A DNA stretch of 64,000 bases from Comamonadaceae bacterium OS-1 (lineage in GTDB: Bacteria > Pseudomonadota > Gammaproteobacteria > Burkholderiales > Burkholderiaceae_C). Of this stretch, positions 1-64,000 are shown piece by piece. Where the stretch lies: NCBI GenBank assembly GCA_027923965.1, contig AP026969.1, positions 2,790,001 to 2,854,000 on the forward strand, read 5' to 3'. The position numbers and the translations under genes are program-made. The notes under the pieces were generated by a model, which searched no databases, had not been told where the DNA came from, and worked only from the letters and a program-made list of their open reading frames with translations. The first letter of the stretch is position 1. Each line of letters begins with the position of its first letter.

Positions 1-2
1 TG

Positions 3-776
3 CGCGGCGCATCCACCTACACCTACGACGGCAACTGGAAACTGCAGGCTGAAAACGGTGCCGACGGCTACCACGTCAGCTCGGTGCACTGGAACTATGC
101 CGCCACCACCAACCACCGCAAACAAGGGGCGGCGGGCGACAACGTCAAGGCCATGGATGCCGGTAGCTGGGCCAAGCAAGGCGGCGGCTTCTACTCGTTC
201 GAGCATGGCCACATGCTGCTGTGGACCAAGTGGGCCAACCCGGAAGACCGCCCGGCCTACGCCATCCGCGACCAGTTGGCAGAGCAGTTCGGCCAGGCCC
301 GCACCGACTGGATGATCAACCACTCGCGCAATCTGTGCCTGTACCCCAATGTCTACCTGATGGACCAGTTTGGCTCCCAGATCCGCGTGCTGCGCCCGAT
401 CTCAGTGGACAAGACCGAAGTCACCATCTACTGCATCGCCCCCAAGGGCGAATCCGCCGAAGCCCGCACCCGCCGCGTGCGGCAGTACGAAGACTTCTTC
501 AACGCCACCGGCATGGCCACTCCCGACGACCTGGAAGAGTTCCGCGCCTGCCAGCAGGGCTATGCCGCAAGCGCCCTGCCCTGGAACGACATGTGCCGCG
601 GGGCGACCCATTGGGTCGATGGTGCCGATGCCGCTGCCAAAGAAATTGACCTGCACCCCAAGCTGAGCGGCATGAAGACCGAGGACGAAGGTCTGTACAC
701 CGAACAACACCGCTACTGGCTGGAAACCATGCAGCACGCAGTCGCAGGCACTTCCGCCGCCTGCACCCCCGTTTAA
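3..776 (+). CDS. benA: Benzoate 1,2-dioxygenase large subunit, 5' end cut off by window
   Basis: This is the C-terminal 257 residues of a ring-hydroxylating dioxygenase alpha subunit. The frame is open from base 3, so the N-terminal Rieske domain lies outside the window. The retained catalytic domain starts with [17 protein letters not shown] and then SSVHW, the Asp-His-His mononuclear-iron region of BenA/XylX proteins. [16 protein letters not shown] and the [13 protein letters not shown] tail are also typical of benzoate/toluate dioxygenases. The enzyme adds O2 to benzoate to give the 1,2-cis-dihydrodiol carboxylate. benB follows 10 bases downstream, then benC and benD, in the classical order. 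Toluate dioxygenase (XylX) cannot be excluded from sequence alone. Confidence 0.93.
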
Positions 777-786
777 GAGGCCCGCT

Positions 787-1278
787 ATGACGATGATGAC
801 GATGGACCAAGTCCAAGCCTTTCTGTACCGCGAAGCCCGCTTGCTGGACGACAAGCAGTGGGATGAGTGGCTGACCTGCTACGCCGCCGAAGCGGAGTTC
901 TGGATGCCCGCCTGGGACGACGACGGAGAAATGACCCGCGACCCGCAAAGCGAAATCTCGCTGATCTACTACCCCAACCGCGGCGGCCTGGAAGACCGCG
1001 TGTTCCGCATCAAGACCGAGCGCTCTGCCGCCAGCATGCCCGAGCCCCGCACCGGCCACCACCTCTCCAACGTCGAGATCGTGTCGCAAGACGGCACACA
1101 GGCGCAGGTGCGCTTCAACTGGCACACGCTGAGCTACCGCTACAACACCACCGACAGCTACTTCGGCACATCCACCTACACCCTGGATACCTCGGGCGCA
1201 CAGCCGCTGATCCTGCGCAAGTGCGTCGTGCTGAAGAACGACTACATCCACCACGTCATCGATGTTTACCACATCTGA
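787..1278 (+). CDS. benB: Benzoate 1,2-dioxygenase small subunit
   Basis: The 163-residue protein has the length and cone-fold pattern of aromatic dioxygenase beta subunits, for example FLYREARLLDDKQWDEWL at residues 12-29 and YYPNRGGLEDRVFRI mid-protein. It forms the hexamer with BenA and is structural rather than catalytic. Translation can begin at ATG 787 or at the in-frame ATG at 796 or 802. GAGG precedes the first ATG, so 787 is preferred. It lies 10 bases after benA and its end overlaps a possible upstream start of benC, consistent with one polycistronic message. Confidence 0.93.
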   Translation: MTMMTMDQVQAFLYREARLLDDKQWDEWLTCYAAEAEFWMPAWDDDGEMTRDPQSEISLIYYPNRGGLEDRVFRIKTERSAASMPEPRTGHHLSNVEIVSQDGTQAQVRFNWHTLSYRYNTTDSYFGTSTYTLDTSGAQPLILRKCVVLKNDYIHHVIDVYHI

Positions 1279-1288
1279 GGCCAGCACC

Positions 1289-2296
1289 ATGAACCACCAC
1301 ATTGCGCTCCAGTTTGAAGACGGTGTCACCCGCTTCATCGACGCCTCCGCTACAGAAACCGTAGCTGATGCCGCTTATCGCCAGGGCATGAACATCCCTT
1401 TGGACTGCCGTGACGGGGCCTGCGGCACCTGCAAATGCTTTGCCGAATCCGGCCAGTACACCCTGGGTGAATACATCGACGATGCCATGACCGAAGACGA
1501 AGCCCGGCAAGGCTACGTACTCACCTGCCAGATGCGGGCAAAAAGCGACTGCGTGGTGCGGGTGCCCGCGTCGTCCAGCGTATGCCGTACCCAGCAAGCC
1601 CGCTACGAAGCGGCCATCACCCAGGTGCGCCAGGTATCGCCCAGCACGATTTCGCTGTCGATCCAGAGCGATGCCCTGAACAAGCTGACCTTCCTGCCCG
1701 GCCAGTACGTCAACCTGCAAGTGCCGGGCAGCACCCAGACGCGCGCCTATTCATTCAGCTCGCTGGTGCGCGACGGCACGGTGTCTTTTCTGGTGCGCAA
1801 CGTGCCCGGTGGGCTGATGAGCAGCTACCTCACCGGCCAGGCCAAACCCGGTGACACCCTTACCCTGGCCGGGCCGCTGGGCAGCTTCTACCTGCGCGAC
1901 ATCCAGCGGCCCTTGTTGTTGCTGGCAGGCGGTACCGGTCTGGCCCCGTTCACCGCGATGCTGGAGAAAATTGCCCAGCAAGGCAGCGCCCACCCGCTGC
2001 ACCTGGTGTACGGCGTCACCCACGATGCCGACCTGGTGGAGATGGACACGCTGCAAGCCCTGGCCGAGCGCATCCCGAACTTCAGCTTCTCTGCCTGCGT
2101 GGCCAGCGCCGACAGCCACTACCCCAACAAGGGCTACGTGACGCAACACATCGCGCTCGCGCACCTGAACGACGGCAATGTGGACATCTACCTGTGCGGC
2201 CCTCCGCCCATGGTGGAAGCCGTGGGCCAGTTCATCCGCGACAAGAACCTGAAGCCCGCCAACTTCTATTACGAAAAATTCTCGGCCAGCGCCTGA
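1289..2296 (+). CDS. benC: Benzoate 1,2-dioxygenase electron-transfer reductase
   Basis: The 335-residue protein joins an N-terminal plant-type 2Fe-2S ferredoxin to an FAD/NAD(P) reductase. The cluster cysteines are Cys40, Cys45 and Cys48 in DCRDGACGTCKC, with the fourth in YVLTCQM near residue 80. The FAD motif RAYSFSS and the NAD motif LLLAGGTGLAPF follow, and YLCGPPPMVEA sits near the C terminus. It passes electrons from NADH to the BenA Rieske centre. I chose ATG 1289 because it gives the usual short leader before the ferredoxin fold. An in-frame ATG at 1262, inside benB, would add nine unconserved residues. Confidence 0.94.
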   Translation: MNHHIALQFEDGVTRFIDASATETVADAAYRQGMNIPLDCRDGACGTCKCFAESGQYTLGEYIDDAMTEDEARQGYVLTCQMRAKSDCVVRVPASSSVCRTQQARYEAAITQVRQVSPSTISLSIQSDALNKLTFLPGQYVNLQVPGSTQTRAYSFSSLVRDGTVSFLVRNVPGGLMSSYLTGQAKPGDTLTLAGPLGSFYLRDIQRPLLLLAGGTGLAPFTAMLEKIAQQGSAHPLHLVYGVTHDADLVEMDTLQALAERIPNFSFSACVASADSHYPNKGYVTQHIALAHLNDGNVDIYLCGPPPMVEAVGQFIRDKNLKPANFYYEKFSASA

Positions 2297-2349
2297 GCGC
2301 CCGCCCCTGTCTACGGCCCGTGCCATACGGGCTTTTTTGGAGTGACACC

Positions 2350-3135
2350 ATGAACCCACGATTTCACAACCAGGTTGCCGTCATCACCGGCGCGGCCCAG
2401 GGCATTGGCCGCAGCGTGGCCCTGCGCATGGCGGCCGAAGGTGCCAGCCTGGTGCTGGTTGACCGCTCAGAGCTGATCTTTGAACTGCGCGACGAGCTGG
2501 CCCGCACCGCCAGTGCCACACCGGTGCTGGCGCTGACCGCCGACATGGAGAAAAGCGCCGATTGCCAGCGCACCATGGATGCCGCAGTGGAGCGGTTTGG
2601 CCGCATCGACGTGCTGGTCAACAACGTGGGCGGCACCATCTGGGCCAAGCCTTTCGAACACTACCGGGTGGAGGAGATCGAGGCGGAAGTGCGCCGCTCG
2701 CTGTTTCCCACCCTGTGGTGCTGCCATGCCGCGCTGCCCACCATGCTCAAGCAGGGCAAGGGGGCCATCGTCAATGTCTCGTCGATTGCGACACGCAGCC
2801 TCAACCGCGTGCCCTACGGCGCGGCCAAAGGCGGCGTGAATGCCTTGACCGCCTGCCTGGCATTGGAAACCGGTGAGCGCGGCGTGCGGGTGAACGCGGT
2901 CGCCACCGGCGGCACCGAAGCCCCGCCACGCCGCATCCCGCGCAACACCGCAGAACAGACCGCGCAGGAAAAAGTCTGGTACCAACAAATCATCGACCAG
3001 ACCACCTCGTCCAGCCTGATGAAGCGCTACGGAACCATTGACGAGCAGGTCAACGCGATTGTGTTCCTGGCTTCCGATGAAGCCTCCTACATCACCGGCA
3101 TCACCATGCCAGTGGGCGGCGGCGACCTCGGTTGA
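2350..3135 (+). CDS. benD: cis-1,2-dihydroxycyclohexadiene-1-carboxylate dehydrogenase
   Basis: This is a 261-residue classical short-chain dehydrogenase. TGAAQGIG near residue 14 is the NAD-binding glycine motif, NNVGG follows, and YGAAKG carries the catalytic Tyr-x3-Lys pair. VNNVGGTIWAKPFEHY is characteristic of BenD/XylL. It oxidises the benzoate dihydrodiol with decarboxylation to catechol. The ATG at 2350 follows TTGGAGTGACACC, a good ribosome site. The reading frame is open further upstream but runs into benC. It is the last enzyme of the ben operon before the transporters. Confidence 0.93.
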   Translation: MNPRFHNQVAVITGAAQGIGRSVALRMAAEGASLVLVDRSELIFELRDELARTASATPVLALTADMEKSADCQRTMDAAVERFGRIDVLVNNVGGTIWAKPFEHYRVEEIEAEVRRSLFPTLWCCHAALPTMLKQGKGAIVNVSSIATRSLNRVPYGAAKGGVNALTACLALETGERGVRVNAVATGGTEAPPRRIPRNTAEQTAQEKVWYQQIIDQTTSSSLMKRYGTIDEQVNAIVFLASDEASYITGITMPVGGGDLG

Positions 3136-3179
3136 GGCATTTTTCAAGCATTTCAACAATATCCACAAAGAGACAAACC

Positions 3180-4544
3180 ATGCGACACATCAATGTACAC
3201 AAGCTGTCCGACGAAGCCACATTCAATGGCTTTCACGGCAAAGTTCTTCTATGGTGCGCCCTGATCATCATCTTTGATGGCTATGACCTGGCGGTGGCCG
3301 GCATTGCGCTGCCGTCCATCATGAAGGAGATGGGGGTCACCGCCCAGAACGCCGGCTTCATGGTCAGCTCGGCCCTGTTCGGCATGATGTTCGGTGCCAT
3401 TTTTCTGGGCACCATCGCCGACAAGATCGGCCGCCGCAAAGCCATCGCCATCTGCATCTTTTTGTTCAGCGTGTTCACCGCAGCCGCAGGCTTTACCCAT
3501 GACCCGGTGACCTTCAGCGCCATGCGCTTTCTGGCGGGCCTGGGTATTGGTGGTGTCATGCCCAATGTGGTGGCGCAGATGACCGAATACTCGCCCAAGA
3601 AGATCCGATCCACCATGGTCACACTGATGTTCAGCGGCTATGCCGTGGGCGGCATGCTGGCCGCCCTGCTGGGCAAGGGCCTGATCGAAGCCTACGGCTG
3701 GGCATCGGTCTTTCTGGCCGCCGGTTTGCCGGTGCTCCTGATCCCGTTCATCCTGAAGTCGCTGCCCGAATCCATGCCCTTCCTGATCCAACAAAACCGC
3801 CTGGACGAGCTGAAAAAAATCGTCTCGCAACTCTCTCCCAGTTACCAGCCCGATGCCAACGACCGCTTCGCGCTGCCATCGACAGACCGGGCGGAGGGCG
3901 CACCCATCGGCAAACTGTTCCAGGATGGCCGGGGCTTCAGCACGGTGATGTTCTGGATCACCTTCTTCATGTGCCTGTTCATGGTGTATGCCCTGAGCTC
4001 GTGGCTGACCAAGCTGATGGCCAGCGCGGGCTACAGCCTGGGCTCAGCGCTGACCTTTGTGCTGGTGCTCAACTTCGGCGCCATGGTCGGCGCAGTGGGC
4101 GGCGGCTGGCTGGCCGACCGTTTCCACATCAAATACGTGCTGGTGGGCATGTACGCACTGGCCGCCGTGTCGATCACGCTATTGGGCTACAAGGTGTCTA
4201 CGGAAATGCTGTTCCTGCTGGTCGGGCTGGCGGGTGCCTCCACCATTGGTACGCAGATCGTTACCTATGCCTATGCGGGGCAGTTCTACCCGATGGCGGT
4301 GCGCTCGACCGGTATTGGCTGGGCATCGGGCGTGGGCCGCAGTGGGGCCATCCTGGCACCCATCGTCATTGGCACGCTGGTGGGCATGGCGTTGCCACTG
4401 CAGCAGAACTTCATGGCGATTGCCATTCCCGCCGTGATCGCTATGCTTGCCGCATCGATGATCAACCACCGAAAGTCTGCCTCGGCCAGCCATGAAAGCG
4501 TGGGTCTGCCAGTGCCCGTGGCTTCAGCGGTCGCGGCCAAGTAA
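3180..4544 (+). CDS. benK: Benzoate/aromatic acid:H+ symporter, AAHS family MFS
   Basis: The 454-residue protein is a 12-helix major facilitator of the aromatic acid:H+ symporter family. The first membrane segment contains the family signature FDGYDLAVAG, and the loop 2-3 motif GTIADKIGRRKA follows. A second copy of the loop motif, GGWLADRFHIK, lies in the second half. The start at ATG 3180 follows AAAGAGACAAACC; the open frame upstream belongs to the benD end. Its place directly behind benD supports benzoate as substrate. Related aromatic acids are possible. Confidence 0.88.
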   Translation: MRHINVHKLSDEATFNGFHGKVLLWCALIIIFDGYDLAVAGIALPSIMKEMGVTAQNAGFMVSSALFGMMFGAIFLGTIADKIGRRKAIAICIFLFSVFTAAAGFTHDPVTFSAMRFLAGLGIGGVMPNVVAQMTEYSPKKIRSTMVTLMFSGYAVGGMLAALLGKGLIEAYGWASVFLAAGLPVLLIPFILKSLPESMPFLIQQNRLDELKKIVSQLSPSYQPDANDRFALPSTDRAEGAPIGKLFQDGRGFSTVMFWITFFMCLFMVYALSSWLTKLMASAGYSLGSALTFVLVLNFGAMVGAVGGGWLADRFHIKYVLVGMYALAAVSITLLGYKVSTEMLFLLVGLAGASTIGTQIVTYAYAGQFYPMAVRSTGIGWASGVGRSGAILAPIVIGTLVGMALPLQQNFMAIAIPAVIAMLAASMINHRKSASASHESVGLPVPVASAVAAK

Positions 4545-4579
4545 TCAACCCGATGCCTACGAACCTGGGCAAACTCTAG

Positions 4580-5758
4580 ATGACCAAAGACTTCTCCCTG
4601 TCGGCCACCACGGCGGGATTCCTGGCCGTGCTGATTTCCTATTCCGGCCCATTGGTGATCTTTTTCCAGGCGGCCCAGAACGCCCAGGTCTCGCCAGACA
4701 TGATGGCTTCGTGGGTGTGGGCCATCTCCATCGGTGCCGGGGTCTCCGGCATCGTGCTGAGTTGGTGGCTCAAGGTGCCGGTAGTGACCGCCTGGTCGGC
4801 CCCGGGCACGGCCTTGTTGGTCACGCTGTTTCCACACATTTCGCTGGAGCAGGCCGTAGGGGCCTACCTCGTGGCAGCGGTGGTCATTCTGGGCATCGGT
4901 GCCTCGGGCTACTTTGACAAGCTGATGCACGCCATCCCCAAGGGCATTGCCAGCGCCATGATGGCGGGCATCCTGTTCCAGTTTGGGGTTGGCACGTTCC
5001 AGGCGGTCAAAACCATGCCCGCCATCACCTTTTGCATGATTGGCATTTACCTGCTGTTCCGGCGCTTGCTGCCCCGGTATTGCCTGGTGATCTTGCTCAT
5101 TGCCAGCCTGGCCATGGCGGTCGCGTTCAAAGGGGTCAGCCTGGCCGGGGTGAGCTTCCACCTGGCGCAGCCTGTGTTCATCCGGCCGGAATGGACCTGG
5201 GGTGCCACCCTCAGCCTGGCGCTGCCCCTGGTGCTGGTCAGCGTGACAGGGCAGTTCCTGCCGGGCATGGCGATTTTGCGCAGCGCGGGTTACAGCACAC
5301 CGGCCCGGCCCATCATCATGGTGACCAGCCTGGCATCCATAGGAGCGGCCTTTTTTGGCGGCATCACGGTGGTGATAGCGGCCATCACCGCCGCACTGTG
5401 CACCGGCAAGGACGCGCACGAAGACGCCCGCAAGCGCTATGTGGCCGGTATTGCCAACGGCGTTTTCTACCTGGTCGGTGGCTGCTTTGCAGGCACCATC
5501 ATTTTATTTTTCGCGGCCCTGCCCAAAGAGCTGATCGCGGTACTGGCCGGGCTGGCCCTGGTCGGCGCCATCTCGGGCAGTCTGGCCGGTGCCCTGCAAG
5601 AGGCCGACCACCGCGAGGCCTCGGTCATCACCTTTTTGGCCACTGCATCGGGCATGGGCTTTTGGGGCCTGGGGTCGGCGTTTTGGGGTGTGGTGTTGGG
5701 GGCGGTCGCCTACCTGCTGCTGCACAAGCGCTGGTCCGCCCCGGCGCAGCCGCTTTAG
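4580..5758 (+). CDS. benE: BenE-type benzoate/H+ symporter
   Basis: The 392-residue hydrophobic protein matches the BenE family, with 11-12 predicted helices, an early FSLSATTAGFLAVLISYSGP and TAWSAPGTALL in the second helix pair. It is a second, unrelated benzoate carrier immediately after the AAHS symporter, 35 bases apart. Its last four bases overlap the end of the convergent IclR gene. No strong Shine-Dalgarno sequence is visible before the ATG, so translation may depend on coupling to benK. The BenE family is small and its substrate range is mostly benzoate. Confidence 0.88.
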   Translation: MTKDFSLSATTAGFLAVLISYSGPLVIFFQAAQNAQVSPDMMASWVWAISIGAGVSGIVLSWWLKVPVVTAWSAPGTALLVTLFPHISLEQAVGAYLVAAVVILGIGASGYFDKLMHAIPKGIASAMMAGILFQFGVGTFQAVKTMPAITFCMIGIYLLFRRLLPRYCLVILLIASLAMAVAFKGVSLAGVSFHLAQPVFIRPEWTWGATLSLALPLVLVSVTGQFLPGMAILRSAGYSTPARPIIMVTSLASIGAAFFGGITVVIAAITAALCTGKDAHEDARKRYVAGIANGVFYLVGGCFAGTIILFFAALPKELIAVLAGLALVGAISGSLAGALQEADHREASVITFLATASGMGFWGLGSAFWGVVLGAVAYLLLHKRWSAPAQPL

Positions 5759-6561
5759 CGGGCCCCGCTGGAGCGCAACAACATGGAAATCGTATGGGCC
5801 GCCTCGCGCAAGGCGGGCAGCATGGTCTGCTGCATGGCCTCGGCGCTGCTACGGTTGGCCTGGCCTGAAATGTTCAGCGCCGCCACCGTTACACCAGCCC
5901 GGTTGAACACCGGCGCGGCCATGGAAATCAGGCCCTCCTCCAGCTCCTGGTCCACCAGGCACCAGCCCTGGCTGCGCACCTGCTGCACTTGCCGCAAGAG
6001 CTCGGCCGGGTCGGTCAGGGTGTGGCGGGTGCGCGCCTGCAGATCACTGGCGCGCAAATGATCTTCCACCTCGGCATCCGACAAACCTGCCAGCAGCACC
6101 CGGCCCAGCGAGGTGCAGTAGGCCGGCAGGCGCGAGCCCACGCCCAGGTTCAGCGACATGATTTTGTGGGTGTGCACGCGCAGCACATAAACGATGTCGC
6201 TGCGGTCCAGCACGGCGGCGGAGCACGACTCCTTGACCTGGTCGGCCAGGCGCTCCATCACCGGCTCGGCCAGGTTCCAGATCGGCAAAGACGACAGATA
6301 GGCAAAGCCCAGCTCCAGGATGCGCGGCGTGAGGTGGAAATACTTGCCGTCGCCATCCACATAGCCCAGCGTTTGCAGGGTCAGCAGGATGCGACGCGCA
6401 CCGGCACGGGTCAGGCCGGTGCTGGCCGCCACCTCGCTCAGGGTTTGCTGCGGCGCCTGCGCGTGGAACGAGCGGATCACCTCCAGCCCGCGGGCGAAGG
6501 ACTGCACGTAGCTGTCGCCGGGCTCGGGCGCGCTCTCCGAGCGGACTGCGGAATTTGCCAT
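5755..6561 (-). CDS. IclR-family regulator of the 3-oxoadipate genes (PcaR/PobR-like)
   Basis: The 268-residue protein has a winged helix-turn-helix at about residues 20-80 (TLSEVAASTGLTRAGARRIL) and an IclR effector domain from about residue 90. SYVQSFARGLEVIRSF and LTRAGARRILLTLQTLGYV are close to the PcaR/PobR/PcaU/CatR-type sub-group, which responds to 3-oxoadipate, protocatechuate or cis,cis-muconate. It is transcribed divergently from the CoA-transferase genes, 100 bases apart, which makes it their likely activator or repressor. The exact effector cannot be told from sequence. It converges on benE with a 4-base overlap. Confidence 0.87.
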   Translation of the reverse strand: MANSAVRSESAPEPGDSYVQSFARGLEVIRSFHAQAPQQTLSEVAASTGLTRAGARRILLTLQTLGYVDGDGKYFHLTPRILELGFAYLSSLPIWNLAEPVMERLADQVKESCSAAVLDRSDIVYVLRVHTHKIMSLNLGVGSRLPAYCTSLGRVLLAGLSDAEVEDHLRASDLQARTRHTLTDPAELLRQVQQVRSQGWCLVDQELEEGLISMAAPVFNRAGVTVAALNISGQANRSSAEAMQQTMLPALREAAHTISMLLRSSGAR

Positions 6562-6589
6562 AGTCAGTGAAATCTTTTAAAATTCATTA

Positions 6590-6616
6590 TACGAACATTT
6601 GTTCTTATTACGAACA
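6590..6616. promoter_or_regulatory. Probable IclR-family operator upstream of the CoA-transferase genes
   Basis: The intergenic DNA contains two direct copies of TACGAACA (6590-6597 and 6609-6616). The first forms half of an inverted repeat, GAACA-TT-TGTTC (6593-6604). The copies are 19 bases apart, about two helical turns. PcaR/PobR regulators are known to bind repeated 10-bp palindromic units in divergent promoters. The assignment to the adjacent regulator is an inference. Confidence 0.55.
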
Positions 6617-6661
6617 ACGGGATGCCGCACCCTTTGCGGAAAACATTGCAGGAGTGAGTGT

Positions 6662-7378
6662 GTGATCAACAAAATTGCGGCCTCGGTTGCCGAGGCATTG
6701 TCAGGTATCCAGGACGGTGCCACCGTGCTGATCGGTGGCTTCGGCACTGCGGGTATCCCCAACGAACTCATAGACGGTTTGATAGACCAAGGTGCCCGCG
6801 ACCTGACCGTGGTGAACAACAACGCGGGCAACGGCGAGACCGGGCTGGCCGCGCTGCTCAAGGCCGGGCGGGTGCGCAAGATCATCTGCAGCTTTCCGCG
6901 CCAGGCCGACAGCCAGGTGTTTGACGGCCTGTACCGCAGCGGCCAGCTGGAGCTGGAACTGGTGCCCCAGGGCAACCTGGCCGAACGCCTGCGGGCCGCC
7001 AGAGCGGGCGTGGGTGCATTCTTTACCCCCACCGGCTTTGGCACGGAGCTGGCCAGGCACGCCGACGGCAGCCCCAAGGAATGCCGCGTCATCAACGGCA
7101 AGCCGTATGTGCTGGAGTACCCGATTTACGGCGATGTGGCCCTCATCAAGGCCGAAAGCGGCGACCGCTGGGGCAACCTGGTGTATCGCAAGGCGGCGCG
7201 CAACTTTGGCCCGGTGATGGCCACCGCCGCCAAGCGCACCGTGGCCACCGTGCATTCGATTGTGGAACTGGGCACGCTGGACCCCGAGGCCATCGTCACC
7301 CCCGGCATCTTTGTTTCCAAGATCGTCCAGATCAACCACGTGGCCACCCAGGCCGGTGGCTTCAAACACGCCGCATAG
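6662..7378 (+). CDS. pcaI: 3-oxoadipate CoA-transferase subunit A
   Basis: The 238-residue protein is a family I CoA-transferase alpha subunit. ATVLIGGFGTAGIPNELI near residue 20 is the CoA-binding glycine-rich segment, and GVGAFFTPTGFGTELA follows mid-protein. With subunit B it moves CoA from succinyl-CoA to 3-oxoadipate. The start is GTG 6662, seven bases after AGGAG; no ATG fits the conserved N terminus. Subunit B begins 14 bases downstream. CatI and PcaI cannot be separated by sequence; the IclR neighbour favours a pca-type name. Confidence 0.92.
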   Translation: MINKIAASVAEALSGIQDGATVLIGGFGTAGIPNELIDGLIDQGARDLTVVNNNAGNGETGLAALLKAGRVRKIICSFPRQADSQVFDGLYRSGQLELELVPQGNLAERLRAARAGVGAFFTPTGFGTELARHADGSPKECRVINGKPYVLEYPIYGDVALIKAESGDRWGNLVYRKAARNFGPVMATAAKRTVATVHSIVELGTLDPEAIVTPGIFVSKIVQINHVATQAGGFKHAA

Positions 7379-7392
7379 GCCGGAGATACAGC

Positions 7393-8037
7393 ATGAGCAG
7401 CTACCAAAAACGCAGCAAAGACGAACTCGCCCAGCGCGTGGCCCAAGACATCCACGACGGGGCCTACGTCAACCTCGGCATCGGCCAGCCCACCCTGGTG
7501 GCCAACTACATCCCGGCCCACATCGAGGTGGTGCTGCACAGCGAAAACGGCATCCTCGGCATGGGCCCCGCCCCTGCCGCGGGCGAGGAAGACTACGACC
7601 TGATCAACGCAGGCAAGCAGCCGGTGACCCTGCTGGACGGCGGCGCGTTCTTCCACCATGCTGACAGCTTCGCCATGATGCGCGGCGGTCATCTGGACAT
7701 CTGCGTGCTGGGCGCGTTCCAGGTCTCTGCCACCGGCGACCTGGCCAACTGGAGCACCGGCGAGCCCGGCTCCATCCCCGCCGTGGGCGGTGCCATGGAC
7801 CTGGCCATCGGTGCCAAACAGACCTGGGTGATGATGGATTTGCTGACCAAAAAGGGCGAAAGCAAGGTGGTCGAGGCCTGCAGCTACCCCCTTACCGGCA
7901 TCGCCTGCGTCAAGCGCATCTACTCCGACCTGGCCACCCTGGCGTGCACGCCGCAAGGCCTGCAGCTGATCGACAAGGTCGATGGGCTGGAACACGCCGA
8001 ACTCGAGCGTCTGGTGGGCCTGCCCATCCAGGCCTGA
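7393..8037 (+). CDS. pcaJ: 3-oxoadipate CoA-transferase subunit B
   Basis: The 214-residue beta subunit carries the catalytic glutamate in SENGILGMGP, the usual family I CoA-transferase active-site motif. YVNLGIGQPTLVANY precedes it and GGAMDLAIGAKQTWVMM follows. It starts at ATG 7393 after CGGAGATACAGC. The gene sits between subunit A and the thiolase, the typical order for the last two steps of the 3-oxoadipate pathway. Confidence 0.93.
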   Translation: MSSYQKRSKDELAQRVAQDIHDGAYVNLGIGQPTLVANYIPAHIEVVLHSENGILGMGPAPAAGEEDYDLINAGKQPVTLLDGGAFFHHADSFAMMRGGHLDICVLGAFQVSATGDLANWSTGEPGSIPAVGGAMDLAIGAKQTWVMMDLLTKKGESKVVEACSYPLTGIACVKRIYSDLATLACTPQGLQLIDKVDGLEHAELERLVGLPIQA

Positions 8038-8072
8038 CCGCCACCGTTGCCCCCACCCCTATCGAGATCCCC

Positions 8073-9275
8073 ATGAACCAAGCATTTATCTGCGATGCCA
8101 TCCGCACCCCCTTTGGCCGCTACGGCGGTGCCCTGAGCAGCGTGCGCGCCGATGACCTCGGTGCCATTCCCCTGCGGGCGCTGATGGCGCGCAACCCCAA
8201 CGTTGACTGGGCCGCCGTCACCGATGTGATCTACGGCTGCGCCAACCAGGCCGGTGAAGACAACCGCAACGTGGCCCGCATGAGCGCGCTGCTGGCAGGC
8301 CTGCCGCTAGCGGTGCCCGGCTCCACAGTGAACCGCCTGTGCGGCTCGGGTTTGGATGCCTTAGGCACTGCAGCGCGCGCCATCAAAGCGGGAGAAGCTA
8401 CATTAATGGTAGCAGGCGGGGTCGAGAGCATGAGCCGTGCCCCCTTCGTCATGCCCAAGGCCGAGTCCGCCTTCAGCCGCAGCAACGCGGTGTTTGATAC
8501 CACCATCGGCTGGCGCTTTATCAACCGGCTGATGCAAGAGCAGTACGGCGTGGACTCCATGCCCGAAACGGCAGAGAACGTGGCCACCGACTTCCGCATC
8601 AGCCGCGAAGACCAGGACACCATGGCCCTGCACAGCCAGTTGCGTGCCGTGGCCGCCCAACAGGCCGGGCACCTGGCGCGGGAGATCACCGCCGTCACCA
8701 TCCCGCAAAAAAAGGGCGATGCTCTGGTGGTGGACACCGACGAGCACCCGCGCGCCACCAGCATGGAGACCCTGGCCAGGCTCAAGCCCGTGGTGCGCCC
8801 CGGCGGCACGGTCACCGCAGGCAATGCCTCGGGCGTGAACGATGGTGCCTGCGCCCTGCTGCTGGCCGACGAAGCCACAGCCGCCAGGAACGGCCTGACA
8901 CCGCGCGCCCGCGTGATCGGCATGGCCACCGCCGGGGTGGCCCCGCGCATCATGGGCATCGGCCCGGCACCGGCTACCGAGAAAGTGCTGGCCCTCACCG
9001 GCCTGACGCTGGCGCAGCTGGATGTCATCGAGCTGAACGAAGCCTTTGCCGCCCAAGGCCTGGCCGTGCTGCGCCAACTGGGTCTGCAGGACGATGACGA
9101 ACGGGTCAACGCCTGGGGTGGTGCGATTGCGCTGGGCCACCCTTTGGGCGCCAGCGGCGCACGCCTGGCCACCACCGCCATCAACCGCCTGCACGCCACC
9201 GGTGGCCGCTACGCGCTGTGCACCATGTGCATCGGCGTGGGCCAAGGCATTGCGCTGGTGCTGGAGCGCGTTTGA
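8073..9275 (+). CDS. pcaF: 3-oxoadipyl-CoA thiolase
   Basis: The 400-residue thiolase has the expected family length. The nucleophilic cysteine lies in VNRLCGSGLDAL near residue 90. The His/Cys pair at the C terminus is in NAWGGAIALGHPLGASGAR and LCTMCIGVGQG. It cleaves 3-oxoadipyl-CoA to succinyl-CoA and acetyl-CoA. SIRTPFGRYGGALS-type residues at the N terminus are typical of PcaF rather than acetoacetyl-CoA thiolases. I take ATG 8073 because upstream residues in the open frame are unconserved and overlap pcaJ. A hairpin repeat follows 37 bases after the stop. Confidence 0.92.
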   Translation: MNQAFICDAIRTPFGRYGGALSSVRADDLGAIPLRALMARNPNVDWAAVTDVIYGCANQAGEDNRNVARMSALLAGLPLAVPGSTVNRLCGSGLDALGTAARAIKAGEATLMVAGGVESMSRAPFVMPKAESAFSRSNAVFDTTIGWRFINRLMQEQYGVDSMPETAENVATDFRISREDQDTMALHSQLRAVAAQQAGHLAREITAVTIPQKKGDALVVDTDEHPRATSMETLARLKPVVRPGGTVTAGNASGVNDGACALLLADEATAARNGLTPRARVIGMATAGVAPRIMGIGPAPATEKVLALTGLTLAQLDVIELNEAFAAQGLAVLRQLGLQDDDERVNAWGGAIALGHPLGASGARLATTAINRLHATGGRYALCTMCIGVGQGIALVLERV

Positions 9276-9311
9276 AGCGGTAAGCAGGAGCAAAGAGATG
9301 GCGATAAAACC

Positions 9312-9374
9312 GAATTGCTATCTCTTCCATAGCTACTCACGCTGAATGGATAAGCGTAAGCGGCCATTTTTATG
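9312..9374 (+). repeat. Dispersed hairpin repeat, copy 1
   Basis: The copy begins with AATTGCTATC, continues with ATAGCTACTCACGCTG and closes with GATAAGCGTAAGCGGCC followed by a T-run. The arms form a hairpin. It is the only structured element in the 361-base gap between the thiolase and the porin, apart from the palindrome at 9504. The consensus is described under the findings. Confidence 0.8.
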
Positions 9375-9503
9375 CATAGCGCTTAATGGCGGCATGGCGG
9401 GTTGCGTTGAGAGGGGTTCACCACAGCGGCGGCGATGCCGTGGTGACCTCGAAAGCCGCCGTGACATTGTTCGATTTTTGGGCACCACTGCGCAAGAATG
9501 CAT

Positions 9504-9518
9504 CACTTTGACAAAGTG
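9504..9518. promoter_or_regulatory. Perfect 15-bp palindrome upstream of the porin
   Basis: CACTTTG-A-CAAAGTG is a perfect inverted repeat 119 bases before the porin start. It overlaps a TTGACA hexamer (9508-9513), but no convincing -10 element lies at the right distance. It could be an operator for porin control. The regulator is unknown. Confidence 0.4.
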
Positions 9519-9636
9519 AAGCCGCATCCAGGCGCTTTCTGAGGCGTTTTGGCAGGCCCGATGCACAGGCATGCTTATTGCCCTTTCGTGTACCGCAGCA
9601 ACACGCTGCTTCAACACAACACGAAACGAGACATTG

Positions 9637-10695
9637 ATGAAAAAACGTTTGATAGCAGCTGCGGCCCTGACCCTGGTGTCCACGCTGGCGGCAGCGCAAA
9701 GTTCGGTAACGGTGTATGGCAATGTAGACTTGGGCGTGCTGACCCAGAACCATGCGGCCAACAAAACCCAGCTGTACAACGGCGGCATTTCGCCCAGCGT
9801 CTGGGGCTTTCGCGGTTCGGAAGACCTGGGGGGCGGGCTGAAAGCGCACTTCAATCTGGAAGGCCATATTGCAGCCGATACAGGTGCCGCCGGTGGCAAC
9901 GCGACCACAGGGGCGGCCGCGCTGTTTCGCCGCCAATCCAACGTCGGCCTGTCGTCTGCCGACTGGGGCACGCTCACCCTGGGCAACCAGTACAGCCCGG
10001 CCATCCTGGCATTCGCCGCCACCGACCCGCGCGGCCTGCGGGAAAACTTCTCCGGCCTCTATCCCTGGGCCTACAACTCGGGCGTCTTGACGACCGGCGG
10101 CAACCAGAACAATGACGTGGGCGTGTTTATCCAAAACGCCATCAGCTACAGCCACACGCTGGGCCCCGTGGGCATCGCAGGCGGCTACAGCGTGTCGGAA
10201 ACCAAGGGTGCGGTGGTCTCGCTGGGTGTGACGTACGCAGGCCCGGTGTCCTTGTCGGCGGCCTACCAGGCCACCAACAAACCGAATACCTCCGAGCGGC
10301 TGAGCAGCATCTACACCCTGGGCGCGGGCTACACCCTGGGCGACTTCACCGGCAAGCTGAACTACCTGCGCGGCAGCAACAAAGATGCCACTACGCTGGC
10401 CGATGTCAGCAAGGTGGGCGTGCTGGGCGCGGGCCTGGACTGGAGAACCTCCACCGCCAACACCGTGGGCGTTTCCGCGTACTTTGCCAAGGACAAAAAC
10501 CACAGCGCCGACAAAACCACCACACTGATCCTCAGCGACGAGTACGCCCTGTCCAAACGCACCACGCTGTACGGCACGCTGGCCTTTGCCAACGCCAAAG
10601 CCGGTGCCACGTTGCTGACATCCGTGGTGGCCGGTGGCACGATGGCCGATGCCAACACCACCTTGCTGAATGTCGGCATCAAGCATGCGTTCTAA
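9637..10695 (+). CDS. General porin, betaproteobacterial OmpC/Gram-negative porin family
   Basis: The 352-residue protein has a Sec signal peptide (KKRL then a hydrophobic core; likely cleavage after AAA at residue 20). It then opens with SSVTVYGNVDLGV, the standard start of betaproteobacterial trimeric porins. Repeated amphipathic strands follow, and the chain ends in Phe (NVGIKHAF), the outer-membrane assembly signal. It lies between the aromatic and inositol clusters and may serve either. ATG 9637 is chosen because it gives the complete signal peptide. Confidence 0.9.
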   Translation: MKKRLIAAAALTLVSTLAAAQSSVTVYGNVDLGVLTQNHAANKTQLYNGGISPSVWGFRGSEDLGGGLKAHFNLEGHIAADTGAAGGNATTGAAALFRRQSNVGLSSADWGTLTLGNQYSPAILAFAATDPRGLRENFSGLYPWAYNSGVLTTGGNQNNDVGVFIQNAISYSHTLGPVGIAGGYSVSETKGAVVSLGVTYAGPVSLSAAYQATNKPNTSERLSSIYTLGAGYTLGDFTGKLNYLRGSNKDATTLADVSKVGVLGAGLDWRTSTANTVGVSAYFAKDKNHSADKTTTLILSDEYALSKRTTLYGTLAFANAKAGATLLTSVVAGGTMADANTTLLNVGIKHAF

Positions 10696-10714
10696 ACGCG
10701 TATTGTTCTGACCT

Positions 10715-10750
10715 AAAAAAACCGCCGTACCTGGCTGGCAAGTACGGCGG
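10715..10750 (-). terminator. Rho-independent terminator of the inositol ABC operon
   Basis: CCGCCGTAC (10722-10730) and GTACGGCGG (10742-10750) form a perfect 9-bp stem with an 11-base loop. Read on the minus strand the stem is followed by seven T (10715-10721). It lies downstream of the minus-strand permease gene and points at the convergent porin, for which no U-run exists in the plus direction. Confidence 0.75.
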
Positions 10751-10773
10751 GTGGAGACAACGCAGAAGAACCC

Positions 10774-10832
10774 AATTGCTATATCTTCTATAGCTTCTCA
10801 TGCTTATGGAATAAGCGTGAGAAGCCAATTTC
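10774..10832 (+). repeat. Dispersed hairpin repeat, copy 2
   Basis: CAATTGCTATATCTTCTATAG is followed by CTTCTCATGCTTATGGAATA and AGCGTGAGAAGCC, a near-perfect hairpin, then AATTTC. It lies between the convergent porin and ABC permease genes, 11 bases short of the permease stop codon. Confidence 0.85.
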
Positions 10833-10843
10833 ACGCATAAATT

Positions 10844-11863
10844 TCAGGTACGGCGCTTCTTGTTGCGGTACTGGTCGGCCACCACGGCGGCGACGATGAT
10901 GCCGCCCTTGACCATCTCCTGGTAGTAGGCATCGATGCGGATGAAGGTAAAGCCCGACATCATCACGCCCAGAATCAGAATGCCGATGACGGTGCCGGTG
11001 ACCCGGCCCAGGCCGCCGACCAGCGAGGTGCCGCCGATGACCACGGCCGCAATCGCGTCCAGCTCGTAACTCACGCCCATGCCGGACTGGCCGGAGATGG
11101 CGCGGGCCGCAGTCACAGTGCCTGCCACGCCGCTGAGCAGACCGGCGATGCTGTAAATCCAGATCAGGTGGCGGTTGACGTTGATACCCGAGACGCGGGC
11201 GGCCTGGCGGTTGGCACCGATGGCGTAGGTGAACTTGCCGAAGCGGGTGTAGCGCAGCACGATGTGGGCAATCGCCGTGATCACCAGAAAGATCACCACC
11301 GGGTTGCTGCCCTCACCGATCCAGGCAAATTCGGGGGTCAACATACTCACGGGCATGCCACCGGTGAACCACTTGGCAAAGCCACGGGCCGCGACCATCA
11401 TGCCCAGCGTGGCGATGAACGGCGGGATACCGGTAAAGGCAATCAGCGAGCCGTTGATCAAACCCACCACCGCGCCCACCAGCACCCCGGCCAGCACCGG
11501 CCAGAACGGGCTCAGGTCGGTCAGGTGGGGGAACACGGCGCGCGGAAAGTCCGACACCTGGGCCAGACTGGCGGCCACCACAGCGGATGCTGCCACCACC
11601 GAACCGGACGACAAGTCAATGCCGCTGGTGATGATGACCATGTTCACGCCGATGGCGATGATGCCAATGACCGACATCTGCAAGATGATGACCTTCAGGC
11701 GCTCGGCGTTGAAGATGAAGCTTTGCCCGTTCAGGTACCAGCCGATGGCTTCAAAGAAGATGCTGATGCCGATCAGCACCAGAAAGATGCTGAATTCGGG
11801 TGGGAATTTGAACGGCGCTTTGACGGCGGCGGGGGCGACGTGGGGGACGGTGGGGGAGCTCAT
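10844..11863 (-). CDS. iatP: Inositol-type sugar ABC transporter permease
   Basis: The 339-residue protein is an RbsC/YtfT-family permease with about nine to ten membrane segments. MVIITSGIDLSSGSVVA and FIATLGMMVAARG are family-typical, and GGTSLVGGLGRVTGTVIG precedes the last helices. It should act with the ATPase and the binding protein immediately upstream on the same strand. The operon is divergent from iolCDEB, so myo-inositol is the likely cargo (IatP/IatA/IbpA type). A 159-base spacer holding a second repeat type separates it from the ATPase gene. Confidence 0.88.
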   Translation of the reverse strand: MSSPTVPHVAPAAVKAPFKFPPEFSIFLVLIGISIFFEAIGWYLNGQSFIFNAERLKVIILQMSVIGIIAIGVNMVIITSGIDLSSGSVVAASAVVAASLAQVSDFPRAVFPHLTDLSPFWPVLAGVLVGAVVGLINGSLIAFTGIPPFIATLGMMVAARGFAKWFTGGMPVSMLTPEFAWIGEGSNPVVIFLVITAIAHIVLRYTRFGKFTYAIGANRQAARVSGINVNRHLIWIYSIAGLLSGVAGTVTAARAISGQSGMGVSYELDAIAAVVIGGTSLVGGLGRVTGTVIGILILGVMMSGFTFIRIDAYYQEMVKGGIIVAAVVADQYRNKKRRT

Positions 11864-11929
11864 ACATTTTTTCCTTTTCGAATTAGTTGGTAACTACGCG
11901 GCGCACAAGGCACAACGGCTCTCCTCGCA

Positions 11930-12017
11930 GGAACCCGTGGAACCGGCTTTGCCGGGCCACTGGGTTCGCCCCCTGCAAGGGGGTTGGCGAAAACGCGCAG
12001 CGTGTAGCCTGGGGGTG
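11930..12017. repeat. Intercistronic GC-rich double-hairpin element
   Basis: Two stable hairpins lie in the spacer between the permease and ATPase genes: CCGGC-TTT-GCCGG (11943-11955) and CCCCCT-GCA-AGGGGG (11969-11983). They are set in GGGCCACTGGGTTCGCC and end near GTAGCCTGGGGGTG. I recall similar GC-rich intergenic repeats from Comamonadaceae genomes. No search was run. Here it sits inside an operon and may alter the permease mRNA level. Confidence 0.6.
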
Positions 12018-12022
12018 TTCCA

Positions 12023-13555
12023 TCATTTCGCTGCCAGGTCCATCACGGACACTTGGTTGGCATCTTTGCGGTCCAGAATGCCGGTGACCTGGCCGCCGTG
12101 CATCACCACGACGCGGTCGCTCATGCCCAGCACTTCGGGCATTTCCGACGAGATCATCAAAATCGCCACGCCGGTTCCGGCCAGTTCGGACACCAGGCGG
12201 TGGATTTCGGCCTTGGCCCCCACGTCGATGCCGCGGGTGGGCTCGTCCAGAATCAGGATGCGCGGGTTGGTCAGCAGCCAGCGGCCCACCAGCACTTTTT
12301 GCTGGTTGCCGCCCGACAGGTTCTGGATGATTTCGCCCATGCTGGGGGTTTTGACGCGCAGGCGCTTGGCCATTTCGGCGCAGTCTTTGGCCAGCTGGTC
12401 GCCCTGCACAAAGCCCTTGGACACATAGCGCTGGTTCAGCACCGCCGAATCCATGTTGTCCTGGATGTTCAGGCTCAAAAAGCAGCCGGTTTCCTTGCGG
12501 TCTTCGGTCAAAAACGCCATGCCCGCGGCCAAGGCCTGGGTCGGTGTGTGGATGGTGATGGGCACGCCCTTGATGCTGATGGTGCCCGAGGTGGCAGGCA
12601 CCACGCCAAACAGCGCTTCGGCCACGTTCGAGCGGCCCGAGCCGACCAGCCCGGCCATGCCGACGATCTCACCGGCCCGGATATCAAAGCTCACGTTCTT
12701 GAAGATACCGTCGACGCACAGGTCTTTGACCGACAGCACCACCTCGCCAATCGGCACCTCCATCTTGGGGAACATCTGGGTGATCTCGCGGCCCACCATC
12801 ATGCGGATGATGTCGTCGCGGGTCACCTCGGTGGAGGCGTGGGTGGCGATGTACTGGCCGTCGCGGAACACCGAGAACTCGTCGGCAATCTCGAACAGCT
12901 CGTTCATCTTGTGGGTGATGTAGATGATGCCCTTGCCCTTGGCGCGCAGGCTGCGGATGATGGCAAACAAATGCGCCACTTCGGTCTCGGTGAGCGCCGA
13001 GGTGGGCTCGTCCATGATCAGCACATCGGAGTTCCAGGACACGGCCTTGGCAATCTCGACCATCTGGCGGCTGGCCACCGACAGGTTCTGGATCTCTTCC
13101 TTGGGGTCGATCTTGATGTTCAGCTCGGCGAACAGCGCCGCGGTCTTGCGGTACAGCTCGGCGTGGTCCACAAAGCCAAAGGCATTCTTGGGCTCACGGG
13201 TGATCCACACATTCTCGGCCACCGTCATGTAGGGCATGAGGTTGAGCTCCTGGTGGATCATGGCGATACCCAGGTTCAGGGCATCCAGCGGCGACTTCAT
13301 GTGAATAGCTTTGCCGCGCAGCCGGATGTCGCCCTTGTCGGGGATGTAGATGCCCGCAATGATCTTCATCAGCGTGGACTTGCCCGCGCCGTTTTCGCCC
13401 ATCAGCGCGTGCACCGTGCCCGCGCGCAGCTTGAAGCCCACATTGTTGAGCGCAACCACGCCCGGAAAGATCTTGAGAATGCCGTTGATCTCCAGCAGCG
13501 GAGGCGCGGCGCTAGCCTGGGTGGCCGGGCGGTCGAGGGTGGCGGTGTCTGACAT
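12023..13555 (-). CDS. iatA: Inositol-type sugar ABC transporter ATPase, two ABC domains
   Basis: The 510-residue protein has two tandem ABC domains, as in RbsA/MglA/IatA. The N-terminal Walker [10 protein letters not shown] is at residues 53-61 and the first Walker B is [15 protein letters not shown]. The second half has the degenerate P-loop GLVGSGRSN but an intact signature, [16 protein letters not shown], and [14 protein letters not shown]. This pattern is normal for sugar importers of this class. It lies between binding protein and permease on the minus strand. Confidence 0.92.
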
Positions 13556-13600
13556 CCTGGTGGCTTTATGAAAAGGTGGAAGGTGGGCTTGACTGTCGTA

Positions 13601-13651
13601 AGCCCTTACGCAAAGCCTCTTCCGTGTGGGAAGAAGCCTGGCGTAAGGGCT
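13601..13651 (-). promoter_or_regulatory. Intercistronic stem-loop between binding-protein and ATPase genes
   Basis: AGCCCTTACGC (13601-13611) and GCGTAAGGGCT (13641-13651) are a perfect 11-bp inverted repeat. The loop contains a smaller hairpin, CTTCC-GTGTG-GGAAG. It lies between the periplasmic binding protein and ATPase genes on the minus strand. Such hairpins often stabilise the binding-protein mRNA or reduce readthrough, giving excess binding protein over membrane components. That role is inferred. Confidence 0.65.
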
Positions 13652-13691
13652 GAAGATGCCCCGGCAGGAGCACCTTCAACTGCGCAAGGTC

Positions 13692-14630
13692 TTAGTTCTT
13701 GCCGCTGTACTTGGCCAGGTTGGCGGGGGTGACCAGCTCAAACGGCACGTTCACAAAGCGCTCGACGGCTTGCTTCTTGGACAGCTTCAAAGCTGCGTCC
13801 ATCGCACCGCTACCTTGGCCAGCCGCGTTCTGGAACACGGTGACCTTCAGGTCGCCCGCCTTCATGGAGGCCAGCGCGTCCGGGGTGGCATCGATACCGG
13901 CCACCAGGGAAGCAGGGGTCCACTTCTTGGAAGCCTTCAAGGCGTTGATGGCGCCGATGGCCATTTCGTCGTTGTTGGCGATGATGGCGTCAAACTTCAG
14001 ACCGGTGGACAGCCAGTTGGTGGTGATGTCCTGGCCCTGGGTACGGTCCCATTTGCCTTCGCGTTTGTCCAGAATCTTGATGCCGCTGCAAGCCGAGGTG
14101 GCCAGCACGTCTTCAATGTCCTTGGTGCGGGTGCGGGCCGCTTCGTTGGACAACTCACCCATCAGCACCACGATGTCGCCCTTGCCCTTGAGCAAACGGC
14201 AGACTTCCTGGGTTTGCAGGGTGCCGGAGACCACTTCGTCAGAGGCCACAAACGCCACGCCAGCGGGAAGCTTGGCAAAGTCCACGGGTTTGCGGTTCAC
14301 GTACACCAGCGGGATCTTGGCATCGGTCACCATCTTGGTGATCTTGGGGGTGACATCGGTGTCCACGGGGTTGACGATGATGGCATCGACCTTCTGGGCG
14401 ATCAGATTCTGGATCTGGCTGAGCTGTTTGCCCACATCGTTCTGGGCATCTTCCACCTGCACCGTGGCACCGGACTTTTTGCCGGCATCGACCACGCCGT
14501 CTTTGAGAATCGTCAGAAAGGTGTCCAACTGGGCCATGGCCAGGCCGACTTTTTCGGCGTGTGCCGCCAAAGGCGCCAGCAAGGTGGTCGACACGGCTGC
14601 GGCAAGGACTAGCTTTTGTAGGTTTTTCAT
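13692..14630 (-). CDS. ibpA: Periplasmic inositol/sugar-binding protein
   Basis: The 312-residue protein is a Peripla_BP_4 family substrate-binding protein. A Sec signal peptide covers residues 1-25 (cleavage after AAHA). The mature start EKVGLAMAQLDTFLTILKDG matches inositol/ribose-type binders. DAIIVNPVDTD and NNDEMAIGAINAL are ligand-pocket segments of this fold. The start at 14630 gives the intact signal peptide; the frame is open further upstream without a conserved sequence. The gene is divergent from iolC, which supports inositol as ligand. Confidence 0.88.
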   Translation of the reverse strand: MKNLQKLVLAAAVSTTLLAPLAAHAEKVGLAMAQLDTFLTILKDGVVDAGKKSGATVQVEDAQNDVGKQLSQIQNLIAQKVDAIIVNPVDTDVTPKITKMVTDAKIPLVYVNRKPVDFAKLPAGVAFVASDEVVSGTLQTQEVCRLLKGKGDIVVLMGELSNEAARTRTKDIEDVLATSACSGIKILDKREGKWDRTQGQDITTNWLSTGLKFDAIIANNDEMAIGAINALKASKKWTPASLVAGIDATPDALASMKAGDLKVTVFQNAAGQGSGAMDAALKLSKKQAVERFVNVPFELVTPANLAKYSGKN

Positions 14631-14749
14631 AAGATGCGTCTCCAGAGTTTTTAGTAAACGGCGGGGTTTGTACCGTTTGGTTAGGTGAGGCCAGGGCACA
14701 AAGAAATGCCCTTGACCACGATCTGTACTGTAATCAAAAAACCCCAAAA

Positions 14750-14796
14750 TAGAAAATAAATTTCTAAGTGATTACACTTAGAGAAAAATATTTCTC
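14750..14796. promoter_or_regulatory. Cluster of palindromes in the divergent ibpA/iolC promoter, candidate IolR sites
   Basis: Three inverted repeats overlap or abut in AT-rich DNA: TAGAAA-ATAAA-TTTCTA (14750-14766), TCTAAGTG-ATTA-CACTTAGA (14763-14782) and GAGAAA-AATA-TTTCTC (14781-14796). Two share a GAAA-N4/5-TTTC core. RpiR-type IolR repressors bind GGAA/TTCC-like palindromes in Gram-negative iol promoters, so this is a good candidate operator array. No iolR gene is present in the window. Confidence 0.55.
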
Positions 14797-14893
14797 TACA
14801 ATTTATAGTCGCCCCACCTGCCACAGCTCCGTGCCGTGCACCCCGTCCTCCCGCATCCCACGGGAACCTTTATCCGCTTAACACCGTACCTAG

Positions 14894-16834
14894 ATGAGCC
14901 AACTGAACTTCCCCTCTGGTCGCCGTATCGACCTCGCCTGCCTGGGCCGCCTGGCAGTGGATCTGTACGCCCAACAATTCGGCAGCCGTCTGGAAGACGC
15001 ACGCAGCATGGCCATGTACCTGGGCGGCAGCTCGGCCAACCTGGCGTTTGGCGTAGCCCGCCTAGGCCTTAAGAGCGCCATGCTGTCCCGCGTGGGCAAT
15101 GAACAAATGGGCCGTTTCCTCACCGAAACCCTGGAACAAGAGGGTTGCGACACCAGCCAGGTGCAGATCGACCCCGAGCGCCTGACCGGCATGGTCCTGC
15201 TGGGCCTGAAAGACCGCGACACCTTCCCGCTGCTGTTCATGCGCGAAAACTGCGCCGACATGGCGGTAGATGCCAGCGAGATCCGCGAGGATTTCATCGC
15301 CCAATGCCGCGCCCTGGCCATCACCGGAACCCACCTCAGCACCCCCGGCACCCGCAGCGCCTCCCTGGCCGCCCTGGCCTACGCCAAAAAGCACGGCGTG
15401 ACCCGCGTGCTCGACATCGACTACCGCCCCGTGCTCTGGGGCCTGACCAGCCGCGGCGCGGGCGAAAACCGCTATGTGGCGGATGCACACGTGACCCAAC
15501 AACTCCAGGAAGTGCTGCCCGAATTCGAGCTGCTGGTGGGCACCGAAGAAGAATTCTTCATCGCCGGGGGCATTGCGGGCGACCTGATGGCCTGCCTGCG
15601 CGCCGTGCGCAAGCTCAGCGCCGCCACCCTGGTGGTCAAGCGTGGTGCCGACGGCTGCACCGTGATCGAAGGCGACATTCCCACCCACATCGACGACTCC
15701 CCCACCTTCAAAGGCGAGCGGGTCGAGGTGCTGAACGTGCTGGGCGCGGGCGATTCCTTCCTGTCCGGCCTGATGGCCAGCCTGCTGCAGGGCAAAAACT
15801 GGGCCGAGTCCACCCGCGTAGCCAATGCCTGCGGGGCCATCGTGGTGTCGCGCCACGCCTGCTCTGCGGCCATGCCCACACCGGCGGAACTGACCCACTG
15901 GTTTGGCGGCAGCCGCAACCCCAAGGTAGATGCCGACCAGCAGCTCGCCCACCTGCACCGCGTCACCGCGGCCCGCCCGGATTGGAACGAGATGTGCGTG
16001 CTGGCCTTTGACCACCGCAGCCAGTTTTTCGACATGGTGCGCGAGGCTGGTGCCGACGAGTCGCGCATTCCCGCGCTCAAAAAGCTGCTGGTCGAAACCG
16101 CCGAACAGGTGGAAACCAGCCACAGCCTGCAAGGCCATGTGGGCGTGCTGATCGACGGCGGCGACTATGGCCGCGATGCCCTGGCCAGCGCCACCGGCCG
16201 TGGCTGGTGGGTGGGCCGGCCCATCGAGCTGCCCAGCTCACGCCCGCTGCGCTTTGACGGCACCCGCTCGGTCGGCAGCGCCCTGATTAACTGGCCGACC
16301 GAGCAGGTGGTGAAGTGCCTGGTGCACTACCACCCGGACGACCACTACACCCTGCGCCTGGAGCAAGAGCAAAAAGTGCTGGAACTCTGGGAAGCCACCC
16401 GCGCCAGCGGCAACGAGCTGCTGCTGGAAATCATCTGCCCCCGCGCCCTGACCCCCGCCGGCACCGAAGATGCCGCCGTGCTGCGCGCCGTGAAGCGCTT
16501 CTACAACCTGGGCGTGCAGCCCGAGTGGTGGAAACTGGCCCCCATGCAGCCCCAGGGCTGGACCGATCTGGCCGCCCTGGTGGCCGAGCGCGACCCGCAC
16601 TGCCGTGGCGCGGTCATCCTGGGCCTGAACCAGCCCCTGCAATTGCTGGCCGACAGCTTCGCCCAGGCCACCAACCCCATCGTCAAGGGCTTTATGGTCG
16701 GGCGCACACTGTGGGCTACGCCCTCGCTGCAGTGGTTGAAAAATGAAATCGACGACGCGGCGTTTAAAAGTGCCGTGGCACAGAACTTTACTGTCCTGGT
16801 AGATGCCTGGCGCAACCGCAAAGCCGCCCAATAA
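14894..16834 (+). CDS. iolC: Fusion of 5-dehydro-2-deoxygluconokinase with DUF2090 aldolase-like domain
   Basis: The 646-residue protein has a PfkB/ribokinase domain at about 1-335 and a DUF2090 domain at about 355-640. The kinase part shows MYLGGSSANLAFGVARLG for sugar binding and the GAGDS anion hole with catalytic Asp287. The C-terminal domain contains VLAFDHRSQFFDMVREAG and is thought to act as the 2-deoxy-5-keto-gluconate-6-phosphate aldolase, replacing IolJ. This two-domain form is normal in proteobacteria. It opens the iolC-D-E-B operon. No clear Shine-Dalgarno sequence precedes the ATG. Confidence 0.94.
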   Translation: MSQLNFPSGRRIDLACLGRLAVDLYAQQFGSRLEDARSMAMYLGGSSANLAFGVARLGLKSAMLSRVGNEQMGRFLTETLEQEGCDTSQVQIDPERLTGMVLLGLKDRDTFPLLFMRENCADMAVDASEIREDFIAQCRALAITGTHLSTPGTRSASLAALAYAKKHGVTRVLDIDYRPVLWGLTSRGAGENRYVADAHVTQQLQEVLPEFELLVGTEEEFFIAGGIAGDLMACLRAVRKLSAATLVVKRGADGCTVIEGDIPTHIDDSPTFKGERVEVLNVLGAGDSFLSGLMASLLQGKNWAESTRVANACGAIVVSRHACSAAMPTPAELTHWFGGSRNPKVDADQQLAHLHRVTAARPDWNEMCVLAFDHRSQFFDMVREAGADESRIPALKKLLVETAEQVETSHSLQGHVGVLIDGGDYGRDALASATGRGWWVGRPIELPSSRPLRFDGTRSVGSALINWPTEQVVKCLVHYHPDDHYTLRLEQEQKVLELWEATRASGNELLLEIICPRALTPAGTEDAAVLRAVKRFYNLGVQPEWWKLAPMQPQGWTDLAALVAERDPHCRGAVILGLNQPLQLLADSFAQATNPIVKGFMVGRTLWATPSLQWLKNEIDDAAFKSAVAQNFTVLVDAWRNRKAAQ

Positions 16835-16856
16835 CCTTGCGCAATCCATTAGCCGT

Positions 16857-18713
16857 ATGAAAACCCAAAAACTCACCATGTCCCAGGCGCTGGTCAAGCA
16901 CCTGGCCGCGCTGCAAGTCGAAATGGCCGACGGCAGCACCCAGCCCTACTGTGCGGGCGTGTTCACCATCTTCGGCCATGGCAATGTGGCCGGTATTGGC
17001 GAAGCCCTGTACGCCGAGCGCGCCACCCTGCCCACCTACCGCGCCCACAACGAGCAGGGCATGGCCCACGCCGCCATTGCCTACGCCAAGGCAAATTTCC
17101 GGCAAAAAATCATGGCCGTGAGCACCAGCATTGGGCCGGGCGCTACCAATTTAGTCACCGCCGCCGCTGTGGCCCATGTGAACCGCCTGCCGGTGCTGCT
17201 GCTGCCCGGCGACACCTTTGCCAGCCGCGCGCCCGACCCCGTGCTGCAGCAGATCGAGAACTTTGCGCACGGCGACATGAACGCCAACGACACCTTCCGC
17301 CCCGTCACCCGCTTCTTTGACCGCATTACCCGGCCCGAGCAGATCCTGACCGCCCTGCCCCGCGCCATCCAGGTGATGACCGACCCGGCCAGCTGCGGCC
17401 CGGTCTGCCTGGCGCTGCCGCAAGACGTGCAGGCCATGGCCTTTGACTGCCCGGAAAGCTTTCTGCAGCCCGGCACGATCTACTTCCGCCGCCCGCCCGC
17501 CGACACCCGCGAGCTGGCCGCTGCCGCCGCCCTGCTCAAAACCGCCCAACAGCCGCTCATCGTGGCCGGTGGTGGCGTGCTCTACAGCCAGGCCTGGGAG
17601 GCGCTGCGGGCCTTTGCCGAGAAACACGGCATCCCGGTGGTCGAATCGCACGGCGGCAAAAGCAGCCTGCCCTGGGACCACCCGCTGAACCTGGGCGGCA
17701 TCGGCGTAGACGGCGGCCCTGCGGCCAACGAAATGGCCCGCGAAGCCGACCTGGTACTGGCCGTGGGCACGCGCCTGCAAGACTTCACCACCGGCTCGCA
17801 CGCCCTGTTTGCCAAGGCAAAACTGCTGTGCCTGAACGTGCAAAGCTTCGATGCCACCAAATGGGCGGGTACCGCCCTGGTAGCCGATGCCCGCGTGGGC
17901 CTGGCCCAGCTGAGCACCGCCGCAGGCGACTGGAAGGCCGCCCCAGCCTGGACCACCCGCGCCCGCACCCTGGCCGCAGGCTGGGTGGCCCGCGTGACCG
18001 AACTCACCACCGCCGTGCCCAAAGACGTGCTGCCCTACGACGCAGAAGTCATCGGCACCGTGCGCGACTCCATAGAAAACAGCGATGTGCGCGACGTGGT
18101 GGTCTGTGCTGCAGGCACTTTGCCGGCCGAACTGCACAAGCTCTGGCGCGCCACCCGGCCCGGCAACTACCACGTGGAATACGGCTACTCGTGCATGGGC
18201 TACGAAGTGGCCGGTGCGCTGGGTGCCAAGATGGCCCGGCCCGACCAGGAAGTCATCGTCATGGTGGGCGACGGCTCCTACATGATGATGAATTCCGAGC
18301 TGGCCACATCGGTGCTGTTGGGCAAGAAGCTGATTGTGGTGATTCTGGACAACCGGGGCTATGGCTGCATCGAACGCCTGCAGCTCAAGTCCGGCACGCC
18401 CAGCTTCAACAACATGCTGGATGATTGCATCCCCGAAGGCGGCAGCAGCAGCCAGATCGACTTTGCCATGCATGGCCGCAGCATGGGCGCGGATGCCGTA
18501 CACGTCAAAGACCTGGCCGAGCTCAAAACCGCCATGGTCGCCGCCCGCGCCGCCACCAAATCCCAGGTGGTGGTGATCGACACCACCCACCACCGCACCA
18601 CAGCCGAAGGCGGCTGCTGGTGGGAGGTGGCGATCCCCGCCGTCTCCGAGCGCGCCGAAGTCAACGAAGCCTTTGAGCGCTACACCGCCGCCAAACTTGA
18701 ACAACGTATTTAA
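16857..18713 (+). CDS. iolD: 3D-(3,5/4)-trihydroxycyclohexane-1,2-dione hydrolase
   Basis: The 618-residue protein is a ThDP-dependent enzyme of IolD type. The N-terminal pyrimidine-binding domain holds the activating Glu in YRAHNEQGMAHAAIAYA. The C-terminal domain has the ThDP/Mg motif starting at MVGDGSYMMMNSELATS and ending near DNRGYG. It opens the ring of the trihydroxycyclohexanedione to 5-deoxy-glucuronate. ATG 16857 gives the family length; an earlier in-frame start would overlap iolC. iolE follows after 16 bases. Confidence 0.95.
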   Translation: MKTQKLTMSQALVKHLAALQVEMADGSTQPYCAGVFTIFGHGNVAGIGEALYAERATLPTYRAHNEQGMAHAAIAYAKANFRQKIMAVSTSIGPGATNLVTAAAVAHVNRLPVLLLPGDTFASRAPDPVLQQIENFAHGDMNANDTFRPVTRFFDRITRPEQILTALPRAIQVMTDPASCGPVCLALPQDVQAMAFDCPESFLQPGTIYFRRPPADTRELAAAAALLKTAQQPLIVAGGGVLYSQAWEALRAFAEKHGIPVVESHGGKSSLPWDHPLNLGGIGVDGGPAANEMAREADLVLAVGTRLQDFTTGSHALFAKAKLLCLNVQSFDATKWAGTALVADARVGLAQLSTAAGDWKAAPAWTTRARTLAAGWVARVTELTTAVPKDVLPYDAEVIGTVRDSIENSDVRDVVVCAAGTLPAELHKLWRATRPGNYHVEYGYSCMGYEVAGALGAKMARPDQEVIVMVGDGSYMMMNSELATSVLLGKKLIVVILDNRGYGCIERLQLKSGTPSFNNMLDDCIPEGGSSSQIDFAMHGRSMGADAVHVKDLAELKTAMVAARAATKSQVVVIDTTHHRTTAEGGCWWEVAIPAVSERAEVNEAFERYTAAKLEQRI

Positions 18714-18729
18714 CTTAAAGAGAAGCAAC

Positions 18730-19635
18730 ATGACCTGGAACGTACGCATCGGCATCAACCCCATCAGCTGGATGAACGACGACCTGCCCTCGCTGGGCGG
18801 CGAAACCCTGCTGGAAACGGCCTTGAGCGAAGGCAAAGAAATCGGCTACGAAGGCTTCGAGCTGGGCAACAAATTCCCCAAGGACGGCCCCGGCCTGAAA
18901 GCCAAGCTGGACGAGTTCGGCGTGGCCTGCGTCTCTGGCTGGTACTCCGGCTTTTTGGGCAATGACACGGTGGAAGCCGAGTTCGAGCGCTGCAAGGCCC
19001 ACATGTCCAAGCTGCAATACAACGGCGTGAAAGTGGTGGTCTACGGCGAATGCGCCGACACCATCCAGGGCCAGATCGACGTGCCTGTCTCCAAGCGCCC
19101 CCGCTTCACCTCCGAAGCCCAGTGGAAGGCCTACGCCGAGCGCCTGAACGCCTTTGGCGCGCACCTCATCGCCACGTACGGCATCCAGCTGGCCTACCAC
19201 CACCACATGGGTGCCTACGTCGAGTCCCCTGCCGACATCGACAAACTGATGTCCCTGACCGACCCGACCAAGGTCTTCCTGCTGTTCGACACCGGCCACG
19301 CCTATTTCGGCGGTGCGGTCGATCCCACCGTGCTGCTCAAAAAGCACATCGAGCGCATCAACCACGTGCACTGCAAGGACGTGCGCGTGCCGGTCATTGC
19401 CCAGGCCCGCAACGACGGCTGGAGCTTTTTGAACGGCGTGATCAACGGCACCTTCACCGTGCCCGGCGACGGCGCGGTGGACTTTGAGGCCGTGCTAACC
19501 ATCCTGAAAAATGCGGGCTACGAAGGCTGGCTGGTGGTGGAAGCCGAGCAAGACCCGGCGGTAGCCCCCAGCTACGAGTACGCGAAAAAGGGCTATGACA
19601 CCCTGCGCGCCCTGGTTGACAAACTGGCAGCCTGA
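18730..19635 (+). CDS. iolE: Inosose (2-keto-myo-inositol) dehydratase
   Basis: The 301-residue TIM-barrel protein belongs to the xylose-isomerase-like/AP endonuclease 2 fold. RIGINPISWMNDDLPSLGG at residues 6-24 is the IolE signature. LAYHHHMGAYVES and LLFDTGHAYFGG supply metal ligands. It dehydrates scyllo-inosose to the trihydroxycyclohexanedione. AAAGAGAAGCAAC precedes the ATG. It lies between iolD and iolB, one base before iolB. Confidence 0.95.
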   Translation: MTWNVRIGINPISWMNDDLPSLGGETLLETALSEGKEIGYEGFELGNKFPKDGPGLKAKLDEFGVACVSGWYSGFLGNDTVEAEFERCKAHMSKLQYNGVKVVVYGECADTIQGQIDVPVSKRPRFTSEAQWKAYAERLNAFGAHLIATYGIQLAYHHHMGAYVESPADIDKLMSLTDPTKVFLLFDTGHAYFGGAVDPTVLLKKHIERINHVHCKDVRVPVIAQARNDGWSFLNGVINGTFTVPGDGAVDFEAVLTILKNAGYEGWLVVEAEQDPAVAPSYEYAKKGYDTLRALVDKLAA

Positions 19636-19636
19636 T

Positions 19637-20446
19637 ATGGTCAGCCCCCTCCTCGCCAAAGCCGCCCCCACGGGCCGCGAAATCGTCAACGTCACGCCCG
19701 AGCGCGCAGGCTGGACCCACGTGGGCTTTCGCGCCGTGCGCCTGGCCGCCGGTGAAACCGAAACCGTCAACACCAGTACCCGCGAACTCTGCCTGGTGGT
19801 ACTCACCGGCACCGTCACGGTCACGGTCGATGGCCAAACCTACGAGAAACTGGGCACGCGTACCAGCGTGTTCGAGGAAGTCTCGCCCGCTGCGGTCTAC
19901 GTGCCCGGCGGCAAAACCGTGGTGGTGCGGGCCGACACCGATGCCGAACTGGGCCTGTGCTCCGCCCCCGCAGGCGACACGCCCCACGCTGTGCGTGTGA
20001 TCGACCCGGCCAGCATGCGCCGCAGCGTGCGCGGCCAGGGCACCAACACCCGCTATGTGTGCGACGTGCTGCCCCATGACGACCCCACCGCGGCCCACCT
20101 GCTGGTGGTGGAGGTGCTAACCCCCGCCAGCCATTCCAGCAGCTACCCGCCGCACAAGCACGACATCGAGCAGCCGCCGGTGGAGACATTGCTGGAAGAA
20201 ACCTACTACCACCGTCTGAACCCACCGCAGGGCTTCGCCTTCCAGCGCGTCTACACCGACGACCGCAGCCTGGACGAAGCCTGCGCCGTGGAAAACCACG
20301 ACGTGGTGATGGTCCCGCGCGGCTACCACCCGGTCACCGCACCGCACGGCTACGACCTGTACTACCTGAACGTGATGGCCGGCCCGAACCGCTTCTGGGT
20401 CTTCAAGAACGACCCGGCGCATGAGTGGATGCTGAAGCCGGTTTAG
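19637..20446 (+). CDS. iolB: 5-deoxy-glucuronate isomerase
   Basis: The 269-residue protein has the double-cupin architecture of IolB. HSSSYPPHKHDIEQPP carries the metal-binding His residues, and YYHRLNPPQGFAFQRVYT and VMVPRGYHPVTAPHGYD complete the motif set. It converts 5-deoxy-glucuronate to 2-deoxy-5-keto-gluconate, the IolC substrate. ATG 19637 lies one base after the iolE stop, so it is probably translationally coupled. iolG and iolA are not found next to it. Confidence 0.94.
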   Translation: MVSPLLAKAAPTGREIVNVTPERAGWTHVGFRAVRLAAGETETVNTSTRELCLVVLTGTVTVTVDGQTYEKLGTRTSVFEEVSPAAVYVPGGKTVVVRADTDAELGLCSAPAGDTPHAVRVIDPASMRRSVRGQGTNTRYVCDVLPHDDPTAAHLLVVEVLTPASHSSSYPPHKHDIEQPPVETLLEETYYHRLNPPQGFAFQRVYTDDRSLDEACAVENHDVVMVPRGYHPVTAPHGYDLYYLNVMAGPNRFWVFKNDPAHEWMLKPV

Positions 20447-20521
20447 GCATGGGCGGGACGGGAGGCTCCGGCACCCGTTCCAGCCTTGATTTCTAGTTTT
20501 AGCCTATTTTTTCAGGCATTA

Positions 20522-20592
20522 AAACAGGCTCCCACGCTTATTCCAAGAGCGTGAGCAGCTCTCTTTTTTAGAGTAAAAAAATAGAGCACTCG
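20522..20592 (-). repeat. Dispersed hairpin repeat, copy 3 (inverted)
   Basis: Read on the minus strand it gives AGAGCTGCTCACGCTCTTGG, AATAAGCGTGGGAGCC and a T-rich end. It is diverged from the other copies. It lies 76 bases after iolB. The rest of 20447-20720 shows no gene. Confidence 0.65.
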
Positions 20593-20720
20593 CCATCCTG
20601 GCCCAACGTGCCGACGGCGAAAGCCTGCACTCCGCAAAACGGTTCCTGTCATCAAGCCTTCATCCCCCGCGCCCATGCTGGCGCAGCGGCATGTCGCCGT
20701 TGCCACCTTGCGAGACTTTT

Positions 20721-21008
20721 ATGACTTCCCACAGCACGCCTGCCATCGAGTTGCCAACCGAAATCTTTGACGAAGAGTTTGAAACCGTGGGCGACCACCA
20801 TCGCATGGCGGCGCACCACTTTGCGGCGGCGGCCAAGCTGCACCTGCTGGCCGCCACGGCCGATGACGAAGGCGACGACGAGGCTGCCGCCCGCCACGCC
20901 TACGCGGCCTACCGCCACCAGCTCAACGGCACCCAGTACGCCGAGATTGCGGTGATGGACAGCGAACCGATGGACGACGAGGACAGCCCGGAAGTCGCCC
21001 CAGACTGA
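20721..21008 (+). CDS. Small acidic protein of unknown function
   Basis: The 95-residue product is rich in Asp, Glu, Ala and His. It has a central helical stretch (HHRMAAHHFAAAAKLHLLAA, about residues 27-46) and ends in an acidic tail, MDDEDSPEVAPD. It has no signal peptide or membrane segment. I do not recognise a family. The start at ATG 20721 follows GCGAGACTTTT, a weak ribosome site. It ends one base before the convergent toxin gene. Confidence 0.6.
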   Translation: MTSHSTPAIELPTEIFDEEFETVGDHHRMAAHHFAAAAKLHLLAATADDEGDDEAAARHAYAAYRHQLNGTQYAEIAVMDSEPMDDEDSPEVAPD

Positions 21009-21009
21009 G

Positions 21010-21288
21010 CTAGTTCGGATACTGCTGGCGCGAATGCACGATGTTCAAGATCTCGATCGCCGAGAGCGTCCGCCGGTAGACGATGGTGTAGTTGGGGTGG
21101 CTTACAAACTCATGCGTACCCGCCACCCGGCCCCGGCGGTAGTGGGCTGGGAGCACGGCCAGCATGTCCGCATCGTCGATCAGCTTGTCTGCCAGCGCCT
21201 GCGCAGCCCTTGGATTGCTTTGGGCAATAAACGCGACGATTTGCTGGATATCTGCGAGTGCGTCGTCAAGCCAGATGACGCTCAGCAT
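21010..21288 (-). CDS. RelE/ParE-type toxin
   Basis: The 92-residue protein has the ParE/RelE pattern: an N-terminal WLDDALADIQQIVAFIAQ helix pair, then VLPAHYRRGRVAGTHEFV, then the beta-strand end YTIVYRRTLSAIEILNIVHS. The basic residues and terminal VHSRQ are typical of the ParE branch, which poisons gyrase, while RelE members cut mRNA. It overlaps the upstream antitoxin by 23 bases. The target cannot be told from sequence. Confidence 0.82.
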   Translation of the reverse strand: MLSVIWLDDALADIQQIVAFIAQSNPRAAQALADKLIDDADMLAVLPAHYRRGRVAGTHEFVSHPNYTIVYRRTLSAIEILNIVHSRQQYPN

Positions 21289-21478
21289 GGCTGGCTTGCA
21301 CGGTTTGGATGGTCGCGCCCACCTTTCGCATGACCTCGTCACTGCTGTAGCGCGGAGCCGCCGGATCATCGGCTTTGGCAAGCGACTGCTCTACCTTGGC
21401 ACGAAACCAGCGGTCGTAGCTGGCCGCCGCTTCGTCGCTAGGAAACTCCGACGCAATAGGATTTAGAACAGTAGGCAT
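21266..21478 (-). CDS. Antitoxin partner of the RelE/ParE toxin
   Basis: The 70-residue protein precedes and overlaps the toxin, the usual type II antitoxin order. It has ASYDRWFRAKVEQSLAKAD followed by DEVMRKVGATI, like stability-protein/RelB-type antitoxins that bind the toxin with the C-terminal half. The ATG at 21478 is chosen because upstream residues are unconserved. An autoregulatory operator is expected upstream but was not identified. Confidence 0.75.
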   Translation of the reverse strand: MPTVLNPIASEFPSDEAAASYDRWFRAKVEQSLAKADDPAAPRYSSDEVMRKVGATIQTVQASHAERHLA

Positions 21479-21551
21479 GGGCAAAAGATTAGCACAAACC
21501 GACGAATGTGGGAACGTCCGCACCATCAGGCTTATTTGACGCCAACCGGTA

Positions 21552-22802
21552 TCAACCGGCAGCCGCAGCGGCCCGCAACTTGTCTTTCTTGCTGGGCCGC
21601 TTGCCTTTGATGCCGCCGTTGGCCTGCGCGGGCAGGGACGGCACGGCCAGCTCTACCGGTTCGAAACCCACCACCTCTTCGCGCGGCAGGCTCAGGCCCT
21701 GGCGCTTTTCGATCAGGGCGAAATGGGCTTCGGTGTCGGCGGTGATGAAGCTGAACGCCTCGCCGCTCTGCCCGGCGCGGCCGGTGCGGCCGATGCGGTG
21801 CACGTAGTCCACGGCAGAGCGCGGCAGGTCGTAATTGACGACCACCGGCAGCTCGGCCACGTCGATGCCGCGCGCGGCCAGGTCGGTGGCGACCACCACG
21901 TGCACGCGCCCGGCCTTGAAGTCGTCCAGCACCTGGGTGCGTTTGCCCTGGCTGAGCTGGCCGTGGAAGGGTTCGGCCCAGATGTCAGCCTTGCGCAGCT
22001 TGTCGGCCACGATCTCGGCGGAGAACTTGGTGGCCACAAACACCAGTACGCGCTTCCAGCCATTCGTCTGCACCAGGTGGCGCAGCAGTTGGGTGCGGCG
22101 GCTGGCATCGACGGCGATGGCGCGCTGGGCAATGGCGGGCACGGCGGTGTGGGTAATGGGCTCGGCGGCCATCTCGATGCGCACCGGCTCGCGCAACAGC
22201 TGGGCGGCCAGGGCTTCGATGGCGGGCGGGAAGGTGGCCGAGAACAGCAGATTCTGGCGCTGGGCAGGCAGCAGCGTAAGCACGCGGGCCAGCTCTTCGG
22301 CAAAGCCCAGGTCGAGCAGGCGGTCGGCCTCGTCCAGCACCAAGGCGGCCACGCTGGAGAGTTGCAGGGCGTTGTGGTCCACCAGATCGAGCAGACGGCC
22401 CGGTGTGGCCACCACGATGTCGGCCCCGCCGCGCAAACCCATCATTTGCGGGTTGATGGACACGCCACCAAAGATCACCGCAATTTTCAAAGGCTGCGGC
22501 AGGTGCTGGGCCAGGCCGCGGAACACCTCGGCCACCTGGGCGGCCAGCTCGCGCGTGGGCACCAGCACCAGCACGCGGGGACGGCGTTTGCCATCGGGGC
22601 GCGGAGCCTCCGTGAGGCGCTGCAGCAGGGGCAAGGCGAAGGCGGCGGTCTTGCCCGAGCCGGTGGGCGCGGCGGCCCACACATCCGCACCGCGCACGAT
22701 GGCCGGAATGGCCGCGGTCTGGATGGCGGTGGGCACGGTAAAGCCCTGTTCGCGCACGGCGCGCAGCAAGGCGGGAGCAAGTCCCAGGGAGGCAAATGGC
22801 AT
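21552..22802 (-). CDS. rhlE: DEAD-box RNA helicase, RhlE type
   Basis: The 416-residue protein has the DEAD-box motif set: Q-motif PTAIQ near 24, Walker A APTGSGKT at 45-52, PTRELA, DEAD at 157-160, FSATFPP, and the C-terminal HRIGRTGRAGQSG. The helicase core is followed by a short basic tail (KGKRPSKKDKLR). RhlE proteins remodel RNA in ribosome assembly and decay. It shows no link with the neighbouring metabolic clusters and points away from the next gene. Confidence 0.93.
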   Translation of the reverse strand: MPFASLGLAPALLRAVREQGFTVPTAIQTAAIPAIVRGADVWAAAPTGSGKTAAFALPLLQRLTEAPRPDGKRRPRVLVLVPTRELAAQVAEVFRGLAQHLPQPLKIAVIFGGVSINPQMMGLRGGADIVVATPGRLLDLVDHNALQLSSVAALVLDEADRLLDLGFAEELARVLTLLPAQRQNLLFSATFPPAIEALAAQLLREPVRIEMAAEPITHTAVPAIAQRAIAVDASRRTQLLRHLVQTNGWKRVLVFVATKFSAEIVADKLRKADIWAEPFHGQLSQGKRTQVLDDFKAGRVHVVVATDLAARGIDVAELPVVVNYDLPRSAVDYVHRIGRTGRAGQSGEAFSFITADTEAHFALIEKRQGLSLPREEVVGFEPVELAVPSLPAQANGGIKGKRPSKKDKLRAAAAAG

Positions 22803-23006
22803 GGGGGGTGCGTCGGGCAGGACGGCAAGAAGGGGGTGGGCAGTTTAACCCCCCACGCAAGGCAGCAGAACTGTTTGCGTGTTAAATTCAGCGCTTGCGC
22901 GCATGCCGGCTGCATCATTTGCTATAAATATTGCAGCATCTGCACCCGGCCCGCTGGCCACATTCCAGCGTCCCCTACCCCACTCGCATATGAAAGAAAG
23001 CCGCAG

Positions 23007-23393
23007 TTGAGCGACGACTTTGACTCCCTGTTCGACAGCCCCCCTCCGGCGGCGGCACCTGCCAAAGCACCCGCTGCAGCACCGGCAGCCCCTGCCGTGC
23101 CCACCAGCACCGCCGTAGCCACGGTGCCACCCGAAGAAGTGGAGGCCGCGCGGGAGGCACCGGCGCTATGGCTGGCCCTGTACAAACCGGGAGCCGATGT
23201 GGAGTACGAGGGCGAACGCCATACCGTCAACCATGTGCACATCAGCCGCAAAGGCCTGTTCGTGCGGCTCAAGGAAAAAGAAGGCGTGGTGCCCGCCGAA
23301 AAAGTCAACGTCGCCCTGACCCGAGTGGTCTTGCCCATGCAAGCCTACCAGCCGCCACCCGCCCTGCTGCCCGGCCCTGCGCGCACCAAATAA
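23007..23393 (+). CDS. Conserved-looking protein with Ala/Pro linker, TTG start
   Basis: The 128-residue product has an acidic start (LSDDFDSLFDSP), an Ala/Pro-rich linker to about residue 45, and a small basic C-terminal domain, LYKPGADVEYEGERHTVNHV and HISRKGLFVRLKEKEG. The only fitting start is TTG 23007 behind GAAAGAAAG. No family name is recalled. Its frame is open far upstream, but that part is antisense to the helicase. A CopD-like gene follows after 15 bases. Confidence 0.65.
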   Translation: MSDDFDSLFDSPPPAAAPAKAPAAAPAAPAVPTSTAVATVPPEEVEAAREAPALWLALYKPGADVEYEGERHTVNHVHISRKGLFVRLKEKEGVVPAEKVNVALTRVVLPMQAYQPPPALLPGPARTK

Positions 23394-23408
23394 CGTTTCG
23401 GAACCCGC

Positions 23409-23864
23409 ATGTACACCCTCTTCACCCTGCTCCACCTCGCTGCGGCCATCGTCTGGATGGGCGGCATGACCTTCATGCTGTTCGCGCTGCGGCCTGCCGC
23501 CCTGCTGACGCTGGAGGCCCAAGTCCGCGCCCGGCTGATGGTACAGGTGTGGCAGCGGTTTTTTCGGCTGGTGCTGGGCGCCATCGTGGTGTTGCTGGCC
23601 ACCGGCGGACACCTGTTTGGCAGCGGCATGAAAGCTGCCGCAGGGACTGTGCCGCTGGGTTGGATGGTGATGGCGGGCCTGGGCGTGGTAATGGTGCTGG
23701 CGTTTGGCCACATCCAGTTTGCCGGGTTCGCCAAGTTCAAACGCGCGGTGGCCGCCGCCGAATGGCCCCTGGCGGCCAAGGCGGCAGGACAGATCCACAC
23801 CCTGGTGGTGCTGAACTTTGTGCTGGGCTGGATGGCGATTGCGGCGGTAAAGCTGTTGCACTAA
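23409..23864 (+). CDS. CopD-like integral membrane protein
   Basis: The 151-residue protein has four predicted membrane helices. The first, LFTLLHLAAAIVWMGGMTFM, carries the His and Trp-x-Gly-Gly pattern of the CopD/DUF2269-like domain. HTLVVLNFVLGW near the C terminus is the matching last helix. It probably lies in the inner membrane; CopD domains have been linked with copper handling, but the function here is unproven. The upstream gene is close, suggesting a two-gene operon. Confidence 0.7.
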   Translation: MYTLFTLLHLAAAIVWMGGMTFMLFALRPAALLTLEAQVRARLMVQVWQRFFRLVLGAIVVLLATGGHLFGSGMKAAAGTVPLGWMVMAGLGVVMVLAFGHIQFAGFAKFKRAVAAAEWPLAAKAAGQIHTLVVLNFVLGWMAIAAVKLLH

Positions 23865-23918
23865 GCCTCAAGCCCGGCGTGTTTTGGCCGATAACTTCCT
23901 ATTGCCAGGAGACTTTCC

Positions 23919-24134
23919 ATGAACATCGCCAGCACCAGCGCCGTGCAGTCCGCCACGGCAGACACCCAAGCCCCCACCTCCGACAGCCTGAACATCCGGG
24001 TGCTGAAAAAAGCCCTGGACGCGCAAGCCATGGCCGCCCAGGCTCTCATCGAATCCCTCCCCCAGCCCACAGCCGCCGCCCCCGCCCTGGCCACCAGCGG
24101 CAGCCTGGGCACCCAGCTCAACACCTACGCCTGA
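23919..24134 (+). CDS. YjfB-like putative motility protein
   Basis: The 71-residue protein has the layout of the YjfB_motility family: a variable N terminus, a helix IRVLKKALDAQAMAAQALI (about 27-45), a Pro-rich stretch and an end SLGTQLNTYA. A good ribosome site, CAGGAGA, precedes ATG 23919. The role is poorly known; the family is named for a link with motility. It stands alone here, away from the flagellar-like gene at 62516. Confidence 0.72.
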   Translation: MNIASTSAVQSATADTQAPTSDSLNIRVLKKALDAQAMAAQALIESLPQPTAAAPALATSGSLGTQLNTYA

Positions 24135-24147
24135 TAAGCTTTCGGGC

Positions 24148-24735
24148 ATGAGCTTCTCTGCCCCTGCCCACTGCACCCCCGTCCCCCTCGCCAAAGCCTA
24201 CCGGCTGATGAACCACGGCCCGGTGGTGCTGGTGTCGTCAGCCCACGGTGGCACCAGCAACGTGATGGCCGCCGCCTGGTCCATGCCGCTGGATTTCGAC
24301 CCGCCCAAGGTCACGGTGGTCATCGACAAGGCCACGCTGACCCGGCAGCTGGTGGAGGCCAGCGGTGTCTTTGGTCTGAACATTCCCTGCGTGGCCATGG
24401 CGGCGCAGACCCTGGCGGTGGGCACCGACAGCGCCCGCACCGTACCGGCCAAACTGGCGCAGCACGGCATCACCACCTTTACCGCCAGCCAGATCGCCGC
24501 GCCGCTGGTGCAGAGCTGTGTGGCCTGGCTGGAATGCCGGGTGCTGCCCGAGCCGCACAACCAGGGCCAGTACGACCTGTTCATCGCCGAAGTGCTGGCC
24601 GCCTGGGCCGACGAACGCGTGTTCAGCGATGGGCGTTGGCACTTCGATGCCGCACCCGACGCACTGCGTACGCTGCACTACGTGGCCGGTGGGCAGTTTT
24701 ATGCCACGGGCCAGTCTCTGCAGGTGGCCATTTGA
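24148..24735 (+). CDS. Flavin reductase family protein
   Basis: The 195-residue protein is an FMN-binding split-barrel flavin reductase. GPVVLVSSAHGGTSNVMAA and WSMPLDFDPPKVTVVID are the family-typical N-terminal strands. SGVFGLNIPC follows, and the C-terminal half contains CVAWLECRVLP. It could supply reduced flavin or act as a small flavoprotein reductase. There is no partner monooxygenase nearby. A hairpin repeat begins nine bases after its stop. Confidence 0.82.
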   Translation: MSFSAPAHCTPVPLAKAYRLMNHGPVVLVSSAHGGTSNVMAAAWSMPLDFDPPKVTVVIDKATLTRQLVEASGVFGLNIPCVAMAAQTLAVGTDSARTVPAKLAQHGITTFTASQIAAPLVQSCVAWLECRVLPEPHNQGQYDLFIAEVLAAWADERVFSDGRWHFDAAPDALRTLHYVAGGQFYATGQSLQVAI

Positions 24736-24743
24736 CCCGGGCC

Positions 24744-24803
24744 CTATTGCTACAGAATAGATAGCTTCTCGTGCCGACGGAATGGGCACGAGAAGCCCAT
24801 TTC
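24744..24803 (+). repeat. Dispersed hairpin repeat, copy 4
   Basis: CTATTGCTACAGAATAGATA is followed by GCTTCTCGTGCCGACGGAAT and GGGCACGAGAAGCC, a hairpin with compensating arm changes. It lies between two convergent genes. Confidence 0.82.
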
Positions 24804-24825
24804 ATTCACAAGATCCAAACCGGCT

Positions 24826-25374
24826 TCAGTTGTCGAACTGCCGGTGGCCGTGGCCACGCCCAGGGCCGCGGTCATCCCGGCCATGGTCGTTGCGGTCGTT
24901 GCCACGCCCATAGTCATCGTGGCCCCGGCCATGGCGCGGGCCGTCACCCCGATCGCCCCAGTCGCCACGACGGTCATGGTCGGGGCGGAGGCCGCCGTGC
25001 GGCTGTGCCCACCAGCGGTTGCGCTCATTGACCTGCACAAAGTACACCGGCCTTCCGCAAGCGTTGTAGCGCCCGCAGTAGCGGCGCCAGTTTTTGGAGT
25101 GGCCCGGCGGCACGTACAGGTACAGCGGCGGCTCGGCGATGGGGCCACGCTGGATCAGCATGGGCTGGGCGTACAGCACCGGCGGTGGAGGCCGACCGCC
25201 AAAGGTGATCTGGCCGTACACGCCGGGGGCAATGGCCCCACCCACCGTGCCGTTGATGTACACGTCTTGCGCCTGGGCCGCGCCAGCGGCCAGCCCGCAG
25301 GCCAGCGCCAGCAGGGCGGCGGCTTTGCGGGCACGGGACACATGGGAAGAAAAAGAAACCAAGGGATGGGTCAT
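24826..25374 (-). CDS. Secreted protein of unknown function with His/Asp/Gly/Arg-rich tail
   Basis: The 182-residue protein has a signal peptide (hydrophobic AALLALACGLAAGAAQAQ, cleavage near AQA-Q). The mature domain opens with DVYINGTVGGAIAPGVYGQI and contains PPPPVLYAQP and YLYVPPGHSKNW, similar to small periplasmic proteins of Burkholderiales. The last 50 residues are rich in Asp, Arg, His and Gly (RGHDDYGRGNDRN). ATG 25374 is the start that gives the best signal peptide. Function unknown. Confidence 0.72.
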   Translation of the reverse strand: MTHPLVSFSSHVSRARKAAALLALACGLAAGAAQAQDVYINGTVGGAIAPGVYGQITFGGRPPPPVLYAQPMLIQRGPIAEPPLYLYVPPGHSKNWRRYCGRYNACGRPVYFVQVNERNRWWAQPHGGLRPDHDRRGDWGDRGDGPRHGRGHDDYGRGNDRNDHGRDDRGPGRGHGHRQFDN

Positions 25375-25385
25375 GCGACGCTCTC

Positions 25386-25464
25386 GTTGTACAAACATTG
25401 GTATACAACGTGGGAGTCGGCTGGAGGGACGACAGTTCCCGGTTGTAAGCAGTGTTTTACAAAC
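25386..25464. promoter_or_regulatory. GTTGTA/TACAAC inverted repeats upstream of the secreted protein
   Basis: GTTGTA (25386) pairs with TACAAC (25404-25409), and a second, imperfect pair GTTGTAA (25442)/TTACAAAC (to 25464) follows. Both lie in the leader of the minus-strand gene. They could be operators; no regulator is known. Confidence 0.3.
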
Positions 25465-25480
25465 AGGAACTTCAGGGTCT

Positions 25481-25538
25481 TTTTGGCACCCTGTGCTTAT
25501 TCCATAAGCACAAGCAGCTCTTTATTCAATAGCAATTA
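25481..25538 (-). repeat. Dispersed hairpin repeat, copy 5 (inverted)
   Basis: Read on the minus strand: AATTGCTATTGAATAAAGAG, CTGCTTGTGCTTATGGAATA, AGCACAGGGTGCC and T-run. It begins inside the stop codon of the minus-strand Rieske gene (25536-25538). Confidence 0.85.
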
Positions 25539-25847
25539 TCCCAGCTGCACCAGCACCTGCCCACCTTCCACCTTGGCCGGGTAGGTCTTCAAATGCACGC
25601 ACACCGGAGCCCCCAGCGCGCGGCCATCGCGGATGTCGAAGCGGCCGTTGTGCTTGGGACACTCCACCACGTGCTCCATCACCAGGCCGTCGGCCAGGTG
25701 CACTTTCTCGTGGGTGCACAGGCCGTCGGTGGCGTAGACCTTGCCATTCAAACGGTACACGGCGTAGGTGTGGTTGTTATGGTCAAAACGCATCACGTCT
25801 TCGTTGTCGATGTCGTCCAGCGCGCAAACTTCGGTCCAATGTGCCAT
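25536..25847 (-). CDS. Rieske 2Fe-2S ferredoxin, MocE-like, copy 1
   Basis: The 103-residue protein is a small Rieske ferredoxin. Cluster ligands are Cys44-His46 (CTHEKVH) and Cys63-His66 (CPKHNGRFD). It should carry electrons to the membrane oxygenase encoded 16 bases upstream in the same transcript. Its sequence differs from the second Rieske gene (29701-30015) at only eight of 103 positions. It ends one residue earlier than that paralog because a hairpin repeat begins in its stop codon. No ferredoxin reductase (MocF) gene is adjacent. Confidence 0.88.
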   Translation of the reverse strand: MAHWTEVCALDDIDNEDVMRFDHNNHTYAVYRLNGKVYATDGLCTHEKVHLADGLVMEHVVECPKHNGRFDIRDGRALGAPVCVHLKTYPAKVEGGQVLVQLG

Positions 25848-25863
25848 AGGGTCTCCTGGGAAA

Positions 25864-26850
25864 TCAAACCGACACCACGGCCACAGCAGCACGGCGCTGG
25901 CGCAGCAGGGCGGGCAGGATGTCGCGCCAGGCGGCCCACAGGCTGGGGGCGGGTGCCGGGCATTGGCTCTGGATGGCGGCATGCAACTGGGGCAGCGCGT
26001 GGTAGGGCACCATGGGGAACATGTGGTGCTCGACGTGGTAGTTCATGTTGGCGTACAGAAAGCGGAACACCGGGTTGGTGTGGAAGGTGCGGGTGCTGGC
26101 GCGGTGGTCGTGCACGTTCTCGTCCAGGCCAGCATGCTGGGTGAGGTTGAACACCTGCGTCAGCGCGCCGCCGTAAAAGCGCGGGCCCACCAACAGCACC
26201 AGGGGCAACAGGCTGTGCAGCAGCACGCAGGCGGCCAGCAGCGCCAGGAAGATGGCGACATAGATGCGGGATGCGCGAATCACCTTGGGCCGTTCGGCCT
26301 CGGGGATGAAATGCAGGCCGTCCGGCGTGATCTGGCCGCAGGCATGACGCAGGATGTTGGCGATCTGGGCCGCACCGGACTTAAGGAAGAACAAGTCCAG
26401 CAGCAGGCCGCCCAGGCGCACCGGCTGGTGCACGGCGATCTCGGCATCGCGACCCACCATCAGCGTGTGGGTGTGGTGGCGGGTGTGGCTCCAGCGCCAG
26501 TAGTGGCCCTCGTGCAGCGTCATGAAGCCCGCGAGCTGGTACAACGCCTCGTTGAGCCAGCGCGTCTTGAACGGCGTGCCGTGCGACAGCTCATGCGCCC
26601 GGTGGTCGGCAGACGCATACAAGATGCCATACACCGCAAACGCAGGCAGGCACCACCACGTACCCCAGGCCAGCACGCCTGCCGTGCCACTGGCCAGCAG
26701 CAGGGCCAGCCACAGGCCGTAGTTCCACAGGCTGTGGCGGTCGTTGCGCTGCATCAGTTGCTTGAGCAGCTTGCGGTCGATGCTGGGGCTGAACCAGGGC
26801 GTGGAGTCTGCCGCATCGGCATCACCGCGCAGGGCGTAGGGGTTGGACAT
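25864..26850 (-). CDS. Membrane fatty-acid-desaturase-type oxygenase, MocD-like, copy 1
   Basis: The 328-residue protein is a di-iron membrane oxygenase of the desaturase superfamily. Three histidine boxes are present: HELSH, HTRHH and HVEHH. Hydrophobic pairs lie at about 45-90 and 195-235. In rhizobia MocD works with the Rieske protein MocE to demethylate the inositol derivative 3-O-methyl-scyllo-inosamine. The pairing with a Rieske gene here supports an O-demethylase or hydroxylase role. Alkane or fatty acid substrates are also possible. The gene is divergent from a LacI regulator. Confidence 0.83.
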   Translation of the reverse strand: MSNPYALRGDADAADSTPWFSPSIDRKLLKQLMQRNDRHSLWNYGLWLALLLASGTAGVLAWGTWWCLPAFAVYGILYASADHRAHELSHGTPFKTRWLNEALYQLAGFMTLHEGHYWRWSHTRHHTHTLMVGRDAEIAVHQPVRLGGLLLDLFFLKSGAAQIANILRHACGQITPDGLHFIPEAERPKVIRASRIYVAIFLALLAACVLLHSLLPLVLLVGPRFYGGALTQVFNLTQHAGLDENVHDHRASTRTFHTNPVFRFLYANMNYHVEHHMFPMVPYHALPQLHAAIQSQCPAPAPSLWAAWRDILPALLRQRRAAVAVVSV

Positions 26851-26876
26851 GCAAAGGTCTCCGGGTGGTTGTGGTG

Positions 26877-26965
26877 TGCATGCATGGTAGGTGCGCCATC
26901 CCCAAATTTGACGGCCATTCGGCATTTCATGGCATAAAATGGCATACCCAATGACAGATATGTCA
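26877..26965. promoter_or_regulatory. Divergent promoter region of Rieske/oxygenase copy 1 and LacI
   Basis: The region holds TGCATGCA (26877-26884), two copies of ATGGCAT (26929-26935 and 26939-26945) and the inverted repeat TGACA-GATA-TGTCA (26952-26965). The last overlaps the possible 5' codons of the LacI gene. LacI proteins bind palindromes of this size, so these are candidate operators. Confidence 0.4.
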
Positions 26966-28006
26966 AACATGCCAGAAATACCTTCTTCCCGCACCACCAT
27001 GGCCGATGTAGCCCGCGCCGCCGGGGTCAGCCCGTCCACGGTAGACCGCGTGCTGAACGCCCGCGTGCCGGTGCGCAGCGACACCGCCGACCGCATCCAT
27101 GCCGCAGCACAGGCGCTGGGCTACCACCCGGTGGGGGTCATCCGCGCGCGGCTGCAAGAGGTGCGGCCCAAGCGCACGCTGGGCTTTTTGCTGCAGCAGC
27201 GCAGCTCGGCTTTCTACAGCGGTCTGGCCGACGCGCTGGCCGCCGCCACCCAGGCGAGCGCGCAGATGCAGGGCCGGGCCGTGGTGCGATTTCTGGACGA
27301 CCTGGCCCCCCAGGCGGTGTGCGCGCAACTGGCGCAAATGGCCCAGTCCTGCGACGCGCTGGCGCTGGTGGCCGCCGACCACCCCCACATCCACGCCGCC
27401 ATCGCCCAGCTGCGGGCGCAGGGCAAGCCAGTGTTTGCGCTGGTGTCCGACCTGGATGCCCCCGAGCGCGCAGGCTATGCCGGGCTGGACAACCGGCGCG
27501 TGGGCCGCACCGCGGCGGGCTTCATCACCCGGCAGGCCGCGCAGCCGGGGCAGATCGGCATCTTTGTGGGCAGCCACCGCTACCAGTGCCAGGAGCTGTG
27601 CGAGATGAGTTTTCGCTCGTATGTGCGCGAACACGCCCCCGGCTTTGAAGTGCTGGAGCCGGTGGTGACGCTGGAGAGCGACCACTACGCCCAGGAAGCC
27701 ACGCGCGACCTGCTGCAGCGCTACCCCGACCTGGTGGGCGTGTACGTGGGCGGCGGGGGGATCGACGGGGTGCTGCAAGCCCTGCGCGACCATGTGGACC
27801 GCCAGCCGGGCCTGCCCCTGGTGGCCGTGGCCCACGATTTGACCCCTACTACCCGCGAGGCGCTGGTGGGCGGGTATTTGCAGGCGGTGCTGTCGCATCC
27901 CCTGCCGCTGCTGGCCGAGCGCCTGGTGCGCGCGATGGCGGAGCCGGTGTCAGCGGCGCAGCAGATCGTGGTGCCGATGGATATCCATACGCCGGAGAGT
28001 GTGTGA
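26939..28006 (+). CDS. LacI-family transcriptional regulator, copy 1
   Basis: The 355-residue protein has a LacI helix-turn-helix at about residues 21-70 (TMADVARAAGVSPSTVDRVL) and a sugar-binding effector domain. LRDHVDRQPGLPLVAVAHDL lies near the C terminus. It shares the SPSTVDRVLN-type motif, the GSHRY segment and overall length with the LacI gene at 31283, and both face a Rieske/oxygenase pair. In-frame ATGs at 26951, 26960 and 26969 are also possible starts. It probably controls the divergent minus-strand pair. Confidence 0.87.
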   Translation: MAYPMTDMSNMPEIPSSRTTMADVARAAGVSPSTVDRVLNARVPVRSDTADRIHAAAQALGYHPVGVIRARLQEVRPKRTLGFLLQQRSSAFYSGLADALAAATQASAQMQGRAVVRFLDDLAPQAVCAQLAQMAQSCDALALVAADHPHIHAAIAQLRAQGKPVFALVSDLDAPERAGYAGLDNRRVGRTAAGFITRQAAQPGQIGIFVGSHRYQCQELCEMSFRSYVREHAPGFEVLEPVVTLESDHYAQEATRDLLQRYPDLVGVYVGGGGIDGVLQALRDHVDRQPGLPLVAVAHDLTPTTREALVGGYLQAVLSHPLPLLAERLVRAMAEPVSAAQQIVVPMDIHTPESV

Positions 28007-28057
28007 AATAAAGCTATTGCACTACGTTGCAGTTGTGCATTTTCTGACCCGTCGAAC

Positions 28058-28483
28058 CTATGGGGTCCACCGCTGTACATCGTTTGCCACGAGGTGCGGC
28101 ATCAGCTTTTTGTCCAGGGTCGCCAGCTGTGCACCGTTGTCCAGTGCGGCCCGAACGTAGGCCGCGTCATAGCTGCCACAGCCCAGATCCATCGCGTCAG
28201 AAAACAGGGATTCAGCATCCCGTATATCGACCACATGCTGAAAGCTGACATCGGTCAGCAGGTCGAAAAACTCACGGGCTTTGGCTTCTGTGATGGTCAG
28301 ACCTCTAACCTTGCGCACCAGCTTTGCAGCGACTTCGTGCTGGCAAAGCTGGGTCATGACCGGGATCACGTCGCCTTTATCGATGGCGAACAGCAACGCC
28401 ATGGCGTAATCTTTGTTGGCTTGTGGGTCGGGTAAAGCAATAGCCAGCAGCACGCTGGCATCCATCACAACGAGCTCAGTCAT
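28058..28483 (-). CDS. PIN-domain toxin, VapC-like
   Basis: The 141-residue protein has the PIN nuclease pattern. The first acidic residue is in VVMDASVLLAIALPDP, Glu lies in LCQHEVAAKLVRK, Asp in SYDAAYVRAAL, and the C-terminal segment is ATLDKKLMPHL. VapC proteins cleave RNA, often initiator tRNA or rRNA. It overlaps its upstream partner by eight bases, as toxin-antitoxin pairs do. It sits between two metabolic modules. Confidence 0.83.
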   Translation of the reverse strand: MTELVVMDASVLLAIALPDPQANKDYAMALLFAIDKGDVIPVMTQLCQHEVAAKLVRKVRGLTITEAKAREFFDLLTDVSFQHVVDIRDAESLFSDAMDLGCGSYDAAYVRAALDNGAQLATLDKKLMPHLVANDVQRWTP

Positions 28484-28727
28484 GGCCTCTGTCGCGGTCC
28501 CTGCGCACTTCTGTCGTGATGCCTTTGGCGGCGGTGGTCACCGCAGATTCATTGCACATTTTCACAAGCTTGCCGATGGCGGTGTGCTGTCGTTTGGCGT
28601 CCGTGGCAGACTTCAAAATGATCGAAGTTGCCTGCACTTTGCCCTTGCTTCCAGAAAGCAATGCCCCTGGCACCTGCAAGGTGCTGGGTGCGGTAGCTTT
28701 GGCGGGTTGGTGCAGGGCGGATTTCAT
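28476..28727 (-). CDS. Probable antitoxin of the VapC-like toxin
   Basis: The 83-residue protein precedes the PIN toxin and overlaps it by eight bases. It is basic in the middle (GSKGKVQATSIILKSATDAK) and has no recognised DNA-binding fold. VapB-type antitoxins are short and poorly conserved, so the call rests mainly on position. ATG 28727 gives the full length. Confidence 0.6.
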   Translation of the reverse strand: MKSALHQPAKATAPSTLQVPGALLSGSKGKVQATSIILKSATDAKRQHTAIGKLVKMCNESAVTTAAKGITTEVRRDRDRGHD

Positions 28728-28778
28728 GGCTTCAGTTTATCGCAAGGCCCCATTCTTGGCCCACGCCCATCCCGGTAT

Positions 28779-29687
28779 TCAATCCCGCTGCGGGAAATAC
28801 CGATCCACATACCGCTGCATCTCCCCCCGCATAAACCGGCTGGAATCTTCCGCCCGCTCTTCCCAGGCAAACACGCAAGCAGACATCACACCGTCAAAAC
28901 CCACCTCGCCCAGGGTCTGGAAGAACAGGGTCCAGTCGATCTCGCCCTGGCCCATGTCCAGGTGCTGGTGCACGCGGACCTGGGTGGAACCTGGCGGGTT
29001 GACGATGTAGCGCAGCTGGCTGCTTTTCTTGTGGTTGAAGGTGTCGGCCACGCGCACGTGGGCCAGCAGGGGCGCGGCTTCGCGCAGCATGGCGGCCATG
29101 TCGTCGCCGTAGTAGAAGGTGTGCGGGGCGATATAGGACAGGCGCAGCGCTTTGGAGCCGATGTTGTGGACGATATCGATGGCGGGCTGCAGCTGCTCGA
29201 TCCAGTCTTCGGGGTGCGGCTCGACCGACAGGGTGATGCCTTCGCGCTCCAGGATGGGGAGCAACTCGTCCATGGAGCGGAACCAGGCGGCCTCGCACAT
29301 CTCTTTGGGGTTGGTGCCGGGGCGCTCGCCCACCGAGCGCTCGGTGGATGCGCCGCGCCCGAATTCGCTGACCATCAGGGTGCAGCCCATTTCCACAGAC
29401 ACTTCGATGGCTTTCTTCCAGCAACGCACGGCCCACTGGCGCTCGTCCTCGAAGGGGCTGGCCCAGCGGTACATGGGCTGCAGGCTGGCCAGGCCCACGC
29501 CGTGGGTGCGCATGGCGGCTTTAAAGGCGGCCATGCGGTCTTGGGTGGCGCGGGGCATGACCCACCAGTCCAGAAAGTCGGCGCGCGGCGACAACTCGAT
29601 CTGGTCGTAGCCCAGCTCGGCCGTGGCGCGGCACAGCTCGGGCAGCGACAGGTGGCGGATCATGTAGGGGTCGAGCGCGATTTTCAT
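28779..29687 (-). CDS. TIM-barrel sugar isomerase/epimerase, AP endonuclease 2 family
   Basis: The 302-residue protein has the xylose-isomerase-like TIM-barrel fold. It opens with KIALDPYMIRHLSLPELCRA and has metal-site candidates in LSVEPHPEDW, HVRVADTFNHKK and QGEIDWTLFFQ. It resembles the fold of IolE, but the IolE signature is missing. It lies 13 bases after the second Rieske gene on the same strand, so it is probably co-expressed with the second oxygenase module. The substrate is likely a polyol- or keto-sugar-like compound; it is not determined. Confidence 0.8.
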   Translation of the reverse strand: MKIALDPYMIRHLSLPELCRATAELGYDQIELSPRADFLDWWVMPRATQDRMAAFKAAMRTHGVGLASLQPMYRWASPFEDERQWAVRCWKKAIEVSVEMGCTLMVSEFGRGASTERSVGERPGTNPKEMCEAAWFRSMDELLPILEREGITLSVEPHPEDWIEQLQPAIDIVHNIGSKALRLSYIAPHTFYYGDDMAAMLREAAPLLAHVRVADTFNHKKSSQLRYIVNPPGSTQVRVHQHLDMGQGEIDWTLFFQTLGEVGFDGVMSACVFAWEERAEDSSRFMRGEMQRYVDRYFPQRD

Positions 29688-29700
29688 GGGGTTTAGTTCA

Positions 29701-30015
29701 TCACCCGCCCAACTGCACCAGCACCTGCCCGCCTTCGACCTTGGCCGGGTAGGTTTTCAGATTGATGCACACCGGAGCCCCCAGCGCCCGCCCGTCGCGG
29801 ATATCGAAGCGGCCGTTGTGCTTGGGGCACTCCACCACGTGCTCCATCACCAGGCCGTCGGCCAGGTGGACGTGCTCGTGGGTGCACAGGCCGTCGGTGG
29901 CGTAGACCTTGTCGTTGTAGCGGTACACCGCGTAGGTGTGGTTGTTGTGGTCAAAGCGCATCACGTCTTCGTCGTCGATGTCGTCCAGTGCGCAAACTTC
30001 GGTCCAATTGGTCAT
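29701..30015 (-). CDS. Rieske 2Fe-2S ferredoxin, MocE-like, copy 2
   Basis: The 104-residue protein repeats the Rieske ligands Cys44-His46 (CTHEHVH) and Cys63-His66 (CPKHNGRFD). It is about 92% identical to the copy at 25536-25847, by my reading, and has one extra C-terminal glycine. It lies between the TIM-barrel gene and the second membrane oxygenase. It should pass electrons to that oxygenase, or to either, because the two Rieske proteins are so alike. Confidence 0.88.
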   Translation of the reverse strand: MTNWTEVCALDDIDDEDVMRFDHNNHTYAVYRYNDKVYATDGLCTHEHVHLADGLVMEHVVECPKHNGRFDIRDGRALGAPVCINLKTYPAKVEGGQVLVQLGG

Positions 30016-30041
30016 GGGGTGTCTCCTTGTGGTTATTGAAT

Positions 30042-31121
30042 TTATGCAGCCGTTACAGGCACGGGGCGCACCACGTAGTAATGCGGGTCTTGGGCCTGTT
30101 TGAGCACGGCGGGAATGATCTCGCGGTAGGCGGCCAGGGTGCCGTCGTAGGCGGGTGGGCAGTCGGCTTTGATGGTCTCGTGCAACTGGGGCAGCGCGTG
30201 GAACGGCACCATGGGGAACATGTGATGTTCGACGTGGTAGTTCATGTTCCAGTACAGAAAGCGGAACACCGGGTTCATGTACACGGTGCGGCAGTTCTTG
30301 CGGTGGTCGAGCACGTTTTCGGGCAGGCCGGCATGTTGGGTCAGGCCAAAGAAGGTGTACAGCCAGGTGCCGCCCATCACCGGCAGCAGGCCGAACAGGG
30401 CCAGGGGCAACCAGCTACCGAAGTAAATGGCGCTGGCGATCAGCACGGCGTACAGCAGCACCCAGACGCGGGCTTCCTTGACCATTTGCGGCCACTCCAT
30501 CTCGGGCACAAAGGTCTTTTCTTCTTCGCCCAGGATGCCAAAAGCATTGCGCAGCACGCGCCACAGCTCGCGCGGGCCGGACTTGATGGAAAACAGGTTC
30601 AAAAACATGCCCAGCAAATCGGTGGGCAGCGTGACGGCGACTTCGGGGTCGCGGCCTGTGACCAGGGTGTCGGTGTGGTGGCGGGCATGGCTCCACTTCC
30701 ACACGCTGGGGCGGCGCAGCACCTGGAAGCAGGCCATCTGGTAGAGCACGTCGTTCATCCAGCGGGTTTTGAAGGCGGTGCCGTGGCCCGCCTCGTGCCA
30801 GCGCGAATCGGCCGGGCCGGTGTAAATCGTGGCGTACACAAAGAAAGCCAGCCAGGCCCAGGCCGTGCCCCATGTCGCTACCAGCACCGCACCGGCGGCG
30901 ATGATCAGCGCGTACCACAGCACCGTGTCGCGGATGGCCTGCGCGTCTTCGCGCTGCATCAGCTGCTTCATGCGGGGGCGGGGCACGGGGCATTTGTACC
31001 AGCTGGCGTTGACCAGCCCGGCGGCATGGGCGCGCTCACCTGCGCCGGAAATCAGGTGGTAGTCGTCCTGGGTGCGGGTCCAATTTGGACCTGCGAAAGT
31101 GTTGGTTTCGGCGGTGGGCAT
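30042..31121 (-). CDS. Membrane fatty-acid-desaturase-type oxygenase, MocD-like, copy 2
   Basis: The 359-residue protein has the three histidine boxes HEAGH, HARHH and HVEHH and two hydrophobic regions. It resembles the copy at 25864 throughout, but is clearly more diverged from it than the two Rieske proteins are from each other. It has an N-terminal extension (TFAGPNWTRTQDDYHLISGA) that the first copy lacks. The start at 31121 was chosen over an upstream in-frame TTG-type start with an unconserved leader. It is divergent from the second LacI gene. Confidence 0.82.
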   Translation of the reverse strand: MPTAETNTFAGPNWTRTQDDYHLISGAGERAHAAGLVNASWYKCPVPRPRMKQLMQREDAQAIRDTVLWYALIIAAGAVLVATWGTAWAWLAFFVYATIYTGPADSRWHEAGHGTAFKTRWMNDVLYQMACFQVLRRPSVWKWSHARHHTDTLVTGRDPEVAVTLPTDLLGMFLNLFSIKSGPRELWRVLRNAFGILGEEEKTFVPEMEWPQMVKEARVWVLLYAVLIASAIYFGSWLPLALFGLLPVMGGTWLYTFFGLTQHAGLPENVLDHRKNCRTVYMNPVFRFLYWNMNYHVEHHMFPMVPFHALPQLHETIKADCPPAYDGTLAAYREIIPAVLKQAQDPHYYVVRPVPVTAA

Positions 31122-31183
31122 GGGCTTGTGTCTCGTTGTAGTGCTGCGGATGCCGGATGCTAAAACCAATGCCTCTTGCCGTG

Positions 31184-31224
31184 TGATGCAAAACCTCAAA
31201 AACCATCAAATCATTGCAAAAAAC
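31184..31224. promoter_or_regulatory. Repeated TGCAAAA motifs in the second divergent promoter
   Basis: TGATGCAAAAC (31184-31194) and TCATTGCAAAAAAC (31211-31224) are direct repeats between the second oxygenase gene and its LacI. A TTGCA core is also found at 32341-32370 downstream of the LacI gene. They are candidate LacI-type sites; evidence is weak. Confidence 0.3.
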
Positions 31225-31282
31225 ATCATTACTCAGGGGTAAAAACTTGCATTTATGGCAACAGATGCGATGATTGGCAACT

Positions 31283-32323
31283 ATGAAAGCCAAAATCACC
31301 CTGCATGACGTGGCCGAGGCCGCGGGCGTGAGCACCGCCACCGTAGACCGCGTGCTCAACAGCCGCCTGCCCGTGCGCGAAGGCACCACGTTGCGTGTCA
31401 TCGCCGCCGCCGAAAAGCTGGGCTACCACGCCGTGGGCCTGATGCGGGCCCGGCTGAAAGAGCGCGTGCCGGTGCGCCACCTGGGCTTTTGCCTGCAAAA
31501 GCGCAACGACCATTTCTACCAAACCCTGGCCGCCGCGCTGCAGCAGGCCGCCGCCCAGAACCAGCCCGAAACCTGCGTGGCCCACATCACGTTCATGGAC
31601 GCGCTGGAGCCCGCAGCCATTGCCGAGCAGTTGCTGGAGCTGGGCGGCAAGGTGGACGCGCTGGCGGTGGTGGCGGTGGACCACCCGCACGTCACCGCCG
31701 CGGTGGAGTCGCTGTTTGAACAGGGCACGCCCTGCTTTGCGCTGCTGAGCGACATCAGTGCGCCGCACCGCGCGGGCTACATCGGGCTGGACAACCGCCA
31801 GCGGGGCCGCACCGCCGCCTGGGCCATCAGCCGCCTGAACCGGCAAACCACGGGCGAAGTAGCGGTGTTTGTGGGCAGCCACCGCTACCTGGGGCACGAG
31901 CTGGCCGAAATCAGCTTTCGCTCGTATCTGCGCGAGAACGCGCCCGGCTTCAAGGTGCTGGACACGCTGGTCAACCTGGAAGACCCGCAGCTCGCCTATG
32001 AAGCCACGCTGGAGCTGCTGGCCCGCCACCCGGATCTGGTGGGCCTGCACCTGACCGGCGGCGGCGGTGCAGGCGTGATCCGGGCGCTGCGCGAAGAGGC
32101 AGCGGGGCGCGAATTGGTGGTGGTGTGCAACGAGCTCAACGCCACCACCCGCGCCGCGCTGATCGACGGTGTGGTGGACCTGGTGATCCACACCCCGCAA
32201 GAGCGCCTGGCCCAGACCGCCGTGGCCCAGATGCTGGCCGCCACCCTGCCCGGCGCGGTGGTCGCCGGGCCACAGCAGAAGCTGCTGGCGATGGACCTGT
32301 TTACGCCCGAGAACATGGGGTAG
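31283..32323 (+). CDS. LacI-family transcriptional regulator, copy 2
   Basis: The 346-residue protein begins with the helix-turn-helix ITLHDVAEAAGVSTATVDRV. The effector domain contains FALLSDISAPHRAGYIGLDN and FVGSHRYLGHEL, both closely matched in the regulator at 26939. The start at ATG 31283 is preferred to the TTG at 31274. It is divergent from the second MocD/MocE-like pair and probably regulates it. Cross-talk between the two regulators is possible given the similar DNA-recognition helices. Confidence 0.87.
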   Translation: MKAKITLHDVAEAAGVSTATVDRVLNSRLPVREGTTLRVIAAAEKLGYHAVGLMRARLKERVPVRHLGFCLQKRNDHFYQTLAAALQQAAAQNQPETCVAHITFMDALEPAAIAEQLLELGGKVDALAVVAVDHPHVTAAVESLFEQGTPCFALLSDISAPHRAGYIGLDNRQRGRTAAWAISRLNRQTTGEVAVFVGSHRYLGHELAEISFRSYLRENAPGFKVLDTLVNLEDPQLAYEATLELLARHPDLVGLHLTGGGGAGVIRALREEAAGRELVVVCNELNATTRAALIDGVVDLVIHTPQERLAQTAVAQMLAATLPGAVVAGPQQKLLAMDLFTPENMG

Positions 32324-32340
32324 ATCGTCGCCACCCAGCA

Positions 32341-32408
32341 GGTTGCAACCCTACGTCAAAACATTGCAACCCAGGGAAAACAAGAATTTTAATAATTGTG
32401 TAATTATT
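32341..32408. promoter_or_regulatory. Palindromes upstream of the GH3 gene
   Basis: GGTTGCAACC (32341-32350) is a perfect 10-bp palindrome, ATTGCAACCC repeats half of it at 32363-32372, and AATAATT-GTGT-AATTATT (32391-32408) is an AT-rich inverted repeat. They lie in the 179-base gap before the glycosidase. They may serve a LacI-type regulator. Confidence 0.4.
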
Positions 32409-32502
32409 TCTCCACCGCCCCAACAGCGGAAACCTCGCCGGAGGCATCTGGCCAGGAACACACAAAAACCTCTCAGAGGTACACCAAAAAATGGAGACAA
32501 CC

Positions 32503-34470
32503 ATGCCCAATTTGCGCAAGCACCCCGCCGCCCTGTCGCTTTCCCTGGTCGCTGCCGCCACGCTGTACGCCTGCGGCGGCGACGATGTCACCCAGGCCAC
32601 CCTGGGTGCCAAGTCGGTCCACCTGCTCACCGTGGAGGGCTTGCAGTTCAAAGACATGAACAAGAACGGCAAGCTCGACGTATATGAAGACTGGCGCAAA
32701 AGCCCGGCAGACCGCGCCAAGGACCTGGTGGCCCAGATGACGCTGGCCGAAAAAGCCGGTGCCATGATGCACGGCACGGCCCCCACCAACAGCACCGGTT
32801 ACGACCTGGCAGCCCTGGGCAGCTTGCTGACCGACGGCAAGGTCAACACCTTCATCACCCGCCTGAGCCTGGACACCAAAACCATGGCCGACCAGTACAA
32901 CCAGATGCAAGAGGTGGCAGAGGGCACCCGGCTGGGCATCCCGGTGTCGCTCAGCACCGACCCGCGCAACCATTTCCAGTACACGGCCGGTGCCAGCGTG
33001 GCATCGGGCAGCTTTTCCAAATGGCCCGAAACCTTGGGTATGGCGGCCATAGGCGATGCCGCATTGACCAAGCGCTTTGGCGACATTGCCCGGCAGGAAT
33101 ATCGGGCCGTAGGCATCACGCAAGCCTTGTCGCCCCAGGCCGACCTGGCCACCGACCCGCGCTGGGCACGCACCAACGGCACCTTTGGTGAAGATGCCGA
33201 TCTGGCCAAGAAGATGGTGCAGGCCTACATCGAAGGCTTTCAAAAGGGCAGCTCCGGACTGCACAACGACAGTGTGGTGGCGGTGGTCAAACACTGGGCG
33301 GGCTACGGTGCGGCCAAAGACGGCTGGGACAGCCACAGCGCCTACGGCAAATACATGACCTTTCCGGGCAACAACTTTGCCTACCACCTGAAACCCTTTG
33401 AAGGCGCGTTTGCCGCCAACGCGGGATCGGTCATGCCCACCTATTCCATGCCCGATGCGCCGCTGAGCTATGACGGCATCAGCTTCGAGCAGGTGGGCGC
33501 AGGCTTCAGCAAACAAATGCTCACCGACCTGCTGCGCACAAAAATGGGCTTCAAAGGGGTGGTGCTGTCCGACTGGGCCATCACCGAAGACTGCAACGCC
33601 ATCTGCACCAACGGCGCGGCTACAGGCACCGCGCCCTCGTTTGCCAACTTTGGAACGCCCTGGGGTGTAGAAAACCTGACCAAGGCGCAACGCTATGTCA
33701 AAGCCGTGAATGCCGGCATGGACCAGTTTGGCGGCGTGACCGACACCAGCCATCTGATCGCCGCCGTGGCAGCCGGCACCCTGACCGAAGCCCGCCTGGG
33801 CGAGTCGGCCTACCGCGTGATGCTGCAGAAGTTCCAGCAGGGTTTGTTTGAAAACCCGTACGTCGATGCGGCCCAATCGGTCAAAACCGTGGGCAACGCC
33901 AGCTTTGCGGCAGAGGCACTGGACGCACAGCGCAAAGCCCTGGTGCTGCTGGAAAACAAGAACAAGGTGCTGCCCCTGGCTGCCACGGTCAAAAAGGTCT
34001 ACCTCTATGGCATCAGTGCCAGCGTGGCCGCCCAGTACGGCCTGACGGTGGTAGCCACGCCCGAGGAAGCCGATGTGGCCATTGTGCGGGCCAGCGCACC
34101 GTATGAACTGCTGCACCCTGGCTACATCTTTGGCACCTTCCAGCATGAGGGCAGCCTGGCCTATGCCGATGGCAATGCCGACTACGAGGCCATCAAAGCC
34201 GCCAGCGCCAAGGTGCCCACCATTGTGACGGTGTACCTGGACCGCCCTGCCATCCTGACCAATGTGCGCGACAAGGCGGCCGCCATTCTGGGCAACTTCG
34301 GGGTCAGCGATGTGGCCCTGTTCGACGTGCTCACCGGCAAGGCCAAGCCGCTTGGCAAGCTACCTTTCGAGCTGCCATCGTCCATGGCCGAAGTGGCGGC
34401 CCAGTTGTCGGATGTGCCGCACGACACGGCGCATCCGCTGTACCCGGTGTTCCATGGCTTAGCGTACTAA
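32503..34470 (+). CDS. Glycoside hydrolase family 3 lipoprotein (beta-glucosidase type)
   Basis: The 655-residue protein has a signal peptide ending in the lipobox LYAC (Cys24), so it is probably tethered to a membrane. A near-perfect EF-hand-like loop, DMNKNGKLDVYE, lies at 51-62. The GH3 N-terminal barrel follows, with the catalytic nucleophile Asp357 in VVLSDWAITED and KHWAGYGA. A reduced C-terminal alpha/beta domain ends the protein. Substrates of this subgroup are beta-glucosides or xylosides. ATG 32503 follows GGAGACAACC; an ATG at 32491 is a weaker option. Confidence 0.87.
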   Translation: MPNLRKHPAALSLSLVAAATLYACGGDDVTQATLGAKSVHLLTVEGLQFKDMNKNGKLDVYEDWRKSPADRAKDLVAQMTLAEKAGAMMHGTAPTNSTGYDLAALGSLLTDGKVNTFITRLSLDTKTMADQYNQMQEVAEGTRLGIPVSLSTDPRNHFQYTAGASVASGSFSKWPETLGMAAIGDAALTKRFGDIARQEYRAVGITQALSPQADLATDPRWARTNGTFGEDADLAKKMVQAYIEGFQKGSSGLHNDSVVAVVKHWAGYGAAKDGWDSHSAYGKYMTFPGNNFAYHLKPFEGAFAANAGSVMPTYSMPDAPLSYDGISFEQVGAGFSKQMLTDLLRTKMGFKGVVLSDWAITEDCNAICTNGAATGTAPSFANFGTPWGVENLTKAQRYVKAVNAGMDQFGGVTDTSHLIAAVAAGTLTEARLGESAYRVMLQKFQQGLFENPYVDAAQSVKTVGNASFAAEALDAQRKALVLLENKNKVLPLAATVKKVYLYGISASVAAQYGLTVVATPEEADVAIVRASAPYELLHPGYIFGTFQHEGSLAYADGNADYEAIKAASAKVPTIVTVYLDRPAILTNVRDKAAAILGNFGVSDVALFDVLTGKAKPLGKLPFELPSSMAEVAAQLSDVPHDTAHPLYPVFHGLAY

Positions 34471-34521
34471 ACTGGTGCCATCTCCGCCTGCCGCCCCATC
34501 CGGCGGTAGGTCTGCAAAACC

Positions 34522-35559
34522 ATGGATACCCGCTATAAAACCGTTTCCAACACCATCGCCCGCAAGCAGCTGCAGTATGCGGATGCGATGGGAATGTCGG
34601 GCGAAGAACTGCTGCGCAGCGTGGGCATCAGCCCCGAGGAGCTGCAGCGCGAAAACGGTCGGATAGAGGCGCACAAGCACATCCGCATCACCAAATTGTT
34701 TGCGCACCAGCCGATTCCGTACGAGAGATTCATCTCCGGCGGCCTGGACCCGCTGTTTGACGACTACCCCCTGCTGGCCGCAGTGTGTGCCAACTGCCCT
34801 ACCCTGCGCACAGCCATTGGCACTTTCATGCAGTTTCGCGGCATCATCGGTGAGCTGGATTTCTTGCACTTTGACGAGGCCCACCACACAGCGCGCTTCG
34901 AATTCATTTCGGAAGGCATGCCGCCCACCTTCGACAAGGGGGCACTCGCCAATTTGCTGAACATTGCCAAGATTGCGCACCACTACTGCCTGGGCGTGCG
35001 CCTGCCCATACGCTGCCATCTGAGAGGCCCCGCACCGGCCGATGCCAGCGTGATGGAGGAGTTTTTGGAAGGCAAGGTGCTGTACAACATGGACAGCAAC
35101 ATCCTGGAGTTTTCCACAGCGCAGTTCGATGTGCCCTACCCGCAGTTCAATCCGGTGCTGCACCGCATCTTCAGCCAGAAGCTGGCCCAGGAGCTGGCCG
35201 CCATCCAGACCCACGGTGCGTTCTCGTCAAGGGTAGAGCACGCCATTCGCGGCATCTTCACCGCAGAGAACAGCAACCCCACGGGGAATGCCGTGCTGAA
35301 GAATTTATGCGCGCAGATGAACACCACGCGCTGGACACTGTGGCGCAAGCTGCAGCAAGAAGGCCAGACCTACCAGGACATCGTGCTCAAGGTGCGCACC
35401 CAGGTCGCGCGCAGCTATCTGGAAAAGCCCGGCATGTCGCTGGGTGCCATCAGCCACCATTTGGGCTTTTCATCCCAAAGTGCGTTCAGCCGCTTCTTCA
35501 AAGACCAGGAAGGCATCGCCCCCACCCTGTACCGCCACCGGATACTGGGGCGCGAGTGA
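34522..35559 (+). CDS. AraC-family regulator with arabinose-binding-like N domain
   Basis: The 345-residue protein combines an N-terminal ligand domain of the Arabinose_bd (PF12625) type with a C-terminal AraC helix-turn-helix pair at about 255-340. The HTH region reads YLEKPGMSLGAISHHLGFSS and SAFSRFFKDQEGIAPTLYR. It is 51 bases after the GH3 gene on the same strand, so it may regulate the glycosidase or be co-transcribed with it. The ligand is not known. Confidence 0.85.
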   Translation: MDTRYKTVSNTIARKQLQYADAMGMSGEELLRSVGISPEELQRENGRIEAHKHIRITKLFAHQPIPYERFISGGLDPLFDDYPLLAAVCANCPTLRTAIGTFMQFRGIIGELDFLHFDEAHHTARFEFISEGMPPTFDKGALANLLNIAKIAHHYCLGVRLPIRCHLRGPAPADASVMEEFLEGKVLYNMDSNILEFSTAQFDVPYPQFNPVLHRIFSQKLAQELAAIQTHGAFSSRVEHAIRGIFTAENSNPTGNAVLKNLCAQMNTTRWTLWRKLQQEGQTYQDIVLKVRTQVARSYLEKPGMSLGAISHHLGFSSQSAFSRFFKDQEGIAPTLYRHRILGRE

Positions 35560-35576
35560 TGCCTGGCCGGTTGCGC

Positions 35577-35640
35577 CAATTGCTATTTAAAGAATAGCTT
35601 GTCACGCTTATTCCATCAGCACAAACAGCCTTTTTTTCTT
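35577..35640 (+). repeat. Dispersed hairpin repeat, copy 6, with T-run
   Basis: CAATTGCTATTTAAAGAATAG, CTTGTCACGCTTATTCCATC and AGCACAAACAGCC are followed by TTTTTTTCTT, so this copy also looks like a bidirectional terminator. It lies between the convergent AraC and UPF0303 genes. Confidence 0.85.
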
Positions 35641-35649
35641 AAATCGCGC

Positions 35650-36120
35650 TCACACCAGCGTTTGCAGCACCGCCACTGCCAGCGCGTGGTCTTCCGCCTG
35701 CGGCAGGCCCGACACCGTGACCGTGCCCACCACCTGCCCCACACCGCGGATGCGGATCGGGAACGCGCCGCCGTGGGCCGCGTACTCGCGCGGGTCCAGG
35801 CCGGTGGCGGTATCAAAGTCGGTGCCCTTGCTGCGGTATAGCGTGCCCATGTAGAACGAGCTGCGGGCAAAGCGGCGTACCACGTTGTTCTTGCGCCGCA
35901 CCCAGTCCACGTTGTCGGGGTTGCAGCCCTCCATGGCGTGCTGGAACAGTTGCAGATCGCCCATGCGGATGTCCACCAGCACCGACTGCCCGGCCTGCCG
36001 CGCCGCGTTCACGATGCCCAGGCCCAGGTTCAGGGCGGTCTCGCTATTGAAGCGGCCAAATTGCAGAGTTTCTTCTTGGCGCAGCAGCTCTTGCAGCAGG
36101 GTTTTTTCGTCTTCAGGCAT
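35650..36120 (-). CDS. UPF0303 / heme-degrading-domain-like protein
   Basis: The 156-residue protein matches the UPF0303 (HbpS/GlcG-like fold) family: FGRFNSETALNLGLGIV, VDIRMGDLQLFQHAMEG, DNVDWVRRKNNVVRRFARSS and the glycine-rich end AHGGAFPIRIRGVGQVVGTV. Members are often annotated as heme-degrading but the role is unclear. It lies 14 bases after the GMC oxidoreductase gene on the same strand, in a three-gene operon with the Gfo/Idh gene. Confidence 0.82.
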   Translation of the reverse strand: MPEDEKTLLQELLRQEETLQFGRFNSETALNLGLGIVNAARQAGQSVLVDIRMGDLQLFQHAMEGCNPDNVDWVRRKNNVVRRFARSSFYMGTLYRSKGTDFDTATGLDPREYAAHGGAFPIRIRGVGQVVGTVTVSGLPQAEDHALAVAVLQTLV

Positions 36121-36134
36121 CAGGGTCTCCGGGT

Positions 36135-37643
36135 TTAAAAGGTGTGTAGTTGGGTACGCACATATTGTCCTACCCGCAGGCCCTGCGCCGCCACGGTCAG
36201 CGCCGGGTTCAGCGCGGCAGACGACGGAAAAAAGCTGGCATCCACCACAAACAGGTTGGGATGGTCGTAAGCACGGCACCACGGGTCCAGCGCGGCCTGC
36301 GCCGGATCAGAGCCCATGCGCACCGTGCCGCACTGGTGGGATGGCGTGTCGATGCCAAACGGGCGGCTCAGCACTACCGGGAAGCCCAGGCTGCGCAGCA
36401 GCGCCTTGGTGCGCGCCACCAGCGTGGCGTGGCTGGCCATGTTGGTGCGCTGCCAGTGCAGTTGCGCGCTGCCGTCGGCCAGCGGGCGGATGGTGCTGTC
36501 CCGGTGCGGCAGGTCTTCGGACATGGCCAGCCAGTCCACGCTGTGGCGCGTCAGCAGGCGGCCTGCCCAGCGCGGCAGCAGCGGCATGGCCGAGCGCACC
36601 ATGGGCTCCTGGATGTTGCCCAGCATCTGGATGTGGCCCAGCGGTGCGGGGTGGTCCGGTGTGCCGTCGTAAAAGTCGTTCAGCGCCAGGGTTTTGGTGA
36701 AGCGCGTGGTGTTCACCGTGCCCGGCAGCATGCCCATCAGGCAGCTGGTGTTGTGGTTCATGTAGTAGCGGCCCACGCTGTCCGAGCTGTTGGCCAGGCC
36801 GCGCGGGTGCTGGCTGCTGGCCGAGCGCTGCAGCAGCAGGGCCGAGTTGATGGCCCCGGCGCTCAGGATGAACAGCGGCGCACGGATAGTTTGCAGCTGG
36901 CCCTGGTGCAGCACTTCGGCGGCCACGATGCGCTGGCCGCGTTCGTCGGTCAGCAGGCGCAGCACCTGGCTGCCGGTTTGCAGACTCACATTAGGGTGCT
37001 GCAAGGCCGGGTCGATGAGCCGGGTTTCGGCATCGCCCTTGGCGCCCACGGCACAGGGAAAGGCATCGCAGGTGCCGCAGCGCACGCAGGTTCCACCGGG
37101 GTGCAGATCTACCGCAGACGGCATGTGGAAGGGGTGCAGGCCAAGACCTGCCAGCTGGTCGGCCAACGTGCCGATCAGCGGCTCGTGCGGGATGGCGGCG
37201 TGCGGGTAGCCGCTGGAGCGCGGCGGCTCGGTGGGGTCCTGCCCGGCCTGGCCGTGCACGCCAAACACGCGCTCGGCCTCGGCGTAGTACGGCTCCAGGT
37301 CGGCATAGGTGATGGGCCAGGCGGGCGAGGTGCCGTCGGCGTGTTCGGTGGCCTCAAAGTCGCGCGCACGGAAGCGAAACATGGCCGTGCCATAGAACTT
37401 GGTGTGGCCGCCCACAAAGTAGTACTGGCCGGGCTGGAAGGGCTGGCCCACGCCGTCCAGCCAGCGCTCGGGGGCGCGGTAGCGGCGCTGGGCAAAAACA
37501 GCTTCAGCATCGGTGTTCTGCGGCTCGCGCGGCAGGCGTTCGCCGCGCTCCAGGATCAGGATGCGGGCCCCGGTGCTGGCGAGGCTGCGCGCCATGGCCC
37601 CGCCGCCCACACCGGAGCCGATGATGACGATATCGACATCCAC
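36135..37643 (-). CDS. GMC-family FAD oxidoreductase
   Basis: The 502-residue protein has the GMC fold. An N-terminal dinucleotide site, IIGSGVGGGAMARSLAS, lies at 7-23, GGHTKFYGTAMFR is the FAD-contact segment, and the C-terminal motif HQCGTVRMGSDP holds the catalytic His. A cysteine cluster (CVRCGTCDAFPC) is typical of the sugar-acid/glycoside 3-dehydrogenase-like GMC branch. There is no signal peptide. It lies between the Gfo/Idh and UPF0303 genes. Such enzymes oxidise a sugar hydroxyl; the exact sugar is unknown. Confidence 0.87.
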   Translation of the reverse strand: MDVDIVIIGSGVGGGAMARSLASTGARILILERGERLPREPQNTDAEAVFAQRRYRAPERWLDGVGQPFQPGQYYFVGGHTKFYGTAMFRFRARDFEATEHADGTSPAWPITYADLEPYYAEAERVFGVHGQAGQDPTEPPRSSGYPHAAIPHEPLIGTLADQLAGLGLHPFHMPSAVDLHPGGTCVRCGTCDAFPCAVGAKGDAETRLIDPALQHPNVSLQTGSQVLRLLTDERGQRIVAAEVLHQGQLQTIRAPLFILSAGAINSALLLQRSASSQHPRGLANSSDSVGRYYMNHNTSCLMGMLPGTVNTTRFTKTLALNDFYDGTPDHPAPLGHIQMLGNIQEPMVRSAMPLLPRWAGRLLTRHSVDWLAMSEDLPHRDSTIRPLADGSAQLHWQRTNMASHATLVARTKALLRSLGFPVVLSRPFGIDTPSHQCGTVRMGSDPAQAALDPWCRAYDHPNLFVVDASFFPSSAALNPALTVAAQGLRVGQYVRTQLHTF

Positions 37644-37648
37644 GGCGT

Positions 37649-38728
<1,080 letters not shown>

Positions 38729-38775
38729 TTACCGCATCTGTAGCCACTCCACTGCGCTAATTGCATAATTCGGCC

Positions 38776-39648
38776 ATGCAGCCCTGGTTGGAACAAGTCA
38801 CCCTCAGCAGCGGCCAGTCGTGGACGCTGTTTGACCGGCAGTTGCCCGCGTTTCCGTTCAACTGGCACTACCACCCCGAGTTCGAGCTGACCCTCACGTT
38901 GAACAGCAGCGGCCAGCGCTTCGTGGGCGACCACGTCGGCCAGTACTTTGATGCCGACCTGGTGCTGGTCGGCCCGAACCTGCCGCACGCCTGGCAGTCG
39001 CGCGCCGCGCTGGACCCATCGCAGCCGCACCGCGCCCTGGTGCTGTGGTTCCAGCCGCAGTGGGCTTACGGCCTGACCCAGCCCTACCCGGAGCTGGACA
39101 GCATCGCCCCCCTGCTGGCCGATGCACGCCGGGGTGTAGCTTTCAGCGCGGATACCGTTGCTACCGTGCTGCCCCGGCTGCTGGCGCTGGTGGACATGGC
39201 CCCGGCACAGCGCTGGCTGGGCCTGGTGGAGGTGCTGTTGCTGCTGGCCACCGACCGCCAGCGCCAACTGCTGGCCCTGCAAGGCTTTGCCACCGACCAG
39301 CTGCCGCGCGACCGGGCCAGGCTGGACCGGGTGCTCGCGCACCTGCACACCCACTACGCCGAACCCATCCGCCTGGAGACCCTGGCCGACCTGGCCGCCA
39401 TGAGCGAAAGCCAGTTGCAGCGCGCCTTCAAGCGCAGCACCCGCAGCACCGTCAGCGGCTATCTGGCGCAGCTGCGCATAGGCCACGCCTGCGCCCTGCT
39501 GCTGGACGGCGATCGACCCATCGCCCAGATCGCCGAAGCCACCGGCTACCGCCAACAGGGCTATTTCACCCGGCAGTTCCGGGCGCTGAAAGGCATGACA
39601 CCACTGGCGTTTAGACGCGGATTCCACACGGGTGGAGATGGCGCTTGA
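38776..39648 (+). CDS. AraC-family regulator with cupin N domain
   Basis: The 290-residue protein has a cupin-type sensor domain (FNWHYHPEFELTLTLNSSG at about 26-44) and an AraC DNA-binding domain at about 195-280 (IRLETLADLAAMSESQLQRA and TGYRQQGYFTRQFRALKG). It is divergent from the Gfo/GMC operon and probably its regulator. ATG 38776 is used; an in-frame TTG at 38761 is less likely. The stop codon abuts a hairpin repeat. Confidence 0.86.
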   Translation: MQPWLEQVTLSSGQSWTLFDRQLPAFPFNWHYHPEFELTLTLNSSGQRFVGDHVGQYFDADLVLVGPNLPHAWQSRAALDPSQPHRALVLWFQPQWAYGLTQPYPELDSIAPLLADARRGVAFSADTVATVLPRLLALVDMAPAQRWLGLVEVLLLLATDRQRQLLALQGFATDQLPRDRARLDRVLAHLHTHYAEPIRLETLADLAAMSESQLQRAFKRSTRSTVSGYLAQLRIGHACALLLDGDRPIAQIAEATGYRQQGYFTRQFRALKGMTPLAFRRGFHTGGDGA

Positions 39649-39711
39649 ATTGCTCTATTTACGATAGCTTGTCATGCTTATTACATAAGCGCTAAAGGCA
39701 CTTTTTATCCA
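39647..39711 (+). repeat. Dispersed hairpin repeat, copy 7
   Basis: GAATTGCTCTATTTACGATAG, CTTGTCATGCTTATTACATA and AGCGCTAAAGGCAC, then TTTTTATCC. The first bases overlap the stop codon of the AraC gene. It separates two convergent genes. Confidence 0.83.
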
Positions 39712-39731
39712 TAAACAAGGGGTGGAAGCGC

Positions 39732-40202
39732 TCAGTCCGCGATGCGTTCGATGCGCACCTGCAGCGGCCCGGGGCGTTGCAGCGCGGCCAGGCCGGTATC
39801 CACCCGACCCATGCGCAACAACCCACTGGCGTACACGTTGTCTCCCGCAAAAATGACCAGGTGGTTCAACGGCGCGTAGTAGGCGATATCGCCCACCGCC
39901 GGGTCCAGGCCCGCCGGTGCGCCCACGGTGGACAGCTTGCGCGGCAGGTCGCCGATGCGCTCGACCTTGGCAAAGTCTTTCAGGGTGATGGACAGGGGCA
40001 GCAGGGCCGCAAAGTCGCGGGCGGTGGCGTTGTCGGCCAGGATGGCGGTGGCCACTTCGCCGTGGACGTGCAAACGAATCTTCATGGGCGGCTCCTGGGC
40101 AAAAACAGACGTAGCAAGCAAGGCAAAGACCCACAGCGCGGCATTGCGCAACCAGCGGGCTTTGCTTTCGGAAGGGGGGTGGTGTGCGGGCATGGCCTGC
40201 AT
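39732..40202 (-). CDS. Cyclophilin-like-fold exported protein
   Basis: The 156-residue protein has a signal peptide (LRNAALWVFALLATSVFAQ) and a single domain with the cyclophilin_like pattern: ATAILADNATARDFAALLPL, FAKVERIGDLPRKLS, GDIAYYAPLNHLVIF and the end VRIERIAD. This small fold is known from TM1367-type proteins; no isomerase activity is implied. ATG 40202 or 40193 are both possible. It is divergent from a LysR gene. Confidence 0.75.
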   Translation of the reverse strand: MQAMPAHHPPSESKARWLRNAALWVFALLATSVFAQEPPMKIRLHVHGEVATAILADNATARDFAALLPLSITLKDFAKVERIGDLPRKLSTVGAPAGLDPAVGDIAYYAPLNHLVIFAGDNVYASGLLRMGRVDTGLAALQRPGPLQVRIERIAD

Positions 40203-40252
40203 TTTGTCGGCCCGCGCAGACCCGGTCTAGATAATGAATGCTTACATGGTCT

Positions 40253-40267
40253 GTTAGTTTTTCTAAC
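40253..40267. promoter_or_regulatory. Palindrome upstream of the LysR gene
   Basis: GTTAG-TTTTT-CTAAC is a perfect 5+5+5 inverted repeat, 25 bases before the LysR start, in the divergent promoter with the cyclophilin-like gene. LysR boxes typically contain T-N11-A; this fits that general form. It is a candidate autoregulatory site. Confidence 0.45.
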
Positions 40268-40291
40268 CAATCTTTCAGGGACACTCGCTCC

Positions 40292-41209
40292 ATGGCACGA
40301 CGCAACCTCAACGATTTACTGGCTTTTGTGACCGTTGCGCGCGAAGGCAGCTTCACCCGTGCGGCGGCGGTGCTGGGGGTCACGCCGTCGGCACTCAGCC
40401 AGGCCATTGCCGGGCTGGAGACGCGCTTGCGCATCCGCCTGCTGACGCGCACCACGCGCAGCGTGTCGCCCACGGCAGCGGGCGAGCGGCTGGTGCAGGC
40501 CATTGGCCACCGCTTCGACGAAATCGAGGCCGAGCTCGATGCCCTGACCGAGATGCGCGACAAGCCCGCAGGCACGGTGCGCATCACCAGTGGCGACCAC
40601 GTGCTGCACACCACGCTACTGCCCAAGCTGGCACCGCTGCTGCTGGCCTACCCCGAGGTGAAGCTGGAGTTTGACGTGAACTATGGTTTCCGCGACATCG
40701 TGGCCGACCGCTTTGATGCCGGTGTGCGCCTGGGCGACACCATCGACAAGGACATGGTGGCCCTGCCGATCGGCCCGCCCTTGCGCATGGCCGCCGTGGC
40801 CACGCCCGGCTACTTTGCCGCCCACCCCGCACCCGCCACGCCGGGCGAGTTGGTGGCGCACCGCTGCATCCACATCCGGTATTCGCCGCAAAGCGGCCTG
40901 CCCGCCTGGGAGTTTGAGCAGCAGGGCCAGACGCTGAATGTGCGCGTGGAAGGCCAGGTGGTGGTGAACACCACGCCGCATGTGGTGGGCGCTGCGCTGG
41001 CCGGGCTGGGCATTGCGTTTCTGCCCGAGGAAGAATTCGCCCCGCACATCGCACAGGGCCGCCTGGTGCGCGTGCTGGAAGACTGGTGCCTGCCGTTTGC
41101 GGGCTATTTTTTGTACTACCCCAGCCGCCGCCAGCCGTCGCCCGCGTTCTCGCTGGTGCTGGATGCGCTGCGCCTGTCCAGCGCGGCAAAGCCCAAGCGG
41201 CGGCGGTAG
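40292..41209 (+). CDS. LysR-family transcriptional regulator
   Basis: The 305-residue protein has the LysR winged helix at about 4-65 (LNDLLAFVTVAREGSFTRAA and VTPSALSQAIAGLETRLRIR) and a substrate-binding domain ending in VVGAALAGLGIAFLPEEEF. It is divergent from the cyclophilin-like gene and 20 bases ahead of an MFS carrier on the same strand. The pattern resembles AraC/LysR-controlled efflux pairs. The ligand is unknown. Confidence 0.88.
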   Translation: MARRNLNDLLAFVTVAREGSFTRAAAVLGVTPSALSQAIAGLETRLRIRLLTRTTRSVSPTAAGERLVQAIGHRFDEIEAELDALTEMRDKPAGTVRITSGDHVLHTTLLPKLAPLLLAYPEVKLEFDVNYGFRDIVADRFDAGVRLGDTIDKDMVALPIGPPLRMAAVATPGYFAAHPAPATPGELVAHRCIHIRYSPQSGLPAWEFEQQGQTLNVRVEGQVVVNTTPHVVGAALAGLGIAFLPEEEFAPHIAQGRLVRVLEDWCLPFAGYFLYYPSRRQPSPAFSLVLDALRLSSAAKPKRRR

Positions 41210-41229
41210 ATTTTCACCCAAGGCACCCC

Positions 41230-42432
41230 ATGCACACTGTTGATCTGCCCGCCGGGCACCCTGCCCCCACCACCGCCCGCCCCGCCTGGGGCGCGGTGTG
41301 GTCCATGGCGCTGTGCGTGGCGGTGCTGATCGCCTCGGAGTTCATGCCGGTGAGTTTGCTCACGCCCATCGCGCACGACCTGGCCCTGTCCGAGGGGCGC
41401 GCGGGGCAGGCGATTTCCATCTCGGGTATTTTTGCGGTGCTTACCAGCCTGCTCAACGCGCCCTTGACCGGTCGGTTCGACCGGCGGCGGGTATTGCTGG
41501 GATTTACGGCGCTGCTGACGGTATCGGGCCTGGTGGTGGCATGTGCCAGCAACTACGCGGTGTTCATGCTGGGCCGTGCGCTGCTGGGCGTGGCCATTGG
41601 CGGCTTTTGGTCGATGTCCACGGCCACCGTCATGCGGCTGGTGCCACCGGCAGCCGTACCGAAAGCCTTGGCCACCATCAACGGGGGCAATGCACTGGCC
41701 GCCACCATCGCTGCCCCCTTGGGCAGCTACCTGGGCCAGTACGTGGGATGGCGGGGCGCATTTGCCCTGGTGATCCCCTTGGCCGTGGCCGCGTTTGCCT
41801 GGCAATGGGCCCGGCTGCCGCCCTTGCCGGGGCAGGTACGCACGGCGTCGGGCAACCCGTTTCGGCTGCTGGCGCGGCCCGCGGTGTCGCTGGGCATGGC
41901 GGCCATCCTGCTGTTGTTCATGGGGCAGTTCGCGGTGTTCACCTACCTGCGACCGTTTCTGGAAACCATTACCGGCGTGGGCATCTCGGCGCTGTCGCTG
42001 ATGCTTTTGCTCATGGGCGCCAGCGGCCTGCTGGGGACCTACCTGCTGGGCTTGCTGCTGAAGACGCGGCTGTTTTCTTGCCTGGTGCTGATTCCGCTGA
42101 GCATGGCGGGGATGGCGCTGCTGCTGATCGCGCTGGGGGCCTCGGCCACGGCGGTAGCGGTGCTGCTGCTGGGCTGGGGCCTGGTGGGCACCGCCGCCCC
42201 CGTGGCCTGGGGCGTGTGGCTGAGCAAGACGCTGCCGCACGATGCCGAGGCCGGTGGCGGCCTGATGGTGGCCACCATCCAGTTGGCCATCACCCTGGGC
42301 GCCGGGGTGGGTGGGGCGCTGTTCGATGCGGTGGGATGGTGGGCCCCATTTGCGCTGGGGGCGCTGCTTTTGGCCGGATCTGCGGGGTTGGCATGGGCCG
42401 CGCAGCGCCGGTCGGTAGCGCGCAAACCTTGA
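41230..42432 (+). CDS. MFS efflux transporter, DHA1 type
   Basis: The 400-residue protein has 12 predicted helices and the pattern of the NepI/YdhP/AraJ branch: an early ASEFMPVSLLTPIAHDL, then GRALLGVAIGGFWSMSTATV and the late WGLVGTAAPVAWGVWLS. Such carriers export sugars, purines or drugs. It starts 20 bases after the LysR gene. ATG 41230 is preferred; the frame is open upstream inside the LysR gene. Confidence 0.85.
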   Translation: MHTVDLPAGHPAPTTARPAWGAVWSMALCVAVLIASEFMPVSLLTPIAHDLALSEGRAGQAISISGIFAVLTSLLNAPLTGRFDRRRVLLGFTALLTVSGLVVACASNYAVFMLGRALLGVAIGGFWSMSTATVMRLVPPAAVPKALATINGGNALAATIAAPLGSYLGQYVGWRGAFALVIPLAVAAFAWQWARLPPLPGQVRTASGNPFRLLARPAVSLGMAAILLLFMGQFAVFTYLRPFLETITGVGISALSLMLLLMGASGLLGTYLLGLLLKTRLFSCLVLIPLSMAGMALLLIALGASATAVAVLLLGWGLVGTAAPVAWGVWLSKTLPHDAEAGGGLMVATIQLAITLGAGVGGALFDAVGWWAPFALGALLLAGSAGLAWAAQRRSVARKP

Positions 42433-42558
42433 TCTGCATCAGCCCGCGCGGCGCAGATCGCGCCATGATGGGCCGATGCAGCCGCTATGTGCTACGCCGC
42501 ACAGACTCCGCGCCCCAGGCGTTCTACGGTGGGGCTGCGCAATCGAAAAGGTCCCCGC

Positions 42559-43464
42559 ATGCAATACAAAGACTACTACGCCACGCTGGACCTGCCGCGT
42601 GATGCCAGCCTGGACCAGATCAAGAAGGCCTACCGCAAGCTGGCGCGCCAAACCCACCCCGACGTGTCCAAAGCCGCCGATGCCGAGGCCCGCTTCAAAG
42701 AAGCCGCCGAGGCCTACGCCACCCTGAAAGACCCCGAGAAGCGCGCCGCCTACGACGCGCTGGGCCAGCCCAGGGCGGGCGAAGAATTTGCGCCACCTCC
42801 GCAGTGGCGGCACGAGCACGCCGCGGATGCCGCTTCGTTCGACGACCTGGACCTGGCCGACCTGCTGGCCGCGCTGGGCCGGGGCCACCGCGGAGCCGCC
42901 CGCGGGCCGGTGGCCACTCCGGGGCGTGACTACGAAAACACCGTCTCGCTCAGCCTGGAAGACGCGCACCGCGGCACCACGCTGAAACTGGACCTGGCCG
43001 AGGCGGGCGGCACGCGTACGCTGGAAGTGACCATCCCGCCCGGCACCCGCGAGGGCCAAAAGCTGCGCCTGCGCGGCAAAGGTGGCAAGGGCCGCCACGG
43101 CGGGCCCGACGGCGACATCTACCTGCACATCACGCTGGCGCCGCACCCGCTGTTCCGCGCCGACCACCACGACCTGTACTTTGACCTGGCGCTGGCGCCC
43201 TGGGAAGCCACCCTGGGTGCCGAGATCGAGGTACCCACGCTGGACGGCCCGGTGCTGCTGACCGTGCCCGCAGGCACCCGTGCCGGGCGCAAGCTGCGGC
43301 TGCGCGGCCGGGGCCTGGCCCAGGGCAAGGCCGGGCACGGCGACCTGTACGCGCTGGTGCATATCGACGTGGCTGCCAAGCCGTCCGAGGCGGAGCGCGC
43401 GCTGTACCAGGAACTGTCACGCATTTCGCACTTCAATCCCCGCGCCCCCAAGGAGACCCCATGA
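42559..43464 (+). CDS. cbpA: DnaJ-family co-chaperone, CbpA type
   Basis: The 301-residue protein has a J-domain with HPD at 33-35 (QTHPDVSKAAD) and two C-terminal beta domains (DYENTVSLSLEDAHRGTTLK and HDLYFDLALAPWEATLGA). There is no zinc-finger domain, which identifies the CbpA rather than DnaJ branch. The GF-like linker is short. It overlaps the next gene, cbpM, by four bases. CbpA works with DnaK and is a curved-DNA-binding protein in E. coli. Confidence 0.92.
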   Translation: MQYKDYYATLDLPRDASLDQIKKAYRKLARQTHPDVSKAADAEARFKEAAEAYATLKDPEKRAAYDALGQPRAGEEFAPPPQWRHEHAADAASFDDLDLADLLAALGRGHRGAARGPVATPGRDYENTVSLSLEDAHRGTTLKLDLAEAGGTRTLEVTIPPGTREGQKLRLRGKGGKGRHGGPDGDIYLHITLAPHPLFRADHHDLYFDLALAPWEATLGAEIEVPTLDGPVLLTVPAGTRAGRKLRLRGRGLAQGKAGHGDLYALVHIDVAAKPSEAERALYQELSRISHFNPRAPKETP

Positions 43465-43787
43465 ACCTCACTCTCATCGAATGGGTCTGGCTGGATGCCA
43501 GCGAAACCATGACGCTGGACGAGCTGTCCAGTTGCTGTGGCATGGACACCGCAGATCTGCAGGAGCTGGTGGAGTACAGCGCCCTGATGCCGTTGCAGCC
43601 TGCCACACAGCCCCCCAGCTTCAGCGCCGAATGGGTCACCCCGCTGCGCACCGCAGGCAAGCTACGCAGCGATTTCGACCTGGACCTGTTTTCCGTGGCC
43701 CTGCTGCTGGGCCACCTGAACCGCATCGAAGCGCTGGAGCGGCAGGTGAAATCGCTCCAGGCCTTGGTACCCGCCCACTTCGCATAA
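43461..43787 (+). CDS. cbpM: CbpA modulator CbpM-like
   Basis: The 108-residue protein begins inside the cbpA stop codon (ATGA) and has the modulator pattern: IEWVWLDASETMTLDELSSC, a short MerR-like helix segment, and a C-terminal LLLGHLNRIEALERQVKSL coiled region. CbpM binds the J-domain of CbpA and inhibits it. AAGGAGACCCC precedes the ATG. Placement confirms the assignment. Confidence 0.85.
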   Translation: MNLTLIEWVWLDASETMTLDELSSCCGMDTADLQELVEYSALMPLQPATQPPSFSAEWVTPLRTAGKLRSDFDLDLFSVALLLGHLNRIEALERQVKSLQALVPAHFA

Positions 43788-43804
43788 ACCCGCTGGAGAA
43801 TCTC

Positions 43805-44380
43805 ATGCAACATTTTCAAATCGCCGTGGTCGTCGGCAGCCTGCGCAAAGAGTCGTTCAACCACCAACTGGCAGCAGCCATCGCCCGGCTGGCACCAAGC
43901 AACTTCTCTTTCAAGCTGCTGCAGATTGGCGACCTGCCGCTGTACAACCAGGACGACGATGCCCACCAGGCGGAATCGGTGATCCGCCTGAAGCAGGACA
44001 TTGCAGCGTCGCAAGGCCTGCTGTTCGTCACGCCCGAATACAACCGCTCCATTCCCGGCGTGCTCAAAAATGCCATCGACCACGCATCCCGCCCTTACGG
44101 CGACAACGCCTGGGCGGGCAAGCCCGCGGGGGTGCTCGGGGTGTCGGTGGGGGCCATCGGTACCGCGCTGGCGCAGCAGCACCTGCGCAACATCCTGGCC
44201 TACCTGGACGCGCCCACCATGGGCCAACCCGAAGCCTTTCTCCAGGCCAAAGAGGGTTTGTTTGACGCGGATGGCAACATCGGCGCGGGCAGCCAGGAGT
44301 TTCTGCAGGGCTGGATGGACCACTTTGCGGCCTGGGTGCAAAAGCAGTCAAACAGCCTCGCAAGCATGGCCGTGAAGTAG
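43805..44380 (+). CDS. NADPH-dependent FMN reductase
   Basis: The 191-residue flavodoxin-like protein has the phosphate-binding GSLRKESFNHQLAAAI at 11-26, then TPEYNRSIPGVLKNAIDHAS, the family signature. GKPAGVLGVSVGAIGTALAQ follows. It belongs to the ArsH/NfsB-like/ChrR NADPH-FMN reductase group (quinone or chromate reductase type). It lies 17 bases after cbpM and may be co-transcribed, although a functional link is unclear. Confidence 0.88.
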   Translation: MQHFQIAVVVGSLRKESFNHQLAAAIARLAPSNFSFKLLQIGDLPLYNQDDDAHQAESVIRLKQDIAASQGLLFVTPEYNRSIPGVLKNAIDHASRPYGDNAWAGKPAGVLGVSVGAIGTALAQQHLRNILAYLDAPTMGQPEAFLQAKEGLFDADGNIGAGSQEFLQGWMDHFAAWVQKQSNSLASMAVK

Positions 44381-44407
44381 GCCCCGCCCTCCGCCACCGG
44401 TCCACTT

Positions 44408-44465
44408 CACTATCTAAAATATAGCTGCTCGTGCTTAACCCATAAGCACCAGCAGCCAAAAAAGC
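44408..44465 (+). repeat. Dispersed hairpin repeat, copy 8
   Basis: CACTATCTAAAATATAGCTG, CTCGTGCTTAACCCATAAGC and ACCAGCAGCCAAAAAAGC. The same beginning (CACTATCTAA) is found in the copy at 48829. Bases 44466-44596 show no gene. Confidence 0.82.
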
Positions 44466-44596
44466 TGGAAACCCGATGGACAAACTGGCGGCGGCGCACA
44501 CCCGGTAGAGGTGCCCGTGAAGCCTCCCTGGCGCGCTTGTCCTACACGCGACGGACGCCTGGCAGTGTGCAATGGGAGCTTGCTACTGGAGCCCCC

Positions 44597-44935
44597 ATGT
44601 CCCTTCCATTTCTAAAAGTGCTGTCGCAATACGATGGCGATACCTACATCAACAACCCGGTAGAAGTCGGCTGGCTGGTCACGCTCAAACAGCAGGGGCA
44701 GGTAGAAGCCGACATTGGCCCGGCCTCCCTCACGCTCTACCCCAGCCGCCCCCCGATGTACGCGATCGTTCGCGGCCTCACGCCCAAGGGCTACGCGGCA
44801 CTGGGCCTGCAGCCCCGGCGGCGCTATGCATTCTGGAGCACGTTGTTTGGCTTCCAGCGCCGGAAGTTTCCCAGGCTGACATTTCGCAGCCAAGAGTCCC
44901 AGGCTACGCTGGTGTGGTGGGGTTGGTGGGCGTAG
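44597..44935 (+). CDS. Protein of unknown function, 112 residues
   Basis: The product has no signal peptide and no membrane helix. It contains KVLSQYDGDTYINNPVEVGW, then DIGPASLTLYPSRPPMYAIV and an aromatic, basic C terminus (RRRYAFWSTLFGFQRRKFPR). I do not recognise a family. ATG 44597 is used; an in-frame TTG at 44537 would add 20 residues. Its last 32 bases overlap the end of the convergent AraC gene. Confidence 0.5.
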   Translation: MSLPFLKVLSQYDGDTYINNPVEVGWLVTLKQQGQVEADIGPASLTLYPSRPPMYAIVRGLTPKGYAALGLQPRRRYAFWSTLFGFQRRKFPRLTFRSQESQATLVWWGWWA

Positions 44936-45854
44936 CGGGCACCGGCCCGGTACCTTCGGCCACCAGCATGGCCTCCAGCGCCTTCACCCGAAAAGCACGC
45001 GGGCTCAGCCCGGTGTGTTTGCGAAAGAAGCGCCCAAAGTAGGTCTCGTCGGCAAAGCCCAGGCTGTCGGCCAGCTGCTGGATGCTGTTGCTGGTGTAGA
45101 CCAGGTCACGCTGCGCCTCGTGCACCAGCCGGGCGTTGATGACATCCAGGCTGGACATGCCCAGCACCTCGCGGCACAGGCGTGAGAGCTGGCCTGGCGT
45201 GATGCCCAGCTGCTCGGCATAGGCGGTGATGGGCAGGTGCTGCTTGAAGCGCTCGTCCACCATGGCTCGGAACTTTTCGATCTGCTGGGTCTTGCGCGGG
45301 TTGCCCAGCGCCCGTGCCGCCTGCTGCACCTGGGCCAGCCGCGCCACCTGCACGCACACGGCCGCCACCAGCGCCATCCCCGCATTCACCTGCCCGGCCG
45401 ACAGTAAATGCGCCTCCCTCTGGATGGACAGAAACAACGGCATCAGCATCTCCGCATGGCCGCTGCTGGCGTCCAGGGTGATGACGGCGGGCTTGCGGAT
45501 CGTGGGCAGCAGCCCTGGCATGGCCACCCCCGCCAGCGACTCCAGAGGCCGCTGTGCCGCCGTGACCACCGGCCCGTCCATATCGTCCGAGAAGCTGAAG
45601 GCATGCACGGTTTGTGCGGGAATCAGCAGCAGGCACGGCGCGCGGACGGCAAACTTGGCATGGTCGACCTGCACCTCGGCCGTGCCCTGCACCAAGTACA
45701 AAAGCTGCAAAAAGGCGTCGTGCTTGTGGGGCCGAATCTCCCAGTTGTAAGGCCGCGAGCGCTGCGGAATCCACTCAAAATCGAACGAGCTTTGCCAGCC
45801 CGGTGCTGCCTGGTCGCCATACAGCGCGTAGTTCGGGATAACCCTGGTTGCCAC
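44904..45854 (-). CDS. AraC-family regulator of the first dehydrogenase module
   Basis: The 316-residue protein has a cupin-like N-terminal sensor (NWEIRPHKHDAFLQLLYLVQ) and a C-terminal AraC domain at about 210-300 (ITAYAEQLGITPGQLSRLCR and ETYFGRFFRKHTGLSPRAFR). This organisation is like PobR, the AraC-type regulator of 4-hydroxybenzoate genes. The start is GTG 45854, since no ATG fits the frame. It is divergent from the SDR-flavoprotein-NIPSNAP operon and is its likely regulator. Confidence 0.86.
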   Translation of the reverse strand: MATRVIPNYALYGDQAAPGWQSSFDFEWIPQRSRPYNWEIRPHKHDAFLQLLYLVQGTAEVQVDHAKFAVRAPCLLLIPAQTVHAFSFSDDMDGPVVTAAQRPLESLAGVAMPGLLPTIRKPAVITLDASSGHAEMLMPLFLSIQREAHLLSAGQVNAGMALVAAVCVQVARLAQVQQAARALGNPRKTQQIEKFRAMVDERFKQHLPITAYAEQLGITPGQLSRLCREVLGMSSLDVINARLVHEAQRDLVYTSNSIQQLADSLGFADETYFGRFFRKHTGLSPRAFRVKALEAMLVAEGTGPVPATPTNPTTPA

Positions 45855-45872
45855 ATCGATGTCCTGAGAACG

Positions 45873-45944
45873 TGTTCAAAGATGCACGAACTGTCTGGGT
45901 TTTCGCGTGAATTGTCAAACCGGTATTTGCCCGCAATTTGAACA
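45873..45944. promoter_or_regulatory. Inverted TGTTCAAA/TTTGAACA pair in the AraC-SDR promoter
   Basis: TGTTCAAA (45873-45880) and TTTGAACA (45937-45944) are exact inverses 56 bases apart in the 120-base divergent promoter. AraC-type regulators can bind such distant half-sites. Binding is inferred only. Confidence 0.4.
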
Positions 45945-45974
45945 ATAGGGTCTTCAAATAACAAGGAGACCCGC

Positions 45975-46787
45975 ATGCCCGACACCCCCCGCCACTGGCT
46001 GCAACTCGACGGCCAGGTCTGTGCCGTGACCGGCGCGGCCAGCGGCATTGGTGCCGCCATCGCCCGCAGCCTGGCCCAGGCCGGAGCCCGGGTGGCCCTG
46101 CTCGACCGCGACCTGGCAGGCTGCGAGCAGATCGCCGCCACCCTCACCGCCCAGGGCGCATCCGCCATGGCCGTGGCCTGTGATGTGGCCTCGGAAGCCA
46201 GCGTGCAGGCCGCCGCCCAGCGGGTGCACGCCGCCTGGGGCGCGGCCTACGCCCTCATCAACAACGCGGGCATGCTGCGCGCCGGAGGACTGGCCGAGGT
46301 GAGCCTGGACGACTGGAACGCGGTACTGGCCGTCAACCTCACCGGCTACCTGCTGTGCGCCCGCGCTTTTGGCGCGCAGATGCGCCAGGCCGGGCGCGGC
46401 AGCCTGGTGCACGTGGCCTCGGTCTCGGGCCTGACCCCACAAACCCAGAGCGGTGCCTACAGCGCCAGCAAGGCCGGGGTGCTGCTGCTGTCGCGCCAGT
46501 TGGCGGTGGAATGGGGACCGCAGGGCGTGCGCAGCAATGCGGTGTGCCCCGGGATGGTTCGCACCGCGCTGTCGGCCAAGTTTTACGAAGAGCCCGGCTT
46601 TGAGGCCAAGCGCGCCGCCGTCACCGCCAGCCGCCGCGTGGGCGAGCCGCAGGACATTGCCGACGTGGCCCTGTTCCTGGCCAGCCCGCGCGCCGCCTAC
46701 GTCAACGCCGCCGAAATTGCGGTGGACGGCGGCATGACTTCCATGCTGATGGACATGGTGCCCCGCCCCGGTTTTAACGCCACCTGA
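45975..46787 (+). CDS. Short-chain dehydrogenase, island copy A
   Basis: The 270-residue SDR has the NAD site TGAASGIGAAIARSLAQAG at 19-37, NNAG, SVSGLTPQTQSGAYSASKAG with the catalytic Ser-Tyr-Lys, and the C-terminal DGGMTSMLMDMVP. GTPRT-like specificity is not visible, so the substrate is unknown. It starts the AraC-controlled operon and the flavoprotein starts 10 bases later. It is similar in layout to the other two SDRs of this island. Confidence 0.87.
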   Translation: MPDTPRHWLQLDGQVCAVTGAASGIGAAIARSLAQAGARVALLDRDLAGCEQIAATLTAQGASAMAVACDVASEASVQAAAQRVHAAWGAAYALINNAGMLRAGGLAEVSLDDWNAVLAVNLTGYLLCARAFGAQMRQAGRGSLVHVASVSGLTPQTQSGAYSASKAGVLLLSRQLAVEWGPQGVRSNAVCPGMVRTALSAKFYEEPGFEAKRAAVTASRRVGEPQDIADVALFLASPRAAYVNAAEIAVDGGMTSMLMDMVPRPGFNAT

Positions 46788-46797
46788 GAACCACACA

Positions 46798-48504
46798 ATG
46801 ACCCCAATCATCGAATGCGACCTCGTCGTCGTCGGCTCCGGCGCTGCCGGCCTGGCCACCGCCATCACCGCCCGCAAACGCGGCCTGGACGTGGTGGTGC
46901 TGGAGAAAGAACCCGTGTTTGGCGGCACCACCGCGCTGTCGGGCGGCGTGCTGTGGATCCCGCTGGGCCCGCATGGCCGCAAGCAGAACCCGGCCGACAC
47001 CATAGCGGCGGTGCGCACCTACCTACAGCAGGAAACCGGCAAGTTTTATGACGCGGCGGCGGTGGAGGCCTTTTTGGCAAACGGCCCCAAGATGGTGGAG
47101 TTCTTCGAGCGCGAAACCGCCGCCCAGTTCATCCCCACCATGTACCCCGACTACCACCCCGACGCGCCCGGCGGCGTGGACCTGGGCCGCTCCATCCTGG
47201 CCGCGCCCTACGACATCCGCGGGCTGGGCAAGGACATGGCGCGCCTCAAGCCCCCGCTGAAAACCATCACCTTCATCGGCATGATGTTCAACTCGTCCAA
47301 CGCCGACCTGAAGCATTTCTTCCAGGCCACCAAGTCGCTGACCTCGTTCGTCTACGTGGCCAAGCGCCTGGTCACGCACCTGAAAGAGCTGGCGCAGTAC
47401 GGGCGCGGCATCAACGTCACCAGCGGCAACGCGCTGGCCGCTCGCCTGGCCCAGTCGGCGCTGGACCTGGGCATTCCCATCCTCACCAGCACCCCGGTGC
47501 GCGAAGTCACCATGCACGATGGCCGCACCACCGGCGTGCTGGCCGACGGCGCAGACGGCCCGTGCCGCATCACCGCCCGCCAGGGCGTGGTGCTGGCCTG
47601 CGGCGGCTTTCCGCAAGACATACAGCGCATCGCCAAGGCCTACCCGCACCTGCAGCGGGGTGGCGAACACCTGTCGCCCACGCCCCTGGGCAATACCGGC
47701 GACGGCGTGGCCATGGCGGAAAAGCTCGGGGCCAACGTGGACATTCGTTTCGAAGACAGCGCCGCCTGGATGCCGGTCTCGCGCGTGCCCTACCGCGACG
47801 GCACGTTCGGCGTGTTCCCGCACCTGCTGGACCGCTACAAGCCCGGCATCATCGGCGTGCTGCGCAACGGCCAGCGCTTCACCAACGAATCCAACTCGTA
47901 CCACGACGTGGGCGCGGCCCTGGTGCGTGCCTGCGCGGGCCAAAAGGAAACCGCCATGTGGCTGGTCTGCGACAAAGCCACCATCGCCAAGTACGGCCTG
48001 GGCTACGCCAAGCCCGCGCCCATGCCGCTGGGCGGCCACCTGCGCAGCGGCTACCTGGTCAAGGGCAACACCCTGGCCGAGCTGGCGGCCAACGCCGGTA
48101 TCGACCCCGCCGGGCTGGAGCAGACCGTGCGCGACTACAACTCTGGAGCCGTCAAAGGCCAGGACCCGGCCTTCCACCGCGGCAGCACCAGCTTCAACCG
48201 CTACCTGGCCGACCCCGAGCACCGGCCCAACCCCTGCGTGGCCCCGGTGCAGGCCGGCCCGTTCTACGCGCTCAAGGTGGTGATGGGCGACCTGGGCACC
48301 TTCGACGGCATCCAGACCAGCGTGGTGGGCGAGGTATTGAAGCGCGACGGCACGGCCATCGACGGCCTGTACGCCGTGGGCAACGACCGCGCCAGCATGA
48401 TGGGCGGCAACTACCCTGGCGCGGGCATCACCCACGGGCCGAACATGACCTTTGGCTTCATCACCGGCAACCACATCGCCGACCGGGCCGGAGCCGCAAA
48501 ATGA
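46798..48504 (+). CDS. FAD-dependent alpha,beta-dehydrogenase, 3-ketosteroid dehydrogenase-like, copy A
   Basis: The 568-residue flavoprotein has the N-terminal FAD site VVVGSGAAGLATAITARKRG (about 10-29) and FGGTTALSGGVLWIP. Its C-terminal FAD segment, YAVGNDRASMMGGNYPGAG, keeps the Tyr-x3-Gly arrangement of the ketosteroid Delta1-dehydrogenase active site. Such enzymes remove hydrogens next to a ring carbonyl. It lies in an operon between an SDR and a NIPSNAP gene. Steroid specificity is not supported by context; no ring-cleavage or cholesterol genes are present. Confidence 0.82.
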   Translation: MTPIIECDLVVVGSGAAGLATAITARKRGLDVVVLEKEPVFGGTTALSGGVLWIPLGPHGRKQNPADTIAAVRTYLQQETGKFYDAAAVEAFLANGPKMVEFFERETAAQFIPTMYPDYHPDAPGGVDLGRSILAAPYDIRGLGKDMARLKPPLKTITFIGMMFNSSNADLKHFFQATKSLTSFVYVAKRLVTHLKELAQYGRGINVTSGNALAARLAQSALDLGIPILTSTPVREVTMHDGRTTGVLADGADGPCRITARQGVVLACGGFPQDIQRIAKAYPHLQRGGEHLSPTPLGNTGDGVAMAEKLGANVDIRFEDSAAWMPVSRVPYRDGTFGVFPHLLDRYKPGIIGVLRNGQRFTNESNSYHDVGAALVRACAGQKETAMWLVCDKATIAKYGLGYAKPAPMPLGGHLRSGYLVKGNTLAELAANAGIDPAGLEQTVRDYNSGAVKGQDPAFHRGSTSFNRYLADPEHRPNPCVAPVQAGPFYALKVVMGDLGTFDGIQTSVVGEVLKRDGTAIDGLYAVGNDRASMMGGNYPGAGITHGPNMTFGFITGNHIADRAGAAK

Positions 48505-48839
48505 ACGGTGCCAAGCCGCTGATCGACCACCGCACCTACACCATTGCGCTGCGCAAGATGCCGGAGTTTCTGGAGGTGTTCAACCGCCTGGCCATGCCCA
48601 TCCTGATGGAGACGCTGGGCCACCCGGTCGGCTTCTACACCAGCCTGGTGGGCCCGCAGAACCAGTTTGTGCACCTCTGGGCCTACGACGACCTGGCCGA
48701 CTACGAGCGCCGCTGCTTCGCCCGCGACACCCACCCCCAGTTTGGCGCCTACCTGGCGGCCTCGGGGCACTTGATCACCGCGCAGGAAACGCGGCTGGTG
48801 AAGGCAGTGCAGATGGCAGGTGTTAACCACACTATCTAA
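48501..48839 (+). CDS. NIPSNAP-family protein, small copy
   Basis: The 112-residue product has one NIPSNAP (dimeric alpha/beta-barrel) domain: DHRTYTIALRKMPEFLEVFN, LGHPVGFYTSLVGPQNQFVH and LWAYDDLADYERRC. Its start overlaps the flavoprotein stop (ATGA). NIPSNAP proteins are often found with catabolic flavoenzymes, possibly binding or isomerising unstable products. Its last codons and stop fall inside a hairpin repeat, which may have replaced the original C terminus. Confidence 0.8.
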   Translation: MNGAKPLIDHRTYTIALRKMPEFLEVFNRLAMPILMETLGHPVGFYTSLVGPQNQFVHLWAYDDLADYERRCFARDTHPQFGAYLAASGHLITAQETRLVKAVQMAGVNHTI

Positions 48840-48886
48840 GTGATAGCTGCTCACGCAGATGGAATAAGCGTGAGCAGCCTAAAACA
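48829..48886 (+). repeat. Dispersed hairpin repeat, copy 9, carrying a gene stop
   Basis: CACTATCTAAGTGATAGCTG, CTCACGCAGATGGAATAAGC and GTGAGCAGCC. The stop codon of the NIPSNAP gene (TAA at 48837-48839) lies in the first part of the repeat. It is between convergent genes. Confidence 0.87.
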
Positions 48887-48896
48887 CTTAAAAACT

Positions 48897-49712
48897 CTAC
48901 GCGGCTTCCAACAGCCTGCGCGATGCCGCCAGCGCCTGGCGCGCCCACTCTACATCGCCCACTTGCGCGGCCCGCACCTGGTGCGGCACTTCCACGCTGA
49001 CGGGCACGTCGGCGGGCAGCGCGGCAAAGATGCTGGCCGGGTCAATGCCGCCCTCGCCCGGTAGCAGGCGCTCGCAGCGGGCGGTGTGGACCATCTGCTC
49101 CACCGTGAAGTTTTTGCCCGCAGGCGCGTCGCAGATCTGCGCGTAGTGCAGCAGCCCGGGCGGCAAGGCGCGCAGGTCGTCCAGCGTGGTGCTGGAGCGG
49201 GCCACGTGCAGGGCATCCACCAAGATGCCCGCATTGGCCGGGTGGCCTGCGGCCTGCACGGTGCGCAGGGCCGCCTGGGCATCGGACACCGCCGTCCAGG
49301 GCATGAATTCCAGGTCGGCCGTCATGCCGTAGGGCTGCATGGACGCGCACAGGCGGGCGTAGTTGTCGGCCAGGCGTGCCAAGTCGGTGTCGTCCCCGGC
49401 CACCAGCACGGCCCGGGCCCGCAGCGCAGCGGCGGCTTCGAACATCGGCAGGTAAGCCTGCAGATCGAAGGCGGCATCGATACGGACGATTTCGATGTCG
49501 AACACGCCCACCCCCGTATCGCGCTGCACCGCCAGGGTTTCGCGCAGGATGGCCGCATCGCCCAGCAGCGGCTGGTACGGCGCGCCGGGGGCGTTGGGGC
49601 GCAAGCGCAGGCCCACGTGGCCGTAGCCCAGCTGGGCGGCGGCTGTCAGCATCTGCGGCGGGGTCAGGTTGGCGGCGGTGAGGTAGGCGAGGGAGTAGCT
49701 GCGCATGGCCAT
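48897..49712 (-). CDS. TIM-barrel sugar isomerase/dehydratase-like protein
   Basis: The 271-residue protein has the xylose-isomerase-like TIM-barrel pattern: AAQLGYGHVGLRLRPNAPGA, ADLEFMPWTAVSDAQAALR and ILVDALHVARSSTTLDDL. Metal ligands may be Glu in LEFMPW, Asp in LVDALH and Asp in QICDAP. Related proteins include IolE and 3-dehydroshikimate dehydratases. With a shikimate-dehydrogenase-like gene in the same island, a dehydratase or isomerase acting on a cyclic polyol acid is plausible. It lies four bases after the NIPSNAP gene. Confidence 0.78.
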   Translation of the reverse strand: MAMRSYSLAYLTAANLTPPQMLTAAAQLGYGHVGLRLRPNAPGAPYQPLLGDAAILRETLAVQRDTGVGVFDIEIVRIDAAFDLQAYLPMFEAAAALRARAVLVAGDDTDLARLADNYARLCASMQPYGMTADLEFMPWTAVSDAQAALRTVQAAGHPANAGILVDALHVARSSTTLDDLRALPPGLLHYAQICDAPAGKNFTVEQMVHTARCERLLPGEGGIDPASIFAALPADVPVSVEVPHQVRAAQVGDVEWARQALAASRRLLEAA

Positions 49713-49715
49713 TCC

Positions 49716-50351
49716 TTATTTCAAAGGCGATACCGCGGTGGGCAAGGCGATGGTGGAGAACATATTGGTCGTCAGGTTTGCAGGCCCGCCCTTGGGTGGC
49801 CAGATGCCTTGGGCCACCGCGTCGGCGCGGGCTTTGCTGCGTGCGTCCAGCGTGGGGTAGGCCCAGATGTTGGTGAAGCGCAAGGGCCCGTCCAACGCCA
49901 CCATGGCCACCACGCAGGGCGACAGCACTTCGCGCGGCGGCACATACTGTTCCCACAAATCAATGGTGGCCTGCACGCCGCCAACCTTGATGCCGTAGGT
50001 GCGGATCTCGTAGACCGGGCCGGTGATGCCCGACTCGGCCGAAGGGCGCACCGGTTTCATCCACGGGAAGCCCTGGTAGCTGTGCTGCTCCAGGCTTTGG
50101 AAGATGCTGCCGCAGCCGAACGGGTCGGCGCTTTTTTGGGTGCGGTCGCGCTCTTTTTGCAGCGTGGCCAGGTCGGCAAAGCCGCGCAAGACAATCATTT
50201 GGTTGAGCTGGCCGATGTCGGTAAACCAGCAGCCCAGCAGTTCGCCGTTGGCGTCCTCTGCGCTGGTGGCGCTGGTAAAGGCCTGCACATTGGTGGCGGC
50301 CTGGCCTGCGGTGCCGAAAGGCAGGGTCATGGTGGCGAGTTCGTAGTACAT
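49716..50351 (-). CDS. NIPSNAP-family protein, two-domain copy
   Basis: The 211-residue protein has two NIPSNAP-like domains, one from about 1-95 (YELATMTLPFG and LQKERDRTQKSADPFGC) and one from about 112-205 (VYEIRTYGIKVGGVQATIDL). The second has the FTNIWAYPTLDARSKARADA segment. It follows the flavoprotein on the minus strand, separated by 72 bases containing a hairpin repeat. A carrier or isomerase role is possible but unproven. Confidence 0.8.
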   Translation of the reverse strand: MYYELATMTLPFGTAGQAATNVQAFTSATSAEDANGELLGCWFTDIGQLNQMIVLRGFADLATLQKERDRTQKSADPFGCGSIFQSLEQHSYQGFPWMKPVRPSAESGITGPVYEIRTYGIKVGGVQATIDLWEQYVPPREVLSPCVVAMVALDGPLRFTNIWAYPTLDARSKARADAVAQGIWPPKGGPANLTTNMFSTIALPTAVSPLK

Positions 50352-50364
50352 GGTGAAAGTCCTT

Positions 50365-50426
50365 GGTTGCTATGGAATAAAGAGCTGCTTACGCTCATGG
50401 CATAAGCGCTGGAGGCCGATTTTTTA
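50365..50426 (+). repeat. Dispersed hairpin repeat, copy 10
   Basis: GGTTGCTATGGAATAAAGAG, CTGCTTACGCTCATGGCATA and AGCGCTGGAGGCCGATTTTTTA. The tail supplies the stop codon (50424-50426) of the minus-strand flavoprotein gene. It lies inside an operon, between flavoprotein and NIPSNAP genes. Confidence 0.85.
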
Positions 50427-52133
50427 TAAATCAACACCCGCTGCGTGGTGGGCGGCATGATGGGCAGCGATATAGCCAAAAGTCATCGCCGGGCCCAGCG
50501 TGATGCCGCCGCTGGGGTAGGTGCCGCCCATCACGCTGTGCATGTCGTTGCCGCCCGCGTACAGGCCGGGGATGGGTTGGCTTTGCGCGTCCAGCACCTG
50601 GGCACTGGCGTTGGCGCGCAGGCCAGCGAAGGTGCCCAGGCTGCCGGGGACCACCTTCACGGCGTAGAACGGGCCGTGGGTGAGCGGGGCCATGCAGGGG
50701 TTGGGATATCCGCTGGCCGCATCGCCCTGCACTTTGTTGTAGGGGGTGTCGCCTTTGGCGAAGTCGGCATCCACACCGGCCAGCGCCTGCGGGTTGTAGC
50801 GCGCCACCGTGGCCTGCAAGCCTGCTGCATCGATGCCGCAGGCCTGGGCCAAATCAGCGAGGGTGGTGCCGCGCTGCAGGTAACCGTTGCGCAGCATCGC
50901 GCCCATGGGTAGGGGGGCGGGTTTTACCGCGCCCAGGCCGTAGTGGCGGATGAAAGCGTGGTCGCACACCAGCCAGGCCTGGACGGGCAATCCAGCGGGG
51001 GTGGCGGGCGTGGCGGCCAGCATGCCGCTGACAAAGTCGTAATAAGAGTCGGCCTCGTTGGTGAAGCGCTGGCCTGCGGCGGTCACGGCGATCAGCCCCG
51101 GCTTGGCGCGCTCGACCAGGTGCGGGAAATGCGCCACCGATCCATCGGCACGCGGCACCAGCGACACCGGGGCCAGTGCAGCGGCCTGCACCGCATCGCG
51201 CGCCACCTGGCCGCCCACGGCCTCGCCCAGGCGCAGGCCGTCGCCGGTATTGCCGCGCGAGGCTGCAGACCAATGCTCTTGCCCGGTGGGTGCGTGCGGC
51301 AGCAGCTCTTTTTTGCGCGCTACGTCATGCGGAAAGCCACCGCAGGCCAGTACCACGCCGCAACGGGCGCGGACTTCCACACCGTTCACCACCGCGCCCA
51401 CCACCCTGCCCTGCTCGGTCAACAAACGCTGCGCCGGGCTGTGGGTGCGGATCTCCACACCTTTGGCAAAGGCCGATGCCGCCAGCCCCGCCACCAGCGC
51501 ATTGCCGTTCACCAGGCGCATGCCACGCCGGTGGAGCAGCAGGTCGGCGAAGTGGAGCAGCACCAATTTCGTGACGTACCACAGCGAGGCGGGCTTGCGC
51601 AGGGCGTTGAAGAAGTGCCGCAGCTCGGCCCCGGATGCAATGCCCATGCCCCACAGGGTGGTCTCTTTCAGGGGCGGTTTGAGCCGCTCCATCTGGGCCC
51701 CCAGGCGGCGGCCATCAAACGGCGCGGCGCAGATCGAGCGCCCACCCCGCGCCGCGTGCGGGTTGCGGCCATGGAAGTCGGGCACGCCGTTGCCGTCGAT
51801 GAACTGCAGGGCGGTCTGCGTGCGAAAGAAGTCCACCATGCGCGGCCCGGCTTCCAGAAAGGCCTGCACCCGCGCTGCATCAAACTGCGCGCCCAGCTCC
51901 TGCCGCAGGTAGGCAGTGGGCGTGGCGATGTCCTCGGTAATGCCTGCCTCGGTGGCCAGTGGGTTGCGCGGCAGCCACATCCAGCCGCCCGACCAGGCGG
52001 TGGTACCGCCGTACTGCGGTTCTTTTTCGACCACCAGCACCTTGAGGCCCAAGTGGGCGGCGGTGACGGCGGCAGATAGCCCCCCGGCACCGGAGCCGAT
52101 GACCAACAGGTCGGTGTGTTCGGTGGCAGCCAT
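50424..52133 (-). CDS. FAD-dependent alpha,beta-dehydrogenase, 3-ketosteroid dehydrogenase-like, copy B
   Basis: The 569-residue protein repeats the layout of copy A. The FAD site is VIGSGAGGLSAAVTAAHLG (about 11-29), then YGGTTAWSGGWMWLP. The C-terminal segment YAGGNDMHSVMGGTYPSGG again keeps Tyr-x3-Gly. It begins two bases after the IclR gene and is probably co-transcribed with it. It precedes the NIPSNAP and TIM-barrel genes. The stop codon lies inside a hairpin repeat. Confidence 0.82.
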   Translation of the reverse strand: MAATEHTDLLVIGSGAGGLSAAVTAAHLGLKVLVVEKEPQYGGTTAWSGGWMWLPRNPLATEAGITEDIATPTAYLRQELGAQFDAARVQAFLEAGPRMVDFFRTQTALQFIDGNGVPDFHGRNPHAARGGRSICAAPFDGRRLGAQMERLKPPLKETTLWGMGIASGAELRHFFNALRKPASLWYVTKLVLLHFADLLLHRRGMRLVNGNALVAGLAASAFAKGVEIRTHSPAQRLLTEQGRVVGAVVNGVEVRARCGVVLACGGFPHDVARKKELLPHAPTGQEHWSAASRGNTGDGLRLGEAVGGQVARDAVQAAALAPVSLVPRADGSVAHFPHLVERAKPGLIAVTAAGQRFTNEADSYYDFVSGMLAATPATPAGLPVQAWLVCDHAFIRHYGLGAVKPAPLPMGAMLRNGYLQRGTTLADLAQACGIDAAGLQATVARYNPQALAGVDADFAKGDTPYNKVQGDAASGYPNPCMAPLTHGPFYAVKVVPGSLGTFAGLRANASAQVLDAQSQPIPGLYAGGNDMHSVMGGTYPSGGITLGPAMTFGYIAAHHAAHHAAGVDL

Positions 52134-52135
52134 GG

Positions 52136-52954
52136 TCAAGCGGAATAAATTTTTCGGAGACCCGCCGCTGCATTGGCGCGGGGCTGGTTGAAGAACGGCG
52201 AGGCCCCGCTGGCAGCAGCCAGCTGCGCCGCCAGCGACACCAGATCGCCGCCCAGGGCCTGCATGCGCTCCAGCGTGAAGCGGGCCGACGGCCCGGCGAT
52301 GCTGATGGTGCCCAGGGCCTGCCCGGCCAGGCACACCGGCGCGGCCATGGCGTTCAGGCCGGGGGTGTAGGTTTCTTGCGTGAGGCTGTAGCCGCGCTCG
52401 CGCGTGGCCTGCACCTGCGCCATCACCTCCTGCAGGGTTTTGGGGGCGTTGGGGCCAAACTCTTCCACCGGGCCCACGCCCTGCTGGGCGACCAGGGCCA
52501 GGGCCTCGTCGTCGGCCAGGGTGGACAACCAGGCCAGGCCGGAGGACGAGCAGGAAATGCGCGCATCGCTGCCCATGTCGGGGTCGTAGCGCAGGCCCTG
52601 GCGGGCCCCCTGGGCACGGGCCACCCAGGTCAGGCGGTGGCCATCCACCACGGCCAGGCGCACCAGTTCGCCGGAGATTTCGGCCAGCCGGTCGAGCAGC
52701 GGCTGGGCAATGTCGACGATGCCGGTGTTGCTCAAAAAGCTCAGGCCCATGGACACCAGCTTGGTGGTGAGCAGGTAGTCGCCGTGGTCACGCGTCTGGC
52801 GCACATAACCGCAGCGGGCCAGGTCCACCAGCAGACGGTGCACGGCGCTGCGCGGGATGTCGAGCCGGTCGGCAATGGCGGCCAGCTCCAGGCCGCCGCC
52901 GTGCTGGGACAGCAGCTCCAGGATGGCAAGGGTTCGTTCTAAAACACCGTTCAT
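52136..52954 (-). CDS. IclR-family regulator of the dehydrogenation island
   Basis: The 272-residue protein has the IclR winged helix at about 5-60 (LERTLAILELLSQHGGGLEL and DIPRSAVHRLLVDLARCGYV) and the effector domain from 80 on. It is divergent from the shikimate-dehydrogenase-like gene and directly upstream of flavoprotein B. Two palindromes lie in its divergent promoter. It probably controls both directions. Confidence 0.88.
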   Translation of the reverse strand: MNGVLERTLAILELLSQHGGGLELAAIADRLDIPRSAVHRLLVDLARCGYVRQTRDHGDYLLTTKLVSMGLSFLSNTGIVDIAQPLLDRLAEISGELVRLAVVDGHRLTWVARAQGARQGLRYDPDMGSDARISCSSSGLAWLSTLADDEALALVAQQGVGPVEEFGPNAPKTLQEVMAQVQATRERGYSLTQETYTPGLNAMAAPVCLAGQALGTISIAGPSARFTLERMQALGGDLVSLAAQLAAASGASPFFNQPRANAAAGLRKIYSA

Positions 52955-52999
52955 GGCTTGCTCGTTTGTGTGTGGCGATGCCGCATCATAGCAAAAATA

Positions 53000-53028
53000 G
53001 AATTTAATTCAATACTTGAATACTATTC
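53000..53028. promoter_or_regulatory. Tandem 11-bp palindromes, likely IclR operator
   Basis: GAATTTAATTC (53000-53010) and GAATACTATTC (53018-53028) are both perfect 5+1+5 palindromes. Their centres are 18 bases apart, in the divergent promoter between the IclR gene and the shikimate-dehydrogenase-like gene. They share a GAATW-N-WATTC pattern. IclR proteins often bind such tandem sites; binding here is inferred. Confidence 0.6.
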
Positions 53029-53076
53029 CACTTTTGACTATGATTCAACCAACGCAAACCTAACGGAGACTTTTCC

Positions 53077-53871
53077 ATGACCGAACCCCTCAGCGGTGCC
53101 ACCCGTATCCACTTCATCGTCGGCGACCCGATTGCCCAGGTGAAATCACCCGCAGGCGTGACCCAGGCCCTGCAGTCGCACGGACACAATGCCTATGTCA
53201 TTCCCGCGCATGTGGCCCCGGCGAAACTGGCGGCCTGGGTGGATGGCGTGTCGCTAGCGCAGAACGTGGACGGCATCATCGTCACCGTGCCGCACAAGTT
53301 CGCCTGCTTTGACTTGTGCGCCACCACCTCGGACCGCGCCGCCTTCTTGCACACCGTCAACACCATGCGCCGCAACCCCGACGGGACCTGGCACGGCGAC
53401 ATGTTCGACGGCCTGGGCTTTGTGTCCGCCCTGCAAGACAACGGCTGCCAGCCCGAGGGCAAAAAAGCCCTGCTGGTGGGCGCAGGCGGCGCGGGCTCGG
53501 CGATTGCCCACGCACTGGTGATGGCCGGGGTGCGCGAGCTGGCCATCTTCGATGCCGAGCCCAATCGCCGCACCACCCTGGTGGACCGCCTGGCCAGCCT
53601 GGGCCGCTGCGCCGTGACCCACGGCAGCGCCGACCCCACGGGTTTTGACATCGTGCTCAACGCCACGCCGGTAGGCATGCAAGTGGGTGATCCGTATCCG
53701 CTGGATGCAGACAAGATCCAGAGCACCATGTTTGTCGGCTGCGTGATCACCGCGCCCGCCATCACGCCGCTGATCGCCGCTGCCCGCGCCAAGGGCTGCG
53801 GCACCATGACCGGGGCCCATATGTTTGCCCGGGTGCGCGATTTGATGGTGAACTTCCTGCTGGAGAAGTGA
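53077..53871 (+). CDS. Shikimate dehydrogenase-family protein
   Basis: The 264-residue protein has the AroE fold. The substrate-binding Lys74 is in IVTVPHKFACFD and Asp111 in HGDMFDGLGF, with the NADP loop VGAGGAGSAIA at about 134-144. In the usual family motif the residues before Asp-Gly are Asn-Thr; here they are Met-Phe (109-110), so the substrate pocket may differ. It may act on quinate, shikimate or a similar cyclic acid. It starts the long plus-strand operon with a flavoprotein, SDR and ABC genes. Confidence 0.85.
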   Translation: MTEPLSGATRIHFIVGDPIAQVKSPAGVTQALQSHGHNAYVIPAHVAPAKLAAWVDGVSLAQNVDGIIVTVPHKFACFDLCATTSDRAAFLHTVNTMRRNPDGTWHGDMFDGLGFVSALQDNGCQPEGKKALLVGAGGAGSAIAHALVMAGVRELAIFDAEPNRRTTLVDRLASLGRCAVTHGSADPTGFDIVLNATPVGMQVGDPYPLDADKIQSTMFVGCVITAPAITPLIAAARAKGCGTMTGAHMFARVRDLMVNFLLEK

Positions 53872-53872
53872 G

Positions 53873-55588
53873 ATGCAGGTACTTCCCTCGTTAAGCGGCC
53901 TGCCCGAAGCCTCGGCCTACGATCTGGTCGTCGTTGGCGCAGGCGGCGCAGGCATGGCCGCAGCCCTGTTCGCGGCCCTCGAAGGCCAGCAGGTGCTGCT
54001 GGTGGAGCGCACTGGGCATGTGGGTGGCACCACAGCCTGGTCGGGCGGCACCACCTGGATTCCCGGCACCCGCCACGCGGCCAGCGTCAACCCCGGCGAC
54101 ACCTTGGCCGATGCGAAACGCTACCTGGACAACGCCGTGGGCGAGCGCAGCCCGGCCGCCCTGCGCCAGACCTTTCTGGACCATGGCGCGCAGGCGGTGG
54201 ACGTGCTGGAGAACCGCACCGAAGTGCACTACCGCGCCTACCCCAAGCACCCCGACTACATCTCCGACCTGGGCGGCTCCACGCTGAACGGCCGGGCGCT
54301 GGAGCCCCTGCCCTTCGATGGCCGCCTGCTGGGCCCGCTGTTCCCGCTGGTGCGCCCACCCATCCCCGAGTTCACCGTGCTCGGCGGCATGATGGTGGAC
54401 CGCACCGACATCAACCACCTGCTGGGCCTGAGCAAGTCTTTCCGCTCGTTCAAACACGCCTGCAAGCTGCTGACCCGCCACGCCAGCGACCGGCTGCGCC
54501 ACCCGCGCGGCACCCGGCTGGTGATGGGCAATGCGCTGGTGGGGCGGTTGCTGCATTCGCTGGCCCAACACACCAACGTGACGCTGGCCCTGAACACCTC
54601 GGTGCAGCGCATCCAGCGCGGCGCCGACGGCATCCAGTCCCTCACGCTGGTGCAAGAAGGCCAACGCCGCACCGTGGCCGTACGCAAGGGCCTGGTGCTG
54701 GCCAGCGGCGGTTTCAACCGGCATCCGCAGCTGCGCCAGGACCTGCTGCCCGGCATCGCCGCCGACTGGTGCCCTGCCGCCCCCGGCCACACCGGCGAAG
54801 CCCACGGCCTGGCCCAGCACGCGGGCGCGCACTACGGCCCCGGCGGCCTGAGTCCGGCCTTCTGGGCGCCGGTATCCAAACGCCTGCGCGCCGACGGCAG
54901 CACCGCCGTGTTCCCGCATTTCATGATGGACCGCGCCAAGCCCGGCATGCTGGCGGTGAACCAGGCGGGCGACCGCTTTGTGAACGAAAGCACCTCCTAC
55001 CACCTGTTCGCACTGGCCCTGCAGCAGCAGCCCCAGATGGCGGGCTACCTGGTGTGCGATGCCAAAGCCCTGCGCAAATATGGCATCGGCATGGTGCGCC
55101 CCGGCGGCAAGGGGCTGGAGCCGTTTCTGGCCGATGGCTACCTGGTACAGGCTGACACCCTGGAGGCGCTGGCACAGAAGCTCGCCATCCCGGCGGCGCA
55201 CCTGCAGGCCAGCGTGGCGCAGATCAACGACTACGCCGAAGCCGGTATCGACCCCGACTTCCAGCGCGGCAGCACCGCCTATTCGCAGAACATGGGCGAC
55301 CCCACGGCGGGCGGCAAAAACCCCAACCTCGGCCCGCTGCGCGAAGCCCCGTTTTATGCGGTGCGGCTCTACCCCGGCGACATCGGCGCGTCCACCGGTT
55401 TTGCCACCGATGGCGAGGCCCGCGTGCTGGGCGAAGACAACACGCCCATACCCGGCCTGTACGCCGTGGGCAACGACATGCACAGCATCATGGGCGGGGT
55501 CTACACCGCGCCCGGCATCACGCTGGGGCCGGGGGTGGTGTTTGCCTATCTGGCCGCGCGGCACGCCGCCGCACGCGCCGCAACCTAG
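53873..55588 (+). CDS. FAD-dependent alpha,beta-dehydrogenase, 3-ketosteroid dehydrogenase-like, copy C
   Basis: The 571-residue protein has the FAD site VVVGAGGAGMAAALFAALEG (about 20-39) and VGGTTAWSGGTTWIP. The C-terminal segment YAVGNDMHSIMGGVYTAPG keeps Tyr-x3-Gly. It starts one base after the dehydrogenase-like gene stop and is therefore co-translated. It is the third homologue of this type in the island. The divergence between the three suggests distinct substrates or steps. Confidence 0.82.
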   Translation: MQVLPSLSGLPEASAYDLVVVGAGGAGMAAALFAALEGQQVLLVERTGHVGGTTAWSGGTTWIPGTRHAASVNPGDTLADAKRYLDNAVGERSPAALRQTFLDHGAQAVDVLENRTEVHYRAYPKHPDYISDLGGSTLNGRALEPLPFDGRLLGPLFPLVRPPIPEFTVLGGMMVDRTDINHLLGLSKSFRSFKHACKLLTRHASDRLRHPRGTRLVMGNALVGRLLHSLAQHTNVTLALNTSVQRIQRGADGIQSLTLVQEGQRRTVAVRKGLVLASGGFNRHPQLRQDLLPGIAADWCPAAPGHTGEAHGLAQHAGAHYGPGGLSPAFWAPVSKRLRADGSTAVFPHFMMDRAKPGMLAVNQAGDRFVNESTSYHLFALALQQQPQMAGYLVCDAKALRKYGIGMVRPGGKGLEPFLADGYLVQADTLEALAQKLAIPAAHLQASVAQINDYAEAGIDPDFQRGSTAYSQNMGDPTAGGKNPNLGPLREAPFYAVRLYPGDIGASTGFATDGEARVLGEDNTPIPGLYAVGNDMHSIMGGVYTAPGITLGPGVVFAYLAARHAAARAAT

Positions 55589-55735
55589 GGAAACCCCCTG
55601 TCGGGCCATGCAGGAAATGTCCTGTTCATGGCCCGATTCGTTGGTGAATTAAAGCCCCCCGCAAAACAAAATTCAGCTGCTTTTGACAGAGGGCGGCAGA
55701 CACCGCTCGTTCTAAAACCGTGTGAGGAGACAAAC

Positions 55736-55831
55736 ATGCAAAACCCGAATACTATTATTTTCATAGCTGCTCGTGCTGGTCAGATCAGCACAAGCAGCCT
55801 ATTTTCTTTAAATCCTGCTCGCCTGGCCTGA
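55736..55831 (+). other. Possible 31-codon leader ORF built on a repeat
   Basis: A strong ribosome site (GAGGAGA, 55724-55730) precedes ATG 55736. The reading frame runs 31 codons through a hairpin repeat and stops at 55831, three bases before the SDR start. It may be a leader peptide with translational coupling, or the remains of an SDR start displaced by repeat insertion. There is no protein family evidence. Confidence 0.35.
55749..55812 (+). repeat. Dispersed hairpin repeat, copy 11
   Basis: ATACTATTATTTTCATAGCTG, CTCGTGCTGGTCAGATCAGC and ACAAGCAGCCTATTTTCTTT. The loop differs from the other copies but the arms pair (CTCGTGCTG/CAGCACAAG). It lies between flavoprotein C and an SDR in an operon. 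Bases 55589-55735 hold no gene that I can support. Confidence 0.78.
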
Positions 55832-55834
55832 GGC

Positions 55835-56626
55835 ATGGCCACCACCCCTTTGGTCGCCGTGGTCACCGGTGCCGCCGACGGCATCGGCTGGGCCACGGCC
55901 CAAAAACTGGCCGCCAACGGCTACCGAATTGCACTGTTGGACCTGCGCGCACAGGCCGCCGTTGACCGCGCCGCCGAGCTGGGCCCGGACCATCTGGGCC
56001 TGGGCTGCGACGTGACCCAGCCCGACAGCGTGGACGCGGCCATCGCCTCGGCCTGCGCGCTGGGCCGCATCGCGGTGCTGGTCAACAACGCGGGCATCGC
56101 CGACCAGACCGGCCCCACGGTGGCGCAAGACGTGGCGGCGTTTGACCGGGTGCTGGACGTGCACCTGCGCGGCACCTTTCTGGTCAGCCAGGCGGTGGCC
56201 AAAGCCATGCTGCAGGGCAGCGGCCACCGCGCCATCGTCAACCTGGGCTCCATCGCCAGCAGCACCGGCCTGCCCGCCCGCAATGCCTACAGCGCGGCCA
56301 AGGCCGGGGTGGTTGGCATGACCCGCGCCATGGCCAGCGAGTGGGCCCGCGACGGCGTCCGCGTCAACGCTGTAGCCCCCGGCTATGTGCGCACCGCGCT
56401 GGTGGCCGAACTGGGCCGCCAGGGGGCCATCGACCTGGCAGGCATTGCCCACCGCACGCCGCTGGGCCGCATGGCCGAGCCGCATGAGATTGCCGAGGCC
56501 ATCGCCTTTCTGGCCTCGCCCCAGGCCAGCTATATCACCGGCGTGGTGCTGCCGGTGGACGGCGGCTGGACGGCCTTTGGTGCGCCGGAGTCGGCCCTAC
56601 CGGCGCTATCGGCGCTGGCGGCCTGA
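55835..56626 (+). CDS. Short-chain dehydrogenase, island copy B
   Basis: The 263-residue SDR has the NAD site TGAADGIGWATAQKLAANG (about 11-29), NNAGIADQTG, the catalytic set SIASSTGLPARNAYSAAKAG, and the end ITGVVLPVDGGW. It lies after flavoprotein C and 30 bases before the ABC permease genes. It probably oxidises a ring hydroxyl of the transported compound. Confidence 0.87.
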   Translation: MATTPLVAVVTGAADGIGWATAQKLAANGYRIALLDLRAQAAVDRAAELGPDHLGLGCDVTQPDSVDAAIASACALGRIAVLVNNAGIADQTGPTVAQDVAAFDRVLDVHLRGTFLVSQAVAKAMLQGSGHRAIVNLGSIASSTGLPARNAYSAAKAGVVGMTRAMASEWARDGVRVNAVAPGYVRTALVAELGRQGAIDLAGIAHRTPLGRMAEPHEIAEAIAFLASPQASYITGVVLPVDGGWTAFGAPESALPALSALAA

Positions 56627-56656
56627 ACCACTTTTAAAACTGGAGGAGACACAAAA

Positions 56657-57508
56657 ATGTTGGCTATCAACCTTTTCAACGGCCTGGTCTACGGCGCATT
56701 GCTGATCGTGATGTGTTCGGGGCTGGCGCTGATCTACGGGCTGCGCCGGGTGGTGAACTTCGCCCACGGTTCGCTCTACATGCTGGGGGCCTACCTGGGC
56801 TATTCCATCGCCAGCCACAGCAACTTCTGGGTGGCGCTGGTGGCGGCCCCGGCGGTGATGGCGCTGCTGGGCGTGCTGCTGGACCGCTACGGCTTTCGCC
56901 TGCTGCAAGACCGCGACCCGCTCAGCGTGGTGCTGGTGACCTTCGGCCTGCTGCTGATCATCGAAGACTTTGTGCAAAGCGTGTGGGGCAAGAGCAACCT
57001 GTCGGTGGCCGCCCCCGAGGCGCTGAACACCTCGGTCGACCTGCTGGGCACGCCGGTACCCGCCTACCGCCTGGCGGTGATTGCCGTGGGCGCGCTGGTG
57101 GCGCTGGGCCTGAGCCTGTGGCTGCGCTATTCCAAGGTGGGCCTGTTTGTGCGGGCCGCCAGCACCGACCCCACCACCACCGCCATGCAGGGGGTGAACA
57201 CCGACGTGCTCAGCGCCGGGGTGGTGGGCCTGGGCACCGCGCTGGCCGGGCTGGCCGGGGTGGTGGCCGCGCCGTTTCTGTCGCTGTCGCCGTCCATGAG
57301 CAGCGACGTGATCATCGATTCCTTCGTGGTGGTGGTGGTCGGCGGTCTGGGCTCGCTGGTGGGGGCCTTTGTGGCGGCCATGGTGCTGGGCATGGTGCAG
57401 GCCCTGGGTGCCGTGTACCTGCCGGACCTGTCGGCGGTGCTGCCCTTCGTGATCATGGTCGCCGTACTGGTCTGGAAGCCCGCGGGCTTTGCCGGCAGCC
57501 GTACCTGA
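56657..57508 (+). CDS. Branched-chain-type ABC permease, LivH-like
   Basis: The 283-residue protein has about eight membrane segments and the LivH pattern, GLALIYGLRRVVNFAHGSL near residue 23 and the end VVGGLGSLVGAFVAAMVLG. It forms a permease pair with the next gene. GGAGGAGACAC precedes the ATG. The set of five ABC genes has the standard order permease-permease-ATPase-ATPase-binding protein. Confidence 0.9.
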   Translation: MLAINLFNGLVYGALLIVMCSGLALIYGLRRVVNFAHGSLYMLGAYLGYSIASHSNFWVALVAAPAVMALLGVLLDRYGFRLLQDRDPLSVVLVTFGLLLIIEDFVQSVWGKSNLSVAAPEALNTSVDLLGTPVPAYRLAVIAVGALVALGLSLWLRYSKVGLFVRAASTDPTTTAMQGVNTDVLSAGVVGLGTALAGLAGVVAAPFLSLSPSMSSDVIIDSFVVVVVGGLGSLVGAFVAAMVLGMVQALGAVYLPDLSAVLPFVIMVAVLVWKPAGFAGSRT

Positions 57509-57522
57509 AAGAGGAAATCAAC

Positions 57523-58503
57523 ATGTCTATCCAACGTATCACTTTATCCACCGCAGGCGCATTGGCGGTGGGGGCCGTGGTGGCGGCTACCGTCACCTCG
57601 GGCACGGTCTTGTCGCTGCTGACGCAGGCCATCATTTACGCGGTGTTTGCCAGCGGCGTGGGCCTGCTGCTGCGGCAAAACGGCATGGTCAGCTTTGGCC
57701 ACGCGCTGTTCTTTGGCGCGGCAGGCTACGGCGTGGGCCTCTTGCTGCAAATGCAGGCCATGCCCGCCGAGGCGGCCATGCTCGTCACCCTGCTGGTCCT
57801 GACCGCCGTGGCCTTTGTGATGGGGCTGGTGATTGTGCGGGTGCCTGGCGTGGCCTTTGGCATGCTGACGCTGGCAGTGGGGCAGATGTTCTACCTCACG
57901 GCCTCGCGCTCCCGCGGCCTGACCGGCGGTGCCGACGGCATGAACATCGAGTGGCCCGCCACGCTGTTTGGCCTGCCGATGTCGCAGCTGCTGAAGTCCT
58001 CGCACCTGTTTTTGCTGTGCTGGACCGTGCTGGTGTTGGTACTCCTGGCCCTGGCCCTGCTGCTACGCAGCCGCTTTGGCAGCATCACCGAGGCGGTACG
58101 CGACAACGAGGAGCGCGCCCGTTTCATCGGCATCCGCACCCTGCTGCCGCGGGCGGCCATCTACGCGCTGTCGGCTCTGGTGACGGGCGTGGCCGGTCTG
58201 CTATCGGCGCTGAACACCGGCTTTGTGTCGCCGGAAAACCTGCACTGGAGCCTGTCGGGCGTGGCGCTGATGATGGTGGTAGTGGGCGGCTACAAGGCGC
58301 TGTGGGGCCCGGCGCTGGGTGCCGTCGTGTACTTCCTGGCCAAGGACATTCTGGGCGACTACGCCAACCACTGGATGGCCATCTTCGGCGTGGCGCTGAT
58401 CACCGTGATCGTGTTCTCGCCCACCGGCATCGCCGGGGCCCTGGGCAGATTGGCCCGGGGCAAACCATCCACCCCCGCCCTGCGCACCGCGCCCGGGCAC
58501 TGA
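57523..58503 (+). CDS. Branched-chain-type ABC permease, LivM-like
   Basis: The 326-residue protein has about nine membrane segments with the LivM motifs LLLRQNGMVSFGHALFFGAA, RSRGLTGGADGMN and VRDNEERARFIGI. It follows the LivH-like gene by 14 bases with a GAGGAAATCAAC ribosome site. A LivH/LivM pair imports hydrophobic amino acids or, in many betaproteobacteria, aromatic acids. Confidence 0.9.
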   Translation: MSIQRITLSTAGALAVGAVVAATVTSGTVLSLLTQAIIYAVFASGVGLLLRQNGMVSFGHALFFGAAGYGVGLLLQMQAMPAEAAMLVTLLVLTAVAFVMGLVIVRVPGVAFGMLTLAVGQMFYLTASRSRGLTGGADGMNIEWPATLFGLPMSQLLKSSHLFLLCWTVLVLVLLALALLLRSRFGSITEAVRDNEERARFIGIRTLLPRAAIYALSALVTGVAGLLSALNTGFVSPENLHWSLSGVALMMVVVGGYKALWGPALGAVVYFLAKDILGDYANHWMAIFGVALITVIVFSPTGIAGALGRLARGKPSTPALRTAPGH

Positions 58504-58515
58504 GAGGAACACCCC

Positions 58516-59235
58516 ATGAGCAACTTTGTACTGGAAGCCACCGACGTGGCCATCCACTATGGCGGCGTGAAGGCCGTGGACGGTGTCTCGCTGACGCTGG
58601 AACGCGGCCAGATCCGCGGACTGATCGGGCCCAACGGCGCGGGCAAATCCACCGTGATCGATGCCATCACCGGCCGCACCCGCCTGACCCGTGGCACGGT
58701 GCACCTGGCCGGGCAGGACGTGACCGCCCTGGGGGCCACCCAGCGCCGTATGCGCGGGCTGTCGCGCAGCTTTCAGCGCACCAGCATCTTTGGCCAGATG
58801 GCGGTGCGCCAGCAGGTGGAGCTGGCCTCGCACAAGATGGGCGTGGCCGACTCCGCGGCCGATGCCGACGCGGTGCTGCAGGAGCTGGACCTGATGCCGC
58901 TGGCCAACGCCACGGCCGAAGACCTGGGCTACGGCCAGCAGCGCCGCCTGGACCTGGCCCTGGCCCTGGTGGGCCGCCCGCAGGTGCTGCTGCTGGACGA
59001 GCCCATGGCCGGGCTGTCGGTGCAGGAATCGCACGACCTGGCCAGGCACCTGAAGGCGCTGACCTCGCGCTGGGACGTGTCGGTGCTGCTGGTCGAACAC
59101 GACATGGACGTGGTCTTCGGTATCTCCGATGTGGTCACGGTTTTTGAACTCGGCCGGGTGATCGCCAGCGGCGCACCGGCCAGCGTGCGCGCCGACCCGC
59201 GCGTGCGCGAAGCCTATTTGGGGAGCACGGCATGA
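58516..59235 (+). CDS. Branched-chain-type ABC ATPase, LivG-like
   Basis: The 239-residue protein has Walker A GPNGAGKST at 38-46, the Q-loop/RRMRGLSRSFQRTSIF region, signature region LGYGQQRRLDLALAL and Walker B VLLLDEPMAGLSVQES. The C-terminal segment carries the LivG tail with VIASGAPASVRADPRVREAY. It overlaps the LivF-like gene by four bases (ATGA). Confidence 0.92.
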   Translation: MSNFVLEATDVAIHYGGVKAVDGVSLTLERGQIRGLIGPNGAGKSTVIDAITGRTRLTRGTVHLAGQDVTALGATQRRMRGLSRSFQRTSIFGQMAVRQQVELASHKMGVADSAADADAVLQELDLMPLANATAEDLGYGQQRRLDLALALVGRPQVLLLDEPMAGLSVQESHDLARHLKALTSRWDVSVLLVEHDMDVVFGISDVVTVFELGRVIASGAPASVRADPRVREAYLGSTA

Positions 59236-59936
59236 GCGCACTACTGCAACTGGAAAAAATCAACGCCTTTTACGGCTCGGCCCACATCCTGCACGGCCTG
59301 AGCCTGGCGGTGCAGCCCGGCGAGCGGGTGGCGCTGATTGGCCGCAACGGCGTGGGCAAAACCACAGTGGTCAACACCGTGCTGGGCCTGGCCGCGTTGC
59401 GCGGCGGCAGCGTGCGCGTGGGCAGCAAAACCCTGCCGCGCCCGCGCCCCTACATGGCGGCCCAGCAGGGCGTGGTGGTGGTGCCGCAGGGGCGGCGCAT
59501 CGTGGCCAATTTAACCGTGGAAGAAAACCTGCAACTGGGTGCCGCCGTGGGCCGCAAAGGCCCATGGAACGTGCCCGAGATCTACAAGCTCTTCCCCATC
59601 CTGCAGGAACGTGCCCACACCCCGGGCACCGCCTTGTCGGGCGGCCAGCAGCAGATGCTGGCCGTGGGCCGGGCGCTGATGGCCAACCCCGCGCTGATTC
59701 TGCTCGACGAGCCCACCGAAGGCCTGGCCCCGGTGATCGTGGACCAGCTGGCGGTGATCTTCAACCGCGTGGCCGACCAGGGCACGGCACTGCTGCTGAT
59801 CGAACAAAACATGAGCCTGGTGGTGCGCGTGGCCGAGCGCTACTGCGCCATGGCCAAGGGCGCGGTGGTGGCCGAGGGCCCGGTGGAGAACAGCAAGGCC
59901 TGCCTGCAGGACCTGGAAGCCCACGTGATGGTTTGA
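59232..59936 (+). CDS. Branched-chain-type ABC ATPase, LivF-like
   Basis: The 234-residue protein has Walker A GRNGVGKTT at 37-45, signature ALSGGQQQMLAVGRALMA and Walker B LILLDEPTEGLAPVI, all typical of LivF. It forms a heterodimer with the LivG-like subunit. The binding protein gene follows after 68 bases. Confidence 0.92.
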   Translation: MSALLQLEKINAFYGSAHILHGLSLAVQPGERVALIGRNGVGKTTVVNTVLGLAALRGGSVRVGSKTLPRPRPYMAAQQGVVVVPQGRRIVANLTVEENLQLGAAVGRKGPWNVPEIYKLFPILQERAHTPGTALSGGQQQMLAVGRALMANPALILLDEPTEGLAPVIVDQLAVIFNRVADQGTALLLIEQNMSLVVRVAERYCAMAKGAVVAEGPVENSKACLQDLEAHVMV

Positions 59937-60004
59937 GGCGCGCATCCCCATTTTTTCATCGGCAACCGGGCCGCTTCCGGCAATTTGATTCAGGAGACAC
60001 AACC

Positions 60005-61186
60005 ATGTTCACACCCAACCGCATCCTCGCCGCCCTGTCACTCACTGCCGCCCTGCCCCTGGCCGCACTGGCCCAGGGCAAGGAGCCCGTCAAGATCGGC
60101 CTGGTGTCGTCCAAGTCGGGCGTGTTTGCCCAGCAGGGCGAAGAAGTCATGCGCGCCGTGCAGTTCGCCATCGACGAGGCCAACGCCAAAGGCGGGGTGG
60201 ATGGCCGCAAGGTCGAGGTGCAAACCGCAGACGACGAAGGCACGCCCGACGCAGGCCGCCGTGTGGCCGAAAAGCTGGCGCGCGACGGCTACAACCTGCT
60301 GATCGGCGCGATTCCCTCGTCCATCTCGTTGGCGCTGGCGCAGAACCTGGAGCGCTGGGACGCGGCCTACTTTGCCGTGGCCAGCAAGTCCGACAAACTC
60401 ACCGGCGACACCTGCCGCCCGCGCAGCTTCCGCACCAACCACTCCGACGCGATGGATATGGCCATGATCGGCCAGTGGGCCAAGGGCTTCAAGGAAAAGT
60501 CGTTTGCCGTGCTGGCCGCCGACTACGTGTGGGGCCGCGACTCGGGCGAGTCGTTCAAGAAAGCCGTGGAAGCCCAGGGCAAGACCGTGCCGCTGAGCCT
60601 GTACGTGCCGATGGGCACCAAAGACTTCTCGCCCTACATCGCCCAGCTCAAGGCCTCCAATGTGGAAGCCATCTGGGTGGCAGAAACCGGCCGCGACGCC
60701 ATTGCGTTTGCCAAGCAGGCGCAGGAATTTGGCCTGATCCCGGCGAAGAAGCTGATCGGCCACTCGCTGATCCTGAACTTCATGATCGAAGGCTCGGGCG
60801 ACGCGCTCAAAGACACCATTGGCACCATCCCCTATGCCGTGGACATCGACACACCGCGCAACAAGGCCTTTGTGACCGCCTGGAAAGCCAAGTTCAACCG
60901 CCTGCCGTCCGACAACGAAGGTGGTGCCTACAACGGCGCGCAGGTGATTTTTGAAGGCGTGAAGAAGTCCGGCAGCGTCAAGCCCGCCGATGTCAGCAAG
61001 GCCCTGCGCGGTGCCCAGATCGACTCCATCTACGGTGACGTGACCATGCGCGCGCAAGACAACCAACTGGTGCTGCCCAACTACGTGGGCCGCGCCAAGG
61101 TGGCCGACGGCGTGCTGCGCGCGGTGATCGAGCAGCGCTTCGACCCGTCGCTGACGCCCGCACCCTCGCCCCTGTGCAAGATGTGA
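60005..61186 (+). CDS. Periplasmic ligand-binding protein, LivJ/HmgB-like
   Basis: The 393-residue protein has a Sec signal peptide (cleaved after ALA at 23) and a type I periplasmic fold: PVKIGLVSSKSGVFAQQGEE, EANAKGGVDGRKVEVQTADD and the C-terminal YVGRAKVADGVLRAVIEQ. Homologues bind branched amino acids or aromatic acids. It completes the ABC set. Its stop overlaps the start of the next SDR gene by one base. The ligand is probably the substrate of the island enzymes. Confidence 0.88.
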   Translation: MFTPNRILAALSLTAALPLAALAQGKEPVKIGLVSSKSGVFAQQGEEVMRAVQFAIDEANAKGGVDGRKVEVQTADDEGTPDAGRRVAEKLARDGYNLLIGAIPSSISLALAQNLERWDAAYFAVASKSDKLTGDTCRPRSFRTNHSDAMDMAMIGQWAKGFKEKSFAVLAADYVWGRDSGESFKKAVEAQGKTVPLSLYVPMGTKDFSPYIAQLKASNVEAIWVAETGRDAIAFAKQAQEFGLIPAKKLIGHSLILNFMIEGSGDALKDTIGTIPYAVDIDTPRNKAFVTAWKAKFNRLPSDNEGGAYNGAQVIFEGVKKSGSVKPADVSKALRGAQIDSIYGDVTMRAQDNQLVLPNYVGRAKVADGVLRAVIEQRFDPSLTPAPSPLCKM

Positions 61187-62016
61187 TGGCAGCGGTGGCG
61201 CAACCTGCATCCATGCACGCCCTGGTCACCGGCGCTACCGGTGGCATCGGCCAGGGCATCTGCTTTGCCCTGATCGCCCAGGCGCAGAAGGACGGTGTCT
61301 CCATCCACATCAGCGCGGCTGCCTCGCAGCCGGGTGAGCGGCTGGATGCGCTGGTGCAGGCCTTGCGCGCTGCGGGGGCCAGCGCCCGCGGCGTGGCGGG
61401 CGACATCACCGAGCCCGCGGATTGCGCCAGCCTGGTGGCGCAGGCCCAGGCCGAGGGCGGTGACCTGACGGCCCTGGTCTGCAATGCCGGTGCCTCCGGC
61501 CCGGGCCGCCTGGCCGACCTGCCAGTGGCGCAGTGGGACCGCAGCTTCAACCTCAACACCCGCTCGGCCTGGCTGCTGGCGCAGGCCGCCTACCCGGCCC
61601 TGGCACGCACGCGCGGCAGCATCACCGCGATTGCGTCCATGTCGGGGCTGACACCGCACCCGGGCTACGGCGCGTATTCGGCGGCCAAGGCGGCCCTGGT
61701 GATGCTGTGCCGCCAGCTGGCGCAGGAATGGGCGGCAGACGGCATCCGCGTCAACACGGTCTGCCCCGGCATGGTCCGCACGCCGCTGACCGAAGCCGTC
61801 TACCAGGACGCGGCCACGCTGCAGCAACGCCAGGCCCTGGTGCCCCTGGGCCGCATCGGCCAGGCCGAAGACGTGGGCGCGGCGGTGGCGTTTTTCACCA
61901 GCGCAGCCGCCTCGTACGTTACCGGCCAGAACCTGCTGGTGGACGGCGGCATTTCGGACCACATGCTGGCCCTGGTTCCAGGGCGGCCCGGCAAGCCGCC
62001 GGTGGGCAGTAGCTGA
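61186..62016 (+). CDS. Short-chain dehydrogenase, island copy C
   Basis: The 276-residue SDR has the NAD site ALVTGATGGIGQGICF (about 12-27), CNAGASGPG in place of NNAG, the catalytic SMSGLTPHPGYGAYSAAKAA, and VDGGISDHMLALVPG at the end. It overlaps the binding-protein stop codon and closes the operon. The SGLTP segment and the C-terminal DGGxxxxMLxxVP pattern are shared with SDR copy A at 45975, so the two may act on related substrates. Confidence 0.87.
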   Translation: MAAVAQPASMHALVTGATGGIGQGICFALIAQAQKDGVSIHISAAASQPGERLDALVQALRAAGASARGVAGDITEPADCASLVAQAQAEGGDLTALVCNAGASGPGRLADLPVAQWDRSFNLNTRSAWLLAQAAYPALARTRGSITAIASMSGLTPHPGYGAYSAAKAALVMLCRQLAQEWAADGIRVNTVCPGMVRTPLTEAVYQDAATLQQRQALVPLGRIGQAEDVGAAVAFFTSAAASYVTGQNLLVDGGISDHMLALVPGRPGKPPVGSS

Positions 62017-62060
62017 TCCTAGAATGGGGGGCTCCCCATTCGGGTCTTGCTGCTCCCTCC

Positions 62061-62306
62061 ATGAACGAAATACCCAACCTGTCGGCCCTGGGCCTGGCGT
62101 TGCCCAGCCCGGCCTACCTGGCGGGCATGCTGCTCTTCAGCATCATCGGCTACGCGGCCTACCGCCGGGGGCGCAGCAGCGCGCGCAGCGAGCTCACCTG
62201 GACTGGCTTGGCGCTGATGCTCTACCCCTACGCGGTGCCGCAAACCTGGCTGCTGTGGCTGGTGGGGGCGGCCATGTGCGGATGGCTCTATCTCCGGTGG
62301 AACTAA
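62061..62306 (+). CDS. Small two-helix membrane protein
   Basis: The 81-residue protein has two predicted membrane segments, LAGMLLFSIIGYAAYRRG (about 20-37) and a C-terminal pair around VPQTWLLWLVGAAMCGWLYL. Function unknown. It sits between the catabolic island and a flagellar-like gene. Confidence 0.65.
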   Translation: MNEIPNLSALGLALPSPAYLAGMLLFSIIGYAAYRRGRSSARSELTWTGLALMLYPYAVPQTWLLWLVGAAMCGWLYLRWN

Positions 62307-62358
62307 GCCCAATAAGGTGCATACTAAAAGTGTTGTGCAACCTCTGAAAATAGCCCCC

Positions 62359-62505
62359 ATGTCCGAAGAAAAACCGCCTCCTGCCTACCAGGAAATCACG
62401 CCCCGCTTTGGCCGTCTGCTGGGCGTGTGCGTGGCCGCCGTGCTGTTTTGCGGCGGTCTGGTGTGGTTTGCGGGCACCTACCTGCTGGACTGCTGCGGCC
62501 CCTGA
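62359..62505 (+). CDS. Very small membrane protein
   Basis: The 48-residue product has a cytoplasmic start (SEEKPPPAYQEITPRFGRLL) and one membrane helix (GVCVAAVLFCGGLVWFAGTY). ATG 62359 is the best start. Function unknown. Confidence 0.5.
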   Translation: MSEEKPPPAYQEITPRFGRLLGVCVAAVLFCGGLVWFAGTYLLDCCGP

Positions 62506-62515
62506 TCGGCACCCC

Positions 62516-62824
62516 ATGAATATCAGCTCCTCCACCGCTTCGATGGCCGTCTCTGGCCTGCAGGCCGCGCAAACCCGGCTCCAGGTGTCGGCCCACAACA
62601 TCGCCAATAGCCAGACCGAAGGGTTCCAGCGGCTGCAAGTGGAACAAAGCTCCCAGGCAGGCGGCGGTGTCGGTACCCAGGCCACCCGCTCCAGCCAACC
62701 CAGCGCGGGGCTGGAAGCTGATGTGGTGGCCCAGTTGCAGGCCAGGAATGCGTTTCTGGCCAACCTCAGCGTGTTCAAAACCCAGGATGCGGTGCTGGGA
62801 ACGCTGCTCAACGCGCAAGCCTGA
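62516..62824 (+). CDS. Flagellar basal-body-rod-like small protein
   Basis: The 102-residue protein has the N-terminal rod-protein motif: STASMAVSGLQAAQTRLQVS then AHNIANSQTEGFQRL, which is conserved in FlgB/FlgC/FlgF/FlgG. The C-terminal helix AQLQARNAFLANLSVFKTQD resembles the FlgC/FlgE end. The middle domain is missing, so it is a reduced rod-type protein. It precedes a response-regulator gene. Confidence 0.75.
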   Translation: MNISSSTASMAVSGLQAAQTRLQVSAHNIANSQTEGFQRLQVEQSSQAGGGVGTQATRSSQPSAGLEADVVAQLQARNAFLANLSVFKTQDAVLGTLLNAQA

Positions 62825-62839
62825 AGCCGCCCCATCTCC

Positions 62840-64000
62840 GTGGAACTCCGCCCCGACGACCTCTCCACCAGCCAGGCGCTGGTCATTGACAGCCATGCCA
62901 CCTCCCGCTCCATCCTGGTGGCGCAACTGCGGGAGTTTGGCCTGGGCAAGGTGGTGCAGTGCGTCAACACCACCGCCGCGCGCAAGCTGCTGGAACAGGA
63001 GCGCTTTGACGTGGTGCTGTGCGAGCACGCGTTTGAAAGCCGGGGCTTTTCCGGGCAAGACCTGGTGGACGACCTGCGGCGCAACCAGCTGCTGCCGTTC
63101 TCCACCGTGTTCATCATGGTCACCGCCGAGGCCACCTACGCCAAGGTGGCCGATGCCGCAGAATCGGCCCTCGACGGCTATCTGCTCAAACCCCACAGCG
63201 CCAACAGCCTGGGCGAGCGGCTGTACCAGGCCCGTACCCGCAAGCTGTCGCTGCGCGAGATCTTCGAGGCCATCGACAACGGCAACTTCGACCAGGCCGC
63301 CCGCCTGTGCCTGCAGCGCTTTGCCGCCAAAGGCCCGTTCTGGCTGTATGCCGCGCGCATGGGGGCCGACCTGCTCTTGCGCACCGGCCAGTTCGAAGGG
63401 GCGCTGACGCTGTTGAACGCGGTGATTGCCGCCAAACCCATGCTCTGGGCCCGGCTGGGCATCGCCCGCACCCTGCTGGAAAGCGGCCAGGCCTCCAAGG
63501 CCGCTGGCGCGCTGGAGAAGCTGCTGGCCGAGAACCCGGACTATGCCGATGCCTTCGACATGCTGGGCCGGGCCCAGTTTGAGCTGGGCAAGTACCCGCA
63601 GGCTCTGGAGGCCTACCAGCATGCCGCCCAACTCTCGCCCCACTCCATCACCCGGGCGCAGAACTTCGGCATGCTGATGGCCTACGTGGGCGACCGCAAA
63701 CAGGCCGAGCAGCTACTGGAGCGCACCGTGCGCATGGGCCTGGACTCCAAAATGCTGGACAGCCAGGCCCTGGTGCTGCTGGCGGCGCTGCGGCTGGAGT
63801 CCGACGACAAGAAAGCCCTGCTGCGCTGCCAGGAAGATTTCAAACGCGTGGCCGCCCGCAGCACCGACACCGTGCGCACCGAGCGCCAGGCCGCTACTAT
63901 CGCCGCGCTGGTACAGGTGCAAGAACAGCAATACCCCGCGGCAGTGGAAACCGCCAAGGCACTGGCCGGGCAGCTCACCGCCCCCGAATTCGACTTTGAA
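62840..64000 (+). CDS. Receiver domain-TPR protein with atypical acceptor, 3' end cut
   Basis: A reading frame is open from GTG 62840 to the window end (387 codons). The receiver domain covers about 12-130: an acidic residue at VIDSH (Asp17), the switch Thr in IMVTAEATYAKV and Lys in GYLLKPHSANS. At the phospho-acceptor position the sequence reads FDVVLCEHAFE with Glu62 instead of Asp. From about 180 TPR repeats follow (FDQAARLCLQRFAAKGPFWL, YADAFDMLGRAQFELGKYPQ). Such proteins are known in motility and chemotaxis loci. The C terminus is cut off. Confidence 0.85.
   Translation, partial: MELRPDDLSTSQALVIDSHATSRSILVAQLREFGLGKVVQCVNTTAARKLLEQERFDVVLCEHAFESRGFSGQDLVDDLRRNQLLPFSTVFIMVTAEATYAKVADAAESALDGYLLKPHSANSLGERLYQARTRKLSLREIFEAIDNGNFDQAARLCLQRFAAKGPFWLYAARMGADLLLRTGQFEGALTLLNAVIAAKPMLWARLGIARTLLESGQASKAAGALEKLLAENPDYADAFDMLGRAQFELGKYPQALEAYQHAAQLSPHSITRAQNFGMLMAYVGDRKQAEQLLERTVRMGLDSKMLDSQALVLLAALRLESDDKKALLRCQEDFKRVAARSTDTVRTERQAATIAALVQVQEQQYPAAVETAKALAGQLTAPEFDFE

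Follow-up and report, generated by a model that had tools for sequence, protein, structure and literature searches.

The segment of DNA examined here, part of a 64,000-nucleotide window (the whole stretch analysed), carries three KstD-like flavoproteins (FAD1-FAD3), three SDRs, two NIPSNAP proteins, a PF01261 barrel protein (TIM), a shikimate-dehydrogenase-like protein (SDHL) and a Liv-type importer (Table 1). This is the gene set that a sequence-only reading of the same DNA had listed, and all of it is present, with coordinates exact or nearly so.

Table 1. Genes of the island, with coordinates in the window, strand, set and basis of assignment
Gene	Coordinates	Strand	Set	Basis
AraC-type regulator	44904..45854	-	accessory	PF12833 + AraC_binding
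SDR1	45975..46787	+	accessory	PF13561; TGAASGIG, NNAG, YSASK
FAD1, KstD-like flavoprotein	46798..48504	+	accessory	PF00890 (FAD_binding_2)
NIPSNAP1	48501..48839	+	accessory	PF07978, 73.6 bits
TIM, PF01261 barrel, dehydroshikimate-dehydratase-like	48897..49712	-	core	Pfam, profile match, conserved residues
NIPSNAP2, two NIPSNAP domains	49716..50351	-	core	PF07978, 87.5 bits
FAD2, KstD-like flavoprotein	50424..52133	-	core	FAD_binding_2; PRK06134 over cut-off
IclR-family regulator	52136..52954	-	core	family profile match
SDHL, shikimate-dehydrogenase-like	53077..53871	+	core	PF08501
FAD3, KstD-like flavoprotein	53873..55588	+	core	FAD_binding_2; PRK12843 over cut-off
SDR2	55835..56626	+	accessory	PF13561
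LivH-like permease	56657..57508	+		PF02653, 117.7 bits
LivM-like permease	57523..58503	+		PF02653, 104.2 bits
LivG-like ATPase	58516..59235	+		PF00005 and PF12399
LivF-like ATPase	59232..59936	+		PF00005
Periplasmic binding protein (Peripla_BP_6)	60005..61186	+		PF13458, 263.7 bits
SDR3	61174..62016	+	accessory	PF13561, 197.6 bits; TGATGGIG, YSAAK

All three SDRs combine Pfam SDR matches with TGxxxGIG and YxxxK motifs, and the NIPSNAP1 start overlaps the FAD1 stop (ATGA). FAD2 is taken to start at 52133; an alternative start at 52334 would lengthen it by 67 residues, which run in another frame over the upstream IclR gene. For the AraC-type regulator the nearest NCBIfam model is HpaA (174.6 bits, under the cut-off of 274.65). 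The substrate of the binding protein was sought via its PDB matches, but these are broad (best 4ey3, E 8e-32) and no ligand is readable from them.

Relatives divide the island into a core, in which IclR-FAD2-NIPSNAP2-TIM is divergent from SDHL-FAD3, and a remainder that forms an accessory set. Because the two separate in relatives, the previously proposed single island of three equal modules is not borne out. The relatives are the best 80 of 116 loci and close relatives only, with genes called by a custom hexamer script rather than a standard gene finder and with tblastn hits dropped below 30% identity, or below 60 bits in the locus survey. Where loci reach far enough upstream (n = 56), SDHL and FAD2 are in place in all 56 and FAD3 and IclR in 55 each, an order so consistently kept that the arrangement is beyond chance; TIM lies downstream in 62 of the 66 loci with enough flank, and FAD3 identity in the loci drops to 52%. 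The accessory set co-occurs with the core even where it is distant from it, and the importers around the core are of differing types among loci (the names Liv2, Tct, Dct, LigI, LigC, CaiB and VanA were assigned by eye or from resemblance to a representative, and the LigI-, LigC- and VanA-like proteins reach no cut-off). A set of 20 loci anchored on SDHL contains FAD3 in 19, FAD2 in 18, NIPSNAP2 in 17 and TIM in 16; its genomes, picked non-randomly, comprise 16 of the 29 further SDHL-positive members of the family sample plus the other 4 from the phylum sample, and it overlaps the first set (L139 is the L044 contig and L140 the L034 contig). A further non-random fetch covered the order-sample genomes G002, G038, G046, G058, G075, G098, G102, G119, G137, G138 and G148, along with three stretches of the own genome. 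The arrangement also has exceptions: L110 holds SDHL and TIM without FAD2 or FAD3, L127 has SDHL without the core, and L128 is without FAD2 and NIPSNAP2.

FAD1 and FAD2 are 48% identical to each other, and FAD3 is 36-39% identical to either. The solved structure closest to FAD1 is the 3-oxosteroid 1-dehydrogenase 7p18, whose Y118, Y363, Y536 and G540 we take to be active-site residues with assigned roles and use as reference numbering for all three. The Tyr-x3-Gly near the C terminus, noted earlier from the letters, is found in each (YPGAG, YPSGG and YTAPG). FAD1 has Tyr119, Tyr368, Tyr539 and Gly543, kept in 8 of 8 aligned proteins, and FAD3 the same four residues, kept in 79-81 of 81; for FAD2, three of the four stand in 62 of 62, the first position being Phe, not Tyr, in 59 of 62 (flavoproteins below 42% identity were dropped from these counts and, here as for TIM and SDHL, so were proteins outside 0.75-1.35 times the reference length). 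The ketone-desaturase set Tyr/Tyr/Tyr/Gly is hence complete in FAD1 and FAD3 and present to three of four positions in FAD2. At the level of named models, FAD2 exceeds the PRK06134 cut-off (875.6 bits, over 747), under which FAD1 falls (721.6), and FAD3 exceeds that of PRK12843 (877.2 bits, over 758). FAD1, FAD2 and FAD3 all score below the KstD models PRK12844 (449.7, 449.6 and 430.6 bits; cut-off 789) and PRK07843 (407, 408.2 and 381.9; cut-off 788), and below ChcC2 (551.6, 483.7 and 416.2; cut-off 900) and ChcC1 (311.6, 328 and 302; cut-off 1000). SDR1 (178.8 bits) and SDR2 (215) are below the ChcB2 cut-off of 350; SDR3 was compared with Pfam models only.

TIM carries Glu135, Asp166, His169, Gln192 and Arg215 in 92 of 92 aligned proteins and Glu241 in 90 (two gaps), barrels below 40% identity being left out. 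We take the Glu, Asp, Gln and Glu to be metal ligands and the His an active-site residue of QuiC-type 3-dehydroshikimate dehydratases; these positions bear identical letters in TIM and in 10-11 of 11 QuiC rows, and are presumably in part common to other PF01261 enzymes. The hhalign value for TIM is 99.1%, and on the QuiC model NF042435 TIM gives 20.7 bits, below the cut-off of 1200, as do two single-domain QuiC proteins (144.3 and 188.5 bits), the model spanning 635 positions, a two-domain length. The TIM fold resembles other PF01261 enzymes nearly as well as QuiC, its best fold matches being IolI, Lmo2234 (second-best) and 5hmq. Lmo2234 of Listeria (PDB 2g0w) is also the best sequence-profile PDB match (E 7.5e-23), and its gene is, we assume, a member of a shikimate-utilisation operon, but the protein is 19% identical to TIM. 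SDHL, with 4k28 as best PDB match, keeps Lys74 and Asp111 in 88 of 88, presumably the catalytic pair of shikimate/quinate dehydrogenases. It remains below the cut-off of the AroE model TIGR00507 (132.8 vs. 200.2 bits), and the first Ser of AroE, which we take to be a carboxylate-binding residue, is replaced by Val in 88 of 88. A Phe near the catalytic Asp was considered as a mark of a new substrate and dropped because related AroE copies carry it too.

The two NIPSNAP proteins, both over the PF07978 gathering score of 22.3, are the sole matches to this family in the 5.12 Mb genome, and 0 of 14 control genomes has one. The nearest neighbours of the predicted NIPSNAP2 fold (pLDDT 92.7) are an uncharacterised protein from a marine source, putative monooxygenases and folds of the coproheme-decarboxylase kind; identities are 8-13% in most of the 50 rows listed, and no function can be assigned from them. 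NIPSNAP1 is accompanied by SDHL in 22 of the 26 genomes that have it, several times far apart.

Across 299 sampled genomes of the window's family, SDHL occurs in 30 and is found together with NIPSNAP2 in 28 (SDHL alone in 2, NIPSNAP2 alone in 1). QuiC is present in 26 of the 30 genomes with SDHL vs. 72 of 269 without it (Fisher 1.7e-10) and, counted per genus, in 16 of 19 vs. 41 of 122 (3.8e-5), a co-occurrence that is partly phylogenetic; at cut-off, QuiC is missing from 4 of the 30 SDHL genomes and SDHL from 72 of 98 QuiC genomes. Within a 26 kb limit set post hoc, QuiC lies near SDHL in 9 of 26 genomes, the nine coming from five genera, with 0.34 expected. In the best operon case, L111, FAD2-SDHL-FAD3, LivFGMHK and QuiC form one strand run, adjoined by AroQ (over cut-offs) and a second SDH, with TIM, NIPSNAP2 and IclR absent within the 15 kb seen. 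At L125, from another class and akin to the island only as a member of the same phylum, the full core adjoins pcaF and the A and B subunits of a 3-oxoacid CoA-transferase, all over cut-offs. The island shares an SDH-family enzyme and a PF01261 dehydratase-like protein with the quinate/shikimate route to protocatechuate (AroQ, SDH and QuiC), to which it is physically linked in several loci, but adds KstD-like desaturases and NIPSNAP, and its TIM is only a distant QuiC relative. To our knowledge, the quinate/shikimate route needs neither of these additions.

The ben/3-oxoadipate genes, proposed earlier as the sink for the island's product, are a benzoate set, with BenA exceeding its cut-off, a catechol-1,2-dioxygenase-like protein falling just short of its own, and a CoA-transferase and thiolase named by eye. 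Elsewhere in the genome PF00775 has a single match, weak and partial (32.7 bits against a cut-off of 27.3), so no protocatechuate 3,4-dioxygenase is seen among the PF00775 matches of the whole genome. Since the ben set takes benzoate or catechol, and a protocatechuate 4,5-dioxygenase pair over cut-offs sits elsewhere in the genome, the proposed sink is doubtful; with benzoate or catechol as the product it would still fit.

In light of these data we consider it probable that the core (SDHL, FAD2, FAD3, TIM, NIPSNAP2 and IclR) serves catabolism and aromatises hydroaromatic acids by oxidation, with protocatechuate or a hydroxybenzoate as the product. Gene content, conservation, residues, co-occurrence and neighbourhoods were computed here, and from them we infer each chemical step, the substrate and the NIPSNAP role. 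The substrates would be ring-saturated or partly saturated hydroxy-cyclohexane carboxylates akin to quinate and shikimate, our best guesses being dihydroshikimate or 3,4-dihydroxycyclohexanecarboxylate; fermenting bacteria form reduced hydroaromatic acids from shikimate and quinate. A ring hydroxyl would be oxidised to a ketone by SDHL or an accessory-set SDR, the flavoproteins would introduce ring double bonds beside that ketone, and TIM would dehydrate the beta-hydroxy ketone in the manner of dehydroshikimate dehydratase. Tautomerisation, perhaps assisted by NIPSNAP2, would then yield protocatechuate or hydroxybenzoate, to be degraded via the protocatechuate 4,5-cleavage genes elsewhere in the genome, while the Liv importer, SDR1-FAD1-NIPSNAP1, SDR2 and SDR3 may feed a related substrate of different stereochemistry or position into the core. 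The stepwise oxidation and desaturation of an alicyclic or hydroaromatic substrate towards an aromatic product, as suggested by the sequence-only reading, is supported by the desaturase residues, the dehydratase-like TIM, the QuiC co-occurrence and the quinate/shikimate and pca-type neighbours, its doubtful part being the ben sink.

A close described parallel is the chc pathway of Sinomonas cyclohexanicum (Yamamoto 2021, via PMC9795900), in which alcohol oxidation and then two desaturases aromatise cyclohexanecarboxylate, the same order of events with homologous flavoproteins and SDRs. A chc-type route, by which cyclohexanecarboxylate or naphthenic acids are hydroxylated, oxidised to an oxo acid and twice desaturated to hydroxybenzoate, draws on the Chc enzymes as nearest named small-ring models (FAD1 with ChcC2, SDR2 with ChcB2), but these score far under their cut-offs, no P450 is among the genes of 44904-62016, and TIM, SDHL and NIPSNAP are missing from the scheme as far as PMC9795900 describes it; we regard this route as unlikely. 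A little less likely still is a role of the core in degrading an alicyclic or ring-opened acid bound to CoA, with a CoA-transferase and an acyl-CoA dehydrogenase in the pathway and the flavoproteins acting before or after. The earlier statement that steroid, ring-cleavage and beta-oxidation genes are lacking holds for the island's inventory but not for its relatives, where an acyl-CoA dehydrogenase (38 of 66 loci) and a CoA-transferase (37 of 66) follow NIPSNAP2 downstream on the same strand and a LigB-type gene lies near the core in 12 of 80 (10 at at least 60% identity). Cyclohexane-1-carbonyl-CoA dehydrogenase is among the models matched by the acyl-CoA dehydrogenase (237.6 vs. a cut-off of 650 bits), and the pair, which more than half of the relatives carry, is left unexplained by the proposed core pathway; against this, it is absent from 28 of the 66 testable loci and from the island (best match in the genome 36%), and just 4 of the 20 loci anchored on SDHL have it at an identity of at least 70%.

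Breakdown of a cyclitol or C-glycoside, in which a Gfo/Idh/MocA oxidase and PF01261 beta-elimination act and the flavoproteins aromatise the ring product, would accommodate the closeness of TIM to IolI and a Gfo/Idh/MocA-type gene in 38 of 80 loci (27 of those below 50% identity to the reference). The island holds neither such a gene nor a glycosidase, and both SDHL and the link with QuiC favour hydroaromatic acids, making this improbable. A steroid or terpenoid ring-modification island is the least probable of all: FAD1-FAD3 have in common with the 3-ketosteroid Delta1-dehydrogenases (7p18 and 4c3x) the FAD fold and the Tyr/Tyr/Gly keto-desaturation residues, and 7p18 is the nearest structure to FAD1, but we reject this reading because the KstD scores are below cut-off and the context is non-steroid, with no steroid genes in the island and a core associated with QuiC, AroQ, shikimate-dehydrogenase-like and pca/lig-type genes.

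Within the favoured reading of hydroaromatic acid aromatisation, we tentatively suggest a CoA- and oxygenase-free route from dihydroshikimate or dihydroxycyclohexanecarboxylates to protocatechuate, carried out by SDHL, a QuiC-like dehydratase and two KstD-like desaturases, each of the latter partnered by NIPSNAP, which would be a new enzyme, possibly a dienone isomerase or tautomerase. Searches of an open-access library gave no description of this gene set; subscription papers may hold one. If true, this would be a new Burkholderiales route returning saturated shikimate-like acids to aromatic catabolism, would offer candidate enzymes for desaturating the rings of small ketones, and would place bacterial NIPSNAP proteins, whose function is obscure, in a pathway where their activity can be assayed. 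As a separate observation, many of the named loci carry names of lake and pond bacteria.

The island at 44904..62016 was checked gene by gene, and every gene that the sequence-only reading had listed was found, with the limits of LivM corrected and the start of FAD2 moved from 52334 to 52133, the most likely position. The second NIPSNAP gene overlaps the end of FAD1, and because of this overlap the two are probably translated together. NIPSNAP2, at 49716, comprises two domains, and besides it and NIPSNAP1 the whole genome has no further NIPSNAP match. The window lies within one 5.12 Mb contig, and its named best protein matches come from Rhodoferax/Albidiferax and other Comamonadaceae. By eye, the catabolic genes end just past the island, where a short ORF resembling a flagellar rod protein and another resembling a response regulator start (62061-64000).

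Island features with revised or noteworthy limits
Feature	Position in window	Remark
Second NIPSNAP (NIPSNAP1)	48501-48839	ATGA overlap with FAD1 stop codon
LivM	57523-58503	corrected limits

Searching named genome contigs with NIPSNAP2 returned 116 loci, the best 80 of which were kept; most carry titles of Comamonadaceae genera or of unplaced Burkholderiales, and a few bear others. Upstream of NIPSNAP2, among the 56 loci with more than 6.5 kb of sequence on that side, SDHL (the shikimate-dehydrogenase-like gene) and FAD2 are present in all 56, and FAD3 and the IclR regulator in 55 each; downstream, the TIM-barrel gene is found in 62 of the 66 loci with enough sequence. The accessory genes are rarer near this core: among the best 80 of the 116 loci, FAD1 occurs in 6 (5 at ≥60% identity), a LivH of the island’s type in 5 and SDR3 in 3. 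Three MAG contigs titled Singulisphaera, Chitinophaga and Chitinophagaceae (L041, L044 and L074, respectively) carry core genes with NIPSNAP2 80-86% identical. The title of L044 looks wrong, since a contig of equal length belongs to genome G578, which falls in the window’s family and in one genus with G763, and those of L041 and L074 may be mis-named or mis-binned. In another relative (L137, G670:C2) an in-frame TAG splits NIPSNAP2, perhaps through decay of the copy or an assembly error.

Across 299 evenly drawn family genomes, our own among them, SDHL is carried by 30, NIPSNAP2 by 29 and NIPSNAP1 by 26; SDHL and NIPSNAP2 occur together in 28, and 22 of the 26 NIPSNAP1 genomes also have SDHL. 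In G704, G606, G547 and G650 NIPSNAP1 and SDHL lie on separate contigs or more than 100 kb apart, and this co-occurrence at a distance argues for functional dependence rather than linkage alone.

Flavoprotein residues were read from an alignment to 7p18, using the keto-desaturation residue numbers and roles of that structure: FAD1 and FAD3 keep all four and FAD2 three, its first such position being Phe in 59/62. SDHL has the Lys/Asp pair in 88/88, with Val replacing the first carboxylate-binding Ser. The TIM protein retains the QuiC metal ligands, a neighboring His and an Arg in 92/92 and the last Glu in 90/92, with two gaps; its profile compares with that of QuiC at 99.1% and matches Lmo2234, IolI, 5hmq and 3u0h in the PDB, where 5hmq (QuiC1) is titled a TIM barrel/hydroxyphenylpyruvate-dioxygenase fusion. 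Its predicted structure (pLDDT 96.5) is nearest to IolI, Lmo2234 and 5hmq, with sugar epimerases close behind. Together, residues, profile and predicted fold support, without proving, a QuiC-like kinship.

We infer an order of steps in which, following import, SDHL or an SDR would oxidize a ring hydroxyl, FAD2, FAD3 or FAD1 would desaturate beside the resulting ketone, the TIM protein would take off water where the substrate has a β-hydroxyl, and tautomerization would form the phenol. SDHL, TIM and one desaturase would then be enough to convert dihydroshikimate to protocatechuate, and SDHL with two desaturases to convert a dihydroxycyclohexanecarboxylate, although the substrate’s identity is a guess. 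In the chc route, hydroxylation, oxidation and two desaturases lead to 4-hydroxybenzoate (PMC9795900). The open-access literature searched yielded no description of the core/accessory gene set. An acyl-CoA dehydrogenase and CoA-transferase pair near TIM in over half of the relatives (e.g., L079:11685-12848; the dehydrogenase in 38 of the 66 loci downstream of NIPSNAP2) has no role in this scheme and does not fit it; one of each was scanned and fell under every listed cut-off, and our genome’s best match to the relatives’ acyl-CoA dehydrogenase is 36% identical.

The link to hydroaromatic catabolism was followed with the own-genome copy of QuiC as query, QuiC meaning throughout a putative dehydratase of a single domain; on the 635-position QuiC model (cut-off 1200) the two such proteins scanned scored 144 and 189 bits. 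QuiC is carried by 98 of the 299 family genomes: 26/30 with SDHL vs. 72/269 without it (Fisher one-sided 1.7e-10) or, by genus, 16/19 vs. 41/122 (3.8e-5). QuiC and SDHL lie within 26 kb, a limit chosen once the distances had been seen, in 9 of 26 genomes vs. 0.34 expected from genome sizes, and these are not nine independent events, as they come from only five genera; in our own genome the distance is 1.35 Mb. Near the core, QuiC-type genes occur in 9 and LigB-type genes in 12 of the best 80 of the 116 named loci (7 and 10, respectively, at ≥60% identity). Most QuiC genomes in the family sample lack SDHL, which does not fit the scheme.

As for the product’s fate, the sequence-only reading had named the ben/3-oxoadipate genes at 1-9275 as a possible sink. 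With their upstream neighbors these form a benzoate set, with BenA over its cut-off and a catechol 1,2-dioxygenase scoring 355.7 bits against 392; BenBCD, transporters, a regulator of the IclR family, a thiolase and a pair of CoA-transferase subunits were recognized by eye. Such a sink would suit benzoate or catechol but is not the one expected for protocatechuate. Elsewhere in the genome, at 1.62 Mb (L149), both protocatechuate 4,5-dioxygenase subunits, alpha and beta, exceed their cut-offs, flanked by a hydrolase resembling LigI and an oxidoreductase resembling LigC, neither of which reaches one. QuiC itself, at 1.49-1.50 Mb, shares its stretch (L116, C1:1494000-1512000) with a second Liv-type importer. 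There QuiC and the HPPD-like domain are two neighboring genes, vs. fused in the model, and by eye a VanA/VanB-like pair lies nearby, the first without an NCBIfam match at 1e-30. At 2.60 Mb (L117, C1:2591000-2609000), an apparent second hydroaromatic cluster brings AroQ and a DctP-type importer (DctQMP) together with a second SDH-like gene and with an AroE-like gene that exceeds its cut-off. A transposase-like ORF, seen by eye, stands directly upstream of the AroE-like gene.

In wider samples, SDHL is found at ≥56% identity in 5 of 150 order genomes and, at E 1e-60, in 5 of 398 phylum genomes, our own counted. In the fetched stretches, whose genes were called by our own script, the gene set recurs in differing orders. 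L125, of another class by label in that its kinship label reads only “same phylum,” has SDHL-TIM-FAD2-FAD3-NIPSNAP2 in one run, followed by IclR, by a pcaF that passes its equivalog cut-off and by the B and A subunits of 3-oxoacid CoA-transferase, which pass subfamily cut-offs. In L111, FAD2-SDHL-FAD3 share one strand run with an AroE-like gene, another NIPSNAP, a second-type LivFGMHK and QuiC, and are adjoined on the opposite strand by AroQ and a second shikimate-dehydrogenase-like gene; the 15 kb examined hold no TIM, NIPSNAP2 or IclR. L133 has the core, SDR2, NIPSNAP1, a partial FAD1 and QuiC inside one 20 kb stretch. Adjoining its FAD2 are tandem TIM genes (L133:14357-16005), 49% and 48% identical to the window’s TIM, of which one is possibly a second dehydratase. 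Among 20 SDHL-anchored loci, some ending at contig ends and at least two contigs being shared with the NIPSNAP2-anchored set, FAD3 is present in 19, FAD2 in 18, NIPSNAP2 in 17 and TIM in 16. Of these, L127 has SDHL alone and L128 lacks FAD2 and NIPSNAP2. Among the other fetched stretches, L110 holds SDHL, TIM and a NIPSNAP without FAD2/FAD3. In L114, L115, L118 and L122, SDH-like relatives, 38-41% identical to a second SDH-like representative, adjoin what by eye are GMC-type oxidoreductases (one gene distant in L114), a different, unstudied neighborhood of this SDH subfamily.
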